This document shows positions 1-64,000 of a stretch of 64,000 nt of DNA, piece after piece. Made by a program: the position numbers and the translations under genes. The DNA comes from Amycolatopsis pithecellobii (lineage in GTDB: Bacteria; Actinomycetota; Actinomycetes; Mycobacteriales; Pseudonocardiaceae). Positions within the stretch are counted from its first letter, which is position 1. The number at the start of each line of letters is the position of its first letter. The DNA is taken from positions 62,001 to 126,000 of the forward strand of contig NZ_WMBA01000004.1 of NCBI RefSeq assembly GCF_009707865.1. Reading direction: 5' to 3'. Under the pieces are notes generated by a model. That model saw only the letters and a list, made by a program, of their open reading frames with translations. It was not told where the DNA came from and did not search any database.

Positions 1-577
1 AGACCGCGTCGGCGGTCGTGAGGTCGGCGGCGACCACCGTGAGGCTGACCAGTTCGCGCGCGGGCAGCCCGGTACGGCCGTCGACGATGTGCTGGCCACG
101 TTCGTAACTGCCGGAGGTGGCGACCGCCAGGTCCCGCACCGCGAACACCGCGCACACCGCGTGTGGCTGGTCGGGGTGGCGGATCCCGACCGACCAGGTG
201 CGGCCGGCGGCGATCACGTCCCCGCCGGCGTTGAGGCAGAACCGCGACACCCCGGCGGCACGCAGCAGCTCGCCCGCGCGCTGCGCCGCCCAGCCCTTGA
301 CGATGCCGGACGGGTCGAAAGCCCGGCCGGGCAACCGCGCGCGGAAGGCCCCGCCGCTGAGCCGTTCGTAGGTCCGGCACAAGCCGGCGATCTCGCGCAT
401 CTCGGGGCTTTGCGGCCCGTGGAGATCGAACCGCGTGACTTCGCTGTCGTCGCGGAACGGGCTGAACCTGCGGTCCACCTCGCGCAGCCAGGCGAACGCC
501 CGCTCGGCCGCGTTCGCTTCACCGCCGGGCACCTCGAGTGAGATGGGCAGGCCCATGATCTGGCGCACCAGCCGCAT
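1..577 (-). CDS. apbE: FAD:protein FMN transferase, ApbE family (3' end beyond window)
   Basis: ApbE enzymes transfer FMN from FAD onto a Thr or Ser of partner proteins outside the cytoplasm. About 192 codons are visible; the C-terminus lies off the left edge. ApbE hallmarks are present: DPSGIVKGWAA near residue 100, LNAGGDV near 123, and TSGSYERGQHIVDGRTG near 160. The ATG at 577 shares one base with the TGA of the FMN-binding protein gene (TGATG), so the two are translationally coupled, and that neighbour carries the expected SGAT acceptor motif. The visible N-terminus has no signal peptide. Family call is firm; the exact acceptor is inferred from adjacency. Confidence 0.9.
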   Translation of the reverse strand, partial: MRLVRQIMGLPISLEVPGGEANAAERAFAWLREVDRRFSPFRDDSEVTRFDLHGPQSPEMREIAGLCRTYERLSGGAFRARLPGRAFDPSGIVKGWAAQRAGELLRAAGVSRFCLNAGGDVIAAGRTWSVGIRHPDQPHAVCAVFAVRDLAVATSGSYERGQHIVDGRTGLPARELVSLTVVAADLTTADAV

Positions 578-1008
578 CAATGCCCCTTCGCGTCCAGTGC
601 GCCCTGCAGCGACTGCGCGTAGGCCTCACTGGTCGCGGTGGCGCCGGAGACGGTGTCGATGTGCGCGCTCTGCGCCTGCAGGGCTTCCTGCCGCAGGGTC
701 GGCTCGGCGGCGCCGGCGATGCGCCGGCTGTGCCGGTCGCCGGGTTCGGTGATCAGCGCGACGTCGGTGATCCGGTCGCCGGCGAAGGTGACCCGCACCT
801 GGTATGGACCAAAGTCGCTGTCCACCGTCGGGCCGTCCACAACGGACTGATCGCCGGGCGGCCTCGGTGGTGCCGACGAGGTGGCCGAGGACGCCGGCGG
901 TGCGGGCGCCGCCGCAGGGTGCGCGACCGACACTGCCGGCTGGTAGCGCAGCAGTGGCAGCAGGGCCGCGATGCCCAGCAACGCGATGACGAAAGCCTTG
1001 CGCATCAA
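577..1008 (-). CDS. FMN-binding domain protein, covalent flavin carrier
   Basis: This is a 143-residue protein with an N-terminal hydrophobic segment (residues 5-22) that looks like a signal anchor, an Ala/Pro linker, and an FMN_bind domain from about residue 60. The domain ends with DTVSGATATS; in this family the Thr of SGAT is the residue that ApbE flavinylates by a phosphoester bond. It sits between a ferric-reductase-like flavoprotein gene and apbE in one minus-strand operon. This suggests an extracytoplasmic electron carrier fed by the membrane reductase. The redox partner further downstream cannot be told from the sequence. Confidence 0.87.
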   Translation of the reverse strand: MMRKAFVIALLGIAALLPLLRYQPAVSVAHPAAAPAPPASSATSSAPPRPPGDQSVVDGPTVDSDFGPYQVRVTFAGDRITDVALITEPGDRHSRRIAGAAEPTLRQEALQAQSAHIDTVSGATATSEAYAQSLQGALDAKGH

Positions 1009-1017
1009 GGGTTCCTT

Positions 1018-2337
1018 TCACGCCGCGAACGCGAAGCGTTCCGTGTGGCACTGCCCGGCCGGCACGCCCAGTTCGGTGAGGACGCCCCGGACGGCGTCGG
1101 TCATCCCAGGTGGACCGCATACGTAGACGTCGCGGTGCCGGATATCGGGCACCATCGCGGCGAGGTGGCGGGGCCCCAGCACCGGACCGAAGCGGCCGAT
1201 CGCGGTGGACGGCCCGAGCACGAGGAACATCCGTGCACCGCAGCGGGCGGCCCAGTGCCGCAGCTCGTCGGCGAGGACGGCGCTGCCGGTAGTGCTCGTC
1301 CGGTAGATCAGGGCGATGTCGTCGCGCCGCGCGGCGAACTCTTCCAGCAGCGCGCGTACCGGTGTCACCCCGACGCCGCCGGCGATGAGCAGGACTTTGC
1401 GCTGTGTCCGGCGCTGCGCGGTGAACGCGCCGTACGGGCCTTCCGCGAGCACTCGCGTACCCGGCCGGACGTGCCGCAGCCAGGCGCTGCCGTCACCGAG
1501 CGCTTTGACGGTGATCCGCAGCCGGCGCCCGTCCGGCATGGCGGACAGCGAATAGGGATGGGCCTCCTGCCAGTGGCCGGCGGTGAGGAACCGCCAGAGG
1601 AAGAACTGCCCGGCCCGCGCCGGAAGCGCGTCCAGTGCGCGACCGGTGATCACCACGGACACCACGTCATCGCTTTCCGCCACGACCGACTCGACCCGCA
1701 GCCGGTGCCGGAGGTTGCGCACGAGCGGCAGCCCGATGCGGGAAATCGCGACCAGGCCGAGCGCCAGACCGTAGAGCGACCACCAGTACAGGCGGCCGGC
1801 GGGCGAGCCGGTGAAGTCCTGTCCGATGCTCACCTGGTGCAGGAACCCGAGTACGACCGCAAGGTAGGCGAGCAGGTGCAGCAGATGCCACGACTCGTAA
1901 CGCAGCCGGCGTCGCGCCGCCCTGGCCGAGGTCACACCGACCACCACCAGCAGGACGAAGGCGATCGTCGCCAGCAGCACATCGTCGGTGTGGAACACGA
2001 GCGTGCCCACTTCGGCGAGCACCGGTGAACCGTCCTGCGCCGCGTACCCGAGAGTGATGAACACGACGTGCGCGACGAGGAGCCACAACACCCAGAAACC
2101 CGTCCACCGGTGCCACTGGGTCAGCCGGTCGAGCCCGAGCCGGCTTTCCAGCCACGGTAACCGGGAGATCAGCACCAGCTGCAGCACCAGCACAAGCGCG
2201 CCGTAGAGCCCGGCCAGTCTGCCCAGGACGGTCAGTACCCCGCCGGGCGCGCTGAGCTCGTGGCCGAGGACGAACAGGTCGGTGACCCACGCCGCGTTGA
2301 GACCCAGCAGGGCGAACAGCCACCATCTCGCGTTCAC
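1018..2337 (-). CDS. Ferric-reductase-like membrane flavoprotein with FAD and NAD(P) domains
   Basis: The N-terminal half holds about six membrane spans with paired His residues (HRWTGFWVLW, AHVVF, SWHLLHLL, FLHQV) typical of heme-binding ferric-reductase-like domains. The C-terminal half is an FNR-type module: HPYSLS for FAD, LIAGGVGVTPVRALLEEF for nucleotide binding and a closing YVCGPPGM. It should move electrons from NAD(P)H through FAD and heme across the membrane. I place the start at the GTG at 2337, just before the first membrane span. An upstream ATG at 2427 adds 30 hydrophilic residues, lacks a ribosome site, and nearly reaches the divergent gene at 2445. The genes at 577-1008 and 1-577 follow in the same operon. 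Confidence 0.85.
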   Translation of the reverse strand: MNARWWLFALLGLNAAWVTDLFVLGHELSAPGGVLTVLGRLAGLYGALVLVLQLVLISRLPWLESRLGLDRLTQWHRWTGFWVLWLLVAHVVFITLGYAAQDGSPVLAEVGTLVFHTDDVLLATIAFVLLVVVGVTSARAARRRLRYESWHLLHLLAYLAVVLGFLHQVSIGQDFTGSPAGRLYWWSLYGLALGLVAISRIGLPLVRNLRHRLRVESVVAESDDVVSVVITGRALDALPARAGQFFLWRFLTAGHWQEAHPYSLSAMPDGRRLRITVKALGDGSAWLRHVRPGTRVLAEGPYGAFTAQRRTQRKVLLIAGGVGVTPVRALLEEFAARRDDIALIYRTSTTGSAVLADELRHWAARCGARMFLVLGPSTAIGRFGPVLGPRHLAAMVPDIRHRDVYVCGPPGMTDAVRGVLTELGVPAGQCHTERFAFAA

Positions 2338-2444
2338 GACGTCCAGTGTCGGCGTGTTTTCTGAGTGAAACCTTGGCGGGCTCCAAGAAACCTCCCAGGA
2401 ATGACCGGCAGGATGTGCCGCGTTCATCGCACGAAGGGGGCTCG

Positions 2445-2954
2445 ATGCCTGGTTTCATCTCCGGGCTGCCGCTGCACGTACTGATCGTGCACGCGGTGGT
2501 GGTGCTGGTGCCGTTGTCGGTACTGGCCGCGGTCGCGGTCGCACTGTGGCCGGCGGCACGACGGCGGTTCGGCTGGATCGCCGTAGGTCTCACCGCGGTG
2601 GCGGCCGTGTGCATTCCGATCGCGACGAGCAGCGGGGAGGATCTGCGCGACCGGCTGGCACCCACGCCGCTGATCCGCCAGCACGCGCAACTGGGCGACC
2701 AGCTGCTGATCTTCGTCGCCGCACTGCTGGTGGTACTCGCCGCGCTGGTGTGGTTCAGCCGGCGCCTGCCGCGCGAGGGACCCGGCGCGGCCCGGCGTCC
2801 GATGCGTGCGGTGGTGCCGGTGCTGATGGTGCTGACCGTCGGGTTCGCGGCGGTCTCGGCGGTGCAGGTGATCCGCATCGGCGACTCGGGAGCCCGCGCC
2901 GCGTGGAGCGCCGTGCAGTACACCGCACCTCAGCACCACGGCGACGAGGGCTGA
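2445..2954 (+). CDS. DUF2231 family membrane protein
   Basis: This 169-residue protein has four hydrophobic spans and begins GLPLHVLIVHAVVVLVPLS, the N-terminal signature of DUF2231 proteins, whose role is unknown. The ATG at 2445 is preceded by GAAGGGGG at 2433-2440, which decides the start over an upstream in-frame ATG at 2346. It is divergent from the ferric-reductase-like operon, so a shared promoter region and a link to membrane redox chemistry are possible, but this is only context. Confidence 0.8.
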   Translation: MPGFISGLPLHVLIVHAVVVLVPLSVLAAVAVALWPAARRRFGWIAVGLTAVAAVCIPIATSSGEDLRDRLAPTPLIRQHAQLGDQLLIFVAALLVVLAALVWFSRRLPREGPGAARRPMRAVVPVLMVLTVGFAAVSAVQVIRIGDSGARAAWSAVQYTAPQHHGDEG

Positions 2955-2963
2955 GCCGTCCGC

Positions 2964-2993
2964 GCACCGGCGCGCCGCGGCGCGCGCCGGTGC
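2964..2993. terminator. Bidirectional hairpin terminator between convergent genes
   Basis: A perfect 12-bp inverted repeat (GCACCGGCGCGC at 2964-2975, its complement at 2982-2993) with a 6-nt loop fills the 46-bp gap between the convergent DUF2231 and solute-binding-protein genes. There is no T-tract, as is common for actinomycete hairpins. Its position suits termination from both sides. Confidence 0.65.
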
Positions 2994-2998
2994 AGGGC

Positions 2999-4252
2999 TC
3001 ACTTCTGGAACGGTGTCTTGTAAGCGGCTGCCTCCGGGCTTTCGAACAATGGCTTGACGTAGGTGATGCCGCCCGGCACCGCGGCGTCCGCCTGCGCGAT
3101 GTAGCTCATCCGGCTGGATGGCTGGCCGGGCTGGGAGAAGTCCAGCTGACCGGCGAGTTCCCTGGTGTCGACCTTCGTCTTCGCCACCGCGTTGAGGATG
3201 CCCTGGCGGGTCAGATCCTTGTCGTTGCAGGCAGTGGTCAGCACGCTCTGCCACACCAGACCGGAGGCGTAGCCGAAGTCGACGCCGATGTTCGGCGTGT
3301 CGGTGAACTTTGCGCTGTACTTGGCCGCGACGTCCTTGGCCGCGGGAAGATCCGCCGAGAAGGGCACCACGCCGTTGACGAAGTAGAACTTGTCGAAGGC
3401 GTCCTTCGCCGGCGTGGACAGCAGAACCGGGTCGAAGGTCGGGTTGTTGCCGATGAACGGCACGTCGAAGCCCTGGGCCTTCGCCTGGGTCAGCGCCGAG
3501 GCCGTCTGCGCGGGCGTGGTGGTCAAGGCGATCGCCTTGACACCCTCGCTCTTCAGGCCGGTGATCGCGGCCGTCATATCGGTGTCCGTCGCGGTGATCT
3601 TTTCCGGGACGAGCGCGAGGTTGTGTGCCTTGGCGTAGGCCTGGCTACCCAGCAACCCGTTCTTGCCGTACTCGGAGTCGATGTAGATGTGCCCGATCTT
3701 GTCCCCGTCATGCACGAAACCCTTCTGCTGCATGAACGAGAACCCGTTGAGTTGCTCGATGTCGTAGGTCCCGCCGACCATCAGCACCGAGGGGCTGTCC
3801 AGGTTGGTCGACGCCCAGGATGCCGGCACGGACACCAGTTTCTCGTCGGTGATCTGTTTCTTCAGCGCGGCCAAGATCGGCGAGCCGAGCAGCTGCACCA
3901 TGCCGAGCACGTCGTCGTGCATCTGGCCGTAGAGCGGAATCGCCTTGTCCGTGGCGTAGCCGTGGTCCTTTTCGATCAGCTTGATCTGCCGGCCGCAGAT
4001 ACCGCCGGCGTTGTTCACGTCGGTGGCCCACAACTCGCTGCCGTGCGTGATGCCGAGCCCGAGGTTCTTGAACGGCCCGGAGGCGTCGGTGAGCGCACCG
4101 AGCGTGATGTCGGTGTTCGTCACGCCGAAGTCCGTCTTGACGGCGGATCCACCGCCCTGTCCCGTGTTCTGGTTGCCCTTGGTGCTGCACCCGGCGAGCA
4201 CGAGGGCCACGGCGACCGCGGCGGTGACCACCGCACGATGCGTCGTTCGCAT
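2999..4252 (-). CDS. Liv-type ABC transporter substrate-binding lipoprotein
   Basis: This is a 417-residue periplasmic-binding protein of the branched-chain amino acid/amide type (Peripla_BP_6). The N-terminus is a lipoprotein signal ending in LVLAGC, so the mature protein should be lipid-anchored at Cys21. The body keeps family features such as the early TLGALTDASGPFKN segment. A strong GGAAGGAG ribosome site sits just upstream of the ATG. It is last in the operon LivF-LivG-LivH-LivM-SBP. Liv-type systems in actinomycetes often import aromatic acids or amides rather than amino acids; the ligand is not predictable here. Confidence 0.9.
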   Translation of the reverse strand: MRTTHRAVVTAAVAVALVLAGCSTKGNQNTGQGGGSAVKTDFGVTNTDITLGALTDASGPFKNLGLGITHGSELWATDVNNAGGICGRQIKLIEKDHGYATDKAIPLYGQMHDDVLGMVQLLGSPILAALKKQITDEKLVSVPASWASTNLDSPSVLMVGGTYDIEQLNGFSFMQQKGFVHDGDKIGHIYIDSEYGKNGLLGSQAYAKAHNLALVPEKITATDTDMTAAITGLKSEGVKAIALTTTPAQTASALTQAKAQGFDVPFIGNNPTFDPVLLSTPAKDAFDKFYFVNGVVPFSADLPAAKDVAAKYSAKFTDTPNIGVDFGYASGLVWQSVLTTACNDKDLTRQGILNAVAKTKVDTRELAGQLDFSQPGQPSSRMSYIAQADAAVPGGITYVKPLFESPEAAAYKTPFQK

Positions 4253-4274
4253 GATGTCTCCTTCCGCTGACCGA

Positions 4275-5471
4275 TCAAGCCTGGCGGGTGGCCGCCCGGT
4301 CGGTGACCCGGCGCCGGCCCGCCCGCCCGGTCGGCTGTTCCCCGGGCGCCCGGCCCGGGAGTCTCAGGCCGAGCCGGCGGCCGAGACCGGCCAGACCGCG
4401 CGGCTCGAACAAGATGATCAGGATGATCAGGGCGCCGAACGTGAGGTTGGTGATGACGATCGGCGTGAAGGCCGTGCCACTGCCGATGGTGCCGGATCCG
4501 CCTTGTGTGACAAGGGGAAGCGCGACGGGCAGACCGAAGACGACCACCGCGCCGAGCACCGCGCCCGGCAGTGACCCCATGCCGCCCACGACGATCATCG
4601 CGAGAAACGCGATCGAGACCGTGACGCTGTAGGTGCCGACGACCTCGGACTCGTCCGGCTTGGTGATCCCCGTCCACCAGGCCGTCATCACGCCGGCCAG
4701 GCCGGCATAGGCGGAGGAGATCGCGAACACGCTGGCCTTGGTTCGCACGACGGACACGCCGAGCACCGTCGCCGCCGTTTCGTGGTCCCGGACGGCCCGC
4801 CACGCGCGTCCGGGCCGGCCGCGCACCGCCCCCTGGGCGAGCAGATAAGCGACCACGGTCAGGAACAGGAAGAGGTACCAGGACCGCTCATCGCGGCCCA
4901 GCGGCACGCCTGCGATGGTGATCTCGGACAACTGCCGCGGCACATCCACACTGAGCCCGAAAACCGAGAACGGCGTGGGCGGGCGGCCGCTGGATGTACT
5001 TCCGGCGATCGAGGGCAACGCCCTGCCGAGCCAGAACCCCAGGAAGACCAGGGCGAGCGAGGCGACGCCGAGATAGATGCCGCGCAACCGGCCGCTCACC
5101 GGTGCGAACGCCGCCCCCGCCAGCCCGGAGATGAGAACCGCGCCGATCATGCCCGCCAGGGGCGGCCACCCCAGGCCGATATAGGTCGGATCGGTGGTCG
5201 GACCGGTGAGCACCGAATACGACACCGCTCCGACGAGGAGGAAGAACGCCTGGGCCAGCGACAGCTGACCGGCCTGTCCGGTGAGGATGGTCAGGCCGAT
5301 GGCGCCGACGGCGCCCGTCATGATCCAGGTGCCGACCTTCAGCCAGTCGCCGGGAAGATACAGCGGCAGCAGCAGGAGCACCGCGATCAGCGCGGCGACG
5401 GCAGTGATCTTGACGACCTTGCCGATCCGCCACACCCGGTCCGCCCGGGCCCGCGCCGGCCGGCTAGACAC
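4275..5471 (-). CDS. Liv-type ABC transporter permease (LivM-like)
   Basis: This is a 398-residue inner-membrane permease with about nine hydrophobic spans. It has the conserved GQAGQLSLAQAFF segment near residue 65 and the cytoplasmic loop ATVLGVSVVRTKASVFAISS, where the ATPase docks. The Arg-rich tail after the last span is poorly conserved. Its start overlaps the end of the LivH-like gene by 8 bp, and 22 bp separate it from the binding-protein gene. Confidence 0.9.
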   Translation of the reverse strand: MSSRPARARADRVWRIGKVVKITAVAALIAVLLLLPLYLPGDWLKVGTWIMTGAVGAIGLTILTGQAGQLSLAQAFFLLVGAVSYSVLTGPTTDPTYIGLGWPPLAGMIGAVLISGLAGAAFAPVSGRLRGIYLGVASLALVFLGFWLGRALPSIAGSTSSGRPPTPFSVFGLSVDVPRQLSEITIAGVPLGRDERSWYLFLFLTVVAYLLAQGAVRGRPGRAWRAVRDHETAATVLGVSVVRTKASVFAISSAYAGLAGVMTAWWTGITKPDESEVVGTYSVTVSIAFLAMIVVGGMGSLPGAVLGAVVVFGLPVALPLVTQGGSGTIGSGTAFTPIVITNLTFGALIILIILFEPRGLAGLGRRLGLRLPGRAPGEQPTGRAGRRRVTDRAATRQA

Positions 5472-6345
5472 GGGACTGCACCACCTTCCCGAACAGCCCG
5501 GACGGCCAGAACACCAGGACGACCAGCATCACCAGGTAGACCGCGACCTTGCTGAAATCCAGGCTCACGTACTGGGCGGTGAACGCCTCGGTGAGACCGA
5601 CCACGAAGCCGCCCACCACCGCGCCGCCCGGCGAGGTCAGGCCGCCGATGATCGCGGCCGGGAAAGCGGCCAGTGCGACGCCGTGCGTCGCCGGGGACAG
5701 CCCGCCTCCCGAGAAATCCTGGGTGGCGAGGAAAAGCACCGAGATCCCGGCGAGCGCACCACCGACGGCCCAGGCACCGGCCCGGACCCACGCGATGCGG
5801 ATGCCCATCAGCGCGGCGGCCTCCCGGTTCTCCGACTGCGCCCGCATCGCGATGCCCCACGACGAGAACCGGAACGCCACGAAGAACACGACGATCAACG
5901 CCACGGCCACGCCGAAAGCCACGGCCTGAGTCCGCCCGATCGTCACGCCGCCCAGCACGATCGGCCGGACGTCATAGGGATCACCGAGGAACGGGGCAGC
6001 CTCGGTGCCGAGGCGCCGGGCGATCTCGGTCAGCAGCACGACGTCGACCCCGATGGTCAGGATCGCGAGGCCGGCGTCGCTGGCGAAGCGGGCCCGCGCC
6101 AGCAACAGACGCTCGACCACGACGGCGAGCAGTGCGGCCGCGGCGATCCCGGACAGCGCGGCCACCCACCAGCCCACGGAGGGCTTCAGGACGGCCACCA
6201 CGTAGCCGCCGAACAGGGCGAGCGAGCCGTGCGCGAAGTTCACCACCTGGGTCGCCTTGTAAATGATGACGAAGCCCAGCGCGAGAAGGGCGAAGACCGC
6301 GCCTTTTCCCGTGCCGTTGATCAGTACCTGGAGAAAAGCACCCAC
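5464..6345 (-). CDS. Liv-type ABC transporter permease (LivH-like)
   Basis: This is a 293-residue permease with about eight membrane spans. It has the LivH N-terminus (LINGTGKGAVFALLALGFVIIYK, broken here as a motif only), NFAHGSLALFGGY, and the EAA-like loop MRAQSENREAAALMGI. The start is a GTG at 6345, directly after the TAG of the LivG-like gene at 6346. It forms the channel together with the LivM-like protein. Confidence 0.9.
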   Translation of the reverse strand: MGAFLQVLINGTGKGAVFALLALGFVIIYKATQVVNFAHGSLALFGGYVVAVLKPSVGWWVAALSGIAAAALLAVVVERLLLARARFASDAGLAILTIGVDVVLLTEIARRLGTEAAPFLGDPYDVRPIVLGGVTIGRTQAVAFGVAVALIVVFFVAFRFSSWGIAMRAQSENREAAALMGIRIAWVRAGAWAVGGALAGISVLFLATQDFSGGGLSPATHGVALAAFPAAIIGGLTSPGGAVVGGFVVGLTEAFTAQYVSLDFSKVAVYLVMLVVLVFWPSGLFGKVVQSRV

Positions 6346-7194
6346 CTAACCGGCCTCCCTCCCCGGTTCGCCGCCCGCGTCACCGGCGGAGTCCTCATTC
6401 CCCAGGTAGGCGTGGATGACAGCGGGCGAGGACTGCACGGCGGCCGGGACGTCGTCGGCGATGAGCCTGCCGAAGTCGAGGACCGTGACCCGGTCGGCGA
6501 TGCCCATCACCAGTCCCATGTCATGCTCGACCAGCAGGACCGAAACCCCGAGTTCGTCGCGGACGTCCTGGATCAGCCTCGCCATGTCGGCGGTCTCACC
6601 GGCACTCATCCCCGCCGCGGGTTCGTCCAGCATGAGCAGTGTCGGTTCGACGGCCAGGGCACGGGCTATGTCGACGCGCTTCTGGTCGCCATACGGCAGC
6701 GCACCGGCGGGTGTCCGCAGGTACCGGGTGATCCCCAGGAATTCGCAGATCTCGGTCACCCGCTCGCCGTGGCGCCGGGCGGATCTGGACGTCCACGGCG
6801 CACGGAGGCCGTAGGAAAGAAAGCCGCCCGCCGTCAGGCTGTGCCTGCCCAGCATCACGTTGTCGAACACGGTCGAGGTCGGCGACAGGGAAAGGCTCTG
6901 GAACGCGCGGCCGATTCCCAGCCCGGCGAGGCGGTGCGCGCGCGTCTTTGTCAGGTCGATCTCGCCGAGGGTGATGCGGCCCTCGGCGATCCGGTACACC
7001 CCGGAAATCGCGTTGAAGCAGGTCGACTTGCCGGCGCCGTTGGGTCCGATGAGCGCGTGAATCGAGCCGGGTTCGACCGTGAAACTGACGTGGTCGAGCG
7101 CGACGAGTCCGCCGAACCGCACGGTCAGGTCGTCGACCCGCAGCGGTCTGACACGTCGGCCGGAGCGGGTCTGCTGCGCGGTGGTCTGGGTCAT
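6346..7194 (-). CDS. Liv-type ABC transporter ATP-binding protein (LivG-like)
   Basis: This is a 282-residue ATPase with Walker A IGPNGAGKST near residue 50, Walker B LLMLDEPAAGM, and the switch His in LLVEHDMGLVMGIADRV. The signature reads LPYGDQKR, the variant usual for LivG. The ATG at 7194 overlaps the stop of the LivF-like gene by 4 bp (ATGA). The same frame stays open upstream to 8070, but that part lies over livF and is not coding. Confidence 0.9.
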   Translation of the reverse strand: MTQTTAQQTRSGRRVRPLRVDDLTVRFGGLVALDHVSFTVEPGSIHALIGPNGAGKSTCFNAISGVYRIAEGRITLGEIDLTKTRAHRLAGLGIGRAFQSLSLSPTSTVFDNVMLGRHSLTAGGFLSYGLRAPWTSRSARRHGERVTEICEFLGITRYLRTPAGALPYGDQKRVDIARALAVEPTLLMLDEPAAGMSAGETADMARLIQDVRDELGVSVLLVEHDMGLVMGIADRVTVLDFGRLIADDVPAAVQSSPAVIHAYLGNEDSAGDAGGEPGREAG

Positions 7195-8000
7195 CCCGAC
7201 CACGCCCGCAGCGTCGGCCGGCGCCGGCGGTGATCCTGGGCCTCCGTGGCCGCCGCGACGGCCGCGGCCTCGCTCTCCGCATGTCCGCCCAGGTACAACT
7301 GCTGAATGTCGTCCGATTCGACCAGTTCTTCCGCACTGCCTTCGAGGGTGAGGTGCCCGACCTCGAGCACGACCGCCCAGTGCGCAACGCCCAGCGCCAT
7401 CGTCGCGTTCTGCTCGACGAGGACGACCGACGTACCCGCCGCATTGATCTGCTGCACAATCGAGCCGAGCCGGGAAACGAGCTGCGGCGCGAGACCGAGC
7501 GACGGTTCGTCCAGCAGCAGCGTGTCGGGGGAGGCCATGAGGGCCCGGCCGATAGCCAGCTGCTGCTGCTCGCCGCCGGACAGCAAACCACCGACTTGTC
7601 TGGCGCGCTCCGCCAGCACCGGGAACAGCTCGTACACCCGATCCCGCGCCGCAGTGCGCGTCCGGGCGGGCGAGGCCAGTCCGCCTGCCCGGAGGTTGTC
7701 CTCGACGGTCATCCCGGTGAAGATCTGCCGGCCTTCGGGGACTTGCAGTACGCGGCGCCGGACGATCTGCGCCGGATCCATCCGGTCGATCCGGACCCCG
7801 TTGTGCAGCACCTGGCCATGGGAGATCGCCCCGTTGTGCAAGGGCAGGGTGCCGGAGATGGCGCGCAGCAAGGTTGTCTTGCCGGCCCCGTTTCCGCCCA
7901 GCACGGCCACCACGGATCCATCGGACACATCGAGACTGACCTCGGAGAGAGCCTGCACGGATCTCCCGTAGCGAACCGAGACCTGCCTGACGCTGAGCAT
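7191..8000 (-). CDS. Liv-type ABC transporter ATP-binding protein (LivF-like)
   Basis: This 269-residue ATPase is the first gene of the Liv-type operon. It has Walker A LGGNGAGKTT, signature LLSGGEQQQLAIGRAL and Walker B LLLDEPSLGL. I start it at the ATG at 8000 (MLSVRQVSVRYG), the usual N-terminus of LivF; GTG codons at 8021 and 8018 would add seven or six residues. The C-terminal 30 residues are Ala/Arg-rich and unusual. No regulator lies next to the operon. Confidence 0.88.
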   Translation of the reverse strand: MLSVRQVSVRYGRSVQALSEVSLDVSDGSVVAVLGGNGAGKTTLLRAISGTLPLHNGAISHGQVLHNGVRIDRMDPAQIVRRRVLQVPEGRQIFTGMTVEDNLRAGGLASPARTRTAARDRVYELFPVLAERARQVGGLLSGGEQQQLAIGRALMASPDTLLLDEPSLGLAPQLVSRLGSIVQQINAAGTSVVLVEQNATMALGVAHWAVVLEVGHLTLEGSAEELVESDDIQQLYLGGHAESEAAAVAAATEAQDHRRRRPTLRAWSG

Positions 8001-8021
8001 CCGTTCCCGCCTGTGCACCAC

Positions 8022-8294
8022 CCGTTGTCGACGCTGCCCTGTACGGCGCCCGGTCCGAGCCAGACGTCACCCGAAAGTGTTGCGCGCCGTCTCACTGGGT
8101 AAACACGCTGGAGGAAAATCGGCCCCGATTCGATACCGTGAAGCGTCGCGGAACCGCCTAGTTCGACCACCTCGACAAGGTGACCTTTCGGGCTTTTCCG
8201 TCATCCCGGAGCCGGCCCGCCGGCGAGGCGATCTTTTTGAATCGCCGATCGTTGCGGAGGCTTCGTGGTGGTGGTTTCGTGGGCGGCCTGGGAT
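8022..8294. other. Non-coding gap upstream of the Liv operon
   Basis: This 273-bp gap separates the start of the Liv-type operon from the 3' end of the interrupted monooxygenase gene. It should hold the Liv promoter. I see no convincing -35/-10 pair, palindrome or terminator in it, and no credible gene. Confidence 0.4.
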
Positions 8295-9350
8295 TCAGCG
8301 CAGCAGTGGCAGGAGGTGGGTGCCTTGGCGTTCGATCTCCCGCAGGTAGGGGGTGTCCGACAGGATGAAGTGGGTGATCCCGAGTTCCTGGTAGCGGCGC
8401 AGGGAGTTCGCCACGTCCTCGGCCGATCCGACCAGCCATGTGGTGCCCGCACCGCCGCCGCCGAAACGGCCTGGTGTGGTGTACAGGTTGTCGTCGAGGA
8501 CCTCGCCGCGGGCGGCCAGGTCGAGCAGGCGTTGCTGCCCCGTGGCGACGAGCCGGTTGGGGTCGCGGAAAGTCGTGTCCGTCGCCATCCGGGCGACCTT
8601 CGCTCCGGCGTCGGCCCAGGCCTGGTCGGTGGTGTCACGCACGAGCGTGGTGACGCGCAGCCCGAATTGTAGCGGCGGGTGCTCGCGGTCGAGTTTCTCG
8701 CTGACGTCCTTCAGCCGGTCGATGCGCTCGGCGATGCCCGCGAGAGGCTCACCCCAGAACAGCTGTACGTCGGCTTCGGTGGCGGCGACCTCTTCGGCTG
8801 CCGGTGACGCGCCGCCGAAGTACAGCCGCGGGTGCCGCCGGTCGCCGCGTACCACCGGGCGCGGGGTGAGCGTGGAGCCGGTGACGGAGAAATGCTCGCC
8901 GTGGTAGGTGACATCCTCCTCGGTCCACAGCTTCCGCACGATCCGCAGGAACTCCTTGGTCCGGGCGTAACGGTGCGCCTGATCGCCTTCGCTGTCACCG
9001 TAGGCGGCGAGATTGTCCTTACCCGACACGATGTTCACCAGCACCCGGCCGCCGGTGAGATGGTCGAGGGTCGCGGCGGCGGACGCGAAGGTCGCCGGAC
9101 GCCAGTAACCAGGGCGGATGGCGACCAGCGGCTGGAACGTGGTCGTCCTGGCCGCCAGCGCGGTGGCGACGGTCTAGGTGTCGGGCCTGCCCCAGCCGGC
9201 GCCGATGAGCGCGCCGCCCCAGCCGTGCTCTTCCAGGGCTCGCGCGTGACTGGTGAGGGTGTCCAGGCTGTTGTGGTCCGAGGTCACCGGTTCCCCACGG
9301 TGCCCCGGCTGGCTCTGGTTCGGGATGTACCACAGGAATTCCAGGCTCAT
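8295..9350 (-). pseudogene. SsuD-like LLM flavin-dependent monooxygenase interrupted by in-frame TAG
   Basis: Reading from the ATG at 9350 gives a luciferase-like alkanesulfonate-monooxygenase type protein of 350 residues if one codon is skipped. Codon 59 is TAG (9176-9174). The flanking residues run on in one frame with no shift: ...GAGWGRPDT, stop, TVATALAARTTTFQPLVAIR..., then FASAAATLDHLTGGRVLVNIVSG. Everything after the stop is intact (GEHFSVTG, PRLYFGGASPAAEE) to the TGA at 8295. A single-base nonsense mutation, a sequencing error or readthrough would all fit. A LysR-like remnant lies upstream. Confidence 0.8.
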
Positions 9351-9605
9351 GAGGCCACAACCCCGTTCAGTTGGCGTGGGTCCGCGAGACCGGGCCGCCC
9401 GCGCAGCCCGCGCCGGCGGCAGGTCTTCGTCAAGGTGCAGCAGGAAACCGAGCCGGAATGCACGCCCGTCGCCGAGCCCGGCCCCGATCGGTGCGCTCAC
9501 AGCTTCAGCCCGGTTCCATGCACGCCGTGCTCGTCGATCAATGCCGGCTCTTCCGTTGTCAGGGGCGGGAAATCCCGCGCACGGACGTTGTGGTCCAGCT
9601 GCGGA
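9351..9605. other. Non-coding stretch between two decayed genes
   Basis: I see no gene, hairpin or repeat here. Together with the remnants on both sides it forms about 1.7 kb of degraded sequence between the Liv-type operon and the DUF488 gene. Confidence 0.4.
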
Positions 9606-9945
9606 CTATATGGTGCCCCGCGGTTTCCGCCAACGCGTCTCACTTTTCAGGATCAGCGGAAACGGTCCTGAATAGACGGAACAGGAAAAGGACTCCGGAA
9701 TGATCGTCACCCCGGCGCCGGCCGCGACAAGGCGCGCCATATCGGGAAAACTGTCCAGCCGGTGCGCGACAGGGCGGGGTGCGTAACACCAGTGGGTGCG
9801 CCATGAGGAACTCCGACTCGGTCCCGGCGGGCGCGGCCAGCACGGTCCGGAACCCGATGAGCGTCACCGTGCCTGACGCGCTGTCCCGCGTCGCCGCCAC
9901 CGCACTCTCGGCGTCATCGAGGGCGCGCAGCAGCCTCGTTCGCAT
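9606..9945 (-). pseudogene. Remnant of a LysR-type regulator
   Basis: Two pieces in different minus-strand frames resemble parts of one LysR protein. Positions 9945-9793 encode RTRLLRALDDAESAVAAT followed by SGTVTLIGF, like the linker helix and first strand of the effector domain. Positions 9767-9690 encode LDSFPDMARLVAAGAGVTII, like the C-terminal part of that domain (LVAAGxGV-xx-P). The HTH is absent and the middle of the effector domain is missing. It lies upstream of the damaged monooxygenase, a common regulator/target pairing. Identification rests on motifs only. Confidence 0.5.
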
Positions 9946-10036
9946 TCGAACAAACGGACTCTTCATGACCGGATTGCTGGCCCCCGCCTTGCGTGCTCTC
10001 GGTGCCGGGACGACCATGAAAGGAAAGGAGCGTGCC

Positions 10037-10402
10037 ATGGCTGCACACATCGCCTACCGCAGGATCTATGACGAACCCGGCCACTCGGACGGCGTGCGGG
10101 TGCTGGTGGACCGGGTGTGGCCGCGCGGAATGCGCAAGGAGGACGCCCACCTCGACGAGTGGTTGCGCGAGGTGGCGCCGTCGACCGAACTGCGCCGCTG
10201 GTATGGGCATGATCCGGAACGGTTCGCCGAGTTCCGCCGCCGGTACCTCGCCGAGTTGCGCGATCCGTCACGGCGGGAGCCGGCGCAGCGCCTGCACTCG
10301 CTCGCCCGCACCCGCAACCTGACGCTGCTGACGGCGACTCGCGATGTCGAGCACAGCCAAGCCGCCGTGCTGGCGCAGTGGCTGGCGGACGGTTGTCCGT
10401 GA
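10037..10402 (+). CDS. DUF488 family protein
   Basis: This is a 121-residue protein with the DUF488 pattern GVRVLVDRVWPRG near residue 19, an acidic/aromatic middle (DEWLREVAPSTELRRWYGHD) and LTLLTATRDVEHSQAAVL near the end. The function of DUF488 is unsettled. AAAGGAG at 10024-10030 fixes the ATG start. The stop overlaps the GTG of the following TehA-like gene (GTGA), so the two are likely made together. Confidence 0.82.
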   Translation: MAAHIAYRRIYDEPGHSDGVRVLVDRVWPRGMRKEDAHLDEWLREVAPSTELRRWYGHDPERFAEFRRRYLAELRDPSRREPAQRLHSLARTRNLTLLTATRDVEHSQAAVLAQWLADGCP

Positions 10403-11499
10403 CCGAGCCGGCGCCGGGTCACCGCGTCGACCGCATGACCAGGCGGGCAGCACCGTCCCTCAGCCCACCGTGGGCGCAGTGGCGGTCAGTCGTGCGTGAT
10501 CTCGACCCGGGCGTGTTCGCGTTCGTCATGGCGACCGGGATCGTGTCGGTCGCGCTGACCCCGGCTCCCGTGTCGGATGTGCTGCTGCTCATCGCGCTGG
10601 CCGGCTACCTGGGGCTGGTCGTGGTGTCCGGCTGGCGCCTGCTGCGGTGGCCCCGGCGGATGCTGGCCGATGCGCTCGGCCCGCGCGGTTTCGGCGTTCT
10701 CACCTTCGTGGCGGCGTCGAACGTGCTGGCCGCCCGCCTTGCGGCTGGTGACTTTCGCTGGCCGGCGGTCGTGCTGTTTCTCGTGGGTGTGCTGGCCTGG
10801 CTGGTGCTCGGCTACGGGGTGCCGCTGGGACTGATCGGCGACACACACCGCCACCCGAGCCTGGAACAGGTCAACGGCACCTGGTTCCTGTGGGTGGTGG
10901 GCACGCAGTCCGTCGCGGTGGCCGCGGCCTCGCTCGCCCCGTTCGGACAGGCCATGGTCGTGACGGTGGTGGGCCTGGTGTGCTGGGCGATCGGGCTGGT
11001 GCTGTACCTGTTGCTGGCGGGGATCGGCCTGGCGCGAATGCTGGTTCGCCCGGTCTCGCCGAGGGATCTCGTGGCGCCCGACTGGGTGTTCATGGGCGCG
11101 GCGGCGATCACGATCCTGGCCGGTGCCCGGTTGCTCACCCTGCCCGCCGCCACGCACCTGGTGTCCCGCGACGTCCTCACCGGTGCCTTGCTGACGCTGT
11201 GGTCGTTCTGCACCTGGCTGATCCCGATGCTGCTCGCCCTCGGCGTGTGGCGTTATGTCAGGCATCTCGTGTCGTTGAGCTACGACAGCGGACTGTGGGC
11301 CGTGGTGTTCCCGGTGGGCATGTACGGCGTGGCCACCACACAGCTCGGCAAGGTCACCGATACCGCCTGGCTCGCCGCCCTCGGTGACTACGCGAAATGG
11401 GTGGGGCTGGCCCTGTGGATCATCGTGTTCGCCGGAATGCTCCTCGCCGCGGGGCGATTCACGGGGACGCGGTGGGTGCGGGCAGGAAAGCATGCGTGA
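10399..11499 (+). CDS. TDT/TehA family membrane transporter
   Basis: This is a 366-residue protein with about ten hydrophobic spans and the family's early VFAFVMATGIVSVAL segment, followed by WRLLRWP. TDT proteins include TehA, SLAC1-like anion channels and C4-dicarboxylate or sulfite exporters; the anion carried cannot be told. I choose the GTG at 10399 because it overlaps the upstream TGA by 4 bp; an ATG at 10435 is the alternative. The 3' end overlaps the convergent TetR gene by 41 bp. Confidence 0.82.
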   Translation: MTEPAPGHRVDRMTRRAAPSLSPPWAQWRSVVRDLDPGVFAFVMATGIVSVALTPAPVSDVLLLIALAGYLGLVVVSGWRLLRWPRRMLADALGPRGFGVLTFVAASNVLAARLAAGDFRWPAVVLFLVGVLAWLVLGYGVPLGLIGDTHRHPSLEQVNGTWFLWVVGTQSVAVAAASLAPFGQAMVVTVVGLVCWAIGLVLYLLLAGIGLARMLVRPVSPRDLVAPDWVFMGAAAITILAGARLLTLPAATHLVSRDVLTGALLTLWSFCTWLIPMLLALGVWRYVRHLVSLSYDSGLWAVVFPVGMYGVATTQLGKVTDTAWLAALGDYAKWVGLALWIIVFAGMLLAAGRFTGTRWVRAGKHA

Positions 11500-12088
11500 C
11501 CGCTTTGCGGAGTGCCGTGCGGCGCTGATCGTGCTCTTTCTTGGTGTCGTCCGGGCCGGCCGCGGTGGTGACGCTGGTGGGTGCCCAGGCGAGGGAGAGC
11601 GCAATGACCAGGTCGTGGATCTCGCCCGGGGTGTAGTCGTCGCTGATTCGTCCTGTTTGTTGCTGCTCGGCGATCGCGGCGAGCTTCGGTGCGTCCAGGG
11701 CGGGGCAGTCAGGGAAGAGCGTGCCGGTGGGGCGGCGTTCGAGGCGGGTCCAGGTGGCGAGCCGTAGCCACAGGGGGTTGGCGAGGTAGGCGTTGTAGAG
11801 AGCGACGGCGTAGCCGGGAAGATCGCCGGCGTCGAGGGGAGCGGCGTCGACGATCGCGGCGACGTTGTCGGCGAGGACGGCGTCGAAGAGCGCTTCCTTG
11901 CTGCCGTAGTAGGCGTAGATCCTGGCCTTGTTGGCGCCCGCGTTGGCGGCGATGTTGTCCACGCGCGCTCCGGCGATGCCGTACCGGGCGAACTCTTCGG
12001 TGGCGGCGTCGAGGATCCGGCGACGGGTGGCCTGGCCGTCGCTGCGGGTCCGGCGCAGGCGGGTGCCGTCGGGCTGGGATCGAGTCAC
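11459..12088 (-). CDS. TetR family regulator next to an aldehyde dehydrogenase gene
   Basis: This is a 209-residue repressor. The N-terminal HTH runs from about residue 20 to 65 (TRRRILDAATEEFARYGIAG, then ANKARIYAYYGSKEALFDAV). The C-terminal ligand domain matches TetR_C types that have a LANPLWLRLATWTRLER-like helix. It is divergent from the aldehyde dehydrogenase at 12162, and the 73-bp gap carries two inverted repeats that are good operator candidates. Its ligand may be the dehydrogenase substrate or a precursor. Confidence 0.88.
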   Translation of the reverse strand: MTRSQPDGTRLRRTRSDGQATRRRILDAATEEFARYGIAGARVDNIAANAGANKARIYAYYGSKEALFDAVLADNVAAIVDAAPLDAGDLPGYAVALYNAYLANPLWLRLATWTRLERRPTGTLFPDCPALDAPKLAAIAEQQQTGRISDDYTPGEIHDLVIALSLAWAPTSVTTAAGPDDTKKEHDQRRTALRKAVTHAFLPAPTASP

Positions 12089-12110
12089 GCCATGAGTTTA
12101 AGAGCACCGG

Positions 12111-12145
12111 TTGGTTGGGTTATAGTGGAGCGATAACCGAACTAA
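12111..12145. promoter_or_regulatory. Imperfect 13-bp inverted repeat, candidate operator
   Basis: TTGGTTGGGTTAT at 12111-12123 and ATAACCGAACTAA at 12133-12145 pair at 11 of 13 positions around a 9-nt spacer. It lies between the divergent TetR and aldehyde dehydrogenase genes, where a TetR autorepressor would bind. The right arm runs into the second palindrome at 12142-12153. Confidence 0.55.
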
Positions 12146-12153
12146 CTAGTTAG
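12142..12153. promoter_or_regulatory. Perfect 12-bp palindrome upstream of aldehyde dehydrogenase
   Basis: CTAACTAGTTAG is fully self-complementary and ends 8 bp before the ATG at 12162, overlapping the ribosome-site region. A TetR dimer bound here would block translation initiation or transcription of the dehydrogenase gene. Confidence 0.6.
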
Positions 12154-12161
12154 GACGCTTG

Positions 12162-13646
12162 ATGCCTTTCCTTGCTCCTCTCTCCGATCGGCCCCGCCAT
12201 GCCCTGCTGGACGAGGGCCCGCTGCCGTTGTTCATCGGCGGCGAGTTCGTTCCGCCGATCTCCGGCCGGTGGGAGCCCACGATCGACCCGACGACCGAGC
12301 TGCCCCTGACCACCGTCGCCATCGCCGGCGCCGAGGACGTCGACGCAGCGGTCAGGGCGGCGCGGACCGCCTTCGAAGACCCGTCGTGGTCGGCGATCAC
12401 GCCGCAGCGGCGTACCGAGCTTCTGCTGCAGATCGCCGACGTCATTCAGGCCCACGCCGAAGAGCTGGCCGTGCTGGATTCCCTGGAGATGGGCGGCGCA
12501 CTGTGGGTCAACCGGTGGCTGGCGGGCCAGTGCGTCGACGTGCTGCGGCACTACGCCGGGTGGCCGACCAAGATCTACGGCCAGATCGCCCCCGCCGAAC
12601 CGGGGAAGTTCCACTACACCGTGCGTGAGCCGCTCGGGGTCGTGGCCGGGATCACCGCCTGGAACGGTCCGCTCCAGCAGTTGTGCTGGAAGCTCGGTGC
12701 CGCGTTGTCGACCGGCAACACCTTCGTGCACAAACCCGCGTTGTGGTCTTCGCTTTCGGCGATCCGGCTCGCCCAGCTCATCGCCGCCGGGACCGAACTG
12801 CCCGCCGGCGTGTTCAACGTCGTCACCGGCGACGGCGCGCTCACCGGGCAAGCGTTGATCGAGCACCGTGGCGTGGACAAGATCTCTTTCACCGGCTCGG
12901 TGGCCACCGGACAGCACATCCTGCGCACCTCGGCGGCCGACCTCAAGCGGGTCACCCTCGAACTGGGCGGGAAGTCGCCGACGATCGTGTTCGACGACGC
13001 CGATCTCGAAGCCGCCGCACGGACCGCGGCGGCGGCGTTCTGCCAGGGTACGGGCCAGGGCTGCGTAGCGGGCAGCCGCATCTTCGTGCAGGAGACCGTC
13101 AAGGACGAGTTCCGCGAACTTCTGCTCGCGGCGATGGACGCCTACGTCGCCGGGGACCCATTCGCCGACGGTACCCAGATCGGGCCGCTGGCCTCTCGTG
13201 CGCATTTCGACCGGGTCAGCGGCTATCTCGACCTGGCACGTGAGGAGGGCGCGACCGTCCAGGCGCGTGGTGACTGGGAGGCCGAGGGGCTGTTCATGCG
13301 CCCCGTATTGCTGGAGAACGTCACCCCCGCGATGCGTGTCGTCCGTGAGGAGATCTTCGGCCCCGTATCGGCCCTGATGACCTTCACCGATATCGAGGAC
13401 GCGATCGCCAAGGGCAACGACACCGACTATGGCTTGTCCGCATCGGTGTGGACCCGCGACTTCGCCCGCACCCAGCGCGCCGCCGCGGGTCTGCGAGCCG
13501 GCACGGTGTGGGTCAACGGCTATGCGGACATGAGTACCGGGACGGTTCCGTTCGGCGGCTTCAAGATGTCCGGGCTGGGGCGAGAACACGGCACCGATGT
13601 TCTCGACGCCTACACCGAGACCAAGACCGTGATGGTCAACAGCTGA
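12162..13646 (+). CDS. NAD(P)-dependent aldehyde dehydrogenase
   Basis: This is a 494-residue ALDH-superfamily enzyme that oxidises an aldehyde to the acid. The catalytic general base is in LELGGKSP (about E267) and the nucleophile in GQGCVAGSR (about C301). The cofactor region WNGPLQQ and the late EEIFGPV and FGGFKMSG motifs are present, and the length is normal. The ATG at 12162 follows a TTG in the same frame. It is probably co-transcribed with the deazaflavin nitroreductase 22 bp downstream and repressed by the divergent TetR. A role in oxidising an aromatic aldehyde from the neighbouring island is plausible but inferred. Confidence 0.92.
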   Translation: MPFLAPLSDRPRHALLDEGPLPLFIGGEFVPPISGRWEPTIDPTTELPLTTVAIAGAEDVDAAVRAARTAFEDPSWSAITPQRRTELLLQIADVIQAHAEELAVLDSLEMGGALWVNRWLAGQCVDVLRHYAGWPTKIYGQIAPAEPGKFHYTVREPLGVVAGITAWNGPLQQLCWKLGAALSTGNTFVHKPALWSSLSAIRLAQLIAAGTELPAGVFNVVTGDGALTGQALIEHRGVDKISFTGSVATGQHILRTSAADLKRVTLELGGKSPTIVFDDADLEAAARTAAAAFCQGTGQGCVAGSRIFVQETVKDEFRELLLAAMDAYVAGDPFADGTQIGPLASRAHFDRVSGYLDLAREEGATVQARGDWEAEGLFMRPVLLENVTPAMRVVREEIFGPVSALMTFTDIEDAIAKGNDTDYGLSASVWTRDFARTQRAAAGLRAGTVWVNGYADMSTGTVPFGGFKMSGLGREHGTDVLDAYTETKTVMVNS

Positions 13647-13667
13647 AACGAAAGGAGCCGCACGGTC

Positions 13668-14108
13668 ATGGCCGCGAAACCCGGCCTCGGCGCCATCCGG
13701 CGTGCGCTCGATCTCGGCACCGGCTCGAACGCATGGGAGCGCACCGTCGACATCACCACCATCGGCGCTAGGACGGGACTGCCCCGGCGGATCGAGATCT
13801 GGTTCCACCACGTCGGCGGGCGATGGTACCTCAGCAGTACCCCCGCCCGCCGCGACTGGCACCGGAACCTCCTCGTGACGCCGCGCTTCACCTTCCACCT
13901 CAAGCACGGCATTCACGAAGACCTCGCAGCCACCGCGGTGGAAGTGTCCGATCCGGGCGAGCGACGGCGAATCCTCCAGTACATTGTGGACGATCTCAAT
14001 CAGCCCCACAATCCCGGCGCCGTGCCGCAGCCCCAGAATGTCGAAGACTGGATCGAAGGCAGCCCGCTCGTCGAGATCGTGTTCGACATCATGCAGGCGG
14101 ATCAGTAG
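13668..14108 (+). CDS. Nitroreductase family deazaflavin-dependent oxidoreductase
   Basis: This 146-residue protein resembles the split-barrel F420-dependent family (Ddn-like, DUF385): TTIGARTGLPRRIEIWFHH, then GGRWYLSS and RRDWHRNLL, and a C-terminal IVFDI. These enzymes use reduced F420 to reduce quinones, enones or nitro groups. AAAGGAG at 13651-13657 sets the start. The 3' end overlaps the convergent pcaG by 7 bp. Cofactor use is inferred from the family. Confidence 0.85.
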   Translation: MAAKPGLGAIRRALDLGTGSNAWERTVDITTIGARTGLPRRIEIWFHHVGGRWYLSSTPARRDWHRNLLVTPRFTFHLKHGIHEDLAATAVEVSDPGERRRILQYIVDDLNQPHNPGAVPQPQNVEDWIEGSPLVEIVFDIMQADQ

Positions 14109-14602
14109 TCGAAGAAAACGCTTTCTTCGGCTCCCTGCAAGTGAATGTCGAAGGTCAGTCCATCGACGGTCCGCCGGGCGACGAGCCGGTGCCGCTCGGC
14201 TTCGGGAACGAGACCGAGTACGGGATCGGCGGAATTCTCGCGCTCGTCAGGGAAGTACAGCCGGGTCACGACCTGTTTGATCAGCCCGCTGGCGAAGACG
14301 GCGACGGTGAAATGTGGTGCCTGCGCCCGCCCGTCCGGCAACGGAGCCGCGACGGGTTTGCGCACGACGAACCGGAATATCCCGTCCTCGTCCGCGCGGG
14401 CACGGGCCCACTGGTCACCTTGCCAGAGCTCGACAAGGGTGTCGGGATACGGGATGGCCTTCCCTTCGCCGTCGAAGACCGAGCCGCTGATGCGGATGGC
14501 GTCGCCGGCGTCAGCGGAGACGGTCCGCTCACTTCCGTCGAACATCAACGCGAACCCGTACAGCGGCCCGATGGTTTGCGAGGGGCTGATGACGTCGCTC
14601 AT
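14102..14602 (-). CDS. pcaG: Protocatechuate 3,4-dioxygenase alpha subunit-like
   Basis: This is a 166-residue intradiol dioxygenase alpha subunit with the N-terminal SQTIGPLYGFAL signature and the family end LVARR-xx-DGLTFDIHLQG. Alpha subunits bind no iron but shape the active site. It is shorter than usual (about 190-200). The ATG overlaps the stop of pcaH by 4 bp (ATGA), as expected for an alpha/beta pair. It is the last gene of a seven-gene minus-strand operon that starts with an MFS importer. No pcaB, pcaC or pcaD lies nearby, so the ring-cleavage product may not enter the normal beta-ketoadipate route here. Confidence 0.9.
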   Translation of the reverse strand: MSDVISPSQTIGPLYGFALMFDGSERTVSADAGDAIRISGSVFDGEGKAIPYPDTLVELWQGDQWARARADEDGIFRFVVRKPVAAPLPDGRAQAPHFTVAVFASGLIKQVVTRLYFPDERENSADPVLGLVPEAERHRLVARRTVDGLTFDIHLQGAEESVFFDY

Positions 14603-15297
14603 GTCAACGGCTCCCGCGGGGTCATCTCGCGGCCACGCAGCACGATGTCCCAGTCGTAGGCGAGCGCGGCGTCGACGTCGCCGAGTTCGGTGTCGTCCCA
14701 GTTCAACCGGGCGGTGAGCCGGTCGAGCCCACGCGGGTCGCCGACCGACTGCGCGATCGCATCGAAGGGGAGCAACGGGTCACCTTCGAAATAGCACTGG
14801 GTGATGATGCGGCTGCCAAGGTCGGGGCCGAACACCGAGACATGGATGTGCGCGGGCCGGAACATCCCGCGGAAACGGCCCGGATAAGCCGCCGGTTTGA
14901 TCGTCCGGAAACGGTAGTGTCCCGACGAATCGGTGAGCGTCCGGCCGGCGCCGGTGAAGTTCGGATCGAGCGGCATGAGCCCGGGATCCGCCGTGTCGAC
15001 GTACCGTCCCGCCCCGTTGGCCTGCCAGATTTCGACGAGTGTATGGGGCACGCCGCGACCGTCGCTGTCCAGGACCCGCCCCGACAGGGTGATGAACTGG
15101 CCGATGGGCCGGCCGGGGTGCTGGGTGGTCAGGTCGTTGTCGCCGGGCCGCACGGCGACCCGGCCGAATACCGGCCCGGGGGAGCGGTGGAACCATTCGG
15201 GCGGCAGCTGGATGAGCCGTTTCCGTGGTGCTCTGAGCACAGTGGACTTGTACCGAGGGTTCAGATAAGGCGGATTGATGTCGATGAATCCGGTCAC
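14599..15297 (-). CDS. pcaH: Protocatechuate 3,4-dioxygenase beta subunit-like
   Basis: This is the 232-residue catalytic subunit of an intradiol dioxygenase, which opens a catechol ring between the two hydroxyls using Fe(III). The expected iron ligands are visible: Tyr99 (GAGRYVD), Tyr138 (AAYPGRF), and His150 and His152 (PAHIHVS), with spacing nearly as in characterised PcaH. The GTG at 15297 overlaps the stop of the CoA-transferase gene (GTGA); the frame stays open upstream to 15555 but that part is antisense-free overlap and not needed. The natural substrate may be protocatechuate or a substituted catechol. Confidence 0.92.
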   Translation of the reverse strand: MTGFIDINPPYLNPRYKSTVLRAPRKRLIQLPPEWFHRSPGPVFGRVAVRPGDNDLTTQHPGRPIGQFITLSGRVLDSDGRGVPHTLVEIWQANGAGRYVDTADPGLMPLDPNFTGAGRTLTDSSGHYRFRTIKPAAYPGRFRGMFRPAHIHVSVFGPDLGSRIITQCYFEGDPLLPFDAIAQSVGDPRGLDRLTARLNWDDTELGDVDAALAYDWDIVLRGREMTPREPLT

Positions 15298-17870
15298 AGC
15301 GCCCCGCTTTCCGTCAAATCGGCCACCTGCGTTTCGGTCAGTCCCAGAATCGTCCGCAGGACATAGCCGGTGTCCTCGCCGTAACTCGGACCGGAACGGT
15401 CGAACGGTCCGCCGATATAGGACGGTGTCTCGCTCATCCGCACCGGATGTTCCTTGACCGGCCACACCCCGATGTGGGACTGGTTCAGCTCGACCATCCA
15501 TTCCCGGTACCGCAACTGGGGATCCGATTCGTACCGGTCCTGCGCGGTCTGGCACACGCCGGCCGGGACCGATCGCGCCTGCAACGCGGCCATCAACTCG
15601 AAACCGTCCCGGTGGCGCGTCGCGTCGTCGAGCAGGCGATCGAGCTCGTCCTGGTGCGCGAGCCTGGCTTCACGCGTGGCGAACCGGGACTCGCGCGCCC
15701 ATTCGGGGTCGCCCAGTTCCGTGATGAGCGCTGCCCACTGCTCTTCGGTGAACACCGACAGCGCGATCCAGCGGTCGTCGCCCTGGGTGCGGTAGGCGCC
15801 GTGCGGGGCGGCCGGCTTGGCGGGCGAGCGGTTCCCGTAGCGGGACCAGGCCCGGCCGTTCACCGACCAGTCGAGCACGGCCGACCCGGTCAGGTAGATG
15901 CCGGTTTCCCCTTGTGAGGCGTCGATGTGGCAGCCCGCCCCGGTGACGGCCTTCCGGTAGAGCGCGGCGAGCATCGCGTTGGCCATGTTGTAGGCGCCGA
16001 ACCAGTCCAAATAGGAGTATCCGATGCCTGCGGGCGGGAACGGTGCCGGCAGCCCGGACATCTCGGTGAGCCCGGAGAATCCCTGCGCGGTCGGGCCGTA
16101 GGCGCGAGCCTGCCCGTAGGTGCCGTGCTGTCCGAGACCCGACTGCTGAACGTAGATGATGCCCGGGTTCAGTTCCTTGAGCCGCTCGTAGCCTAGCCCC
16201 ATCCGTTCCATCGTGCCGGGAGAGAATCCTTCGACGACCATGTCCGCGTCGCGGATGAGGTCTTCCAGGATCTGCCGTCCGCGCGGATGCTTGAGGTTGA
16301 GGGAAATACCGAGCTTGCCCGCGTTGACCTCCATGAAGTTCCCGCATTGGTCCGGACCGGTCACCTCGGGAGCCGGGAGGGCCGCCGTCGCGCTGTCGCG
16401 TTCCGCGCGACCGCCCGGCGGGCACATCCCGAAGCCGAACCGCATGCTGTCCCACCGGGACTCGTGTTCGACCTTGATGACCTCGGCGCCCATCGCGGCC
16501 AGGAAGCGGCCCGCGCCGGCACTCGCGAGCATCCAGCTGAGGTCGACGACACGGACGCCAGACAGCGCGAAGGGCTTGCCCCGCTTGCTCACTTGGCTCG
16601 GCCCGGCCATGCAACGCGGAGCCTGCGGCGGGCGGGGTGCCCACTCGGACAGCACGGTCTCGGTGTGCTCGCCGAGCAAGGGCGGCCGGGGGCCGTGACG
16701 CCACGGGACTTCGGGGCAGAACCACTTGGCGCCGACATAGGTGAACGTCTCGCCGAGTTCGGGATGGTGGACCTCCACGAAGCTGTCCCTGGCCTGCCAA
16801 TGGTCGTCGTCGATGTTCTCCTCGGGACGCCGGATGGGCGCCCACGGCAGCCCTTCCGCCTGGGCGTCGCGCCAGATGTCGCGGTCGAACAGCAGGCGGC
16901 CGACCAGGTTGTCGGTCACTTGGGCGATGTGCGCGACGGTCTGCGGCTGGGTCCGGTAGTCGTCGTCGGCATACCGCGGGTCTTCGAGGTCGGCCTGCAT
17001 CCCGTACTTGCGCAGCAGCCGCAGTTCGCTCTCCCAGTTCGAGCCGAAGCTCTTGAGATAAGTGCGGTAGGGCATCACGTACCGGCCATCCTTGGTGATG
17101 GACAGCGACGGCACGGTCGAAGCGGGCATCGAATGCCGGCTGGTGAGCCGGAAGTGCTGCTGCCGAAGGAAAACCCAGTCCGGCATATCGGTCTCGGTGT
17201 TGGCGCTGACCGCCTGGTGCACGCTGGCGTCCAGTTGCTGACCACGGCCGGTGCGCAACCGGCTGGTCAGCGCGCCGAGGATCGACATGACCGCCATTTC
17301 GCCCGCGATCTGGTAGGACTGCCACATCTGGGGCGCGATGGGCGGGGTGTCGTAATCACCGGCGGGGTCGGGGTCGTAGCCGCAGTTCATCATCACCCCG
17401 CCGAGCGCGAGGTGCACGAGGTCGCTGCCCAGATGCGCCGCCCACGGCCCGTCGTCGCCGAACGGGCTGATTCTGGTATAGACCAATCCTGGATTGGTGT
17501 CGCGCAGCCGTTCGTAGCCGAGTCCCCGCTCGGCCAGATACCCGGGTGGCCGGCTGTCGATCACGATATCGGCGGCCCGCGCGAGCGCGGCGAAGTCCTG
17601 TCGTCCTTTCTCGGTGTCGAGGTCGAGTACGACGCTGCGTTTGCCGAAGTTGTAGTGCCAGAAATGAAGACTGCGGTCCGGGTCGGCGATGTCGTGGTAG
17701 AAGGGGCCGTAGCCGCGCGTCACCTCGCCCGAAGGCGGCTCGACCTTGACCACGTCGGCGCCAAGGCCCGCCAGCAGTTTGCCACAATATTCGCCGAGCT
17801 CGTCGGCGAGTTCGAGGACTCGGATACCGCCGAGGAACGATTCGGCGGCGACGTCGCTGCGGGGACTCAT
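15294..17870 (-). CDS. Double-domain CaiB/BaiF family CoA-transferase
   Basis: This 858-residue protein is two family III CoA-transferase domains in tandem, about residues 15-420 and 465-850; single-domain members are about 400. Each half has its own N-terminal motif (LGGIRVLELADELGEYCGKL and LSGVRVVDLSWMLASAGAG), a GADVVKVEPP or GAEVIKVEHE strand, and a G-x-G-xxx-DAS segment. Such enzymes move CoA between acids, often dicarboxylic or aromatic. The ATG at 17870 follows a GGAAAGGG ribosome site; the frame runs upstream to 18194 but overlaps the next gene. The position between the aldolase-like gene and pcaH points to CoA activation of an acid in this pathway. Confidence 0.9.
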   Translation of the reverse strand: MSPRSDVAAESFLGGIRVLELADELGEYCGKLLAGLGADVVKVEPPSGEVTRGYGPFYHDIADPDRSLHFWHYNFGKRSVVLDLDTEKGRQDFAALARAADIVIDSRPPGYLAERGLGYERLRDTNPGLVYTRISPFGDDGPWAAHLGSDLVHLALGGVMMNCGYDPDPAGDYDTPPIAPQMWQSYQIAGEMAVMSILGALTSRLRTGRGQQLDASVHQAVSANTETDMPDWVFLRQQHFRLTSRHSMPASTVPSLSITKDGRYVMPYRTYLKSFGSNWESELRLLRKYGMQADLEDPRYADDDYRTQPQTVAHIAQVTDNLVGRLLFDRDIWRDAQAEGLPWAPIRRPEENIDDDHWQARDSFVEVHHPELGETFTYVGAKWFCPEVPWRHGPRPPLLGEHTETVLSEWAPRPPQAPRCMAGPSQVSKRGKPFALSGVRVVDLSWMLASAGAGRFLAAMGAEVIKVEHESRWDSMRFGFGMCPPGGRAERDSATAALPAPEVTGPDQCGNFMEVNAGKLGISLNLKHPRGRQILEDLIRDADMVVEGFSPGTMERMGLGYERLKELNPGIIYVQQSGLGQHGTYGQARAYGPTAQGFSGLTEMSGLPAPFPPAGIGYSYLDWFGAYNMANAMLAALYRKAVTGAGCHIDASQGETGIYLTGSAVLDWSVNGRAWSRYGNRSPAKPAAPHGAYRTQGDDRWIALSVFTEEQWAALITELGDPEWARESRFATREARLAHQDELDRLLDDATRHRDGFELMAALQARSVPAGVCQTAQDRYESDPQLRYREWMVELNQSHIGVWPVKEHPVRMSETPSYIGGPFDRSGPSYGEDTGYVLRTILGLTETQVADLTESGAL

Positions 17871-17896
17871 GAGGTCGATCCCTTTCCTTTCCGGAC

Positions 17897-19090
17897 TCAC
17901 CGGGCGTCGTCGCGCACGAGTACGGCGCCTTGCGAGTTGTAGAAAAAACCGCCGATGGCGAGCAGCGCGGTCCGTGCCCCGTCGATCTGCCGCTCCCCGG
18001 CGGTGCCCCGCAGCTGGTGGACGGCGTCGCGGAGGAAACCCGCGCCCTGGGTGCCGCCTTCGGACAGCATCCCGCCCTGCGGATTCACCGGCACGCGGCC
18101 GTCGATGAGGAGCCTGTTCTGCTCGTCCCGCCAATGGTCTTCGAGGAATTTTCCGGCCTCGCCCGGCCCGCACCACCCGAGTTTTTCCAGCCACGACAAC
18201 GAGATGAAGCTGAACCCGTCATAGATGTAGGCGATGTCGGCGTCGGCGAGCCTGCGCTCACTGCGGGCCCACAGCTGCCGTGCCACGACGTCCTGGCCGT
18301 GCCGGGCCAGCGAACCCAGCTGCTCCTCGTCGCCGGCCGTCTCGACCAGGCCCTGACTCGCGTTGTGCACCAGAACGGGCACCTGACGAAGGTCCCGCGC
18401 CCGTTCGGTGGTCGTCAGCACGAAGGCCTCCGCACCGTCGACCGGCAGGTCCATGTCCAGCATTCCCAGCGGTTCGCGCACCATCCTGGCCGAGAGATAG
18501 TCCGGCAGGGTCAGCGGAGTGCGCATCGCGGCCAGCGGGTTGCCGACGGCGTTCGTGCGGCTGTTCACCGCGATCCGGCCCAAATGCTCGCGCTGGACCG
18601 GATTCTCGTGCAGGTACCGGCTCGCCCAGGCCGCGTAGGCGGCCGCGTTGCGGGCGTTTTCCGGCGGGAGACTGTCGTACCCGCGGATATTCCGCCGGAA
18701 CGGATCGGCGGCGGCTTTGGCGGAATTGAACGGCGTGCGGAAGTTGTAGTGGTACACCAGAACCGCGGTGCAGGCGCCCGAGTAGAGGGCGTGCATCGCG
18801 TCCAGCAGTGGGCTCACGATGACCGCGTTGCCGTCGGCGAAATAGGTCACCTCCGGCAGTCTGAGCATGGCGACCATTTCCGTGGCGCCCGGTGGAACGA
18901 TGGTCCAGCTGCCCATGCCCGCGGAGGAAACGACTCCGTCGATATCGGCACGCGAAAGCCCGGCGTCCCGGATCGCTTTGACGGCGGCTTCGGCCGCGAG
19001 GGACCGTGCCGTACGGCCACCTTTGCGGCTGTAGCCGGTGGAACCGACGCCCGCGATCGCGATCTGATCCTGAATACGGTTGTGCGTCAT
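17897..19090 (-). CDS. Thiolase-fold lipid-transfer-like protein lacking thiolase catalytic residues, probable retro-aldolase
   Basis: This is a 397-residue SCP2-thiolase-fold protein (IAIAGVGSTGYSRKGGRT at the start). Thiolases carry a nucleophilic Cys near residue 85-100 and a GHP-xG motif near the C-terminus. Here the first region reads YFADGNAVIVSPLLDAM with no Cys, and the second reads GGMLSEGGTQGAGF with no His. The same losses mark Ltp2-type acyl-CoA retro-aldolases of steroid side-chain degradation, which need a DUF35 partner. A DUF35 gene overlaps this one by 4 bp (ATGA). I therefore favour carbon-carbon cleavage of a 3-hydroxyacyl-CoA over thiolysis. The activity is inference. Confidence 0.85.
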   Translation of the reverse strand: MTHNRIQDQIAIAGVGSTGYSRKGGRTARSLAAEAAVKAIRDAGLSRADIDGVVSSAGMGSWTIVPPGATEMVAMLRLPEVTYFADGNAVIVSPLLDAMHALYSGACTAVLVYHYNFRTPFNSAKAAADPFRRNIRGYDSLPPENARNAAAYAAWASRYLHENPVQREHLGRIAVNSRTNAVGNPLAAMRTPLTLPDYLSARMVREPLGMLDMDLPVDGAEAFVLTTTERARDLRQVPVLVHNASQGLVETAGDEEQLGSLARHGQDVVARQLWARSERRLADADIAYIYDGFSFISLSWLEKLGWCGPGEAGKFLEDHWRDEQNRLLIDGRVPVNPQGGMLSEGGTQGAGFLRDAVHQLRGTAGERQIDGARTALLAIGGFFYNSQGAVLVRDDAR

Positions 19091-19524
19091 GCTCGTGCCC
19101 CTTGTCGCGGCCGGAATGCGGGGAACGGCGCGCCACCCCGGTCGAGCCAGACGAGTTCGACCGGGGTGCCGATCGGGACGAGGCCCGTGCCGCCGACCGC
19201 GGTGCTGGTGAAGCGGAGTCCTTTCTGTTCCTCGAGTTCGACCGTGACGACGGGGTAGGGGTAGGTCACTCCCTCCATCGCGGGCCCCTGGTGCAGCAGG
19301 ATCGACAGGTGCACCGTGCCGCGCCCGCTGAGCTTCCGCGGCGCGAGGTCGAAGGACCAGCAGAACGGGCACAGCGGGTGGGCGGGGGCATGCCATTTTC
19401 CGCAGGCCACGCACTGGGGGAGCCGGAATTCGTGGTCGAGCCAGCCCTCGTAGAGAGCGAGATTGTCTTCGTCCACCGGCAGCGTGGGGTAGCGTTCCCA
19501 GGCGGGCAGGGCCGATGGCCTCAC
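19087..19524 (-). CDS. DUF35 zinc-ribbon/OB-fold protein, partner of the thiolase-fold enzyme
   Basis: This 145-residue protein has an N-terminal rubredoxin-like zinc ribbon (CVACG near residue 38, CPFC near 53) followed by an OB-fold ending in GTPVELVWLD. DUF35 proteins form complexes with thiolase-like aldolases or synthases and hold the acyl-CoA. The start is a GTG at 19524 overlapping the SRPBCC stop (GTGA), and the stop overlaps the next start (ATGA), so subunits would be made in step. Confidence 0.9.
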   Translation of the reverse strand: MRPSALPAWERYPTLPVDEDNLALYEGWLDHEFRLPQCVACGKWHAPAHPLCPFCWSFDLAPRKLSGRGTVHLSILLHQGPAMEGVTYPYPVVTVELEEQKGLRFTSTAVGGTGLVPIGTPVELVWLDRGGAPFPAFRPRQGARA

Positions 19525-19961
19525 GCGACATCACCTCCCCCGGCGAACAGTTTCGCCAGCGAGTCGAGTCCACTTTGGAACGCGCCGTCACCCATGGCCT
19601 TGTCGACATCCGCCACCACGGCGGGGTCCGCGTCGAACGTCGCGGCCCACGTCACCGTGCATCCGGTCAGATCATTCGCGGTGGCGGTGAGAGTGGCCCG
19701 GTGCCCGGAGACCGGGAACGGCGGAGCAGGTATGGTGTAGACCATTGTCCTGCTCGTGTCGTCGACGGAAACGAGACGCTCGAGGAAATCGGTCCCGCCG
19801 CTGTGCGCGACCCGCTCGGTGCCCGGTTCGTTCGCCGGGCCGCGCACGGTCAGCCGGTCGATTCCCGGCATCCATCTCGCGATGGCGGAGAAGTCGCCGA
19901 CCAGTTGCCAGACCTCGGCCGCGGGGGCGGGCAAGGTGATCGAACGGGTTACCGAGTGCAT
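19521..19961 (-). CDS. SRPBCC family protein
   Basis: This is a 146-residue helix-grip protein of the polyketide cyclase/START type: ITLPAPAAEVWQLVGDF at the N-terminus, RWMPGIDRL, and a long C-terminal helix. The fold makes a hydrophobic pocket and serves in ligand binding, cyclisation or lyase steps. It lies between the MFS gene (36-bp gap) and the DUF35 gene in the same operon. Its exact role is not known. Confidence 0.82.
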   Translation of the reverse strand: MHSVTRSITLPAPAAEVWQLVGDFSAIARWMPGIDRLTVRGPANEPGTERVAHSGGTDFLERLVSVDDTSRTMVYTIPAPPFPVSGHRATLTATANDLTGCTVTWAATFDADPAVVADVDKAMGDGAFQSGLDSLAKLFAGGGDVA

Positions 19962-19997
19962 GGCGAGGCCCTTCGGGATTTCAGTCGGTTGTGCTTG

Positions 19998-21377
19998 TCA
20001 GAGCCGGTCTTCCTCGACCGGTACCCGGCCCTTGGCGGTGGCAGGGCCCACGACGGCGGGGCCGGCCGCCCGCCATCGGCGGTCGATGAGGATCGCGATC
20101 ACGGAGGAGATCGCGAGCAGGACCGAGATGAGAATGATGCCGGCGTTCTGGCTGCCGGTGAGGTCGCGCAGCCATCCGGTCACATAGGGGCCGAAGAACC
20201 CGGCCGTGACGCCGATCGTGTTGACCAGCGCGACCGCCGCGGCGGCGGCGACGCCACCGTACAGTTCGGCCGCCACCACCAGGATCAGGGGAGTCGCGCC
20301 GGTGATGCCGATGGCCATCAGGCACAGGCACACGATGAGCGTGATCGGGTTCGTCGCGAACGTCGCGGCGATGCCGCCCGCGACGCCGATCACCGCCGCC
20401 ACGGCCACGTGCAGCCCTGGGCGTCCCTTCCGGTCGGCGTGGCGGCCGAACCACAGCTGGGCGGCACCGCCGAAGGCGAACGGGATGGCGGTGATCCAGG
20501 CGGCCTGGGACAGCGAATAGTGGACGTTGAATTGTTTCTGGAAGCCGGCCACGATCGCGGGCAGGAAGAAGGTCAGTGCGAACGCCCCGTAGGTGAAGCT
20601 GAAATAGCAGAGACCGAGTAGCCACACCCGCCCACGGCGCAGCACCGTGCGGACGCTGTGGGAGGACGGCGTGTGCGCCGGCTTGGCGTCGAGTCTTGCC
20701 TGGATGTCGGCCTTCTCCGCCGGGGAGAGCCACGAGGCCTGCTGCGGGCCGTCGTCGAGGTAGAACCACGCGATCACGCCGAGGATCACGGCGGGGACGC
20801 CGGTCATCAGGATCAGGAAACGCCAGCCGGTCAGCCCGAACGGGTGCCCGGCGTTGCCGATCGAGATGAGCCAGAACGAAAGGGGCGCCCCGGCGACGGT
20901 GGCGACCATGACGGAGAACAGGAACCGGCTGATCGCGCGGCCACGGTATTCGCGGGAGAACCAGAAAGTCAGGTACAGCAGCACGCCGGGCGTGAATCCC
21001 GCCTCGGTGAGTCCTAATAGGAAGCGGAGGATGTACAGGATCGTGGCGTTGGGCGTGAAGGCGGTGAGGATCTGGATCACGCCCCAGGTGACGATGATGC
21101 GGGCGAGCCAGATCCGTGCGCCGAACCGGTACATCGCGACATTACTCGGCACTTCGAGCAGAATGTAGCCGACAAAGAAGATTCCCGCGGCCAGGCCGAA
21201 CGTCGTCGCGGTCAGGCCGAGTTCCTTGTTCATGCCGTAAGGTCCGGCATAGGACAGACTGATCCGGTCCAAATAGGCCACGAACATCAGCAGGCCGAGG
21301 AACGGCAGCAGGCGCAGGGAGATTTTCCGGTTGAGCTTTCCGGGGTCGACCCGGTCGAGAACGTCGTCGGCGGCCAT
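19998..21377 (-). CDS. MFS transporter, anion:cation symporter (aromatic acid type)
   Basis: This is a 459-residue, 12-span major facilitator. The early motif VAYLDRISLSYAGPYGMNKELGL matches the ACS group (tartrate, phthalate and hydroxybenzoate symporters), with GYILLEVPSN in span 2. I use the ATG at 21377; the frame is open to 21545 but the extra residues are not transporter-like. It is the first gene of the operon that ends with pcaG, and a 15-bp palindrome shared with the IclR promoter lies about 125 bp upstream. It is the likely importer of the pathway substrate. Confidence 0.9.
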   Translation of the reverse strand: MAADDVLDRVDPGKLNRKISLRLLPFLGLLMFVAYLDRISLSYAGPYGMNKELGLTATTFGLAAGIFFVGYILLEVPSNVAMYRFGARIWLARIIVTWGVIQILTAFTPNATILYILRFLLGLTEAGFTPGVLLYLTFWFSREYRGRAISRFLFSVMVATVAGAPLSFWLISIGNAGHPFGLTGWRFLILMTGVPAVILGVIAWFYLDDGPQQASWLSPAEKADIQARLDAKPAHTPSSHSVRTVLRRGRVWLLGLCYFSFTYGAFALTFFLPAIVAGFQKQFNVHYSLSQAAWITAIPFAFGGAAQLWFGRHADRKGRPGLHVAVAAVIGVAGGIAATFATNPITLIVCLCLMAIGITGATPLILVVAAELYGGVAAAAAVALVNTIGVTAGFFGPYVTGWLRDLTGSQNAGIILISVLLAISSVIAILIDRRWRAAGPAVVGPATAKGRVPVEEDRL

Positions 21378-21500
21378 GGGAGCCGTCCTTCCAGAACATC
21401 GTTGTCCGTATTTTTCGGCGAAATGCGAGATCGTCAGGGCACGGGTAGGCGTGCCGACATCGCGGGCCGGCGCGCGGCGCGGGGTGTCCGCCGCGCTGTA

Positions 21501-21515
21501 CCTATAGGCAATAGG
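21501..21515. promoter_or_regulatory. 15-bp palindrome, candidate IclR operator for the MFS-pcaG operon
   Basis: CCTAT-AGGCA-ATAGG is a perfect 5-bp inverted repeat with a 5-nt spacer, 124 bp upstream of the MFS start. Read on the minus strand it is CCTATTGCCTATAGG, which matches the element at 22898-22912 in 14 of 15 positions. I saw no other copy in the window. Confidence 0.7.
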
Positions 21516-21614
21516 AAGACTAGGCACTGCCCGCGCGGGCGTCAAGCGTCAGTTCAGCGGCTTCGGTGAAGTTGTCGGTGGCCGCGGCTATGGTCGTCGC
21601 TCATGAAGGCTTCC

Positions 21615-22106
21615 ATGGACAACGACGCACAGCCGGACCGGATGATGGCGGCGATCGGCGAGGCGATGGTGTTGGGGCGAGGTGGGGATGCAGCCGGGGC
21701 CCGCACGCGGCTGATCGCGCTGTGGGAGCAGGTGGGCGCGACGGGAGATCCGTTGTGTCGCTGCACGATCGGCCATTACCTGGCCGACCTGTGCGACGAC
21801 GCCGCGGAAGCGTTGACTTGGGACGTCCGCGCCTTGGACGCGGCCGACGCGTTGACCGACGACCGCGCGAAGGCGCATCACGCGTCGTTGAGCGTGGCCG
21901 GGTTTTACCCGTCACTGCACCTCAACCTCGCCGACAACTACCGTCGGCTCGGCTCGTTCGCCGCCGCGGCGCGGCATCTGGAGGAGGCGAGGCGACGGCT
22001 GGGTGCCTTGGCTGACGACGGCTATGGGCAGACCGTGCGGGCCGGTGTCGACCACGTCGCTGCGGCACTGGCTGCCGGTTCGACCGAGCGGTTGTCCAGC
22101 CACTGA
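21615..22106 (+). CDS. Small helical-repeat (TPR-like) protein
   Basis: This 163-residue, Ala-rich, helical protein has repeats that resemble tetratricopeptide units (LHLNLADNYRRLGSFAAAARHLEEARRRLG near residue 105, split here as a description only). Small proteins of this kind occur in many actinomycetes with no known role. I prefer the ATG at 21615, which has AAGG at 21606-21609; the ATG at 21603 adds four residues and has no ribosome site. It sits between the two halves of the catabolic island but shares no overlap with either. Confidence 0.65.
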   Translation: MDNDAQPDRMMAAIGEAMVLGRGGDAAGARTRLIALWEQVGATGDPLCRCTIGHYLADLCDDAAEALTWDVRALDAADALTDDRAKAHHASLSVAGFYPSLHLNLADNYRRLGSFAAAARHLEEARRRLGALADDGYGQTVRAGVDHVAAALAAGSTERLSSH

Positions 22107-22155
22107 GCGGCGTTCAGCGGATCAGTCATGCCCGGCCCTGGGGTGGGGGAAAGGC

Positions 22156-22794
22156 TCAGCGGCGGCGCGGGCGCTTCGCTTCCGCGGCGAGGTGCTTGAT
22201 GCCGTCGGTGAGAAAACGCAGGAACAGCTCGAAGCTCACGTCCGTGTCCGGCACGTCGGGGATGGCGTTGTTGATCTCCTGGTCCACGAATCCGTGGATG
22301 GAGGCGCGGAAAACCAGGTGCACGTGCGGGACCTGGTCCTCGGGTACGCCGTAGGACCGGAGTACCTGGCGGACGGGCCGGGCGGCGCGTGGCGCCTCTT
22401 CCCAGAACTCCTCGGTGGACGGCGCGCGCTGCTGCAGCATGTACAGCGCGGGATAGTCGCGCACGAAACCGCGGTAGGCGAAGGCCATCGCGCGCAGCGC
22501 GTCGTCACCTTCGAGGCCCTCGACCGCCGACCGCACCCGCTCGCTGAGTTCCTGCATCCCACGGATGGCCGTCAGTGAGCGGATGTGGTCGAGATTCCTG
22601 ATGTGGCTGTAGAGCGTCGGCTGGGAGACATCGAGCCGGCGCGCCACCTCCGCCGTGGTCAAACCCTCCAGGCCCCGGTCGGCGAGAATCTCCACGGCCG
22701 CGTCGACGATCCGTTCGATCGAGACACCCTTGTGGTCCGGCTTTCCCCCGACGGACTTGGTGCGCCGGCGAGCGGGCTTCGCTGAGGCGGGAAT
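22156..22794 (-). CDS. TetR family regulator, probable ATT (AUU) start codon
   Basis: This repressor has an HTH in the first third (IERIVDAAVEIL, ADRGLEGLTTAEVARRLD, SQPTLYSHI) and a TetR_C domain with a HGFVDQEI-type helix. The first in-frame ATG/GTG/TTG is a GTG at 22695, inside HTH helix 1, which would truncate the DNA-binding domain (179 residues). Upstream in the same frame, before a TGA, the only near-cognate start well placed behind a ribosome site is ATT at 22794-22792, 6 nt after a perfect AAAGGAG. That gives 212 residues with a full HTH. It is divergent from the IclR gene. Confidence 0.75.
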   Translation of the reverse strand: MPASAKPARRRTKSVGGKPDHKGVSIERIVDAAVEILADRGLEGLTTAEVARRLDVSQPTLYSHIRNLDHIRSLTAIRGMQELSERVRSAVEGLEGDDALRAMAFAYRGFVRDYPALYMLQQRAPSTEEFWEEAPRAARPVRQVLRSYGVPEDQVPHVHLVFRASIHGFVDQEINNAIPDVPDTDVSFELFLRFLTDGIKHLAAEAKRPRRR

Positions 22795-22800
22795 CGGGGG

Positions 22801-22807
22801 CTCCTTT
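22801..22807 (-). promoter_or_regulatory. Ribosome binding site supporting an ATT start
   Basis: The minus strand reads GGAAAGGAG, six bases, then ATT at 22794-22792. The spacing is ideal, and no ATG, GTG or TTG exists in this frame between the upstream TGA and the GTG at 22695. Confidence 0.6.
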
Positions 22808-22897
22808 CCAGGCCGGCGGCGTCATTCGGGTCGCAGCCGGGTTCGAGCCTACCGCCGGGCGGGTTGACAGTGCCGCGCAGTCACCCAATAATTGCTA

Positions 22898-22912
22898 CCT
22901 ATTGACTATAGG
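22898..22912. promoter_or_regulatory. 15-bp palindrome, candidate IclR operator in front of its own gene
   Basis: CCTAT-TGACT-ATAGG is a perfect inverted repeat ending 25 bp before the IclR start at 22938. It differs by one spacer base from the minus-strand reading of the element at 21501-21515. This fits autoregulation by the IclR protein and joint control of the MFS-pcaG operon. Confidence 0.7.
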
Positions 22913-22937
22913 AACCCAGGACGTCTGAGGAGCAACG

Positions 22938-23693
22938 ATGCTCGGAAGCATAGTGAAAGCGAGCCGGGTCCTGGGGTTGTTCACACCGCTCGTCCCGGAG
23001 TGGGGGGTCAGCGATGTGGCCACGGAACTGCGGATTCCCAAGTCCAGTGCCCACTCGTTGCTGGACACGCTGACCGAGACCGGGCTCGTGCGCCGCACGC
23101 CCCGTGGCCGGTACCGCCTGGGCTGGCGCATCCTCGAACTCAACCGTTCGCTGATGTTGAGTACCGAATTCCTCACCGGGCGGCGGGACCGTATCCGGCT
23201 GCTCGCCGAGGACCTGGGTGCCACCGTCCACATTGCGGCACTGCGCGGGCACGAGGTGGTCTGCCTGGACGAGGTGACCGCGAGCCGGGCTTCCGGCCGG
23301 AGCGGATCGCGGGTGGGCAGGCCCATTCCGGCCCATTCCACCGCGATGGGCAAGGTGCTGCTGGCCTTCACCGACGCCCGGCGTCAGCGCCGGGTAGTCG
23401 AGCAGCACGGGCTGAAGCGATGTACCGAATACACCCAGACCGAACTGCGCGGGCTGCGTGAGGAACTGGCGCTCACCCGGATTCGCGGCTATGGCAGCAA
23501 TCTGCAGGAAACCAGGATGGACGTCTGCTGTGTGGCGGCCCCACTGCGCGACGCCGCCGGCGCCACGCACGCGGCCCTCAGCGTTTCGCTGCCGCCCGCC
23601 GAGTTCGGGCGGGAACAAGAGCGGATCCGCCACGCCGTGCTGCGCTTGGCCGCGTCGCTTTCAGGTAAGGAGAGACAGGCAGATGACCGTTGA
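22938..23693 (+). CDS. IclR family regulator of the catabolic island
   Basis: This is a 251-residue IclR protein: winged HTH at about residues 10-65 (VSDVATELRIPKSSAHSLLD, GRYRLGWRIL) and an effector domain with AHSTAMGKVLLAF and a late CVAAPLRDAAG. IclR proteins commonly control aromatic catabolism as activators or repressors that bind the substrate or an intermediate. It starts a plus-strand run of catabolic genes and has a palindromic site just upstream. The 3' end overlaps the FMN reductase gene by 11 bp. Confidence 0.9.
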   Translation: MLGSIVKASRVLGLFTPLVPEWGVSDVATELRIPKSSAHSLLDTLTETGLVRRTPRGRYRLGWRILELNRSLMLSTEFLTGRRDRIRLLAEDLGATVHIAALRGHEVVCLDEVTASRASGRSGSRVGRPIPAHSTAMGKVLLAFTDARRQRRVVEQHGLKRCTEYTQTELRGLREELALTRIRGYGSNLQETRMDVCCVAAPLRDAAGATHAALSVSLPPAEFGREQERIRHAVLRLAASLSGKERQADDR

Positions 23694-24258
23694 TCAGCAC
23701 CCGGTCCGGGAGCCGGTGCGCATCCTCGCCTTCGGTGGGTCGACGCGCCCCGGGTCGAGCTCCGAACGGGCGTTGCGCACCGCGGCCCGCACAGCCGAGC
23801 GTCTCGGTGCGAGGGTCAAGGTGATCGCCGGGCCGGATCTCATGCTTCCGCTGTACCAACCGGAAGCGCCCACCCGCGCCGGCCAGGCTCGCGTATTCGT
23901 CGGCGAGATCCGCCGCGCGGACGGGATTCTCCTTGCCTCGCCCGGATATCACGGGACGATGTCCGGTCTGGTGAAGAACGCACTGGACTACCTCGAGGAT
24001 CTGCGCGATGCCGAGCGAACCTATCTCGACGGTGTTCCGGTCGGGTGTATCGCCGTGGCCCACGGATGGCAAGCCGCGGTGTCCACAGTGCACAACTTGA
24101 GGATGGCCGTGCACGCGTTGCGCGGCTGGCCGACCCCGCTCGGCGTAGCGGTGAACGCCGCCGAAACCTCGGCCCAGGAACGGATCGACGCTCAGCTGGA
24201 GTCGGTGGCCGCTCAGGTCGTGCATTTCGCCACGGCGCGGATCCCGGTGCAGGCCTGA
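23683..24258 (+). CDS. NAD(P)H-dependent FMN reductase
   Basis: This is a 191-residue flavodoxin-fold reductase with the FMN phosphate loop GGSTRPGSSSERAL near residue 17 and ASPGYHGTMSGLVKNALDYL near 87. It supplies reduced FMN; the LLM monooxygenase that follows at 24426 is its obvious partner in a two-component system. The ATG at 23683 follows AAGGAGAG and lies inside the end of the IclR gene. Confidence 0.9.
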   Translation: MTVDQHPVREPVRILAFGGSTRPGSSSERALRTAARTAERLGARVKVIAGPDLMLPLYQPEAPTRAGQARVFVGEIRRADGILLASPGYHGTMSGLVKNALDYLEDLRDAERTYLDGVPVGCIAVAHGWQAAVSTVHNLRMAVHALRGWPTPLGVAVNAAETSAQERIDAQLESVAAQVVHFATARIPVQA

Positions 24259-24425
24259 ACCGTTCAGCCATTCTGAACAACGCTTCCTTGTCGCACCGCG
24301 ACTGTCCTATCGTCAGGTTGTGCGGCCGGGCCATCGGATGTCCACCCCGAAACCGGCCGCGGGAGCCGATTCCGTTCTCTCGCTTCGGCGCACCTCATTT
24401 CCCTCGACTTCAGGAGTGTGGACCG

Positions 24426-25592
24426 ATGACCTCAGTGCCCGAATCCCACGTGCCCGCCGAGTGGGATGTCGCCGACCCGGTGGTGTCGCCCCAGGACACC
24501 CCGATTCTCAACGACGTCAACAAGTTCAAACTCGTGCTGCTGTCGCTGAACACCGCGCGCGGCACCACCCTCACCCACGGCGAGGGAACGCTGCGGATCA
24601 CCTGGGACGAAACCGCCCGCATTGCGAAAGCGGCGGAAAATGCGGGTCTCGACGCGATTCTGTCCATCGCGCATTGGAAGAACTGGGCACAGTCGCATCC
24701 GCAGTACGACCGGATGTGGGACGCGATCACCTTCGCGGCCGGACTCGCCGCCATCACCGAACGGATCCAGTTCTTTTCGACCGTGCACATTCCGCTGTTC
24801 CATCCGGTGATGGTCGCCAAGATGGCGGCAACGGTGGACCATATCGCGGCGGGCAGGCTGGCACTGAACGTTGTCGCCGGGTGGAATCAGACCGAGTTCT
24901 CCATGTTCGGGCTCAAAGAAGCCGAGCACGACAAGCGCTACGAGTACGCCGCGGAATGGATGGACTTCCTGCTGCGGATTCTCGACTCGGACGAACCGTT
25001 CGACTTCCATGGCCGTTTCCTGAGCGGCGAACAGGTCGTGTCGCAACCCAAACCCTTGCAGCGGCCACGCCCGGTCATCATGAGCGCGGGCTCCAGCCCC
25101 GCGGGAATCGCTTTCGCGACGAAATACGCGGATGTCAATTTCGGGATTTATCCCGGCTTCGAGGAGATTCCCGAGCTGGTGACGAAGGCCAGGAGCACGG
25201 CCGCCGAGGCGGGAAATCCCGGCCTGAAGTTCTGCGGGCACGGCTACATCGTCTGCGGAGACACCGAGGCCGACGCGAAGAAGCAGTTCAAGTACCTCAT
25301 CGAGGACAAGCTGGACCGGCTTTCCACCCGGACGTTCATCGAGATGTCGATGGGCAAGATGCACAGCGTCGATGTGGTGGCACAGGAGCACATGTTCCAG
25401 CGAACCGCCGCGGGCAACTGGGGACTTCCGTTGGTGGGCACGGCGGAGCAGGTGTTCGAGGGAATCAAGACGATGGCCGACGGGGGGATGGACGGCATGG
25501 CGGTGTCCTTTCCGGACTATGACGAAGGCATCGCCCGGTATGACGAGACGATCCGGCCGTTGCTGATCGAAGCCGGTCTGCGCAAGTTCTGA
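24426..25592 (+). CDS. LLM class flavin-dependent monooxygenase (SsuD/RutA-like)
   Basis: This is a 388-residue TIM-barrel flavin monooxygenase. Family segments include AAENAGLDAILSIAHWKNW, FFSTVHIPLFHPVMVAKMAA, GRLALNVVAGWNQTEF, MSAGSSPAGIAFATKYAD and the late GLPLVGTAEQVFEGI. The arrangement recalls RutA and SsuD, which use free reduced FMN and O2. The FMN reductase gene is 167 bp upstream. It begins a tight gene run to 33098 and may hydroxylate or oxidatively cleave the imported substrate; the reaction is not known. Confidence 0.9.
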   Translation: MTSVPESHVPAEWDVADPVVSPQDTPILNDVNKFKLVLLSLNTARGTTLTHGEGTLRITWDETARIAKAAENAGLDAILSIAHWKNWAQSHPQYDRMWDAITFAAGLAAITERIQFFSTVHIPLFHPVMVAKMAATVDHIAAGRLALNVVAGWNQTEFSMFGLKEAEHDKRYEYAAEWMDFLLRILDSDEPFDFHGRFLSGEQVVSQPKPLQRPRPVIMSAGSSPAGIAFATKYADVNFGIYPGFEEIPELVTKARSTAAEAGNPGLKFCGHGYIVCGDTEADAKKQFKYLIEDKLDRLSTRTFIEMSMGKMHSVDVVAQEHMFQRTAAGNWGLPLVGTAEQVFEGIKTMADGGMDGMAVSFPDYDEGIARYDETIRPLLIEAGLRKF

Positions 25593-25605
25593 GAGGAGAT
25601 CGATT

Positions 25606-26082
25606 ATGAGTGTCAGGGAGACTTCCCATCAGCCAACGGCGGATGGTTCCGCGGAACTGGCGGCGCTGCGCGCCGAGGTCCAGCTCCTGCGCGACAAGGA
25701 GGCCATCGTCGAGCACACCGTGGCCTACAACCACGCCTGGGACGACGGCCGCGGAGAGGACTGGGTCGCGACGTTCACCGCCGACGGCGAATTCGCCATG
25801 CCGGAGCAACCGGAGGTCGTCGGTGAGAGCGCACTCCGGGAAATGACCCGGGATCAGCTGTCGCGCGGGTTCGTCCACATCACCACCGACCATCACATCA
25901 CCGTCGATGGCGACACCGCGCAGCAGACCTGCACGCTGATCCTGTCCAAGCGCTCGCCGGGCAAGGAAGCGGGCAGCTCGGTCTGGGTCACCGCGGGCCG
26001 GTACTCCGACACGCTGCGCCGCACGCCGGAGGGCTGGCGATTCGCCCGCCGATGGTTCGTTCCCGACGCTTGGTGGGACTGA
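25606..26082 (+). CDS. SnoaL-like/NTF2 family protein
   Basis: This is a 158-residue protein whose residues 25-155 form an NTF2-like cone (LRDKEAIVEHTVAYNHAWDD, VHITTDHHITVDGDTA, RRTPEGWRFARR). The fold is found in dehydratases, isomerases and small hydroxylating-enzyme subunits. GAGGAG before the ATG and a 13-bp gap from the monooxygenase suggest joint expression. Function is open. Confidence 0.82.
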   Translation: MSVRETSHQPTADGSAELAALRAEVQLLRDKEAIVEHTVAYNHAWDDGRGEDWVATFTADGEFAMPEQPEVVGESALREMTRDQLSRGFVHITTDHHITVDGDTAQQTCTLILSKRSPGKEAGSSVWVTAGRYSDTLRRTPEGWRFARRWFVPDAWWD

Positions 26083-26086
26083 AACG

Positions 26087-27253
26087 TTGTCGTTCCGACT
26101 GAGTTCGAGTGCCCGGCAATTCGGCGACCGGGTACGGCGCTGGCTTGCCGAAGAGCTGGACCCGGCGTGGCAGCAGCGCTACCAGCCGTCGACGCCGGAA
26201 TGGATCGAGTTCCAGCGTGACTGGGACCGGGCGCTGTACCGTGCGGGCTGGGGAGCGATCTTCTGGCCGTCGGAGTTCGGCGGCCTCGACGCGACGGCCG
26301 AAGAACGGGTCGTGTTCGCCAAAGTCATGGCGGAGGCGGGCGCGCCGGAAGGACTCGGCAAGCTCGCGAAGCGGCTGCTGGCACCGGTTCTCATTCACCA
26401 CGGCGACGCCGCCCAGCGGGAGCGGTACCTTCCGCCGATCCTGCGCGGGGAAATGGTCTGGGCACAGGGTTTCTCGGAGCCCGAGGCCGGTTCCGACCTG
26501 GCGTCGCTGCGGACGACGGGCACCGTCGACGGTGACCAGCTCGTGCTCAGCGGGCACAAGATCTGGACCAGTCACGCCTGGTACTGCGACGCGATTTTCG
26601 CGCTCGTGCGCACCGCGAGACTCCAGCGCAAGCAGGCCGGGATCTCGTTCGTGCTCGTTCCCGCCGACGCACCAGGCGTTTCCATCAGCAAGATCCAGCA
26701 GATCGACGGGCGAGCCGAACTGTCGGAGGTGTTCTTCGACGACGTCCGGATCCCGATCGGCAACGTCGTCGGCGCCCTCGGCGACGGATGGCGGATCGCC
26801 AAAACGCTGCTACGGTACGAACGCGGGGCCGAAATGGCTTTCGTCCGCTCCGCCGAGATCAGGCATTCCGTCCGGGAGCTGACAGCCGATCTCTCCGCGT
26901 CGCGGGTGAACATCGACGACCGGGTGCGGCAGGGACTCGGCCGCCTGGAAGCGGCCTACCTGGCGGCCGAGCTGAACTCCTTGCGGCTGCTGGGAAGCCA
27001 GGCCGATGGCGACCCGCCCGGCGACCTTTCGGCGGTGGTCAAGCTCCAGCAGTCGGAGGAGTGGCGGCGCGGCACCGTGGACGGGCTGCACCTGCTTGGC
27101 GGCGGGGCACTTTCGCGAGGACACCGCCATTTCGGTCGTTATTTCCACGCCCGACCCGCGACCATCGCGTCCGGTTCTTCGGAGATCCAGCGCGAGATCA
27201 TCGCCCACCGGCTCCTCGGATTGCCCGCCGGTACCCGGGCCGGCACGACATGA
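26087..27253 (+). CDS. Acyl-CoA dehydrogenase (first of a pair)
   Basis: This is a 388-residue acyl-CoA dehydrogenase: WPSEFGGLDAT, QGFSEPEAGSDLASLRTT for FAD/substrate contacts, GHKIWTSHAWY, and C-terminal IASGSSEIQREIIAHRLLG. The start is a TTG at 26087, 4 bp after the preceding stop. The stop overlaps the ATG of a second, more divergent dehydrogenase (ATGA). Adjacent large and small ACAD genes in actinomycetes often encode alpha2-beta2 enzymes, as in steroid side-chain degradation, and that is my reading. Confidence 0.92.
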   Translation: MSFRLSSSARQFGDRVRRWLAEELDPAWQQRYQPSTPEWIEFQRDWDRALYRAGWGAIFWPSEFGGLDATAEERVVFAKVMAEAGAPEGLGKLAKRLLAPVLIHHGDAAQRERYLPPILRGEMVWAQGFSEPEAGSDLASLRTTGTVDGDQLVLSGHKIWTSHAWYCDAIFALVRTARLQRKQAGISFVLVPADAPGVSISKIQQIDGRAELSEVFFDDVRIPIGNVVGALGDGWRIAKTLLRYERGAEMAFVRSAEIRHSVRELTADLSASRVNIDDRVRQGLGRLEAAYLAAELNSLRLLGSQADGDPPGDLSAVVKLQQSEEWRRGTVDGLHLLGGGALSRGHRHFGRYFHARPATIASGSSEIQREIIAHRLLGLPAGTRAGTT

Positions 27254-28296
27254 GCGACGCGGCCACGAAGCTGGGATTGTCGCGGGACACCTGGGAGATC
27301 GCGCAGGCGGTGCGTGCCGTCCTCGCCGACGTGATGGCGAGCCACCCGCTTCGCGTGGAGCCGGACGAAACCGTCCGGCGAACGCGGCTGACCGAGCTGC
27401 ACGCCGTGCTGACAGAAGGTTCCTGGGCGGAGGTGGCGCTCGGTGAATTCGGTTTGCTGACCGCGGTCGCCGAGGTTGCGGCCACGGTACCGGCTACACC
27501 GGCCTATCCACTGGTGGAAATGTGGCTCGCGCACCGGGTTCTGGATCGGCTCGGCCGTCGTGACATCGCCGAGCCGGGACGCCTCGTCGTCGCCGACGTC
27601 ACCGCGCCGCTGGAGCCGGACGGCGACGCCGGTGTGCCGTTCGGACCGTTCACCGACGTCGTGCTGCGGCTGGAACCCAGGTGGGACAAGGACTTCGACG
27701 TGCTCGCCGTCGAGGCGTCCGGTGCACAGTGGACATTACTCGACGACACCGATGCGACACGACCGCTGCACACGCCGGCACCCGGCGCCGTCACCGGTCT
27801 CGGTGTGCTCCGGACTGAGGACGCGCTGACCATCGCGGCCGAATTCGCGGTGCTGGAGGCGGCGGAGATGCTCGGCTGCGCGGATACGCTTTTCCGCGCC
27901 ACGGTGCGGCATGTGTCCCACCGCGAGCAGTTCGGCAAGCCACTGTCGGCCAACCAAGTGGTGCGCCACCGGATGGCGGACGCGTACACCCAGCTCGAAT
28001 CCGTCAGGTCGCTCGTTCGCTACGCGGGCTGGGTCGCCGACACTGACGCGTCGCGGCTGGGCGAGTTCGCCTTCGTCGCGAAGGGGCTCGCCGGCGAGTA
28101 CTGCTGGGACGTGCTCGACGAGGCATTCCAGTTGCACGGTGCCATCGGGTGCACGGCGGAGCTCGGCCTGCAGCATCCGGCCGCCCGGATCATGACCAGG
28201 ACGATGTCGCCGCCCACGTCCGCCGATTGCCTTGTCCGCACGGGCTCGGCCGTGCTCGCCCGTGGTTCGATCGCCGCCCTGCTGGAGGAAACATGA
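27250..28296 (+). CDS. Acyl-CoA dehydrogenase family protein (second of a pair)
   Basis: This 348-residue protein aligns with the ACAD fold mostly in its C-terminal half (AEMLGCADTLFRATVRHVSH, REQFGKPLSANQVVRHRMAD, EAFQLHGAIGCTAELGLQHP). The middle domain is divergent and short. It resembles the beta-type partner of heteromeric ACADs. Its ATG overlaps the stop of the first dehydrogenase and its own stop overlaps the hydratase ATG. Confidence 0.88.
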   Translation: MSDAATKLGLSRDTWEIAQAVRAVLADVMASHPLRVEPDETVRRTRLTELHAVLTEGSWAEVALGEFGLLTAVAEVAATVPATPAYPLVEMWLAHRVLDRLGRRDIAEPGRLVVADVTAPLEPDGDAGVPFGPFTDVVLRLEPRWDKDFDVLAVEASGAQWTLLDDTDATRPLHTPAPGAVTGLGVLRTEDALTIAAEFAVLEAAEMLGCADTLFRATVRHVSHREQFGKPLSANQVVRHRMADAYTQLESVRSLVRYAGWVADTDASRLGEFAFVAKGLAGEYCWDVLDEAFQLHGAIGCTAELGLQHPAARIMTRTMSPPTSADCLVRTGSAVLARGSIAALLEET

Positions 28297-29099
28297 GTGT
28301 CGTTGTGCTGAGCGATCCGGCGCCGCATGTGCGGGAAATCCGGTTGAACCGGCCGGAAAAGCTCAACGCACTGAACGGCGAGCTGCGGTCCGCGCTCGCC
28401 GGTGCACTGCGTGCCGTGCGTGCGGACGAGGACGTGCGTGTTGTCGTGCTATCGGGGGAGGGCCGCGCTTTCTGCACCGGGGCGGACGTTTCTGCGGGGT
28501 CGGAGTACGGCGCGGCGGCCGAGACCCGGCCCGAGGACGAGCGCCGCCGCATCCTCGCCTCGATCGACCTTTTCCTCGACGTGTGGCGGCTTCCCGTGCC
28601 GGTGATCGCGAAGATCCACGGCCATTGTCTGGGCCTGGCGACGATTCTCGCCAACTGCTGCGACATCGTGCTGTGCGCCGACACCGCCACGATCGGCTGG
28701 CCCGCCCTGCCGCTCGGCGGCGGTCTGCTCAGTCCGACCTGGGTATGGCATGTCGGCATGCACCGGGCCAAGGAGATGAGCTACCGGATCGGCTCGACGA
28801 TCACCGGCGCCGAGGCGGCTGCCTACGGTTTCGCCAACCACGCCGTGTCCGCGGATCAGCTGGACGCGAGAACGGGTTCGATGGCGGCGGAGATCGCGCG
28901 GGTGTCCCGCGATCTGCTGACCCTCAAGAAGGACGCGCTCAACCAGGTGCACGGGCGGCTGGGTTTCGAAGACGCCGTCCGCGCCGGTGCCGCCTGGGAC
29001 GCGCTCGCGCACACCACCCGCGCCGCGACCGAGGTGCGTGCGCAGCGGCAGCAGATCGGTCTCAAAGCGACGATCGCCGCCTGGCAAACCCAGAACTAG
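28293..29099 (+). CDS. Enoyl-CoA hydratase/isomerase family protein
   Basis: This is a 268-residue crotonase-fold enzyme. The oxyanion-hole segments are GRAFCTGADVS near residue 60 and HGHCLGLATILANCCDIVLC near 110. The Glu that normally follows Pro in the next strand (E144 of rat hydratase) appears as Ala in WPALPLGGG, while a later Glu (AKEMSYRIG) may match E164. It could be a hydratase, isomerase or lyase. It is coupled by ATGA to the second ACAD. Confidence 0.88.
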   Translation: MSVVVLSDPAPHVREIRLNRPEKLNALNGELRSALAGALRAVRADEDVRVVVLSGEGRAFCTGADVSAGSEYGAAAETRPEDERRRILASIDLFLDVWRLPVPVIAKIHGHCLGLATILANCCDIVLCADTATIGWPALPLGGGLLSPTWVWHVGMHRAKEMSYRIGSTITGAEAAAYGFANHAVSADQLDARTGSMAAEIARVSRDLLTLKKDALNQVHGRLGFEDAVRAGAAWDALAHTTRAATEVRAQRQQIGLKATIAAWQTQN

Positions 29100-29128
29100 C
29101 CCTGTTTCCCTTTCGTGAAGGCGGTTTG

Positions 29129-31204
29129 ATGAAGCCCACGCCCGACTATTTCCGCGACATCCGTGCCATCGCGGTCATCGGTGCGTCGCAGCGCAGCTTC
29201 TACGCGACGATGGCGATCCGGAACCTCACCGGCTACGGGTTCGACGGGGAGATCCTGCCGGTGCACCGCGCCGGTGGCACCTTGCTGGGACAGAAGGTCT
29301 ACCCGGACGTGGCGAGCCTGCCGGTCGATCCGGATCTGGCCGTGGTGGGTGTTTCCGCGGCGCGCGCCGCGGAGGCGATCGAGCAGCTGGCGGGGCGCGG
29401 CTGCCGGAAGATCGTGCTGATCGCGGATGGTTATGTCGAGCGTGCCGACGAGATCGGGGCGGCTCGTACGGCCGAGCTCGCCGGGTTGTGTGACCGGCTC
29501 GGCGTCGAACTGGTCGGCCCCAACGGTATCGGTGTCGCCTCCTTCGCCGAGGGGTTCGTGCCGATCTGCGAACCGATCCCCGCCGACGTCCACAGTGGAC
29601 AGGTGTCGATCGTCAGCCACAGTGGCGCACTGGTGTCCGGCATCCTCGACGGGTTCGCCATGGCGGGCCTCGGGGTCAACGCGGTCATCTCGGTCGGCAA
29701 CGGCACCGTGACGAACTTGCTCGACTGGCTCGAATGGACAGTCGAAGACCCGGGCACCACAGCGGTGGCGTGCTACGCGGAGGGTATCGGGGACCTGTCC
29801 CGGTTCCGCACGATCGCCGGCCGTGCCGCGGCCAACGGGACGCTGATCGTCCTGCTCGCAGCCGGGCGCAGCGGGCTCGCCCGTGATATCGCGCTTTCTC
29901 ACACCGCGTCGGTCGCCGGAGACCATGATCTCCTCGACGCCGTCTGCGTCGATACGGGGGTCGCCGTCGTGCCGGACGTGGAAACCCTGGTGACCGTCTG
30001 CGATTTCCACGCGCACGGGATGGCCCGTGGCCCGGTGGTGATCACGTCGTCCGGCGGGGCCGCCACCCTCACCGCGGACCTCGCCGCCGATGCCGGCCTC
30101 GCCCTGCCCGCACTCGGCGATGCCTCCCGGCTGCTGCTCGATGATCTCGTTTCCGCGTCCGGGTACGTCGGCAATCCGATGGATCTCACGGCGTCCGGCA
30201 GCCTCGACGGGCCGGCGCGCCGGCGCCTGTACGAGGCGTTGCTGAGGGACGAGCGGATCGACGGAGCCCTCTGCGTTCTCGCCGTCACCTTCCCCGGCGA
30301 AGAGGATTTCCGTGGCATGCACCGTGAGATGATCTCCGCGCTGGCCGACGCCGCCGAGGCGACCGGACGGGACGTGGTGCTGGTGCCGATCGGGGAGCAG
30401 GCCGTCACCGACTGGGTGGCCCGGGTCGTGGCGGACACACCGCGTCTCGGCCTCGTCCGGAGTCTGCGCCGCGCGCTCGCCGCGCTCGGCATCCTCCAGC
30501 GGCGGACCCGGTACGCCCGGACGGGCCAGGCGGCAGAGGAGCGTTCGGCGTCCAAAAGGGACGGAATGGGATGGCTCAGCGAGCCGGCGGCGAAGGATCT
30601 GCTCGCGGCCTGTGGGCTCCCCGTCGCACGAGGGGTGCTGGCCGAGCGGCGTGCGGACCTGCTGACCGCCCGGCTTCCCGGTGACGGGCCGTACGTCGTC
30701 AAGGGTGTGGTGCGCGAGGTCGCGCACAAGGCGCGGTTCGGCTTGGTCGAGATCGGTCTCCAGGACCGGACCGGGGTGCGGCGCGCGGCGAAAGCCATCG
30801 AGCGCAACGCAGCCGAGCACGGGCTCGCCGATCGTGTCGAGGGATTCCTCGTCGAGGAGCAGGTGGCCGGCTTTGAGGTGATGGTCTCCACGCGGTGGCA
30901 CAGCGGCGTCCCGTTCCTCACGCTCGCGCTCGGCGGTACGCTCGTCGAGGCCTTGCGCACCAGTGCGAGCGTGCCGCTGCCGCTGCACCCCGGATCGTGG
31001 GTGTCCTTAGTGGACCGGTCCGGGCTGGGGCCCGTTCTCGGCGCGCTCCCCGCCGGCGGCCAGGACGCCCTGCGGCGCCTGTGTGAGGCACTCGCGGACG
31101 CGGTCGTCGGCGGAGTACTGGCGCCGTTCGGCACCGTCGAACTGAATCCGGTCATCGTCGGCCGCGCGGGCGACGTGCACATCGTCGACGCGCTGATGCT
31201 GTGA
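29129..31204 (+). CDS. NDP-forming acyl-CoA synthetase (acetate-CoA ligase family)
   Basis: This 691-residue protein has a CoA-binding domain (IRAIAVIGASQRSFYA), succinyl-CoA-ligase-like domains with the phospho-His region SIVSHSGALVSG and ALSHTASVAGD, and a C-terminal ATP-grasp half (GPYVVKGVVREVAHKARFG, TVELNPVIV). It makes acyl-CoA from acid, ATP and CoA with ADP release. GAAGGCGG precedes the ATG at 29129. It is a second candidate, besides the CaiB-type protein, for CoA activation in this pathway. Confidence 0.9.
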   Translation: MKPTPDYFRDIRAIAVIGASQRSFYATMAIRNLTGYGFDGEILPVHRAGGTLLGQKVYPDVASLPVDPDLAVVGVSAARAAEAIEQLAGRGCRKIVLIADGYVERADEIGAARTAELAGLCDRLGVELVGPNGIGVASFAEGFVPICEPIPADVHSGQVSIVSHSGALVSGILDGFAMAGLGVNAVISVGNGTVTNLLDWLEWTVEDPGTTAVACYAEGIGDLSRFRTIAGRAAANGTLIVLLAAGRSGLARDIALSHTASVAGDHDLLDAVCVDTGVAVVPDVETLVTVCDFHAHGMARGPVVITSSGGAATLTADLAADAGLALPALGDASRLLLDDLVSASGYVGNPMDLTASGSLDGPARRRLYEALLRDERIDGALCVLAVTFPGEEDFRGMHREMISALADAAEATGRDVVLVPIGEQAVTDWVARVVADTPRLGLVRSLRRALAALGILQRRTRYARTGQAAEERSASKRDGMGWLSEPAAKDLLAACGLPVARGVLAERRADLLTARLPGDGPYVVKGVVREVAHKARFGLVEIGLQDRTGVRRAAKAIERNAAEHGLADRVEGFLVEEQVAGFEVMVSTRWHSGVPFLTLALGGTLVEALRTSASVPLPLHPGSWVSLVDRSGLGPVLGALPAGGQDALRRLCEALADAVVGGVLAPFGTVELNPVIVGRAGDVHIVDALML

Positions 31205-32214
31205 AAGCCATGACCGACACCACGACCACCATCGCCGGCCTCGACATCGCCGTCGGCAGCAGGGAACGCCGGCGCGACGAGATCGTCCGCATCGCGCGCG
31301 CCGCGGACGAGGCCGGGGCAGGCGCGATCTGGGTGACCGAAAGCATGGGACGTGACGCCTTCTCGATCCTGACCGAGCTGGCTCTGACCACCAGCCGGAT
31401 CGCGCTGGGCACCGGGATCGTCAACGTCTACAGCCGCACCCCGACCGCGCTCGCGCAGGCCGCGGCCAGCCTCCTCGAGCTGATGGGAACGCGCACGCTG
31501 AACCTCGGGCTGGGTACCAGCGGGCGGGCGCTGGTCGAGGGCTACCACGGGGTGCCGTACCAGCGTCCGGTCGCCCGGCTGGCCGAGACCGTTCGTGTGC
31601 TGGATACCGCGTTCAGCACCGGAAAGCTGCCACCTGACGGCACGGTGTTCCCGCTCGGCGGGCTTCCCCTGGGTATCGACGCCGACCGCGACCGCCTGCG
31701 GCTGTACGTCGCCGGGCTCACGCCCCGGACTCTCGAAGTGACCGGGGCGTACGCGGACGGCTGGCTGCCCATCTGGCCTTCGCGTTCGGGCCGCGGCGGT
31801 GCGCTGCGGGCGGTGGAGACCGCCGCGGAGGCGGCCGGGCGGCCTCGTCCCGCCGTCGCCGGGTACCTGTACACGGTCGTCGGTGCCGAACCCGGCCCGC
31901 TGCGAGCGACGCTGGCCTGGTACATCGCGGCCAATGGCACGGCCTATCGCCGTTTGTTCGAAAGCTACGGCTTCGGCGAGCAGGTCGAGCGGATCTGCGG
32001 GCTGTGGGCCGCGGGTGACCGGGACCTCGCCCGCCGCGCCGTGACCGACGAGATGCTCGACGACTCCACCCTCCGCGGCGCCCCCACCGAGGTCCTGCGC
32101 CAGGCGGCCGCCTTCCGGCGCGCCGGAGTGGACCGTCCGGTGCTACGCCTGCCAGGGCAGGTTTCCACCGGCGACTGCCTCCGGATGATCACCGCGCTGG
32201 CCGGGACGACCTGA
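31201..32214 (+). CDS. LLM class oxidoreductase, possibly F420-dependent
   Basis: This is a 337-residue luciferase-like TIM barrel: ADEAGAGAIWVTESMGRDAF, LTTSRIALGTGIVNVYSRTP, TLNLGLGTSGRALVEG, ADGWLPIWPS. The short length and IVNVYSRTP segment are closer to the MER/F420-dependent group than to SsuD. The start may be the GTG at 31201, which overlaps the ligase stop (GTGA), or the ATG at 31210. Cofactor (F420 or FMN) is not certain. Confidence 0.87.
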   Translation: MKAMTDTTTTIAGLDIAVGSRERRRDEIVRIARAADEAGAGAIWVTESMGRDAFSILTELALTTSRIALGTGIVNVYSRTPTALAQAAASLLELMGTRTLNLGLGTSGRALVEGYHGVPYQRPVARLAETVRVLDTAFSTGKLPPDGTVFPLGGLPLGIDADRDRLRLYVAGLTPRTLEVTGAYADGWLPIWPSRSGRGGALRAVETAAEAAGRPRPAVAGYLYTVVGAEPGPLRATLAWYIAANGTAYRRLFESYGFGEQVERICGLWAAGDRDLARRAVTDEMLDDSTLRGAPTEVLRQAAAFRRAGVDRPVLRLPGQVSTGDCLRMITALAGTT

Positions 32215-33098
32215 TGGATGTGCCGAAGTACCGGGAGCTTCCGCTGATCGGCGAGACCGGCGACTACCGGCACGCCTGGCAGGTGTTCCCTCCGGACGAC
32301 GACCTGGGGTGCCTGCGCCATCTCACGCCCGAAGCCCGGCGGCGGGGCCTGGCCACGGTCACCGAAAACGTCGTGGTGAACATTTCGCTGCCGCTCGACG
32401 AGCCCGATCCGCCGTTGTTCGGCCGCAAGCGGTTCACGCACACCGTTTTTTCGCCCAGCCGCAACAGTATGGACGACCGCTTGGACGGGTTTTTCCCGCA
32501 GGGCTCCACCCAATGGGACGGGTTCCGTCACGTCCGCGCGCGCGAGTTCGGGTTCTTCACCGGTCACCAGGGCGATTTCGCCGACGACCGGCTCGGCATC
32601 GGGCACTGGGCACAGGCCGGCATCATCGGTCGCGGTGTGCTCCTCGATCTGTCCGAAGAGGACGGTGTGATCGGTCCCGGCCGGCTCGCCCGCGCGGCCG
32701 CCGATGCGGGTGTCGAGGTCCTGCCCGGTGACATCCTGTGCGTGCGGACGGGGTGGCTGGAGCGGTACCGGCGCGGTGACGCCGTGGCGGGTGAGCAACG
32801 GCGCTGGCCCGGCCTCGCCGGGTCGAGCGCGATGGCGGAACTGTTGTGGGGCTGGCAGATCTCGGCCGTCACCGCGGACAATCCCGCGCTGGAGGTCGCT
32901 CCCGGCCGGCCCGAGGACGGATCGCTGCATCGGCGGCTGCTGCCGTTGCTGGGCCTGCCGATCGGGGAGCTGTTCACCTTCGATCGGCTGGCGCAGGCGT
33001 GCCGGGAACTCGGCCGCTTCGCGTTCCTGTTCGTGTCGGTCCCGCTGAACCTGCCCGGTGGCGTCGGATCACCGGCCAACGCGGTGGCAGTCCTATGA
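32214..33098 (+). CDS. Cyclase family protein (kynurenine formamidase-like hydrolase)
   Basis: This is a 294-residue cyclase-fold protein. The classical metal motif H-x-G-T-H-x-D is replaced by GSTQWDGFRHV, a variant seen in one subgroup, and the late Glu/His pair is not obvious. Homologues hydrolyse amides or lactones. It ends the plus-strand run that starts with the IclR gene; the ATG shares one base with the upstream TGA (TGATG). It could open a cyclic intermediate. Confidence 0.83.
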   Translation: MDVPKYRELPLIGETGDYRHAWQVFPPDDDLGCLRHLTPEARRRGLATVTENVVVNISLPLDEPDPPLFGRKRFTHTVFSPSRNSMDDRLDGFFPQGSTQWDGFRHVRAREFGFFTGHQGDFADDRLGIGHWAQAGIIGRGVLLDLSEEDGVIGPGRLARAAADAGVEVLPGDILCVRTGWLERYRRGDAVAGEQRRWPGLAGSSAMAELLWGWQISAVTADNPALEVAPGRPEDGSLHRRLLPLLGLPIGELFTFDRLAQACRELGRFAFLFVSVPLNLPGGVGSPANAVAVL

Positions 33099-33103
33099 GG
33101 ACA

Positions 33104-34207
33104 CTAGCCGGGGTAGCGGACACCGAACGCGGCCAGTGCTTCGGGGTCGAGCTCCACGCCGAGGCCGGGAGCGTCGGGCAGGACGATCTTGCCGTCGCGA
33201 ATCTCCGGTACACAGCTCACGACGTCGTGCGGCAGGGCGGCGAAATAGCTCTCCTCCGCGGGAAGCGTGGTGAAATGCCGGTAGGCGGCGTGCAGCTGCA
33301 GGCCGGCCAGTGCCCCGATCACGGCCTCACCGCTGAGCCCGGTCACCGCCGGCACGTTCTCGTCCTCGCACACCTGACGGATCCGGTTCGCGGTCCCGAA
33401 CCCGACGCGCTGGACCTTCACCGACACCGCGCTCGCCCCATCGGCGATGACCCGCCGTGCGGACGCCTCCGAGTCCACCACCCGGTCGGCGAGTACCGGA
33501 ACCCGCGACCGGCGGAACACCTCGCGACGAGCCGCCGGCGGTTCCAACGGGCACGGGTCCTCGAAATGCGCGACGCCGGCTTCGGCGAAGGCGTCGGCGG
33601 CGAACAGAGCGTCCGCGAGCGAGTAGCCCGAGTTGGCGTCCACGCGGATTTCCGGTTCCGGGCCGAAGGTGGCCCGGATTTCGTGCACCAGAGCGATGTC
33701 CTGGTGCACGTCCGTGCCGATTTTGACCTTGACGGCGGTGAATCCGTACCGTGCCACGGCTTTCCCCAGTTCGTCCACGCGCTGTCCGGCCGGCCCGCGG
33801 GTGACCACGGCGGCGACCCGTGCCTCGTCGGACCAGCCTCCGAGGTACGTCCGCAACGGAAGGCCGGCCAGGCGGGCGCGCAGATCGGTGAGGGCGCACT
33901 CCAGCAGGCTCTTGGCGGGCGACCAGCCGCGCACGCGGTCGATGGCCGCCTGGATCCGTTGCGCGGCAAGCGGATTCGCCCCCAGCACCAAGGGTGTGTA
34001 CAGCTCGTGCAGCGCTTGTGCGGTCAGCCGCGGGGTGGTGCCCGACCACGCGGGGTGCAGCCGGGCCTGCGCGAGTCCGCTCGGTCCCGCGTCGGTCCGG
34101 ACCCTCAGCAGTACGGACTGCGCCGAGGATTCGACGACGCCGGCCCAGGTGACCGGTTCCGGATGGGGAATGGTGACGATCCACAGGTCCACGCCATCGA
34201 TCCGCAT
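33104..34207 (-). CDS. Mandelate racemase/muconate lactonizing enzyme family protein
   Basis: This is a 367-residue enolase-superfamily enzyme. The catalytic framework is visible: KVKIG (K-x-K motif), VDANSGY (first metal Asp), HFEDP (Glu), ADRVV (Asp) and SVKVQRVG (second Lys). That pattern suits the MLE subgroup (cycloisomerases, o-succinylbenzoate synthase, dipeptide epimerases). It converges on the cyclase gene with a 5-bp gap and is divergent from an AraC regulator whose upstream direct repeats may control it. It could act on a muconate-like ring-cleavage product, but this is not shown. Confidence 0.88.
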   Translation of the reverse strand: MRIDGVDLWIVTIPHPEPVTWAGVVESSAQSVLLRVRTDAGPSGLAQARLHPAWSGTTPRLTAQALHELYTPLVLGANPLAAQRIQAAIDRVRGWSPAKSLLECALTDLRARLAGLPLRTYLGGWSDEARVAAVVTRGPAGQRVDELGKAVARYGFTAVKVKIGTDVHQDIALVHEIRATFGPEPEIRVDANSGYSLADALFAADAFAEAGVAHFEDPCPLEPPAARREVFRRSRVPVLADRVVDSEASARRVIADGASAVSVKVQRVGFGTANRIRQVCEDENVPAVTGLSGEAVIGALAGLQLHAAYRHFTTLPAEESYFAALPHDVVSCVPEIRDGKIVLPDAPGLGVELDPEALAAFGVRYPG

Positions 34208-34250
34208 TCCGGCAAGGTTACGAGCCGCGTCCGCCCGCGACGACCGGTTC

Positions 34251-34279
34251 GCGCGGACACCAAGGAAATCCGGCGCGGA
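34251..34279. promoter_or_regulatory. Direct repeats 22 bp apart between enolase-family gene and AraC gene
   Basis: GCGCGGACACCA at 34251 and GCGCGGATCACCA at 34273 are near-identical and start 22 bp apart, two helical turns. AraC proteins bind such direct repeats. The pair lies in the 98-bp gap between the divergent genes. Confidence 0.5.
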
Positions 34280-34305
34280 TCACCAGAAATTGAAGGGAGA
34301 CAACG

Positions 34306-35283
34306 ATGAACTCCGGTGTGCAGCAGCGGTGGGTCGTGCGGCAGGAACCCGGTCGCGGGGCCGCCGACGAGTGGCAGCGAGTCCTCGCGGCCACCCATCT
34401 GGCCTTCGACCTCAGCGTGCCCGCCGACCGGATGTTCACCGGGACCGTGGTGCGGACCAGGGTCGGCTTCATGGACCTGGTCGAATGTCGCAGCACGCCG
34501 TTCACCGGACGCCGGGGCAGCGGTATGACGGGCGAGCCGGGCGCCGATCGGTTCGGGATACAGATCCTGTGCAGGGGAACCGAACATGTCCGCAGCCCAG
34601 GCTCCGAGCCGGTCGTGCTCTCCGCCGGGGCACTGCAGTTGTGGGACGGGATGCGGCCGGTCCGCCTCGACGTGATGACGCCGTTCGTGAAGCGCACCCT
34701 GGTGTTCCCGCGCGAGCGCGTCGTCAACGCCTGCCCGCGACTGGCCGAGGTTGAATCGCTGCCCGCGCTGGGCGGGTTGCCCAGCGCGGGAATGCTCACC
34801 CGGTACGTCGGCGCGATGGTCGCGGAATTGTCCGAAATGGACGATCGAATGCGCGAGACTGCTTGTGACATCGCGCTGGAGCTGATCCGGTCCATTGTGG
34901 AACCTAGTCTGCCGGACGCGCGGGCGGCCCGGCGGGACGCGCTGCGCGCCCGGGCTCGCCGCTACGTCCGCGCGCACCTCGCCGACCCGCGGCTCGGGCC
35001 CGAGACCATCGCGCGGGCGCTTTCGGTCTCGCGGCGCACGTTGCACAACGCGTTCCAGGGCAGCGATTCGACCGTCGCGTCCCTGGTGCGCACGGCGCGG
35101 CTGGCACGGTCCAAAGAGGACCTTGCCGATCCGGGCGGTGGTTCGGTCACCGAGATCGCGTACCGGTGGGGCTTCGCCGACGCCACGCACTTCTCACAGG
35201 CGTTCAAACGGGAGTATGGAATGACGCCACGGGAAGTTCGTGCGCTCGGTACAAGGAAACCGTGCGCGGAACCGATGGTTTGA
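34306..35283 (+). CDS. AraC family regulator
   Basis: This is a 325-residue activator: an N-terminal AraC-binding-like domain, then two C-terminal HTHs at about residues 220-315 (LGPETIARALSVSRRTLHNA and VTEIAYRWGFADATHFSQAF, then KREYGMTPREVR). GAAGGGAG precedes the ATG. It is divergent from the enolase-superfamily gene and 28 bp upstream of the 2-oxoacid dehydrogenase E2 gene, so it may control either or both. Confidence 0.9.
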   Translation: MNSGVQQRWVVRQEPGRGAADEWQRVLAATHLAFDLSVPADRMFTGTVVRTRVGFMDLVECRSTPFTGRRGSGMTGEPGADRFGIQILCRGTEHVRSPGSEPVVLSAGALQLWDGMRPVRLDVMTPFVKRTLVFPRERVVNACPRLAEVESLPALGGLPSAGMLTRYVGAMVAELSEMDDRMRETACDIALELIRSIVEPSLPDARAARRDALRARARRYVRAHLADPRLGPETIARALSVSRRTLHNAFQGSDSTVASLVRTARLARSKEDLADPGGGSVTEIAYRWGFADATHFSQAFKREYGMTPREVRALGTRKPCAEPMV

Positions 35284-35311
35284 GCCGGTCTTGCGCTCAT
35301 AGGGTCGGCGC

Positions 35312-36487
35312 ATGAACGAGATCGCCGCCGAGGTACGGATGCCCCGGTTGTCCGAGGCGATGACCGAGGGCACCATCGTGCGCTGGCTGCACAGTGCCGG
35401 CGCCGAAATCGCCGTGGGTGACGAACTCGCCGAGATCGACACCGACAAAGCCGTCGTGGGGCTCGAAGCGGAATCCGCCGGTGTGCTGGAGATCCTGCTG
35501 GCGGAAGGGGAGTCGGCCCCGGTGGGCGCGGTGATCGCGCGGGTGGGTGCAGGTGCGCCGCCGACAGGCTCGCCGCCGGCGACGCCGATCGCGGCCACGC
35601 CCGCCCCCGCCGCGCCGCCACGCACCGGGTTTTCCCCTTCGGGCCAGCCGATCGCGTCACCGCTGGCGCGCAGGCGGGCCCGCGAACTCGGCGTCGACCT
35701 GACCTCGCTGGCCGGGAGCGGTCCCGGCGGCCGCATCGTGCGCGCCGACGTGGAAGCCGCCGCCCATCGGGAAAAACCGGCGCTGCCGGCCGGCGACGCC
35801 GCGGAACGCGTGCCACTGACCAGGATCCAGCAGGCGACGGTGCGCAGGCTCGCCCAGGCCGCCGCCATCCCGGCCTTCGCGTTGACCGCCGAAGCGGAGA
35901 CCAGCGAGTTGACGGCACTGCGCTCCGCACTGGCCGCGGTCGCCGACCCCGCGCCCACCGTCACCGATCTGGTGGTCGCCGCCGTCGCCCGTGCCTTGCG
36001 GGACTTCCCGCGCCTGAACGCCTCCGCGGACGACGGCGCGGTCCGGCAGCATCGCCGGGTGAACGTCGGGATCGCCACGGAGACACCGGAGGGGCTGGTC
36101 GTGCCGGTGGTCGCGGATACCGACACGCTGGCCCCGGCCACTTTGGCCGGTGTCACGAAGGGACTGATCGCACGGGCCCGGGCCGGCGCCGCCACCCCGG
36201 ACGATCTTGCCGGCGCCACGTTCACCGTCTCCAACCTCGGCATGTTCGGCGTGGTCGCGTTCCAGGCGGTGATCGTGCCCCCGCAGGCCGCGATCCTCGC
36301 CGTCGGCGCGATCCGCGTGGTGTCCGGCACCACGGTGATGACCCTGACCCTGACCTGCGACCACCGGGTCGTCGACGGCGCCGAGGCCGCCCGGTTCCTG
36401 ACCCGGGTGGTCGCGCTGCTGGAACAGCCCATCGCGCTGATGGTGCCCGAACCGTCCCAAGGAGACTCCCGTGCCACTCGACCGTGA
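35312..36487 (+). CDS. 2-oxoacid dehydrogenase complex E2, dihydrolipoamide acyltransferase
   Basis: This is a 391-residue E2 with one lipoyl domain (Lys46 in EIDTDKAVV), a peripheral-subunit-binding domain at about 118-150 (SPLARRRARELGVDL, GPGGRIVRADV) and a catalytic domain ending in DHRVVDG (His351). It transfers the acyl group from E1 to CoA. A -10-like TAGGGT at 35300-35305 lies 6 nt before the ATG, so a leaderless transcript is possible. Two complete E1 pairs follow but no E3 gene, so the lipoamide dehydrogenase must come from elsewhere in the genome. Confidence 0.93.
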   Translation: MNEIAAEVRMPRLSEAMTEGTIVRWLHSAGAEIAVGDELAEIDTDKAVVGLEAESAGVLEILLAEGESAPVGAVIARVGAGAPPTGSPPATPIAATPAPAAPPRTGFSPSGQPIASPLARRRARELGVDLTSLAGSGPGGRIVRADVEAAAHREKPALPAGDAAERVPLTRIQQATVRRLAQAAAIPAFALTAEAETSELTALRSALAAVADPAPTVTDLVVAAVARALRDFPRLNASADDGAVRQHRRVNVGIATETPEGLVVPVVADTDTLAPATLAGVTKGLIARARAGAATPDDLAGATFTVSNLGMFGVVAFQAVIVPPQAAILAVGAIRVVSGTTVMTLTLTCDHRVVDGAEAARFLTRVVALLEQPIALMVPEPSQGDSRATRP

Positions 36488-37490
36488 CCGCCAGATCGAG
36501 CTCTACCGTCAGATGGTTCGTATCCGCGAGTTCGAGGAGCGGGTCAAGCGCACCTTCACCGACCATCCCGGGGTGATTCGCGGGCACACTCACCTGGCCG
36601 ACGGCGCCGAGGCGTCCATCGTCGGCTCCATCGCGGCGATGCGACCCGGTGATCAGGCCATCGCCACCTACCGGTGCCACGGCTACCCGATCGCGCTGGG
36701 CAGTGACACCTCGGCGCTGATGGCGGAGATCTACGGCCGTGCCACCGGAATCTGTGGTGGCTACGGGGGTTCGATGCATCTCGCCGACATCGACCGCGGC
36801 TTCCTGGGCACGTCCGCGATCGTGGGGCAGAATATTCCGCAGGGGGCCGGCGCGGCCTACGCGGCGCAGCTGCGAGGACGCGGCGAGGTCGTCCTCACCT
36901 TCTTCGGTGACGGCGCTTCCAAGCAGGGCGCGTTCCACGAGACGCTCAACATCGCGGCGCTGTGGAAGCTTCCGGTCGTGTTCATCATGGAGAACAACAG
37001 TTACAGCGTCTCCGTGCGCACCGAGGAGGAGGACGCGAACGCGGCGGCGGGCGAACCGCTGGCCACCAAAGCCAAGGCCTACAGCATTCCCGGGCTGACC
37101 ATCGACGGTGGAGATCCACGCGCGGTGTACGAGGCTGTCGAGGAGGCCGTCACGCGGGCCCGCGCGGGTGGTGGCCCGACCCTCCTCGAATCCGCCGTCT
37201 ATCGCTTGTCGGCACACGGAAACTCCATCGCCCCGCCCGGAGTGCCGCTGCACTACCCCGAGCATGAGGCGATCGCCAAGTACGGCGCGATCGAGGAGTA
37301 CGAGGCCGCCAAACGCGGCGATCCGATTCCCCGTTTCCGCGCGCAGCTCACCGAATCCGGCTACCTCGACGCCGGGCAGTCCGGCGCGATCCTCGACGAG
37401 GCACAGGCCGAGATGCAGGCGGCGGTCGACTTCGCCTTGAACAGCCCTTCGCCCGAGCCCGCGGCGGCACTGTCCCACGTCTACGCCTGA
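36471..37490 (+). CDS. 2-oxoacid dehydrogenase E1 alpha subunit, first copy
   Basis: This is a 339-residue ThDP-dependent E1 alpha. The ThDP motif runs from FFGDGASKQG near residue 145 to IMENN about 30 residues later; the N-terminal RIREFEERV and GGYGGSMHL are typical. The start is a GTG at 36471 behind AAGGAGA, overlapping the E2 gene by 17 bp. Substrate could be pyruvate, acetoin or a branched 2-oxoacid. Confidence 0.92.
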   Translation: MPLDRDRQIELYRQMVRIREFEERVKRTFTDHPGVIRGHTHLADGAEASIVGSIAAMRPGDQAIATYRCHGYPIALGSDTSALMAEIYGRATGICGGYGGSMHLADIDRGFLGTSAIVGQNIPQGAGAAYAAQLRGRGEVVLTFFGDGASKQGAFHETLNIAALWKLPVVFIMENNSYSVSVRTEEEDANAAAGEPLATKAKAYSIPGLTIDGGDPRAVYEAVEEAVTRARAGGGPTLLESAVYRLSAHGNSIAPPGVPLHYPEHEAIAKYGAIEEYEAAKRGDPIPRFRAQLTESGYLDAGQSGAILDEAQAEMQAAVDFALNSPSPEPAAALSHVYA

Positions 37491-37499
37491 GGAGCAGAT

Positions 37500-38480
37500 A
37501 TGACCCGCGAATTACCTTATATAGCCGCGATGAACGAGGCGCTTCACCTGGAAATGGCTCGGGACGAGGATGTCCTGCTGTTCGGGCAGACCGTAGGCGA
37601 GGACCACTACGAAACCTTCCCGCGGGACTTCGGAACCGACCGGGTCCGGGTCACCCCGATCTCGGAAACCGCCGAGATCGGGATGGCCGCCGGCGCCGCG
37701 CTCGCCGGGAAACGGCCGGTCGTCGACTGCACGATGGCCGAGTTCCTGTTGGTGGCCATGGACCAGGTGGTCAACGAGGCCAACCGCATCCACCAGATGA
37801 CCGGTGGCCGGCTCACCGCGCCGCTCGTGCTCAAGGCGGGCTACGGCTTCACGGCCGGCTGGGCGGGTCAGCACACGGGCGCGCTCTACGGGATGTTCAT
37901 GGGTGTGCCCGGCCTGAAAGTCGCACTGCCCTCGACCCCGGCCGACGCGAAAGGGCTGCTGGCGACCGCGATCCGCGACGACAATCCCGTGTTGTTCCTG
38001 CACCATTACCTGCTGCTGCTGGAAACCGGCCCGGTGCCCGAGGGTGAACATCTCGTTCCGTTCGGCGTGGCCGACATCAAACGGCCGGGTTCCGACGTGA
38101 CGCTGGTGGCCACCGGCTGGACTGTGCACCGCGCCCTCGCCGCCGCGGAAACCCTTGCCGCGGAAGGGATCGACGTCGAGGTCATCGACCCGCGCACGAT
38201 CGCCCCGCTCGACGTCGACACCGTGCTGGCGTCCGTGGCGCGCACCGGCAGGCTGGTCCTCGTCGACCAGGCGACGCGGCATGCCTCGGTGTCCACGGTG
38301 ATCGCGGGTGAGGTCGCCGAGCACGGATTCTCGTTGTTGCGGGCGCCGATCGTCCAGGTCACCGCACTCGACGCGACCGTCGCCTACGCCCAGCCGATGG
38401 AGGAGTACGTCCTGCCCGACGAGGCCAAGATCGCCGCCGCGGTGCGGCAGGTGACCGGTGCCAAGGCAGGCGTCGCGTGA
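37500..38480 (+). CDS. 2-oxoacid dehydrogenase E1 beta subunit, first copy
   Basis: This is a 326-residue transketolase-like beta subunit with the FGQTVGEDHYETF start, PISETAEIGMAAGAALAG, GQHTGALYGMFMGVPGLKV and EVIDPRTIAPLD. It pairs with the alpha subunit 9 bp upstream. Its stop overlaps the GTG of a second E1 alpha gene (GTGA), so both E1 pairs are coupled in one transcript. Confidence 0.92.
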   Translation: MTRELPYIAAMNEALHLEMARDEDVLLFGQTVGEDHYETFPRDFGTDRVRVTPISETAEIGMAAGAALAGKRPVVDCTMAEFLLVAMDQVVNEANRIHQMTGGRLTAPLVLKAGYGFTAGWAGQHTGALYGMFMGVPGLKVALPSTPADAKGLLATAIRDDNPVLFLHHYLLLLETGPVPEGEHLVPFGVADIKRPGSDVTLVATGWTVHRALAAAETLAAEGIDVEVIDPRTIAPLDVDTVLASVARTGRLVLVDQATRHASVSTVIAGEVAEHGFSLLRAPIVQVTALDATVAYAQPMEEYVLPDEAKIAAAVRQVTGAKAGVA

Positions 38481-39433
38481 AGGCCGGGCAGGCGCGACAG
38501 GTATTGCGCACGATGTGGCGGATCCGGGCGTTCGAGGAACGGGTGGCGCGCCTCAAACGGGCCGATGAGGTGCCTGGCTTGGTCCACCTCAGTATCGGCG
38601 GCGAGGGCGTGGCGGCGGCTGTCTGCGGACAGCTGCGCGACACCGACGTCGTGTACAGCGGTCACCGGGCGCACGGGCACACGATCGCGAAGGGCGCCCC
38701 GCTGCGGGAGACGATGGCCGAGCTGATGGGGCGGACCGATGGATTGTGCCGGGGGCTGGGTGGCTCCATGCACCTGGTCGACACCGCGCACGGCATGTTC
38801 GGCGCGACCGGCGTCGTCGGCGGCAGCGTGCCGCTCGCGCTCGGCAGCGCGCTGGCCGCCCGGCTGCGCGGCGGGGACGACGTCGCCGTGGTGTTCTTCG
38901 GAGACGGTGCGGTACAGGCCGGCATCTTCGCCGAGTCGGTGAACCTGGCCGCGCTGTGGCGGCTGCCAGTCGTCCTGGTGTGTGAGAACAACGGGTTCGC
39001 CGAGTTCACCCCACGATCGGCGCACACGCCGGTGGAGCGGGTCAGCGATCTGGTGGCACCGTGGGACATTCCGGCGTCCACAGTGGACGGAAACGACGCT
39101 TCCGCCGTGTGGGACGTGTTCGGCGGTCTGCTCGAGAAGGTCAGGGCCGGAACGGGGCCGGCACTGCTGGAAGCGCTGACCCACCGGCTGCGCGGGCACT
39201 ACGAAGGCGACCCGGATCGGTATCGCGAGGCCGTCTCCAGCGAAGAGTGGCAGGAGCGGGACCCGATTCACCGGCTGCAGCGCACCGGACTCGGCGAAGG
39301 CTGGTTCGGCGACGACGAGATCAAGACCGCCGAGCAGGACGCGCTGGCCGCGGTCGAGGATGCCGTGAGCTGGGCCCGGCAGAGCCCGCAGCCCACGCCC
39401 GAGCTGGCCGGGTCCCTGGTGTACGCGGCATGA
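38477..39433 (+). CDS. 2-oxoacid dehydrogenase E1 alpha subunit, second copy
   Basis: This is a 318-residue E1 alpha with ThDP motif FFGDGAVQAG to VCENN and GLGGSMHLVDTAHGM. It differs clearly from the first copy, so it is a paralogue rather than a recent tandem duplicate. It resembles AcoA-type subunits (acetoin dehydrogenase). Its stop overlaps the next ATG (ATGA). Confidence 0.92.
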   Translation: MKAGQARQVLRTMWRIRAFEERVARLKRADEVPGLVHLSIGGEGVAAAVCGQLRDTDVVYSGHRAHGHTIAKGAPLRETMAELMGRTDGLCRGLGGSMHLVDTAHGMFGATGVVGGSVPLALGSALAARLRGGDDVAVVFFGDGAVQAGIFAESVNLAALWRLPVVLVCENNGFAEFTPRSAHTPVERVSDLVAPWDIPASTVDGNDASAVWDVFGGLLEKVRAGTGPALLEALTHRLRGHYEGDPDRYREAVSSEEWQERDPIHRLQRTGLGEGWFGDDEIKTAEQDALAAVEDAVSWARQSPQPTPELAGSLVYAA

Positions 39434-40407
39434 CGCGCACGACGTACGCCAAAGCCGTGGGGGCCGCGCTCGCCTCCGCCATGCGCGAGGATCCGCGCGT
39501 GTTCGTCATCGGCGAGGACGTGTCCGCCGGCGGCCCGTTCACGATCACCACGGGGCTGGTCGAGGAGTTCGGTGCGGACCGGGTCCGCGATACCCCGATC
39601 AGTGAGGCCGCGATCTGCGGTATCGCGATCGGCGCGGCGCAGTCCGGGTTGCGGCCGGTCCTGGAGATCATGTACATCGACTTCCTCACGCTCGCGCTCG
39701 ATCAGCTCACGAACATGGCGGCGAAGGCCCGGTTCATGTCCGGCGGGCAGCTGTCGGTGCCGATGGTCCTGCGCACGCAGGGCGGTGCGGGACAACGGGC
39801 CGGCGCGCAGCATTCGCAGAGCCTGGAAAGCTGGTTGTGCCATGTGCCGGGCCTGAAGGTCGTCATGCCGAGCCGTGCCGTCGACGCGGCGGGCCTGCTC
39901 GCTAGCGCGATCGCCGACCCGGACCCGGTTGTGGTCGTGGAGAACAAGAACCTGTACTTCCGCGCCGAGGAGGTGCCCGAACACATCGCGCCGGTCCCGA
40001 TCGGGCAGGCCGCCGTACTGCGGGAGGGGCGCGACGTCACGGTGGTCGCGCTGTCGGGCCTGGTCCCCGAAGCCCTCAAGGCGGCCGACGAGCTGGCCGC
40101 GGAAGGCGTCGAGGTCGAAGTGATCGACCCGAGGACACTGGTTCCGTTGGACCTCGACACCATCGTCACGTCGGTCCGGCGAACGAGCCGCCTGGTCATC
40201 GCCCACGAAGCCGTCGGCACGGGCGGATTCGGCGCGGAGATCGCCGCCGCCGTGGGCCGAGCGGCTTTCGACGCCCTCGACGCCCCGATAGAACGCGTCG
40301 CGGCGCCGTTCCAGCCCATCGCGGTGAGCCCAGCCCTGGAGGACGCCTACCTGCCCCGAGCGGCACACGTCCGGGAGGCGGTGCTGACCACCCTCGGTCG
40401 CCGGTGA
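39430..40407 (+). CDS. 2-oxoacid dehydrogenase E1 beta subunit, second copy
   Basis: This is a 325-residue E1 beta with FVIGEDVSAGGPF, DTPISEAAICGIAIGAA, HSQSLESWLCHVPGLKVVMP and EVIDPRTLVPLD. The ATG at 39430 is fixed by the ATGA overlap with the second alpha gene; the frame is open to 39061 only as a shadow. Together with 38477-39433 it should form a second E1 that would share the single E2. Confidence 0.92.
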   Translation: MTRTTYAKAVGAALASAMREDPRVFVIGEDVSAGGPFTITTGLVEEFGADRVRDTPISEAAICGIAIGAAQSGLRPVLEIMYIDFLTLALDQLTNMAAKARFMSGGQLSVPMVLRTQGGAGQRAGAQHSQSLESWLCHVPGLKVVMPSRAVDAAGLLASAIADPDPVVVVENKNLYFRAEEVPEHIAPVPIGQAAVLREGRDVTVVALSGLVPEALKAADELAAEGVEVEVIDPRTLVPLDLDTIVTSVRRTSRLVIAHEAVGTGGFGAEIAAAVGRAAFDALDAPIERVAAPFQPIAVSPALEDAYLPRAAHVREAVLTTLGRR

Positions 40408-40438
40408 CCGCCCATCGCACGGACGCATGTCCGCATCA

Positions 40439-40453
40439 GGAAAGAGTATTTCC
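40439..40453. promoter_or_regulatory. Inverted repeat upstream of the MmgE/PrpD gene
   Basis: GGAAA-GAGTA-TTTCC is a perfect 5-bp inverted repeat with a 5-nt spacer, 33 bp before the GTG at 40486. A smaller hairpin CGGAC-GCAT-GTCCG lies at 40420-40433. Either may be an operator; the GGAAA/TTTCC form resembles the E. coli IclR site. Confidence 0.4.
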
Positions 40454-40485
40454 GTCCCAGCGTCATTCTGTTCGATGATGCCGGG

Positions 40486-41697
40486 GTGGACAGGCCGAGG
40501 GAATCGATCGCGGAAGAGCTCGCTCGCTGGGCGGCTGACCTTGAACCGGAGGCCGGCGACCTGGCGCTGGCGCAGCGGGCCTTGGTGGACACACTGGCGG
40601 TCACGCTCGCGGCGCGCGATGACGATCTGGTCCGCATCGCCTCCGGCCTTCCCGACGCGGCGCGCTGGGCGGCGGTCGGGCATGTCCTCGATTTCGACGA
40701 CCTGCACATGGAATCCACCACGCACATCAGCGTCGTCTGTGTGCCGGCGGCGCTCGCGGTCGGTGGCGGCGCGCGGGCGTATCTGGCGGGCGCCGGGGTG
40801 ATGGCACGGCTGGGGATGGCGCTGGGCTGGTCGCACTACGCGAGCGGGTGGCATGCGACCTGCACGGCTGGGGCACCGGCGGCCGCCGTCGCCGCGGCGG
40901 TCGGCATCGGGCTGCCCGCGGAGAAGATCGCGAACGCGATCGCGTTGTCGGTTCCGGCGGCCGGGGGAGTGCAGCGCGCGTTCGGATCATCCGCGAAATC
41001 GCTCCAGGTCGGTTTCGCGGCCGATGCGGGTGTGCGGGCCGCCCGGCTTGCCGCGGCCGGTGCCACGGCCGACCCGACCGCATTGGACGCCTGGCTCGGC
41101 CTGATGGGCGGCAGCCCGGACCGGGTCGAGACGTCGGGTCCCGCGGTGCCCGGGGGACTGGCGATCAAGATGTTCCCCTGCTGCTACGCCTTGCAGCGGC
41201 CGATCAGTGCGTTGCGGGAGGGACTTCCTGCCGCCGTCGAGCCGGGCGAAGTGACCGCCATCGAGGTACGAACCCCCGCCGGCACGGTGCAGCCGTTGAT
41301 CCATCATCGGCCGCGGACCGGCTTGCAGGGCAAGTTCAGCCTGGAATACGCGGTCTCCGCCGCGTTGCTCGATCCGCATCCGGGGTTCGGCAGCTTCACC
41401 GATCAGGCCGTGAACCGGCCCGAAGCGCAGCGCCTGGCCCGGCTGGTCACCATCGACGAAACCCCCGGCGGTGACTGGCTGCTCGCCGGGGACGTCGAGA
41501 TCACGGTGACCCGAGACGGCGGCGACCGTTTCACGGTCCGGCAGGAACTGCCGCCGGGCTCGCCCGGCCGCCCACCGTCCAAAGAGGACATGGAGGCCAA
41601 GATCGCCGACTGTGGCGCCGACGTGCCCGCGCTCCTGGACGGGGTGGACTGGGGCATCGCGCGCGGGATCCTGTCCGGATGCCTGCCTGCCCGGTGA
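40486..41697 (+). CDS. MmgE/PrpD family protein
   Basis: This is a 403-residue member of the 2-methylcitrate dehydratase/cis-aconitate decarboxylase/immune-responsive-gene family (ALVDTLAVTLAARDD, VGHVLDFDDLH, TAGAPAAAVAAAVGIGL, IKMFPCCYALQRPI). It is shorter than the usual 450-480. The family acts on tricarboxylates or related hydroxyacids. The start is a GTG at 40486. It follows the E1 genes by 78 bp and precedes a racemase remnant, so an acid-isomerising step is plausible, with no proof. Confidence 0.87.
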   Translation: MDRPRESIAEELARWAADLEPEAGDLALAQRALVDTLAVTLAARDDDLVRIASGLPDAARWAAVGHVLDFDDLHMESTTHISVVCVPAALAVGGGARAYLAGAGVMARLGMALGWSHYASGWHATCTAGAPAAAVAAAVGIGLPAEKIANAIALSVPAAGGVQRAFGSSAKSLQVGFAADAGVRAARLAAAGATADPTALDAWLGLMGGSPDRVETSGPAVPGGLAIKMFPCCYALQRPISALREGLPAAVEPGEVTAIEVRTPAGTVQPLIHHRPRTGLQGKFSLEYAVSAALLDPHPGFGSFTDQAVNRPEAQRLARLVTIDETPGGDWLLAGDVEITVTRDGGDRFTVRQELPPGSPGRPPSKEDMEAKIADCGADVPALLDGVDWGIARGILSGCLPAR

Positions 41698-41765
41698 GAC
41701 GTGCGCGCCACCTACCGACGTTGGAGTTGACTTTTTAGCGTCTGTGTTGAACGCTGGATCATGTG

Positions 41766-41970
41766 ATGAAAGGAAGCCTCACCCAGCGCATTCGCGTCGG
41801 TCTCGTGGGCCATGGAGGTCGAGGACAACCACGAGGTCGGCTGCATCCCCGGTGACCAGGTGATGGACGCGGAGCGGGAGCTCGGAATCCCGGTCCTCTG
41901 CGCGGCGACGGCCGGCGCCTACAGCATCCTGCGCGCCCACGGCCTCCCCCTGAACATCCAGCCGGCCTGA
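41766..41970 (+). pseudogene. Internally deleted Asp/Glu racemase or maleate isomerase-like gene
   Basis: An ATG at 41766 opens MKGSLTQRIRVGLV, the N-terminus of arylmalonate decarboxylase/maleate isomerase-type proteins (usually followed by a P-S-N-T motif). The frame then breaks at about 41808. From 41812, in another frame, 52 codons end in ERELGIPVLCAATAGAYSIL and a TGA at 41970, matching the C-terminus of the same family. About 170 central residues are gone. It seems to be a deletion remnant. Confidence 0.6.
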
Positions 41971-41998
41971 GCCGACAACCCGAAGGAGTCACCCACCC

Positions 41999-42637
41999 AT
42001 GGACCAGCTCGACGGCCAGCACCTCGTGACCGGGGTCGACCACGCGGCGTTCCCCACGTTCGACCCCGCCGGCACCGTGCGGTTCTACCGTGACGTCCTC
42101 GGCTTCCCCGTCGTGCACTCGATCTGCGCGGCCGGCTGGGGGCCCGGCGAGCACCCGGACTTCATCCATTTCTTCTTCGATATCGGTGGCGGAGACCGGC
42201 TCGCGTTCTTCTACTACTTCGGCCTGTCCCGGCCCGACACCAGCACCGGGCTCGGGGACGTATACGCCCGCTTTCCCGAGGACACCCCGGACTGGTTCGT
42301 CCGGTCCCGCCACCTCGCACTCCACGTGGACGCCGAAGAGCACATGCTCGAGTACCGCCGCCGGCTCGACGCCAGCGAGTGGCCGGTCGAGATGCAGGTC
42401 CAGCACGAGACCATCGAGTCGATCTACACCCACGACCCGAACGGATACATGGTCGAGATCACCCGCGCGATGCGCCCGGTGACCCCGCAGGAAGATCTCG
42501 ACGCCAACCTCACCATCGACGCGCTCGTCGACATCGTGGGGACGCCGGGCCACACCATGGACGACCTCCTCGTCCGCAAGGCCGAGCTCATCGTCAAGCG
42601 GGCCGGGGAGTGGGCACACGCACAGGAGACCCGCTGA
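41999..42637 (+). CDS. VOC family (glyoxalase/extradiol-dioxygenase fold) protein
   Basis: This is a 212-residue protein with one VOC module: GVDHAAFPTFDPAGTVRFYRD, FHFF-like FIHFFFDIGGGDRLAFFYY, HLALHVDAEEHMLEYRRRL, HDPNGYMVEITRAM. Candidate metal ligands are the His in GVDHAAF, the His in HLALHV and the Glu in MVEITR. A C-terminal helical tail (about 50 residues) is extra. AAGGAG precedes the ATG; the stop shares a base with the next ATG (TGATG). Confidence 0.85.
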   Translation: MDQLDGQHLVTGVDHAAFPTFDPAGTVRFYRDVLGFPVVHSICAAGWGPGEHPDFIHFFFDIGGGDRLAFFYYFGLSRPDTSTGLGDVYARFPEDTPDWFVRSRHLALHVDAEEHMLEYRRRLDASEWPVEMQVQHETIESIYTHDPNGYMVEITRAMRPVTPQEDLDANLTIDALVDIVGTPGHTMDDLLVRKAELIVKRAGEWAHAQETR

Positions 42638-44286
42638 TGGGCGCCACTGCACGGCTCGTTCCCTACCCCGCCGATACCGTGCGCCGGTACCGTTCCGCCG
42701 GCCTGTGGGGCACCCGGACGATCGGCGCCGAACTGCACCACATCGCCGGACAGCGCGCCTCGCACCCCGCCGTCGTCGCCGCCGACGGAGCACTGACCTA
42801 CGCCGACCTGGACGAGGTCACGGACCGGCTCGCGCTGGGCCTCGCGGATGCGGGGCCGGCACCCGGCGACCGGGTCGTGGTTCAGCTGACCAACCGGCTC
42901 CAGTCGATCGTGGCCTGGTACGGGATGGTGAAGGCCGGGCTCATCCCGGTCTGCACCCTCGCCGCCCACCGCGCGCACGAGATCGGCGCCATCAGCCGTA
43001 AGGTCGGCGCCGTCGCCCACCTCGTCGAGTGGAGCCAATCGGGCTTCGACCTGGTGGCCTTCGCCGTCGAACAGCAGGCCGGCCACCCGACCATGCGCCT
43101 GGTCCTCACCACCGGTGCCCCGGCCGGCACCCCGGGTACGTCGATCGAACGCCTCGCCGATACCGACCCGGGGCTCGCCCGCAAGCGCGTCGAGGCGATC
43201 CAGGCGGCGATCGACCCCGACGACGTCGCCTGCTTCCAGCTGTCCGGCGGGACGACAGGCGTCCCCAAGATCATCCCGCGGCTGCACGCCGAATACTGGT
43301 ACAACGCACGGTCCTACGCCGAGGCTGGCGGCTGGGACGAGAACACCCGCGTCGCCCACCTGATCCCGATCATCCACAACGCGGGCATCACCTGCGGCCT
43401 GCACGCGGCGCACAGTGTCGGCGGCACCCTGGTGCTCGGCACCCCGGTCCTGGACCAGGCACTCCCGCTCGTCGCCCGTGAGCGGACGACCGACGTGCTC
43501 ATCGGCCACGGTCATTTCGGCATCGTGGACCATCCCCTCTTCGACGAGGCGATGGCCTCGATGAAGCGCGTGGTGCTCTCGGGCGCGAAGGTGCCCGAGC
43601 GTGTCTTCGAGGCGTTCGAGAACCGCGGGGTCTGGGTCGGTCAGAAGTTCGGCATGGGCGAGGGTTTCTTCGCCATGTCGACGGCCGCCTCGACCCGCGA
43701 AGCGAGGCTCACGACCGTGGGCGTCCCGGTCTCGCCGTACGACGAGTTCCGGGTGCTCGAGCCGGGCACCGAAACCGAGGTGCCGGACGGCACCGTCGGC
43801 GAGCTGGCCTGCCGCGGGCCGTACACCATCCGCGGCTACTTCGACGCCCCCGATATCAATGCCTCGGCGTTCACCTCCGACGGCTTTTACCGGACCGGTG
43901 ACCTTGTCGCCGTCCGGACCGTCGGCGGCGAGCGCAGCATCAGCGTCGAGGGCCGGATCAAGGACCTCATCAACCGCGGTGGCGAGAAGGTGAGCGCCGA
44001 GGAAGTCGAGCTCCTGCTGATGCGACACCCTCGCATTGTCGCGGCGGCCGTCGTGGCGATGCCCGACGAACGGCTGGGGGAGCGGGCCTGCGCCTATCTG
44101 GTCACCACGGGGGAGCCACTGACCATGTCCGAAATACAGGAGCACCTCAGCTCGCTGTCGCTCGCGAAGTTCAAGTGGCCCGAGCGGCTCGAGTGGGTCC
44201 CGGAGCTGCCGAAGACACCTGTCGGCAAGCTCGACAAGAAGCTGCTCCAGCGCGACATCGCCGCGAAGGTCTCGAGGGGGCGATGA
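42637..44286 (+). CDS. AMP-dependent aryl acid-CoA/AMP ligase (2,3-dihydroxybenzoate-AMP ligase-like)
   Basis: This is a 549-residue ANL-superfamily enzyme. The N-terminus YPADTVRRYRSAGLWGTRTI is close to EntE/DhbE. The P-loop is LSGGTTGVPKIIPR near residue 205 and the late motifs are FYRTGDLV, RIKDLINRGGEKVSAEEVE and PKTPVGKLDKK. It should adenylate an aromatic acid; whether CoA or a carrier protein accepts it is open. No carrier protein gene is nearby, so CoA is more likely. The start is fixed by TGATG. Confidence 0.9.
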   Translation: MGATARLVPYPADTVRRYRSAGLWGTRTIGAELHHIAGQRASHPAVVAADGALTYADLDEVTDRLALGLADAGPAPGDRVVVQLTNRLQSIVAWYGMVKAGLIPVCTLAAHRAHEIGAISRKVGAVAHLVEWSQSGFDLVAFAVEQQAGHPTMRLVLTTGAPAGTPGTSIERLADTDPGLARKRVEAIQAAIDPDDVACFQLSGGTTGVPKIIPRLHAEYWYNARSYAEAGGWDENTRVAHLIPIIHNAGITCGLHAAHSVGGTLVLGTPVLDQALPLVARERTTDVLIGHGHFGIVDHPLFDEAMASMKRVVLSGAKVPERVFEAFENRGVWVGQKFGMGEGFFAMSTAASTREARLTTVGVPVSPYDEFRVLEPGTETEVPDGTVGELACRGPYTIRGYFDAPDINASAFTSDGFYRTGDLVAVRTVGGERSISVEGRIKDLINRGGEKVSAEEVELLLMRHPRIVAAAVVAMPDERLGERACAYLVTTGEPLTMSEIQEHLSSLSLAKFKWPERLEWVPELPKTPVGKLDKKLLQRDIAAKVSRGR

Positions 44287-44987
44287 CGGAGATGGCAGGA
44301 GAGCAGCGGGTTGCGGTCGTGACCGGGGGTGCGGGCGCCATCGGGTCCGCCATCGTGACCGCGCTTCAGGAATCGGGACACCGGACCGTCGTCCTCGACC
44401 GCGCCGGGGACATCCCGTGCGACCTGACTTCGGAGCATTCGGCGAGGGAGGCGGCAGCCGCGGTGCTGGCGCGACACGGCCGTTGCGATGTGCTGGTCCA
44501 CTGCGCCGGGGCTTTCGACGCGATGCCGCTCGGCGACCTCGATCTGGCGCGCTGGCGCGACCTGATGGCGGTCAACGTCGAGGCGTCGTTGTGGTTGGCG
44601 CAGTCCTTCACCCCGGGGATGGCGGAGCGTGGATTCGGGCGGATCATCCTCATCTCGTCGGACGGGCAGTGGTCGCCGCCGGATGCGAACTTTCTGCCCT
44701 ATGTCACGAGCAAGGCGGCCTTGCTGGGACTGATGCGGACGCTCGCGGTCACCTTCGGCGGCGACGGTATCTCCGTCACGGCGGTGGCGCCCGGCCTCAC
44801 GGACACCCCGCTGGCCCGCGCTGTCGTCGAGGATGGCGCGATCGAAGCGGTTGTCCGCACCCAGGCCCTCAAGCGCCCCCTGGTGCCGTCCGACACCGCG
44901 CATACCGTCGCCTTCCTGGCCTCCGACGGAGCGGAAGCACTGACCGGCCAGGTCCTCGTCGTCGACGGCGGCGTCCATATGCGATAG
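44283..44987 (+). CDS. SDR family NAD(P)-dependent oxidoreductase
   Basis: This is a 234-residue short-chain dehydrogenase: TGGAGAIGSAIV for the cofactor, HCAGAF in place of NNAG, catalytic Ser in ILISSDGQW, and YVTSK (Tyr, Lys). It ends APGLTDTPLAR and VVDGGVHM. The ATGA overlap with the ligase gene indicates joint expression. Substrate unknown; with the ligase it could act on a dihydroxybenzoate-like compound, as EntA does next to EntE. Confidence 0.9.
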   Translation: MTEMAGEQRVAVVTGGAGAIGSAIVTALQESGHRTVVLDRAGDIPCDLTSEHSAREAAAAVLARHGRCDVLVHCAGAFDAMPLGDLDLARWRDLMAVNVEASLWLAQSFTPGMAERGFGRIILISSDGQWSPPDANFLPYVTSKAALLGLMRTLAVTFGGDGISVTAVAPGLTDTPLARAVVEDGAIEAVVRTQALKRPLVPSDTAHTVAFLASDGAEALTGQVLVVDGGVHMR

Positions 44988-45027
44988 CGAGGCGATGATT
45001 TTCGTTGCTGTGATGGAGAGGGCGGCC

Positions 45028-45372
45028 ATGCGAACGTGGCGGGTTGGCAACTTCAAGGTGACCGAGGTGCAGGAGTTTCCGGTCGCGGCAGGGCTACTGG
45101 ATGGGCTCATCGCCCAGGCGACCCCGGAGGCCGCGTACCACAGCGTGCGGCTGCATTCGGACGGCGACTCCGCGTTCATCACCGGTGACTTCATCCACCA
45201 CCCGATTCAGATCGCTCGTCCGGACGCGTCGGCGCGGAACCGGCGGGCCTTCCACGAGTCATTCGCCGGAACTGATCTGCTGGTTCTCGGCACCCACTTC
45301 ACCGGGGCCGGTGCCGGATATCTCGTCGAAGACGGTGACGGTTACCGCCTTGTGGAAGCCAAGTCGGAATAG
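45028..45372 (+). pseudogene. MBL-fold hydrolase with in-frame loss of its metal-binding region
   Basis: The open frame encodes 114 residues. Residues 1-37 (WRVGNFKVTEVQEF...) match the N-terminus of metallo-beta-lactamase-fold hydrolases. From residue 39 the sequence jumps to the late part (SVRLHSDGDSAFITGDFIHH, then LVLGTHFTGAGAGYLV). The H-x-H-x-D-H motif and the third His are missing, so about 100-130 residues were lost without breaking the frame. A hydrolase function is unlikely. GGAGAGG precedes the ATG at 45028; an earlier ATG at 44995 is possible. Confidence 0.65.
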
Positions 45373-45383
45373 CCGAAGGGGAG

Positions 45384-45860
45384 ATGGGACGCGTGCCGGA
45401 GGAATCGCTACAGGAACAACTGAAGGCGTTGCAGGATCGATCGTCGATCATCGACGTCGTGTGCCGGTATGCCGTGAGTATCGACCGGCATCAGTGGCAG
45501 GACCTCGAATCGTGCTTCGCCGAGGAGATCGACCTCAACGTGATACGAACCGGCCGGTGGGTCCGGTACCAGCGCCCCGATCTCCTGCGTTTGTTGCAGG
45601 GCGTCTTCGAAACGTACACGGCCACTCAGCACATCAGCGCGAATCATCAGGTGTCCATCGACGGTGACCGCGCGGTGGTCTGGTCGACCTTGAACGCCAC
45701 GCACTACATCAAAGGCCTGGCCGAGGGGGAGTTCCACCAGCAGGTGGGCTACTACGAATACCACCTGATCCGTGGCCGGGATTGGCGGATCAACAGTGTC
45801 CGCCAGGTTCCGCACTGGCAGCGCGGGAACCAGCAGATCTTCGACAGCACTCTCCGATGA
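45384..45860 (+). CDS. Nuclear transport factor 2 (SnoaL-like) family protein
   Basis: This protein of up to 158 residues has an NTF2-like fold (LQDRSSIIDVVCRYAVSID, RHQWQDLESCFAEE, ISANHQVSIDGDRAVVWSTL, GRDWRINSVR). The ATG at 45384 is only 2 nt from the GAAGGGGAG core; a GTG at 45393 has better spacing and may be the true start. A strong terminator follows 25 bp after the stop, ending the gene run from 41999. Confidence 0.82.
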   Translation: MGRVPEESLQEQLKALQDRSSIIDVVCRYAVSIDRHQWQDLESCFAEEIDLNVIRTGRWVRYQRPDLLRLLQGVFETYTATQHISANHQVSIDGDRAVVWSTLNATHYIKGLAEGEFHQQVGYYEYHLIRGRDWRINSVRQVPHWQRGNQQIFDSTLR

Positions 45861-45884
45861 GAGGCCGCGTGTAGGTCGGCGAGG

Positions 45885-45917
45885 CGCCCGGCCGGGGTTT
45901 CCCGGCCGGGCGTTTTT
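45885..45917 (+). terminator. Intrinsic terminator
   Basis: A perfect 12-bp stem (CGCCCGGCCGGG at 45885-45896, complement at 45901-45912) with a GTTT loop is followed at once by five T residues. It is the most canonical Rho-independent terminator in the window and separates the NTF2-like gene from the ArsR operon. Confidence 0.92.
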
Positions 45918-45922
45918 CTTGC

Positions 45923-45958
45923 TTGACGCATGCCGATATGGGCATATGATGGGCGCCG
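45923..45958 (+). promoter_or_regulatory. Promoter and operator for a leaderless arsR-type gene
   Basis: TTGACG at 45923-45928 and TATGAT at 45945-45950 are spaced 16 bp. The expected transcription start is at about 45957-45958, exactly the GTG start of the ArsR gene. An inverted repeat ATGCC-N6-GGCAT (45930-45945) fills the spacer, where a bound ArsR dimer would block RNA polymerase. Confidence 0.65.
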
Positions 45959-46299
45959 TGGCACGAGCAGCGACGACGTCGGATGTGTTCAACGCGATCG
46001 CCGAGCCGCAGCGGCGGGAGATCCTGGTGCTGCTGCGGGCGGGTGAGCGGCCGGTGACCGAGTTGGCCCTGGAGCTGGGGATGACGCAGCCGCGCGCGTC
46101 CAAACACCTGCGGGTGCTCCGGGAGGTGGGGCTGGTGCGGGACCGCAAGGCAGGCAAGCAGCGCCTGTACGGTCTGGACGCCCGCGGGCTGCGGCCGGTC
46201 CACGAGTGGGCCGGCGGGTTCGAGCGGTTCTGGCACGAGAGCTTCGACCGGCTGGACGCATACGTGCAGGACCTGAAGCAGGCAAAGCAGGAGGAGTAG
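45958..46299 (+). CDS. ArsR/SmtB family regulator
   Basis: This is a 113-residue winged-HTH regulator: SDVFNAIAEPQRREILVLL, VTELALELGMTQPRASKHLR, EVGLVRDRKAGKQRLYGL. No metal-binding Cys cluster is present. The GTG at 45958 gives the usual MARAATTSD N-terminus and fits a leaderless transcript; in-frame ATG codons at 45946 and 45949 lie within the -10 box. The set ArsR, AHSA1-type protein and RibD-like reductase recurs in actinomycetes, where the ArsR member represses its own operon. Confidence 0.9.
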   Translation: MARAATTSDVFNAIAEPQRREILVLLRAGERPVTELALELGMTQPRASKHLRVLREVGLVRDRKAGKQRLYGLDARGLRPVHEWAGGFERFWHESFDRLDAYVQDLKQAKQEE

Positions 46300-46302
46300 C
46301 CG

Positions 46303-46788
46303 ATGAGCGCGACCAGACAAGAAGCGTCGGCGGACCGCGAGATCGTGATATCCCGGGTCATCGACGCCCCACGGGAGCTGGTGTTCGAGGCATTCACCGA
46401 GGTCCGGCACCTGTCGAGGTGGTGGGGACCGGAGGGATTCACCACCACCACGCAGTCTTTCGAGTTCCGCGTCGGCGGCGAGTGGGACTTCGTGATGCAC
46501 GGACCGGACGGGACGGACTATCCCGAGTGGATCACCTGGACCGAGATCGCCCCGCCGGAGCGGATCGCGCTGCTGCACGGTGAGTCCCGCGACGACCCGA
46601 ACGCCTTCGAGTCGGTCGTGACGTTCGAGCGCGAGGATGCGGTCACCCGCATCGAGATGCACACCGTGTTCCCCACCAAGGAATTGCGTGACGAGGCGGT
46701 CGAGAAGTACCACGCGATCGAGGGTGGCCGGCAGACCCTGAGCAACCTGGCTGCCTACGTCACCGAGATCATGCAGAAGGAAAGCTGA
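46303..46788 (+). CDS. AHSA1/SRPBCC domain protein
   Basis: This is a 161-residue helix-grip protein of the activator-of-Hsp90-like group (SRVIDAPRELVFEAFTEVRHL, RWWGPEGFTTTTQSFEFRVGGEW, TWTEIAPPERIALLHGES). It binds small hydrophobic ligands or has an unknown enzymatic role. It begins 3 bp after the ArsR stop and shares a base with the next ATG (TGATG). Confidence 0.88.
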   Translation: MSATRQEASADREIVISRVIDAPRELVFEAFTEVRHLSRWWGPEGFTTTTQSFEFRVGGEWDFVMHGPDGTDYPEWITWTEIAPPERIALLHGESRDDPNAFESVVTFEREDAVTRIEMHTVFPTKELRDEAVEKYHAIEGGRQTLSNLAAYVTEIMQKES

Positions 46789-47408
46789 TGGCCGGCAAGG
46801 TGTTCTTCAGCGTGTCGATGTCGCTGGACGGGTTCATCGCGCCTGAGTCCACAAAGGACTTGATGGGGCAGCAATGGATGGAACTGCAGCAGTGGGTCTT
46901 CCCGCAACGGTTCTTCCGGGAGAACCTCGGGCTCGGCGGGGGTGGCGAGGAGGGGCGCGACAACGACATCCTGCGGGAGACGTATCAGCGCACCGGTGCG
47001 AGCGTCATGGGCAAGCGCATGTTCGACGCCGGTGAGCACGCGTGGCCGGAGGAGGCGCCGTTCCACACGCCGGTTTACGTGGTGACGCACGAGAAGCGTG
47101 ACCCCTGGGAGCGGCCCGGTGGGACCACGTTCCACTTCGTCAACGACGGCATCGAGTCCGCGCTCGACCAGGCCCGCGACGCCGCCGGCGACCGGGACGT
47201 CCGCATCGCGGGCGGCGGCGCGACGATCCTGGAGTACGTGAACGCGGGCCTGGTCGACGAGTTCTCGATTGCGCTGTCGCCCGTGCTGTTCGGCTCCGGA
47301 ATCCGCCTGTTCGAGGGCGTGGACGCGGCCGGCGTGGCCCTGGAGCCGGTCCGCGCGGAGCCTTCCGCGAGGGTGACGCACCTGACCTACGCCGTCGGGA
47401 AGCGGTAG
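46788..47408 (+). CDS. Dihydrofolate reductase/RibD C-terminal domain family protein
   Basis: This is a 206-residue DHFR-like reductase (FFSVSMSLDGFIAPE, SVMGKRMFDAGEHAW, VTHEKRDPWERPGGTTF, IAGGGATILEYVNAGLVDEF, ALSPVLFGSGIRLFEG). It probably binds NADPH, but its substrate is unknown. It is the last gene of the ArsR operon. Confidence 0.88.
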   Translation: MAGKVFFSVSMSLDGFIAPESTKDLMGQQWMELQQWVFPQRFFRENLGLGGGGEEGRDNDILRETYQRTGASVMGKRMFDAGEHAWPEEAPFHTPVYVVTHEKRDPWERPGGTTFHFVNDGIESALDQARDAAGDRDVRIAGGGATILEYVNAGLVDEFSIALSPVLFGSGIRLFEGVDAAGVALEPVRAEPSARVTHLTYAVGKR

Positions 47409-47481
47409 GCGGGGCGGCTGAGCCGGTTCACGGCACAAGGCAATTCCGCCGCCTCGTCCTGCCCGGCGCATGGGCGCGATC

Positions 47482-48201
47482 TCAGGAGCGCAACGTCCTC
47501 TCGAGGCGGTCGACTTGGGCGCGGATGGCCGCGATGGCCGCATGCGGGCCGTCGACGGGTTGCCTGCCGCTGACGTCGAGCAGGCCGGCGACGGCGGTGT
47601 CGGCGAGTTGGTGGCTGATGGCGTCGAGGTTGTCGTTGTGGTCGGGGTCGAACCACCAGGCGACCCAGTTGACCGTGCCCAGGATGCCGAGTGCGGCGAC
47701 CCGGGCGTCGACGGTGCGGAAGGCGCCTTCGGTGATCCCGCGGTCGATCACGGTGGCGAGGGAGCGCAGAACGGCGTGCCGGCTTTGTTCGTAGCGGGTG
47801 GCGAGTGTGTTGGGCAGGTCGCTCTCCGAGCGGATGATGAGCCGGAACCGGGCGGCGTGCTCGCCCTGGCGGCGGGCCAGCAATGTGACGATCTCGCGCA
47901 GCCGGCTGGGGGAGTCGAGGTCGGTGCGGGCGGCGATGGCGTTGATCTGTGTGGCCGAGTCCTCGGTGTATTCGGCGAGGAGCCGGGAAAGCAGGTCGTC
48001 TTTGCTTTTCACATAGTGGTAGATGCCTGGCCGGGTGAGGCCGACGGCGTCGGCGATGTGCTGGAGGGTGGTGCCGGAGAAGCCGCGTTCGGCGAACAGG
48101 CGGGTGGCATGGTCGAAGATTTCCTGCTCCACCAAGCCATGGCGGACGGTGCGTTCGGGGGACCGCCGTTTTCCCGATGCGCCGGACTCGATGCCGCTCA
48201 T
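47482..48201 (-). CDS. TetR family regulator
   Basis: This is a 239-residue repressor: HTH at about residues 25-75 (EIFDHATRLFAERGFSGTTL, LTRPGIYHYVKSKDDLLSRL) and a TetR_C domain with NWVAWWFDPD, a pattern seen in acyl-CoA-responsive regulators such as KstR2-like and FadR-like proteins. The ATG at 48201 is chosen because the frame's upstream part (to 48255) is very short and not conserved. It lies 50 bp from the end of the GntR gene; the target is unclear. Confidence 0.87.
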   Translation of the reverse strand: MSGIESGASGKRRSPERTVRHGLVEQEIFDHATRLFAERGFSGTTLQHIADAVGLTRPGIYHYVKSKDDLLSRLLAEYTEDSATQINAIAARTDLDSPSRLREIVTLLARRQGEHAARFRLIIRSESDLPNTLATRYEQSRHAVLRSLATVIDRGITEGAFRTVDARVAALGILGTVNWVAWWFDPDHNDNLDAISHQLADTAVAGLLDVSGRQPVDGPHAAIAAIRAQVDRLERTLRS

Positions 48202-48251
48202 GACTACAAGGTTAATTGCTTGACGACTCCGTTGTCGCGCGGGTTCGTGTC

Positions 48252-48917
48252 TCACGCCTCGGGGCCGGGGACGCCCCCGATCGCGCCGACGAGGCGCTCA
48301 CGCGCACGGCCCAGGTGCTGCTCGAGAAGGGCGACCGCCCCGGCTTCATCGCCCGCGGCGACGAGGTCGAGGAGTTGCTGATGCTCGGCGACGATGAGCG
48401 TCGTCTCCAGCAGGTGCCGGCCCTGGACCTGTGCCATGCACATCGTGGCCTCGGTGACCAGCGAACGGTACATGCGGCTGGTCCGCGGGCTGCCGAGCGC
48501 GTCGACCAGGGCAGCGTGGAACCGCATGTCGGGGCCGACCACATCCAGCGCCGAACCCTCCACCAAGCCGGCGATCTCGGCGTTCGCCGCACGGGCCGCC
48601 GGGACCTCGGCACGGGTCCGCGCGAGCCGGCGCAGTGCCTCGCTCTCGAGATGGGCTCGCGTGCGGTAGATGTCGCGGACATCCGCGGGCCCCAAGGTCA
48701 CCACTCGCGCCGAGCGGTGGTTGTCACGGGTCAGCAACCCGTCGTGGACGAGTTGCTCGACGGCGGCCTTGCCGGTCGGCCTGGCGACCTCGTACCGATT
48801 CGCGACTTCGCCCTCGGTCAGTGGCGTACCTGCCGGGAGTTCGCCGCTGAGGACGGCGCGCCGGAGATCTTCGGCAATGGCGTCGACAACCGACACGGCT
48901 TTCACGCGGGCAGCCAT
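48252..48917 (-). CDS. GntR family regulator (FCD domain)
   Basis: This is a 221-residue FadR-group regulator: winged HTH at residues 10-65 (IAEDLRRAVLSGELPAGTPL, EVARPTGKAAVEQLVHDGLL) and an FCD effector domain with D-x-FH-like DMRFHAALVDALGSPR and EHQQLLDLVAAGDEAGA. FCD regulators often sense short hydroxyacids or carboxylates, which suits the divergent glycolate/lactate-oxidase-like gene at 48970. Confidence 0.9.
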   Translation of the reverse strand: MAARVKAVSVVDAIAEDLRRAVLSGELPAGTPLTEGEVANRYEVARPTGKAAVEQLVHDGLLTRDNHRSARVVTLGPADVRDIYRTRAHLESEALRRLARTRAEVPAARAANAEIAGLVEGSALDVVGPDMRFHAALVDALGSPRTSRMYRSLVTEATMCMAQVQGRHLLETTLIVAEHQQLLDLVAAGDEAGAVALLEQHLGRARERLVGAIGGVPGPEA

Positions 48918-48923
48918 GCCGAC

Positions 48924-48961
48924 AGACTACAGGTTGTCTATTCGGCATACTTGCTAGACAA
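48924..48961. promoter_or_regulatory. GntR operator candidates between divergent genes
   Basis: TTGTCTA at 48934-48940 and TAGACAA at 48955-48961 are perfect inverted arms 14 nt apart. AGAC at 48924-48927 with GTCT at 48936-48939 gives an overlapping second pair. Both lie in the 52-bp gap between the GntR gene and the FAD-oxidase gene and cover their likely promoters. Confidence 0.7.
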
Positions 48962-48969
48962 TCTGGTCC

Positions 48970-51756
48970 ATGGTGGACCTCGGCAACGCGCTGCGCAGCG
49001 CGCTCGGCGACGACGGCGACGTGCGACTACGAGCCCTCGACCGGCACGTTCGTGCTGCCGACGCGTCGCATTTCCTGCTGACACCTCAGGCAGTCGTGGT
49101 GGCACGGGACGCCGAACATGTGGGCCGGCTGATGCGCGCGACGGCCGGCCTCCGGGTCCCGCTGACCTTCCGGGCAGGAGGTACCAGCCTGTCGGGTCAG
49201 GGGGTGACGGACGGCGTGCTCGTCGATGTCCGGACCGGCTTCCGCGAACTGGAGGTGCTCGACGAAGGCCGGCGAGTCCGTGTGCAGCCCGGCCTGACGC
49301 TGCGTCAGGTCAACGCCCGGCTGGCGGCGTACGGGCGACGGCTCGGCCCCGATCCGGCGAGCGAGGCGGCCTGCACGGTCGGCGGCGTCGTCGCCAACAA
49401 CTCCAGCGGCATGGCCTGCGGGACCGTCGAGAACTGCTACCGCACCGTCGAGTCGCTCGTCTTGGTCCTGCCTTCGGGCAGGGTCGTCGACACGGGCGCG
49501 CGCGATGCGGATGAGCGGCTGCGCGCACTCGAGCCGCGGTTGTACGAAGGGCTGTTACGACTGCGGGACCGGGTGCGCGGCAACCCCGGCTCGCTGGCGA
49601 CGGTGGCGCGGCAGTTCGCCATGAAGAACACGATGGGCTACGGCGTGAACTCCTACGTCGACTTCGATACGGCCGCCCGGATACTGGCTCACCTGGCCAT
49701 CGGGAGCGAGGGCACGCTGGCCTTCGTGGCCGAAGCGACCTTCCGGACCATTCCGGTGCGCAAGCACGTCGCGTCGGGTCTCGCGGTGTTCAGGTCGCTG
49801 GCTGACGCCAACCGCGCGTTGCCGGCGCTGATCGGCACCGGTGCGGCGACGATCGAGCTGCTGGACGCGACGTCCCTGCGGGTCGCGCAGACCCATGGGG
49901 CCGCCTCGGACGTCCCGGCTCAAGTCGCGGCGCTTCAGGTGGAGGAGCAGGCGGCGCTGTTGGTCGAGTACCAGGCCGGCACCGCCGGGGAGCTGGCCGA
50001 GCTGGTCGCATCGGGGGACGGAACACTGGCCGACCTGCCGCTCACCACGCCCGTCCGGCTCGACGGCGATCCGGGAGAACGAGCAAAGCTGTGGAAGCTT
50101 CGTAAAGGTTTGTACGCCTCGGTTGCCGGAGCGCGGCCACCCGGCACGACGGCTCTGCTCGAGGACATCGTGGTGCCCGTCGGGCAACTCGCCGACACCT
50201 GCGAGAGCCTTCGCGACCTCTTCCGCACCTACGACTACCGGGACAGCGTGATCTTCGGGCACGCCAAGGACGGCAACGTCCATTTCATGCTCACGGACCG
50301 GTTCGAGTCCGAGGCCCGGCTGGCGCGCTACCACTCGTTCACCGAGAAAATGGTCGACCTGGTGCTCGGCCACGGCGGGTCGCTCAAGGCCGAGCACGGC
50401 ACGGGCCGGGTGATGGCGCCGTATGTGCGCCGTCAATACGGCGACGAGTTGTACGACGTGATGCGGGAGACCAAGCGTCTCCTCGATCCGGACGGGATCC
50501 TCAACCCCGGCGTGGTGCTCAACGACGACCCGGCCGCACATCTCAAGCACCTCAAGCTGCATCCGCGGGTGGAGGAGGAGGTCGACCGCTGCGTCGAGTG
50601 CGGGTTCTGCGAGCCCGTCTGCCCCAGCAAGGACCTCACGCTCACCCCGCGTCAACGGATCGTCGCGCGGCGGGCCGCGGAGTCGGCCCGTCGCGACGAG
50701 GACGGCGAGCTGGTTGCCGAGCTCGAGGAGGCATACCGATACGACGGTCTGGACACCTGCGCCGCCGATGGAATGTGCCAGACGGCGTGTCCGGTGCACA
50801 TCAACACCGGCGACTTGGTGAAGCGCCTGCGTCGCGACGTCCACGGCCGCGCCGAAACGGCGGCGTGGACCGTGGCCGCCAAGCACTGGTCGGGCGTGTC
50901 CCGGGCCGGCTCCCTGGCCCTGAGCGTGGCGGCACATGCTCCGTCCGCGCTGGTGACCGGGGCAACCGACGCGGGTCGCGCGGTCCTCGGGGCGGACGCC
51001 GTCCCCCGCTGGACCCCGGATCTGCCGGCGGGTGGACGACGGCGTGCCCGGCCTCCGATAGAGGGCGCCGACGCGCTCTATCTCCCGGCCTGCGTCGGCT
51101 CGATGTTCGGCTCCGCCGGTCTGGGTGTGCAGGTCAGTCTGGAGCGTCTGTGTGAGCGGGCAGGTCTGAAATTGGCGGTGCCGCAAGGGATCGACTCGTT
51201 GTGCTGCGGTACGCCGTGGTCGTCGAAGGGTTTCCCGCGCGGCTACGAAGAGATGCGCGCACGGGTGATCGAAGCGGTGACTTCTGCGGGCCAGGCCCGG
51301 GTGATCAGTGACGCGACCAGCTGCACGGAGGGTTTCACGAAAGTTTTGCGTGGCGTGCCTGGCGTTCGTGTCGAGGATGCGGTCGTATTCGTGGCCGAGC
51401 AGGTGCTGCCCCGGCTGCCTCCGCCGCGGAAGCTCCCGGCCCTGGTCCTGCACCCCACCTGTTCTTCTGCCCAGCTCGGCGTGGACGACGCCCTCCTCGC
51501 GGTCGCCCGGGTGGTCGCCGAGGACGTGCACGTGCCGGTCGACTGGGGTTGCTGCGCTTTCGCCGGCGACCGGGGCATGCTCCACCCCGAGCTCACCGCA
51601 GCCGCCACGGCGCCCGAGGCGCGAGAAGTGGTGACGGTGGCCGCCGCAGCACACGCTTCGTGCAACCGCACGTGTGAGCTCGGGATGACGCGCGCCACCG
51701 GTCAGGCTTACCGGCACGTTCTCGAACTGCTCGAAGAGATCACGCGCGCGAGTTGA
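48970..51756 (+). CDS. FAD-linked oxidase/iron-sulfur fusion (D-2-hydroxyacid dehydrogenase type)
   Basis: This 928-residue protein joins a GlcD-like FAD-binding oxidase (about 1-520: FRAGGTSLSGQGVTDG, CTVGGVVANNSSGMACG, GSLKAEHGTGRVM) to a GlcF/LutA-like half. Two Fe4S4 clusters are marked by CVECGFCEPVCP at residue 541 and CAADGMCQTACP at 597. Two CCG-like segments follow (CCGTPWSSKG, then DWGCCAFAGDRG). It should oxidise a D-2-hydroxyacid such as D-lactate, glycolate or 2-hydroxyglutarate and pass electrons to the respiratory chain. The final codons and stop lie inside the repeat array that starts at 51745. Confidence 0.9.
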   Translation: MVDLGNALRSALGDDGDVRLRALDRHVRAADASHFLLTPQAVVVARDAEHVGRLMRATAGLRVPLTFRAGGTSLSGQGVTDGVLVDVRTGFRELEVLDEGRRVRVQPGLTLRQVNARLAAYGRRLGPDPASEAACTVGGVVANNSSGMACGTVENCYRTVESLVLVLPSGRVVDTGARDADERLRALEPRLYEGLLRLRDRVRGNPGSLATVARQFAMKNTMGYGVNSYVDFDTAARILAHLAIGSEGTLAFVAEATFRTIPVRKHVASGLAVFRSLADANRALPALIGTGAATIELLDATSLRVAQTHGAASDVPAQVAALQVEEQAALLVEYQAGTAGELAELVASGDGTLADLPLTTPVRLDGDPGERAKLWKLRKGLYASVAGARPPGTTALLEDIVVPVGQLADTCESLRDLFRTYDYRDSVIFGHAKDGNVHFMLTDRFESEARLARYHSFTEKMVDLVLGHGGSLKAEHGTGRVMAPYVRRQYGDELYDVMRETKRLLDPDGILNPGVVLNDDPAAHLKHLKLHPRVEEEVDRCVECGFCEPVCPSKDLTLTPRQRIVARRAAESARRDEDGELVAELEEAYRYDGLDTCAADGMCQTACPVHINTGDLVKRLRRDVHGRAETAAWTVAAKHWSGVSRAGSLALSVAAHAPSALVTGATDAGRAVLGADAVPRWTPDLPAGGRRRARPPIEGADALYLPACVGSMFGSAGLGVQVSLERLCERAGLKLAVPQGIDSLCCGTPWSSKGFPRGYEEMRARVIEAVTSAGQARVISDATSCTEGFTKVLRGVPGVRVEDAVVFVAEQVLPRLPPPRKLPALVLHPTCSSAQLGVDDALLAVARVVAEDVHVPVDWGCCAFAGDRGMLHPELTAAATAPEAREVVTVAAAAHASCNRTCELGMTRATGQAYRHVLELLEEITRAS

Positions 51757-51905
51757 GCGTTGGGAGCGCGCGAGTTGAGCGTTGGGAGCGCGCGAGTTGA
51801 GCGTTGCGTGCGGCGGGAACGTGCAACTCGCGCACCGGGAACGTGCAACTCGCGCACCGGGAACGCTCAACTCGCGCGGCGGGAACGTGCAACTCGCGCG
51901 GGAAC
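51745..51905. repeat. Array of 22-bp repeats, three forward and four inverted
   Basis: The 15-mer CGCGAGTTGAGCGTT starts at 51747, 51769 and 51791. Its reverse complement, exact at 51862 and with two changes (AACGTGCAACTCGCG) at 51818, 51840 and 51884, follows with the same 22-bp period. The two blocks can fold back into a long hairpin. The stop codon of the 928-residue oxidase lies in the first unit. The array sits between convergent genes and may end transcription; its regular period and mixed orientation suggest a genome-wide intergenic repeat family. Confidence 0.85.
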
Positions 51906-51910
51906 TCGAG

Positions 51911-52531
51911 CTAGAGCCAGGGGCCGAGTTCGGGGGCGTCGGCCAGGGTGTGTGGCCGGCCGGCGAGCCAGGCCGCCACGTCGGCGAGCGGGCCGCGGGG
52001 GAGCGCGGACGGTGAGAGGCCTCGTTTTGTGCGGATATCGCTGACGAGGGTTTCGAGGAATTGCGCGGGGAGGTCGGCGAAGCCGATGCCGCGGTCGAGG
52101 TCGACGGCGTGCACGAAGACCTCCCGTGCGCGCATCCAGGGGATCTCGGTGGCGGGGACGGTGCGCCCTTGTGCCGTCACGACTTCGGCCCGCCACTGCT
52201 GGTCGGTGAGCCGGCCCATCGCCTCGTCCAGTGCGGTCGCTGAGTGCCGCGCCCATCCGGTCAGCTCGGCGGCGGTCATCGAGACGCCCCGCTCGATGCC
52301 GGCGGCGCGCTCCCCGGCGGAGGCGTACATCGGGGTCACCTCGCCGGTGGCGGCCCAGTGGACCAGATTGCCCAAGGCATCGCCGTTCGCGGCGACGTGC
52401 GCGACGAGGTGCCGTCGGGTCCAGCCGGGAAGCAGGCTCGCGCCGTCGTATTCGGTCTCGGTGAGGTTCCCGGCCGCATCGAGAAAGAGCGTGGTGCCCT
52501 GCCGCACCCAGTGACGCGCGTCGGGAGTCAT
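51911..52531 (-). CDS. Maleylpyruvate isomerase family mycothiol-dependent enzyme
   Basis: This is a 206-residue DinB/MDMPI-type protein: LLPGWTRRHLVAHVAANGDAL near residue 33, EIPWMRAREVFVHAVDLD near 130, and a C-terminal WLAGRPHTL. The His of HLVAH and the Glu and His of AREVFVHAVDLD match the metal site of the family. With the FAH gene it forms the last two steps of a gentisate-type pathway: maleylpyruvate to fumarylpyruvate, then hydrolysis. Start fixed by TGATG overlap with the FAH gene. Confidence 0.88.
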   Translation of the reverse strand: MTPDARHWVRQGTTLFLDAAGNLTETEYDGASLLPGWTRRHLVAHVAANGDALGNLVHWAATGEVTPMYASAGERAAGIERGVSMTAAELTGWARHSATALDEAMGRLTDQQWRAEVVTAQGRTVPATEIPWMRAREVFVHAVDLDRGIGFADLPAQFLETLVSDIRTKRGLSPSALPRGPLADVAAWLAGRPHTLADAPELGPWL

Positions 52532-53355
52532 CAGGCGACGATCCGGTTGGTGCACGCGCCGAGGCCCTCGATTTCGGTCACGACCGTCGCGCCGCCGGCG
52601 AGGTAGGTTTTCGGGTTGCGTGCGTGGCCGACGCCGGCCGGGGTGCCCGTGGCGATCAGGTCACCCGGCCGGAGCGTGATCATCGTGGAAACGTACCGCA
52701 CCAGAGAAACCGGATCGAACAGCAGGTCGCCGGTGTTGTCGTGCTGCCTGACCTCGCCGTCGACGAGCGTCCTGACCTCGAGGGCAGGACGGACACCGCC
52801 GACCTCGTCGGGGGTGGTGACGAACGGACCGACGGGCGTGGTCGCCTCCCAGATCTTGCCCTGGGTCCACTCGACGGTGCGGAACTGCCAGTCACGCACC
52901 GAGATGTCGTTCATGACCGTGAAGCCGGCGATGGACGCCACGGCCGCCGCTTCGTCCGCGCGGCGGACCTCCTTGCCGACGACGATGCAGAGTTCGGCCT
53001 CCCAGTCGAGCGCGTCCGTCTCCGCGGGCTTGGCGATGTCGTCGTTCGCGCCCAGCAGGGTCTCGGCGAACTTGGGGAACAGGGTCGGATACGACGGCAG
53101 TTCGCGACCCATCTCCCGGATGTGGTTCTTGTAGTTGTGGCCGACGCAGACGACCTTCGACGGGTTGGGCACGACAGGCGCGAAGTCCGCGTTCCCGACC
53201 GGATATGTCCCGGCGGAAGCATGCGTGGCCACGGTCTGCCAGTCGGGCCGCGAGAACAGCTCACGCAGGTCGGCGTATCCGAGATCGACGAGTACCTCGC
53301 CCTCAAGCCTGACGGCACGAGTGCCGTTCCCGGATCGGATGGTGGCGAGCTTCAT
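52531..53355 (-). CDS. Fumarylacetoacetate hydrolase family protein (probable fumarylpyruvate hydrolase)
   Basis: This is a 274-residue FAH-fold hydrolase: VVCVGHNYKNHIREMG near residue 68, metal ligands in DWEAELCIVVGK (Glu-x-Glu), MNDISVRDWQ (Asp), and GDLIATGTPAGVGHARNP near the end. It cleaves an acyl-pyruvate type bond. Coupling to the mycothiol-dependent isomerase favours fumarylpyruvate as substrate. No gentisate 1,2-dioxygenase of usual type is in the window. Confidence 0.9.
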   Translation of the reverse strand: MKLATIRSGNGTRAVRLEGEVLVDLGYADLRELFSRPDWQTVATHASAGTYPVGNADFAPVVPNPSKVVCVGHNYKNHIREMGRELPSYPTLFPKFAETLLGANDDIAKPAETDALDWEAELCIVVGKEVRRADEAAAVASIAGFTVMNDISVRDWQFRTVEWTQGKIWEATTPVGPFVTTPDEVGGVRPALEVRTLVDGEVRQHDNTGDLLFDPVSLVRYVSTMITLRPGDLIATGTPAGVGHARNPKTYLAGGATVVTEIEGLGACTNRIVA

Positions 53356-53511
53356 CGGATGTCCTTCCTGGTGCGGTTGAGCTCGAGCGCGCCGGAGTCC
53401 GAGCCACGAGAACTGGTCATGCTCCCACTATCGCCCCTTGCTTCCGGTTCGGAACATACGATTCTGTTTTGCGGAATATGGCGACAGAACTTTCCGGGCG
53501 GCCGTCTCGTA

Positions 53512-53541
53512 AAACGGCTCAACTGCCGCGCTAAACGGCTC
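53512..53541. promoter_or_regulatory. Direct repeats 21 bp apart upstream of the sugar-type ABC operon
   Basis: AAACGGCTC occurs at 53512-53520 and again at 53533-53541, two helical turns apart, 70 bp before the binding-protein start. The second copy would overlap the -35 region of a promoter with a -10 near 53562 (TAGCGT). Such spacing suits an AraC activator; the AraC gene at 57400 follows the operon. Confidence 0.5.
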
Positions 53542-53610
53542 TCGCGCACCGGAATCGCGTCCTAGCGTGAACCTGCCCTGCCGACCACGGCCAGAACAGA
53601 GAGGTTCGCC

Positions 53611-54777
53611 ATGATCGCACGTCGCGCTGCCCGGAACCGTCGCTGGAAACGATCACCGCGGCCGCATTGGCCCGCGGTGCCGGTCGCCGCGTGCTTGGCT
53701 CTGTCCCTTGTGGCCTGTTCCTCGTCCGCGCAGCCGGACGGTCACCAGCCCGCCGGTGCGGTGTCCGCGAAGATCGGGCAACTGCTCGCCCCCGCGAACA
53801 AGTTCGTGGCGCCGGGACCCGCACTGGACACGAAAACGCTGGCCGGCAAGAGCCTGTGGTTCGTGCCGGTCTCGGCGGAGATCCCGGTGCTGGCGGTGGA
53901 GCTGAAGGCATTGCAGGACGCGGCGAGGGCACTCAAGATGCCGTTGCAGGTCTGCGACGGGAAGCTCAGCCCGCCGGCTGAGGCCGCCTGCATCAACTCG
54001 GCCGTTTCGGCCGGTGCCGCGGGGATTTTCACCGACGGCGTCGACCCGCACGGCGTGCAGACCGCCGTGGACAACGCGGCTTCGCACAATGTGCCGATCC
54101 TGTCCATGGGCGAAGTCGGCACCGACACCGGCAACCTGAAGTATTTCGACGTCGGTGACACCGCGTCGCAGGCCGCCGCCGCGGAGTGGATCATCGCCGA
54201 TTCGGCGGGCAAAGCCAACGTGCTGATCACCGAGAACACCGACGATCCCGGTGCCTCGCACAACATCGAAGCCGGGAGCAAGGACACGTTCAGCCGGCAG
54301 TGTCCGGGTTGCCAGGTCACCGTGGCCGGTTTCACGACCGGCACGACCAACCGGGTCGGCACGCTGACGAGTTCCGCGTTGCTGCGCGATCACCAGATCG
54401 GCTACGCCCTCGCGAACTTCGACTTCCTCATCCCCCAGATGGTCAGCGGCGCGCGCACCGCGGTGCCGAACGCCCAGCTCAAGTTCGTCGGGATCGAGGC
54501 GGCACTGAGTTCGATGCAGCTCGTGAAGTCCGGCGGGCAGGCCGCGGACGGTGCCGCCAACCGCAACTACGGCGGCTGGGCGGCCATGGACGCGATGCTG
54601 CGGATCCTGCTGGGCAAACCGGCGCCGGTCACGAATTTCCTGCCGGTGCGGGTCTTCGACAAGACCAACATCGACTCGGTCGGCCCGCTGACCAACGACA
54701 ACGCGCTCAACGGCAGCTGGTTCGGTCCGGTCGACTATCCGCAGCAGTTCCAGCAGCTGTGGGGTATCGATGGCTGA
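53611..54777 (+). CDS. Sugar-type (CUT2) ABC transporter substrate-binding lipoprotein
   Basis: This is a 388-residue Peripla_BP_4-type protein with a Lys/Arg-rich lipoprotein signal ending in LSLVAC (Cys36). The body has NAASHNVPILSMGEVG and a late GWAAMDAMLRILLG. CUT2 proteins bind monosaccharides, autoinducer-2 or, in some actinomycetes, aromatic or cyclic compounds. The 3' end overlaps the ATPase gene by 8 bp. The neighbours are catabolic, not sugar-specific, so the ligand may not be a sugar. Confidence 0.88.
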   Translation: MIARRAARNRRWKRSPRPHWPAVPVAACLALSLVACSSSAQPDGHQPAGAVSAKIGQLLAPANKFVAPGPALDTKTLAGKSLWFVPVSAEIPVLAVELKALQDAARALKMPLQVCDGKLSPPAEAACINSAVSAGAAGIFTDGVDPHGVQTAVDNAASHNVPILSMGEVGTDTGNLKYFDVGDTASQAAAAEWIIADSAGKANVLITENTDDPGASHNIEAGSKDTFSRQCPGCQVTVAGFTTGTTNRVGTLTSSALLRDHQIGYALANFDFLIPQMVSGARTAVPNAQLKFVGIEAALSSMQLVKSGGQAADGAANRNYGGWAAMDAMLRILLGKPAPVTNFLPVRVFDKTNIDSVGPLTNDNALNGSWFGPVDYPQQFQQLWGIDG

Positions 54778-56293
54778 CCCCGCGCCGCGGCTCGAGCTGC
54801 ATGGGGTGTCGAAGACCTTCGGCCACCGCCGGGTACTGTCCGAAGTGGACCTCACCGTCCAGCCGGGAGAAATCCACGGGGTGGTCGGCCAGAACGGCTC
54901 CGGGAAGTCGACACTCGCCAAGATCATCTCCGGCTACCATGCCCCGGACCACGGTGCTCGTCTTTCCATCGACGGCGCCACGGTCCCGTTCCCGCTCCGG
55001 CTGCCCGACCTGCACGCCACCGGAGTGTCCATTGTGTACCAAGATCTCGGCATCCTGCCGGACCGGTCGGTCGCATCGAACATCCGGATCGGCGCGATGC
55101 GGGGCCGGGGCGTCAGCCGCCGCATCGATTGGCCGCGCGAACGCGATCTCGCCGCCAGGACGCTGGACCGGCTCGGGTTCGCGGGCAGCGTCGACCAGCT
55201 CGCGATGCACCTGTCGGAGGCCGACCGCGCGCGGGTCGCGATCGCCAGGGCACTCCAGAACCACCCGGCCGGACGGGGCCTGATCGTGCTCGACGAATCG
55301 ACCAGGGCGCTTTCCCCCGGCGCCTTGGCCGAGTTCTACGGGACGCTCCGGAGCCTCGTGCGTGAAGGGACTTCCGTCCTGCTGATCGCACATCGGCTCG
55401 ACGAGGTGATCGAGCACTGCGACCGGGTTTCCGTACTCCGCGACGGCTGCTGCGTTGCGTCCGGCCTGAGCACGAACGGTCTGTCGGAGGCCACCCTGGC
55501 GGTCACGATGCTGGGCGACGCGCTGGCGGACTTCCGCCGTCCGGCCCGGAAAAGCAGTGCACCGGAGGTCATCCGGCTCGACGGCCTGCGCGGAACCGGA
55601 CTGTCGGAACCGTTGTCACTGGGCCTTTCCCGTGGCGAGATCGTCGGCATGACCGGCATGCCCGGCTCGGGGTTCGAGACGGTCACCTACCTGCTCGGCG
55701 GCGCGCTGCCGGTCAGCGCGGGAAGGCTCGCCGTCGACGGGACCGAGGTGCGGCTGACCGGCGCTTCACCGGCGGCACTCGGCCGCCGCGGGGTCGTGCT
55801 GGTGCCAGGGCAGCGCATGGTCGAAGGCCTGGGCGCGGACCAGACGATCCGTGACAACGTGGTGCTGCCGTGGCTGCCGGGCCGTTCCCGGCGGTGGTCG
55901 GTCGGCCCGTGGCGGGACACATCCACCAGCGCGACGATCACCCGGTTCGGCGTCGTCCCGGCGAACCCGAAGGCGAACGTCGGCACGCTGAGCGGAGGCA
56001 ACCAGCAGAAGGTCCTGCTCGGCAAGTGGCTCGCCGAGCATCCGCGCCTGCTGCTGGTGAACGAGCCGACGCAGGCCGTCGACGTCGGGGCGCGCCGGGA
56101 CATCCTCGAAGCACTGCACCAGGTCGCGGCGGCGGGGACGACGATCCTGGTGGCCTCCGCGGAGGCCGGCGACCTGTCCGCGCTCTGCGACCGCGTCCTG
56201 GTGTTCGGCCAGGGGCGGGTCACCACTGTCCTCAATGGACCCTTGTCCGCACATGACATCCTCGACGCGACCTGGATGGAGCCGGCCACATGA
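54770..56293 (+). CDS. Sugar-type ABC transporter ATPase with two ABC domains (RbsA-like)
   Basis: This is a 507-residue fusion of two ATPase domains. The first has Walker A VVGQNGSGKSTLAKI and Walker B IVLDES, but its signature is LSEADRARVAIARAL, weaker than the usual LSxGQ. The second has a P-loop without Lys (GMPGSGFET), normal for this family, and a good signature LSGGNQQKVLLGKWL with LLLVNEPTQAVDVG. So only one complete ATP site is expected. It overlaps both neighbours by a few bases. Confidence 0.9.
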   Translation: MADPAPRLELHGVSKTFGHRRVLSEVDLTVQPGEIHGVVGQNGSGKSTLAKIISGYHAPDHGARLSIDGATVPFPLRLPDLHATGVSIVYQDLGILPDRSVASNIRIGAMRGRGVSRRIDWPRERDLAARTLDRLGFAGSVDQLAMHLSEADRARVAIARALQNHPAGRGLIVLDESTRALSPGALAEFYGTLRSLVREGTSVLLIAHRLDEVIEHCDRVSVLRDGCCVASGLSTNGLSEATLAVTMLGDALADFRRPARKSSAPEVIRLDGLRGTGLSEPLSLGLSRGEIVGMTGMPGSGFETVTYLLGGALPVSAGRLAVDGTEVRLTGASPAALGRRGVVLVPGQRMVEGLGADQTIRDNVVLPWLPGRSRRWSVGPWRDTSTSATITRFGVVPANPKANVGTLSGGNQQKVLLGKWLAEHPRLLLVNEPTQAVDVGARRDILEALHQVAAAGTTILVASAEAGDLSALCDRVLVFGQGRVTTVLNGPLSAHDILDATWMEPAT

Positions 56294-57291
56294 CCGACGA
56301 AGCACTCGAAATCATTTCCGTGCCGGATGACACGCCGGCTCTTCTTCGCACAGCCGGTGCGGTGCTCGGACGCGGTTCCCTGGTGGTGACCTGGGCACTG
56401 CTCATCGGGGTGTTCGCGGCCACCAACGGCGCGATGTTCCTGCAGGCGGGGACCTTCCAGACGATCTTCAGCTCACCGGTGCACCTGGTGTTCCTTTCGC
56501 TCGCGCTGGTGGTGGTCTTCGTCGTCGGCGAATTCGACCTGTCCGTATCGGCGAATATGGGCCTGGCCGGCACCCTGACCGCGTTGCTGAGTGTGAACCA
56601 CGGGATCGATCCGTGGCTGTCGAGCCTGATCGCGATCGTTGCGGCGGCCGGGGTGGGCGCGATCAACGCGGTTCTGATCGTGCTGGTCGAGGTGAACGCC
56701 ATCGTGGTCACCCTCGGCATGGGCACGTTACTCGGCGGAGTTTCGTTGTGGCTGACGGATCTCAACACCGTGCAGGGCCTGACCCCGTCGTTCACCGGTG
56801 CGTTCAACGGTGCACTCGGCGGACTGTCGCATTCGTTCTACTTTGGACTCGCCGCCACGGTACTGGTCGCGTATGTGCTCGCGAAGACCCCACTGGGCCT
56901 GCGGATGTCGTTCGTCGGCACCAACCGGGAGGTGGCGCGTCTCGCCGGTGTCCCGGTCCGCCGGATCCGGATCGGTGCGTACGTGGTCTCCGGGGTGTTC
57001 TGCGGTATCGCCGGGGTCGTGCTGGCCGCGTCCCTTGGTGGCTACGACCCGGCGACCTCGCAGCTCTACCTCCTTCCGGCGTTCGCCGCGGTGTTCCTCG
57101 GCACGGCGGCGATCCAGCCCGGCCGGTTCAACGCACTCGGTGCGGTGATCGCGATCTACTTCCTCCAGACCGGCATCGTGGGACTCCAGCTGGCCGGCGT
57201 GACGAGCTGGATCCAGGACGCCTTCTACGGCGGCTCCCTGGTACTGGCGGTGACCATCTCGACGCTGATCCGGCGTCGGGTCCGCACGTGA
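56290..57291 (+). CDS. Sugar-type ABC transporter permease (RbsC-like)
   Basis: This is a 333-residue permease with about nine membrane spans, VVGEFDLSVSANMGLAGTLTAL near residue 75 and the ATPase-contact loop KTPLGLRMSFVGTNREVARLAGV near 200 (motif described in part). The ATGA overlap with the ATPase gene completes a three-gene importer. No sugar kinase or isomerase is adjacent. Confidence 0.9.
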   Translation: MTDEALEIISVPDDTPALLRTAGAVLGRGSLVVTWALLIGVFAATNGAMFLQAGTFQTIFSSPVHLVFLSLALVVVFVVGEFDLSVSANMGLAGTLTALLSVNHGIDPWLSSLIAIVAAAGVGAINAVLIVLVEVNAIVVTLGMGTLLGGVSLWLTDLNTVQGLTPSFTGAFNGALGGLSHSFYFGLAATVLVAYVLAKTPLGLRMSFVGTNREVARLAGVPVRRIRIGAYVVSGVFCGIAGVVLAASLGGYDPATSQLYLLPAFAAVFLGTAAIQPGRFNALGAVIAIYFLQTGIVGLQLAGVTSWIQDAFYGGSLVLAVTISTLIRRRVRT

Positions 57292-57399
57292 CGATGTTCG
57301 GCCGATCCGCGATTCGCGGCTGTTCTCATGCGTAAACTGGACCCTCAGGGCCAAGTCCGGGCGCTTAGTCTGGCCGGGTTCAGTACTGAGGAGTCGCCG

Positions 57400-58437
57400 A
57401 TGTCGTCGACGGAGTACAACGATGTGGAGCCGTGGGTCGTGCCGCACGAAGTGGCGACGCCCGCGGGTGTGTTTTTGCGCTCGACTGATCCGCACGAGGC
57501 CACCGAGGCTATTTCCCGCTGTTACGAGCCGGGGCGGGTGGAGGTGGTGGATCGGAGTAAGCCGTTGGACATGCGGTTGTGGGTCAACGAGTTGCCCGGA
57601 TTGAAGCTCAATTATCTGTCCTACGGCACCGATGTGCGGGTGACCGTGCCGGCCGGGGTCCGTTATGTCCTTTGTGTGCCCTTGATGGGAAGGGTGACGG
57701 TCGGCTCGGGTGGGCGCAGCGTCGAGGCGTCGGCGAGGACCGGTGTGGTCATCAGCCCGTCCGACCCGTTGTATTTCGAAAACTGGAGTCACGACTGCCG
57801 GGTGCTGACCGCGCGCCTGGATGTCGACGTGCTCGAATCACTGCTGGCCACGATGCTCGACGAGCCGTTGACCGGCCCGATCCGGTTCGAGCCGAGCCTG
57901 GACTTGAACGATCCGCCGGTCCGGTCGGTTCTTCGCACGGTCAGCCTGCTGCGCAGCGAGTTGAGCCGGCCTGACGGGATCACCGCCGATCCCATGATGG
58001 GTGCCGGCATGGCGCGGCTGGTGATGACCGGGCTGCTGCTGGCTCAGCCGCACAACTACTCGGCGAAGTTGCACGAACCGCGGCCGGCTGTCGCGCCGGG
58101 GAATCTGCGCCGGGCGATCGAGCTCATCGATGGGGACCCGATGTCGGTGTTCGGGGTGGCCGACGTGGCACGGGCGGCCGCGATCGGCATACGCGCTCTC
58201 GAGGAGGGGTTCCGCAAGTACGTCGGCACCTCGCCGATGGCGTACCTGCGCAAGGTACGGATGGCCAGGGCACATGAGGAGTTGTGCCGGTCCGACTCGG
58301 CGGTGACCACCGCCGCGGCGGTGGCCCGCCGCTGGGGATTCCACCACTACGGGCGGTTCGGTGTCGCCTACCGGCAACGCTACGGGTGCTCGCCTTCGGA
58401 GACATTACGCAGGACAGCACGGGAATCGGCCTACTGA
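57400..58437 (+). CDS. AraC family regulator
   Basis: This is a 345-residue regulator: an AraC-binding-like domain (LNYLSYGTDVRVTVPAGVRY, LMGRVTVGSGGR) and two C-terminal HTHs from about residue 235 (VADVARAAAIGIRALEEGFR; AAAVARRWGFHHYGRFGVAY, then RQRYGCSPSETLRR). CTGAGGAG before the ATG at 57400 decides the start over 57328. It lies between the ABC operon and the flavin-monooxygenase cluster and could control both. Confidence 0.9.
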   Translation: MSSTEYNDVEPWVVPHEVATPAGVFLRSTDPHEATEAISRCYEPGRVEVVDRSKPLDMRLWVNELPGLKLNYLSYGTDVRVTVPAGVRYVLCVPLMGRVTVGSGGRSVEASARTGVVISPSDPLYFENWSHDCRVLTARLDVDVLESLLATMLDEPLTGPIRFEPSLDLNDPPVRSVLRTVSLLRSELSRPDGITADPMMGAGMARLVMTGLLLAQPHNYSAKLHEPRPAVAPGNLRRAIELIDGDPMSVFGVADVARAAAIGIRALEEGFRKYVGTSPMAYLRKVRMARAHEELCRSDSAVTTAAAVARRWGFHHYGRFGVAYRQRYGCSPSETLRRTARESAY

Positions 58438-58530
58438 TCCGTCCTCAGTGGACTGATCAACTGCGGAAAGCGGCTGGAATTCAGCGTATCGCGGACCTTC
58501 GGAGCCGGCCGGAATTCCTACGCTTCTCGC

Positions 58531-59619
58531 ATGGTCAAATCCTGGTTGTTCGACATCTTCAACTATCCCTATGATTCCCGGCCCGAGGGCCTTGACCCGG
58601 ATCTGGTGCAGGACGAGTACGACTGGCATCTGGAGACCTGGGTCCAGGCCGAGGATCTGGGCTATGACGGGGTTTTCTTCTCCGAGCACCATTTCACCGC
58701 CTACAACATGAGCCCCTCGCCGAACCTGCTCGTCGCGAGCCTGGCGCAGCGGACGAGCCGGATGCACCTCGGCGTGATGTGCAACGTCACGGCATTCCAC
58801 AATCCACGGCGGCTGGCCGAGGAAACCGCGATGCTGGACTACCTCACCCACGGCCGTCTCGAGGTCGGGTTCGGCCGCGGCTCGGACGACCTGGAGTTCA
58901 AAAAGGAGGGTTTCCCGCTCGAGGACACCCGTGCCTGGTTCGAGGAATCCCTTGACCTGATGGAAAAGGCGTGGCACCAACCCCGTTTCACCCACCACGG
59001 CCGGTTCTTCGACTACGACGACGCGTCGATCTACCCGAGGCCCAAGAACGCGCCTGAGGTCTGGGTCACCGCGCTGAGTCCCTCGACGGTCAGCTGGGCC
59101 GCCGCGAAGGGCTACCGCATCGCGATGTCGTTCGTCCCGCCGGCAGGGCTCGCCGGCATGCGCAAGGCCTACGAAGAGGCCGCGGTCGCCGCCGGCCGGA
59201 CGCCGTCCGCCGACAAGATCGCCGTGCTGCGCCAGGCATTCGTCGCGGACACCGACGAGCAGGCGAGGGAACTCGCCGAACCCGCGCTGGACCACGTTTT
59301 CAAGTTGTTCAAGCGGGCCGCGGTACCCGAGGACGTCGACAACCTGGCGAAAGGCTACGAGGGATACTCCTCGTTCTTCCGGCCGTTCGTCACCGGCGGC
59401 GGGGTGACGTTCGACGATCTGGTGGCCTCGGGCGCGGTCGTGGTGGGTTCCCCGGCCACCGTGCGAGACCAGCTTGTCGCGCAGGCCGAGGAGATCGGCT
59501 GCGGTCACCTGATCAACTGGTTCTCGTTCGGACAGCTCACAAAGGAGCAGACCCAGCGGTCGGTGGAGCTCTACGCGAAGGAAGTCGCGCCGGCGCTTCG
59601 CTCGCTCACCCTGCGCTGA
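58531..59619 (+). CDS. LLM class flavin-dependent oxidoreductase, first of two
   Basis: This is a 362-residue luciferase-like monooxygenase: AEDLGYDGVFFSEHHFTAYN, QRTSRMHLGVMCNVTAFHNP, LTHGRLEVGFGRGSDDLEF, VVGSPATVRDQLVAQAEEIG. The SEHHF region is typical of luciferase alpha-like proteins. There is no good ribosome site; a -10-like TACGCT at 58519-58524 lies 6 nt before the ATG, so the mRNA may be leaderless. It begins the cluster that ends with a flavin reductase. Confidence 0.9.
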   Translation: MVKSWLFDIFNYPYDSRPEGLDPDLVQDEYDWHLETWVQAEDLGYDGVFFSEHHFTAYNMSPSPNLLVASLAQRTSRMHLGVMCNVTAFHNPRRLAEETAMLDYLTHGRLEVGFGRGSDDLEFKKEGFPLEDTRAWFEESLDLMEKAWHQPRFTHHGRFFDYDDASIYPRPKNAPEVWVTALSPSTVSWAAAKGYRIAMSFVPPAGLAGMRKAYEEAAVAAGRTPSADKIAVLRQAFVADTDEQARELAEPALDHVFKLFKRAAVPEDVDNLAKGYEGYSSFFRPFVTGGGVTFDDLVASGAVVVGSPATVRDQLVAQAEEIGCGHLINWFSFGQLTKEQTQRSVELYAKEVAPALRSLTLR

Positions 59620-59640
59620 CCGGCCCCGGCGACAAGGCGG

Positions 59641-60816
59641 ATGACGATGAAGTTTTCTTTCCTGTGTTCCCAGATCTATGGCGACACCGAGCATTACCGG
59701 ACACAGACGAGCTGGCCGGTACCTTCGGCACGCTACCGGCGTGAGGTCGGTGAGCGGTCGACCGACTTCGCACTCGATCAGGCAGCGCTGGCCGAGGAGC
59801 TCGGTTTCGACATGGTCAGCGTGTCCGAGCACCATTACTGGCCTTCTTTGCCCAGCCCCAATCCCGCGGTGATCGCAGCGGCCCTCACCCAGCGGACCGA
59901 GCGCGTGCGGATCGGCTGGATGGGGCCGCTGGTGTCCATCAACAATCCACTTCGGATCGCCGAAGAGGCGGCCATGCTCGACCAGCTCAGCCACGGCCGC
60001 CTGGAGATGTTGTTCCTGCGCGGCACCCCGAACGAGTTCGTCTCCTACAACGTCAACCCGGCCGAAACCCGCGGCCGCACCCAGGAAGCAGTCGAGCTGA
60101 TCACGATGGCGCTGACCGAACCGCACCCGTTCGGCTGGCAGGGCCGCTACTATCGCTACCCCACGATTTCGGTGTGGCCGGGGGTGTCCCAGCATCCGCA
60201 TCCGCCGATCTTCGGCTCGGGCAACAGCCCGGAGTCCGTGCGGTACGCGGTCGCACACGGGCACAAGATCGGTATCTCGTTCTATCCCGCGCACCTGACC
60301 GCCCAATTGGTTCAGTCCTATCGGGAAGCATGCGCCGAAGCAGGCCGGACAAGCCGTCCCTCCGACATCCTCTACCGGGCACACGTCGCTGTCGCGGAAA
60401 CCGAGCGGGAAGCCCGCGCTCTGGCCGGAAAGTACTACGGCGTGGGCGGTTTCGGGCAGGCCGCGGCGTTCATGGGCCGGGGTGCGACCGTCGCGTCCGA
60501 GCTGAAACCGCCCCCGGATCCCACGGAGCTGGGCACCGACGCCGACGGTAGGAACCGCGGCGCGGACGCCAAGGGGAAGGCCGCGGGTTTCGCGCTCGGC
60601 AAGCTCAACTTCTCCGGCACCCCGGACGAGGTGGTGCGGCAGCTGACGGAGTTCCACGAGCAGACCGGCGTCGGCCTGTTCGATCTCGGGTTCTCCGGTG
60701 GCGGGCTGACCGAACAGGAGCGCACGCGCAGCCTCACGTTGTTCGGGCAGGAAGTCATCCCGAAGCTGCGGCACCTGGGTGCCGCCCAGGACGAGGAGTC
60801 CGCCGATGTCCGTTGA
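59641..60816 (+). CDS. LLM class flavin-dependent oxidoreductase, second of two
   Basis: This is a 391-residue luciferase-like monooxygenase: AEELGFDMVSVSEHHYWPSL, QRTERVRIGWMGPLVSINNP, LSHGRLEMLFLRGTPNEF, FSGTPDEVVRQLTEFHEQTG. An unusual polar insertion near residue 285-315 (KPPPDPTELGTDADGRNRGA) is not seen in the first copy. The ATG may be 59641 or 59647. The two LLM proteins could be two subunits, as in luciferase, or act in sequence. Confidence 0.9.
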   Translation: MTMKFSFLCSQIYGDTEHYRTQTSWPVPSARYRREVGERSTDFALDQAALAEELGFDMVSVSEHHYWPSLPSPNPAVIAAALTQRTERVRIGWMGPLVSINNPLRIAEEAAMLDQLSHGRLEMLFLRGTPNEFVSYNVNPAETRGRTQEAVELITMALTEPHPFGWQGRYYRYPTISVWPGVSQHPHPPIFGSGNSPESVRYAVAHGHKIGISFYPAHLTAQLVQSYREACAEAGRTSRPSDILYRAHVAVAETEREARALAGKYYGVGGFGQAAAFMGRGATVASELKPPPDPTELGTDADGRNRGADAKGKAAGFALGKLNFSGTPDEVVRQLTEFHEQTGVGLFDLGFSGGGLTEQERTRSLTLFGQEVIPKLRHLGAAQDEESADVR

Positions 60817-61600
60817 AACGTTCACCGGGGCCACCGTGCACGCGGACGGCTTCGACATCGCTTACCGCGAGGCGGGATCCGGCGCACCTTTGGTGTTTCT
60901 GCACGGGGCGGGTGGCGCGGCCATCGCCGCCGCCCACGAAGCGCTCGCCGCGGATTTCCGCGTGATCCTCTTTGAGATTCCCGGTTTCGGCGAGTCGCCG
61001 GCCAACACCCGCAGTGCCACGGCGGCGCAGCTCGCGGACACCATGCACGAGGCGGCCCGCCGGGTCACCGGTGGTCCCTACACGCTGGCCGGCACCTCGT
61101 TCGGGAGCCGGATCGCCTCCTGGGCCGCGGTACGGCACGCGGACGAAATCGAGCGGCTCGTCCTGCTGGCGCCGACCGGGGTCCTGCCGGACGGTTTCAC
61201 CCCGCCGACCGGGGAGCAGATGCTCGGTGGCCCGGAGCGTCTGTACGCCCACCCCGAGAATGCGCGGCCACGAGCACCGCTTTCGCTTGGTACGGCGGCA
61301 AAGCAGGCCGAACTCGTCGGCCGGTTGCTGACACCGCGGGACGAGGAGCTCGAAGCCGCGTACCGCACGCTCGACGTGCCCACGCTGCTGTTGTTCGGCA
61401 CGCACGATCCACGAATCCCCGCTTCGCTGGCCCGGCGGTATCTGGAGCTGAACCCCGATTTCGCGGTGCTGTTCGTCTACGACGCCGGGCACGTCCTCGA
61501 GGAAGAACGGCCGGAGGCCACGGCGGACGCGATCGGGGACTTCGCGCGGCGCGGCGCCGGTTTCGTGGTCAATCGTAACGACAACCGGATTTTCCCGTGA
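60806..61600 (+). CDS. Alpha/beta hydrolase
   Basis: This is a 264-residue hydrolase: oxyanion HG in VFLHGAGGAA near residue 35, nucleophile elbow GTSFGSRI (Ser near 100), Asp in FGTHDPRIPAS and His in DAGHVLEE. The ATG at 60806 follows a GACGAGGAG site and lies inside the end of the previous gene. Substrate may be an ester, lactone or C-C bond of a ring-cleavage product. Confidence 0.9.
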   Translation: MSVETFTGATVHADGFDIAYREAGSGAPLVFLHGAGGAAIAAAHEALAADFRVILFEIPGFGESPANTRSATAAQLADTMHEAARRVTGGPYTLAGTSFGSRIASWAAVRHADEIERLVLLAPTGVLPDGFTPPTGEQMLGGPERLYAHPENARPRAPLSLGTAAKQAELVGRLLTPRDEELEAAYRTLDVPTLLLFGTHDPRIPASLARRYLELNPDFAVLFVYDAGHVLEEERPEATADAIGDFARRGAGFVVNRNDNRIFP

Positions 61601-61611
61601 CTGGAGGAAAA

Positions 61612-62313
61612 ATGGGACGCCTCACCGGCAAGGTCGCCGTGGTGACCGGCGCGGCGGGCGGTATCGGACACGCCGTCGCGACACTGTTCGCCCAGGAAGG
61701 CGCGACGGTCATCGCCACCGATGTCCGCCCGGACGGTGATCTGGTACCGCTGGACGTTTCGTCCGAAGAGGACTGGCGCCGCGTGGTGACGGAAGCGGAG
61801 CGGGCACACGGCAGGGTCGATGTGCTGGTCAACAACGCGGGAATCGGTGTCGCGGAAGGGATCGTGGAGTCGGACCTGGCATCGTGGAACCGGGTCATCG
61901 CGGTTTCGCAGACCGGCGCGTTCCTCGGGATGCGTGAGGTGATCCCGGTGATGCGCCGCGGCGGTGGCGGCTCGATCGTCAACGTTTCGTCGATCTGGGG
62001 CGTGACCGCCGTGCCGGGGCTGGCCGCCTACCACGCCGCCAAGGGCGCGGTACGGACACTGACCAAGAACGCGGCGATCAGCTACGCCCAGGACGGCATC
62101 CGGGTCAACTCCGTCCATCCGGGTTTCGTGGACACCCCGATGACTCAGGCCAACGATCCGGCGGTCAACGCCGTCATCATCGGCGCCACGCCGCTCGGCC
62201 GGGCCGGCCGGCCGAGCGAGATCGCCTGCGCCTGCCTGTTCCTGGCTTCCGGCGAATCCAGTTTCGTCACGGGCGCGGAACTCGCGGTCGACGGCGGTTA
62301 TCTCGCCCAGTGA
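61612..62313 (+). CDS. SDR family NAD(P)-dependent oxidoreductase
   Basis: This is a 233-residue short-chain dehydrogenase: TGAAGGIGHAVA, VNNAGIGVAEG, Ser in VNVSSIWGV, YHAAKGAV (Tyr, Lys) and VHPGFVDTPM. GGAGG at 61603-61607 places the start at the ATG 61612; a GTG at 61597 overlapping the previous stop is the alternative. It probably oxidises an alcohol or reduces a ketone in this cluster. Confidence 0.9.
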   Translation: MGRLTGKVAVVTGAAGGIGHAVATLFAQEGATVIATDVRPDGDLVPLDVSSEEDWRRVVTEAERAHGRVDVLVNNAGIGVAEGIVESDLASWNRVIAVSQTGAFLGMREVIPVMRRGGGGSIVNVSSIWGVTAVPGLAAYHAAKGAVRTLTKNAAISYAQDGIRVNSVHPGFVDTPMTQANDPAVNAVIIGATPLGRAGRPSEIACACLFLASGESSFVTGAELAVDGGYLAQ

Positions 62314-62326
62314 AAAGGAGATCGTG

Positions 62327-63097
62327 ATGGAATTCGTCCGCAGGTTCGAACCGGGCCGCCTCGCCGGGGACAGGTTCGACCACCAGCCCCTCGCGGATCT
62401 CGAAAGCTGCCTGATCGAAGGTGTCCGGGCGCCGCACGGCGCCGTCGGTTTCGACCGGCACTCCCACGACGCGGCCGACCAGCTCTACTACATTTTGGAC
62501 GGTCGGATGAGCCTGGAGCTGAACGGAGACCACTACGACGTCGAGGCCGGCTCCGTCGTCTTCATCCCCGCGGGCACGCCGCACCGCAACGAATACCCGC
62601 ATTCCGGCACCGAACTCCACCTCGACGTCATGCTCCCGCCCCCGCCGCGCGGTGTCCCGCTCGCCACCCCGGCCGCGCCGGACGAACGCGGCGGCCCTGG
62701 CACGGCCTATGTCCGTGCGGCGGCGGACATTCCCGGTAAGGAGGTCCTGCCCGGTTTCCACATGCGGGTCCTCGCCGACCGGGACACCGGCAGCGGGCGC
62801 ACCTCGTTCCGCCTCGCCACCGTGGAAGAGGGCTCGCCGGGAACGCCGTGGCACATCCACGACTTCGACCAGCTCTACTTCATCCTCGACGGCGCACTCG
62901 ACATCGACATCGCGGGCCGGCACGTCCGGGCCACCCGCCACGACCTCGTCGTGCTCCCCGCGGGGGTGCCGCATCGCAACCGCAACAGCGGTCCCGGCCC
63001 GGAGAGTCACCTGGTGCTGCTGGTCCCCGAACCGGCCCGCGGGGTGACTCCCGACCAAGGGGTCGACTTCGCGCTGACCGGCCGCAGTTTCGGCTGA
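62327..63097 (+). CDS. Bicupin protein with two three-His metal sites
   Basis: This 256-residue protein has two cupin barrels. The first has FDRHSHDAADQLYYILDG and PAGTPHRN; the second TPWHIHDFDQLYFILDG and PAGVPHRN. In both, the Glu of the canonical H-x-H-x3,4-E ligand set is Gln, leaving three His and a Gln. Three-His cupins include diketone-cleaving and gentisate-type dioxygenases. AAAAGGAG places the ATG at 62327. In this cluster it may be an oxygenase that splits a C-C bond, or a hydrolase-like or sensor protein. Confidence 0.85.
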   Translation: MEFVRRFEPGRLAGDRFDHQPLADLESCLIEGVRAPHGAVGFDRHSHDAADQLYYILDGRMSLELNGDHYDVEAGSVVFIPAGTPHRNEYPHSGTELHLDVMLPPPPRGVPLATPAAPDERGGPGTAYVRAAADIPGKEVLPGFHMRVLADRDTGSGRTSFRLATVEEGSPGTPWHIHDFDQLYFILDGALDIDIAGRHVRATRHDLVVLPAGVPHRNRNSGPGPESHLVLLVPEPARGVTPDQGVDFALTGRSFG

Positions 63098-63117
63098 CGT
63101 CCGAAAGGAACCAAGAC

Positions 63118-63927
63118 ATGTCCACGATTTCCGTCGACGGCGACGTCGGCCTGCACTACCGGATCGCCGGATCGGGACCGGCGCTGGTGTTCCACCCGGG
63201 GTTCGCCAACACGCTCGACGTGTGGAACTGGGTCGTGCGCGAACTCGCCCCGCACCGCACCTGTGTCACGTTCGACCCTCGCGGCCATGGGGCGTCGGAC
63301 AAACCCGATTCCGCCTACACACTCGACGAACTGGCCGCCGACACGATCGCCCTGACCGAACGGCTCGGCCTGACCGGCGTCACCCTGGTCGGCCATTCAC
63401 TCGGCGGCGCCGTAGCCCTGCAGGCCGTGCTGAAGCACAACGCCGACGGCCGGATCGCGCGGCTGGCGCTGCTCGCTCCCGCGGCGCCACGGTTCCTGGC
63501 CGCGGACGATCTCGACCTCGGCACGCCGCCGGAAGCCTTCGCGGGCCTGCGCCAGGCGCTCGCCGAGCGCACCGTGCCCACGGTGCTGCAGACCGGCGAG
63601 ATCTTCTACCACCAGACCGATGCGGAGACCGCACGCTGGCTCACGGAGAAATGTCTGGACATGCCGGTGCACCTGGCGGAACGCTACTTCGGTCAGCTGG
63701 CCGGGATCGACTTCCGGCCGCAGCTGGCCGAAGTCGGGGTACCCGTGCTCGTGGCCTGGGGCGAGCACGACCGGATGGCCGACCCGCGGTGGGCAGGCTG
63801 GCTGCGCGAACAGAACCTGCCGGGCTGGTCGGTGCGGACACTGGCACACAGCGGCCACGGAGCGATGGTCGACGAACCGGGCCGGCTCGCCGAACTGCTC
63901 CGCGAATTCAGTGGCGGCCAGTCATGA
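63118..63927 (+). CDS. Alpha/beta hydrolase (second in cluster)
   Basis: This is a 269-residue hydrolase of the 3-oxoadipate enol-lactonase/haloperoxidase-like type: ALVFHPGFANTLDVWNW, FDPRGHGASDKP, nucleophile GHSLGGAVALQ, Asp in AWGEHDRMADP, His in AHSGHGAMVDEP. GAAAGGA precedes the ATG. Its stop overlaps the flavin reductase ATG (ATGA). Confidence 0.9.
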   Translation: MSTISVDGDVGLHYRIAGSGPALVFHPGFANTLDVWNWVVRELAPHRTCVTFDPRGHGASDKPDSAYTLDELAADTIALTERLGLTGVTLVGHSLGGAVALQAVLKHNADGRIARLALLAPAAPRFLAADDLDLGTPPEAFAGLRQALAERTVPTVLQTGEIFYHQTDAETARWLTEKCLDMPVHLAERYFGQLAGIDFRPQLAEVGVPVLVAWGEHDRMADPRWAGWLREQNLPGWSVRTLAHSGHGAMVDEPGRLAELLREFSGGQS

Positions 63928-64000
63928 CCGCGTTCACCGACGTGATGGCCGGGGTGCCGACGCCGGTATCGGTGGTGACCGCGATGGACGGTGACCGGCC
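63924..64000 (+). CDS. Flavin reductase family protein (3' end beyond window)
   Basis: Only about 25 codons are visible: MTAFTDVMAGVPTPVSVVTA then MDGD. The PTPVSVVTA pattern is the usual start of flavin-reductase-like domains of two-component monooxygenases. The position at the end of a cluster with two LLM oxygenases supports this. The remainder is off the right edge. Confidence 0.7.
   Translation, partial: MTAFTDVMAGVPTPVSVVTAMDGDR

Follow-up and report, generated by a model that had tools for sequence, protein, structure and literature searches.

What does the two-armed gene island of Amycolatopsis pithecellobii degrade, and which of its regulators controls it? The window analysed here, a stretch of 64,000 nucleotides, holds two divergent operons with the gene content and coordinates given in the original prediction: seven genes in the minus arm and ten in the plus arm. 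The minus arm, read from 21,377 (MFS start) to 14,102 (PcaG end), encodes an MFS transporter (19998..21377) related to D-galactonate and HpaX-type carriers (PF07690; TIGR00893 and TIGR02332 both below cut-off), a small SRPBCC protein (19521..19961; PF10604), a DUF35 protein with a ChsH2-type zinc ribbon, an OB fold and a C4 zinc motif (19087..19524; PF12172, PF01796), a thiolase-fold protein with a YDGF motif (17897..19090), a double class III (CaiB) CoA-transferase (15294..17870), and the PcaH-like beta subunit (14599..15297) and PcaG-like alpha subunit (14102..14602, 166 aa) of an intradiol dioxygenase. The plus arm (22,938 to 33,098) encodes an IclR-type regulator (22938..23693; PF01614, PF09339), an NADPH-dependent FMN reductase (23683..24258; PF03358), the RutA/SfnG-like flavin monooxygenase LLM1 (24426..25592; profile matches and alignment), a small SnoaL-like protein (25606..26082; PF13577), ACAD1 (26087..27253) and its partner ACAD2 (27250..28296), a crotonase-fold protein (28293..29099), an ADP-forming acyl-CoA synthetase (29129..31204), the LLM oxidoreductase LLM2 (31201..32214; F420-type families, all below cut-off) and a PF04199 'cyclase' family protein that is likely a hydrolase (32214..33098). 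Overlaps of 1-11 bp, reported earlier for most junctions, are found at nine of fifteen (four of six in the minus arm, five of nine in the plus arm), one of which depends on GTG 31,201 being the LLM2 start; the gap of 167 bp between the FMN reductase and LLM1 genes leaves space for a second promoter.

The island is bigger than the original prediction saw, and a TetR-type regulator gene between the arms had been overlooked (22156..22695, minus strand, true start upstream of 22,695; PF13305, PF00440). Beyond the plus arm, the island continues to at least 40,407 with a muconate-cycloisomerase-like gene (33104..34207, minus strand) followed on the plus strand by an AraC-type regulator gene (34306..35283) and a five-gene 2-oxoacid dehydrogenase set comprising E2 (35312..36487), E1 alpha (E1a, 36471..37490), E1 beta (E1b, 37500..38480), a second E1 alpha (E1c, 38477..39433) and a second E1 beta (E1d, 39430..40407). 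The suggested search for the same gene order in other actinomycetes found 19 window genes again in Actinomadura madurae, on one contig, and in Prauserella muralis, where the crotonase gene lies on a separate contig; identities are 56-87%, and matches spanning under 40-50% of the query were dropped. Among the recurring genes are those for E1d (87% in both relatives), PcaH (84% and 76%), PcaG and the cycloisomerase (in both clusters) and the TetR-type regulator (73-78%). The small helper proteins and transporters vary between clusters, and the SnoaL-like protein has no match in the two orthologous ones. Among 249 genomes of the family, two have LLM1 at E 1e-120 (its own and one whose matches agree with P. 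muralis), and among 396 genomes of the phylum four have it at E 1e-80 (its own and three relatives at 38-46%); a gene-pattern scan of genome contigs, which detects close relatives only, flagged 16 candidate stretches and left 2 confirmed loci. The island, which spans 26 kb or more (14,102-40,407), is rare and probably horizontally spread. The double CaiB gene was rejected as a diagnostic marker on its own, some match being present in 290 of the 298 genomes of the order. The plasmid neighbours named in this study share single modules with the island (LLM near PF04199; double CaiB with thiolase and OB fold) and never the whole set.

The two arms are joined by a shared sequence element. A near-identical 15-bp palindrome stands before each arm, as had been claimed: CCTATTGCCTATAGG before the minus arm (21501..21515, minus strand) and CCTATTGACTATAGG before the plus arm (22898..22912, plus strand), the latter lying also in the upstream region of the TetR gene. 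The two are identical at 14 of 15 bases, and each follows closely on a sigma70-like promoter, read by eye, whose -35 and -10 elements are 17 bp apart. In pattern scans of the 7.9-Mb genome, the only zero-mismatch matches to CCTATTGNCTATAGG are these two palindromes. When up to two mismatches are allowed, the pattern occurs no more often than expected by chance (4 forward and 3 reverse matches, where its reversed control gives 11 and 11), so that it is the pair of exact copies, with their positions, that carries the case for an operator. At one mismatch or fewer, no site appeared in 40 trials of an order-1 Markov control (64-kb sequences), and 18 other genomes of the genus contain one site in total. 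The looser CCTATN5ATAGG, which in this genome has just as many sites as its reversed control (2 each), falls at cluster genes in eight of its nine occurrences in the three genomes (2/2 here, 2/3 in A. madurae at about 200-550 bp from coding starts, 4/4 in P. muralis), with one site upstream of a TetR gene in each genome.

These data lead us to assign the palindrome, as a putative operator, most likely to the TetR-type regulator at 22,156-22,695 and not to IclR. The assignment follows from the co-occurrence of TetR gene and palindrome in all three clusters (window, A. madurae and P. muralis), from the presence of IclR in the window cluster only, and from one negative case: over the 40 kb examined, a paralogous cluster of the same genome (C56) gives no match to TetR or IclR and no palindrome even with 3 mismatches allowed. 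Genes for the cycloisomerase, the transferase and the aldolase-like protein are also missing from C56. The earlier view of an IclR-controlled island is not supported, since the orthologous stretches of both relatives give no IclR match at E up to 1 and retain palindrome and TetR. A second TetR copy of P. muralis had no palindrome site nearby in the pattern scan. AraC and IclR may act as additional regulators. The idea of one co-regulated catabolic island is nevertheless supported, PcaGH and the DUF35/aldolase-like pair accompanying the operator in three genera; the eventuality that PcaGH and the aldolase belong to unrelated pathways is countered by their place within the same regulon, and the PcaGH pocket is altered.

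PcaG scores above its equivalog cut-off (TIGR02423, 141.9 against 126.25 bits) and PcaH below (TIGR02422, 264 against 296 bits). In the alignment, PcaH keeps the Tyr, Tyr, His and His iron-ligand positions and has lost the pocket Trp, and PcaG is without a loop of about 19 residues that the canonical PcaG of the genome has; residue numbers, ligand positions and pocket roles are those that we assume for protocatechuate dioxygenase. Relative to the canonical pair of the genome, the pocket is changed in all four island-type sequences. The genes scanned include no recognisable pcaB, pcaC or pcaD; the cycloisomerase present instead belongs to a different superfamily, and a muconate-cycloisomerase relative occurs in all three TetR-type clusters. 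The only solved structure matching the island cycloisomerase at E 1e-30 or better is 3dg3 (E 1.2e-40), presumably the muconate cycloisomerase of Mycobacterium smegmatis, and the Lys/Asp/Glu pattern that we take to be catalytic in that family is present in the three cluster orthologs.

The original prediction proposed side-chain removal by a steroid-type route (CoA activation, desaturation by the paired ACADs, hydration and Ltp2-type retro-aldol cleavage) under IclR control and before ring opening by PcaGH. All the families that it named are present; ACAD2 weakly resembles IpdE2 (59.6 bits, cut-off 450), and the thiolase-fold protein has as its nearest solved structure 6ok1, which we take to be the Ltp2 of T. 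curvata, and keeps the motif Tyr (YDGF in 3/3 orthologs). Several tests of this route failed, however, and we now hold it to be very unlikely. ACAD1 has no ortholog in A. madurae or P. muralis (best matches 42% and 39%) and ACAD2 no full-length match in the orthologous stretches, yet these relatives, also without IclR, keep the palindrome and the other enzymes. The two Glu positions of the crotonase, presumably the catalytic ones of enoyl-CoA hydratase, are without Glu in all six aligned members; among five other ECH_1 paralogs of the genome, two have both Glu, one has one and two have neither, so that members without them are not unusual in the superfamily. No hydratase of MaoC type, and none whose active site is classical, was found among the genes scanned. 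According to the available text of PMC12329534, steroid side-chain aldolases use the Tyr of a YD-x-F/Y motif as base and Tyr344 (Ltp2) or Cys304 (Sal) as acid residue. Both acid positions are Gly in the alignment with 6ok1 and its YDHF motif, and also in all three thiolase-fold orthologs.

Judged by alignment, the CoA-transferase is a fused BbsE/BbsF-like enzyme: its N-terminal half aligns with chain A and its C-terminal half with chain B of the benzylsuccinate CoA-transferase 9fn0, with an Asp, which we assume to have the catalytic role, opposite Asp in the C-terminal half. An aerobic Bbs-type beta-oxidation of an aryl-succinate to aroyl-CoA and succinyl-CoA, through this transferase, an ACAD, the crotonase and a DUF35-thiolase resembling BbsAB, followed by ring cleavage, would use the same families, since the Bbs pathway, in the available text of PMC10818641, comprises these steps and an alcohol dehydrogenation. 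We regard it as improbable: the thiolase nucleophile is missing (an Asn takes the position that is Cys in the CASG segments of 7yvy and 6esq), the BbsB model gives 74.5 bits against a cut-off of 750, the genes scanned between 14.1 and 40.4 kb include no BbsCD-like SDR, the ACADs were not found in the two relatives, and relatives of the fused CaiB lie in dissimilar neighbourhoods. The breakdown of an alicyclic or terpenoid acid, in which an LLM enzyme would act as Baeyer-Villiger oxygenase, the PF04199 protein would open the lactone and the Glu-less crotonase would cleave a beta-diketone, seems equally doubtful. PF04199 relatives (43-46%) do lie near LLM and P450 genes on plasmids of Rhodococcus pyridinivorans and Mycobacterium branderi, and in Cnuibacter, too, PF04199 and a Glu-less crotonase stand beside an ACAD pair; the plasmid LLM genes, however, do not match LLM1 or LLM2 (E 1e-8, over half the query), no P450 is among the island genes scanned, and the intradiol dioxygenase and the cycloisomerase relative, both in all three clusters, point to a catechol. 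A biosynthetic cluster, suggested by the SRPBCC, SnoaL and cyclase names, was rejected on account of the CoA, dioxygenase and transport genes.

On balance, we favour reading the island as a TetR-controlled catabolic system for an organic acid, probably aromatic. The sequence itself shows the shared palindromes, the conserved gene set, the enzyme families and the altered active sites; substrate and order of steps we infer. The TetR-type repressor would bind the palindrome at the divergent promoters and be released by the substrate or its product. The acid would enter through the MFS carrier and be oxygenated by LLM1, fed by the FMN reductase, and LLM2, and the fused CoA-transferase and the ADP-forming synthetase would form CoA thioesters. 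Breaking C-C bonds would fall to the DUF35/aldolase-like pair together with the Glu-less crotonase, ring opening of a non-protocatechuate catechol to PcaGH, and processing of the muconate or lactone to the cycloisomerase and the PF04199 protein; the 2-oxoacid dehydrogenase would turn the resulting 2-oxo acid into an acyl-CoA. A point against this reading is that PcaGH requires a catechol as substrate, while the island has no ring hydroxylase of any well-known kind, unless one of the LLM enzymes takes that role. Tentatively, this could amount to a new aerobic pathway, in which a specialised PcaGH acting on a non-protocatechuate catechol, the cycloisomerase relative and PF04199 protein leading to a 2-oxo acid, and a dehydrogenase with two E1 pairs yielding CoA esters are joined to a BbsE/F-like fusion, an aldolase-like DUF35 pair without either of the described acid residues and a crotonase that cannot be a hydratase of the classical kind. 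The original prediction knew of no described pathway with its combination of enzymes, and none was found in the open-licence literature either.

The island represents a 19-gene catabolic unit with a shared putative operator in three actinomycete genera; it is directly testable, since the regulator offers a way to assay inducers. The aldolase-like pair, the crotonase and the BbsE/F-like fusion outside the toluene pathway could each reveal new substrates or C-C bond chemistry. Like Ltp2 and Sal with their DUF35 partners, the island protein is a thiolase-fold relative adjoining a C4 zinc DUF35 and keeping the motif Tyr; unlike them, it has the acid residue of neither type, and the scanned genes include no MaoC hydratase to partner it. 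The transferase, like succinyl-CoA:benzylsuccinate CoA-transferase BbsEF, consists of two dissimilar class III halves, one for each BbsEF chain, but these form one fused chain of 858 aa in an oxygenase-rich context with no other bbs-type set recognised. The cycloisomerase differs from the 3dg3 enzyme in its subfamily score (TIGR02534, 137 against 335 bits), so its substrate is not given by sequence. RutA-type N5-peroxide monooxygenases carry, in the available text of PMC8234197, the oxygen reactivity motif F/L-T/S-NxV-A-F/L/Y. LLM1, with 144 bits against a cut-off of 498 and no rut genes around it, departs from RutA and, the motif being mapped in part, keeps the L-S pair in three of four island-type sequences (L-P in A. 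madurae); it resembles these enzymes in the T and NxV positions, kept in all four, and in the adjoining FMN reductase gene. Finally, the island PcaGH, unlike the PcaGH branch of the beta-ketoadipate pathway in its PcaH score, pocket Trp and PcaG Tyr, shares with that branch the two adjoining subunits, a PcaG over the curated cut-off and the iron-ligand positions, and the canonical pair of the genome, encoded elsewhere (C67), is 52% identical to it.

The regulator and enzyme evidence together points to a putative single regulon through which an organic acid is taken up and broken down. All the genes originally predicted for the two arms, the minus operon from the MFS gene to PcaG (ending at 14,102) and the plus operon from IclR to the PF04199 cyclase, were found at their predicted positions, and the overlaps of 1-11 bp claimed for most junctions occur at 9 of 15. 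The right border placed at 33,098, by contrast, lies inside the unit, which runs further. Clusters located in Actinomadura madurae (L010, L063, L064) and Prauserella muralis (L009, L061, L111) through LLM1, the first LLM oxidoreductase of the plus arm, were compared with the window proteins by tblastn. Nineteen genes are common to the three (56-87% identity): PcaG, PcaH, the double CaiB, the thiolase-fold protein, DUF35, TetR, the FMN reductase, LLM1, the crotonase, the ADP-forming synthetase, LLM2 (the second LLM oxidoreductase), PF04199, the cycloisomerase, AraC, E2 and four E1 genes. The P. muralis crotonase stands at the end of a separate contig, about 420 bp downstream of a palindrome, so that its linkage to the other cluster genes is putative in this genome. 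Of the two relatives, A. madurae alone has the MFS and SRPBCC genes; at their place P. muralis has three genes whose size and order suggest a TRAP transporter. No full-length match to SnoaL, IclR or the acyl-CoA dehydrogenase-type pair (ACAD1, ACAD2) was obtained in the orthologous stretches, and the best matches to ACAD1 in the relatives' whole genomes have 42% and 39% identity. Both relatives carry a third LLM oxidoreductase between the double CaiB and PcaH (L063 4,761-5,702; L061 2,362-3,261) which is absent in the window.

Several further genes lie beside or within this conserved unit. The catabolic run goes on rightward (40,486-45,860) with MmgE/PrpD, glyoxalase/VOC, AMP-dependent ligase, SDR and SnoaL genes, a candidate extension only, beyond the unit as traced. 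An aldehyde dehydrogenase gene (12,159-13,646, plus strand) adjoins the PcaG end, and an ORF without a Pfam match (21,603-22,106) lies between the arms; neither has a match in the orthologous stretches.

The palindromes CCTATTGCCTATAGG (21,501-21,515, minus strand) and CCTATTGACTATAGG (22,898-22,912) are the only zero-mismatch matches of CCTATTGNCTATAGG in the 7.9-Mb genome. At up to 2 mismatches, this genome has 4 matches in forward and 3 in reverse orientation, fewer than the reversed control gives (11 and 11); at up to 1 mismatch, 18 further genomes from this genus contain 1 site in total, and the control gives 2 matches in the window genome and 7 in those 18. The two copies therefore stand out by their exactness and position, not by abundance. 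In A. madurae and P. muralis, both arms are preceded by the same palindrome. CCTATN5ATAGG has 2 sites in the window genome, 4 in P. muralis and 3 in A. madurae, compared with 2, 0 and 1 for its reversed control, so that the count by itself is weak evidence and the positions are strong: cluster genes adjoin 8 of the 9 sites.

The original prediction had placed the island under IclR control, for which the relatives give no support: they keep the palindrome and TetR orthologs (73-78%; two copies in P. muralis), and IclR (22,938-23,693, plus strand) has no match in their orthologous stretches at E up to 1. Each of the three genomes has a palindrome upstream of a TetR gene, as would be expected if the repressor is autoregulated; near the second TetR copy of P. 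muralis, none is present. A second, partial cluster of the window organism's own genome (contig C56, about 100,520-121,080; L073, L074) shows neither a TetR or IclR match nor a palindrome at up to 3 mismatches in the 40 kb examined; IclR_C matches are present further along the contig. Since TetR and the palindrome co-occur, IclR was not found in the relatives and the C56 stretch examined shows neither TetR nor palindrome, the operator most likely belongs to the TetR regulator, and IclR may be an added one. The TetR gene (22,156-22,695, minus strand) has no in-frame ATG, GTG or TTG upstream of its GTG at 22,695 (22,695-22,821); its homology reaches upstream of this codon, and an AAGGAG stretch precedes an in-frame ATT. 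The lack of a usual start could be due to a rare initiation codon or to a change in the sequence.

The C56 cluster contains E1a and E1b (the first E1 alpha/beta pair), PcaHG, AraC, a 40% MFS, PF04199, LLM2, the synthetase, the crotonase, SRPBCC and LLM1. It also holds SDR, EthD-like (informally assigned), BBE-type FAD oxidase, BKACE and HpcH aldolase genes. Its LLM1 is closer to that of the window than the P. muralis protein is (87% versus 81%), whereas for PcaH the ranking is opposite (74% versus 84%), so that the cluster copies, judged from these identities, look mosaic. At E 1e-120, LLM1 has no match in the 15 further genomes listed from the same genus, and 2 of 249 family genomes have one (its own and G322, taken as P. 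muralis), a sparse distribution that fits horizontal acquisition of the island.

An aromatic acid is favoured as the substrate by the intradiol dioxygenase, the cycloisomerase and a carrier related to HpaX, the last with a score below the HpaX cut-off. An alicyclic or terpenoid substrate is possible, as PF04199 neighbourhoods on other plasmids would allow, but the LLM genes on those plasmids show no close relationship to LLM1 or LLM2. The presence of the 2-oxoacid dehydrogenase set suggests that the ring-cleavage products would be 2-oxo acids, subsequently converted into CoA esters; this order of steps is our inference. The genes scanned include no recognisable PcaB, PcaC or PcaD, and a canonical PcaGH pair (52%) lies elsewhere in the genome, on contig C67. 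Island-type PcaH keeps the iron ligands, but the Trp that the canonical protein has in its YPWR segment is absent from all four sequences; island-type PcaG has GPL where the canonical protein has GPY and misses a loop of about 19 residues. PcaG scores above its equivalog cut-off and PcaH below.

The crotonase lacks both catalytic Glu of hydratases in all six aligned members, including Cnuibacter and M. branderi relatives, and this excludes a classical hydratase. In five further ECH_1 paralogs of the genome, the Glu pair is complete in two, reduced to a single Glu in one and absent from two, so the lack is not rare in the superfamily.

Each enzyme family is known, and we rate the island as catabolic in type; open-licence papers yielded no description of the combination of families and operator, nor, in agreement with the original prediction, of a pathway with such a combination. 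The closest solved structure to the cycloisomerase is the muconate cycloisomerase 3dg3, and each half of the double CaiB aligns with one of the two chains of benzylsuccinate CoA-transferase. The thiolase-fold protein has an Asn aligned with the thiolase Cys and keeps the motif Tyr of Ltp2 and Sal, the acid residue of either being without counterpart. LLM1 resembles RutA: all four island-type sequences retain the T and NxV positions, and three of them retain the L-S pair, a comparison that covers these positions of the longer motif described in PMC8234197. A relative of LLM1 (37%) on a Caballeronia sp. SBC2 plasmid (L083) neighbours thiolase, AMP-ligase, FAD-binding oxidoreductase, aldolase/citrate lyase and EthD-family genes. 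On a Mycolicibacterium madagascariense plasmid (L116), a relative of the double CaiB (46%) neighbours thiolase, OB-fold, NTF2, two ACAD, cyclase and enoyl-CoA hydratase genes, a module which resembles that of the window in a different gene order.
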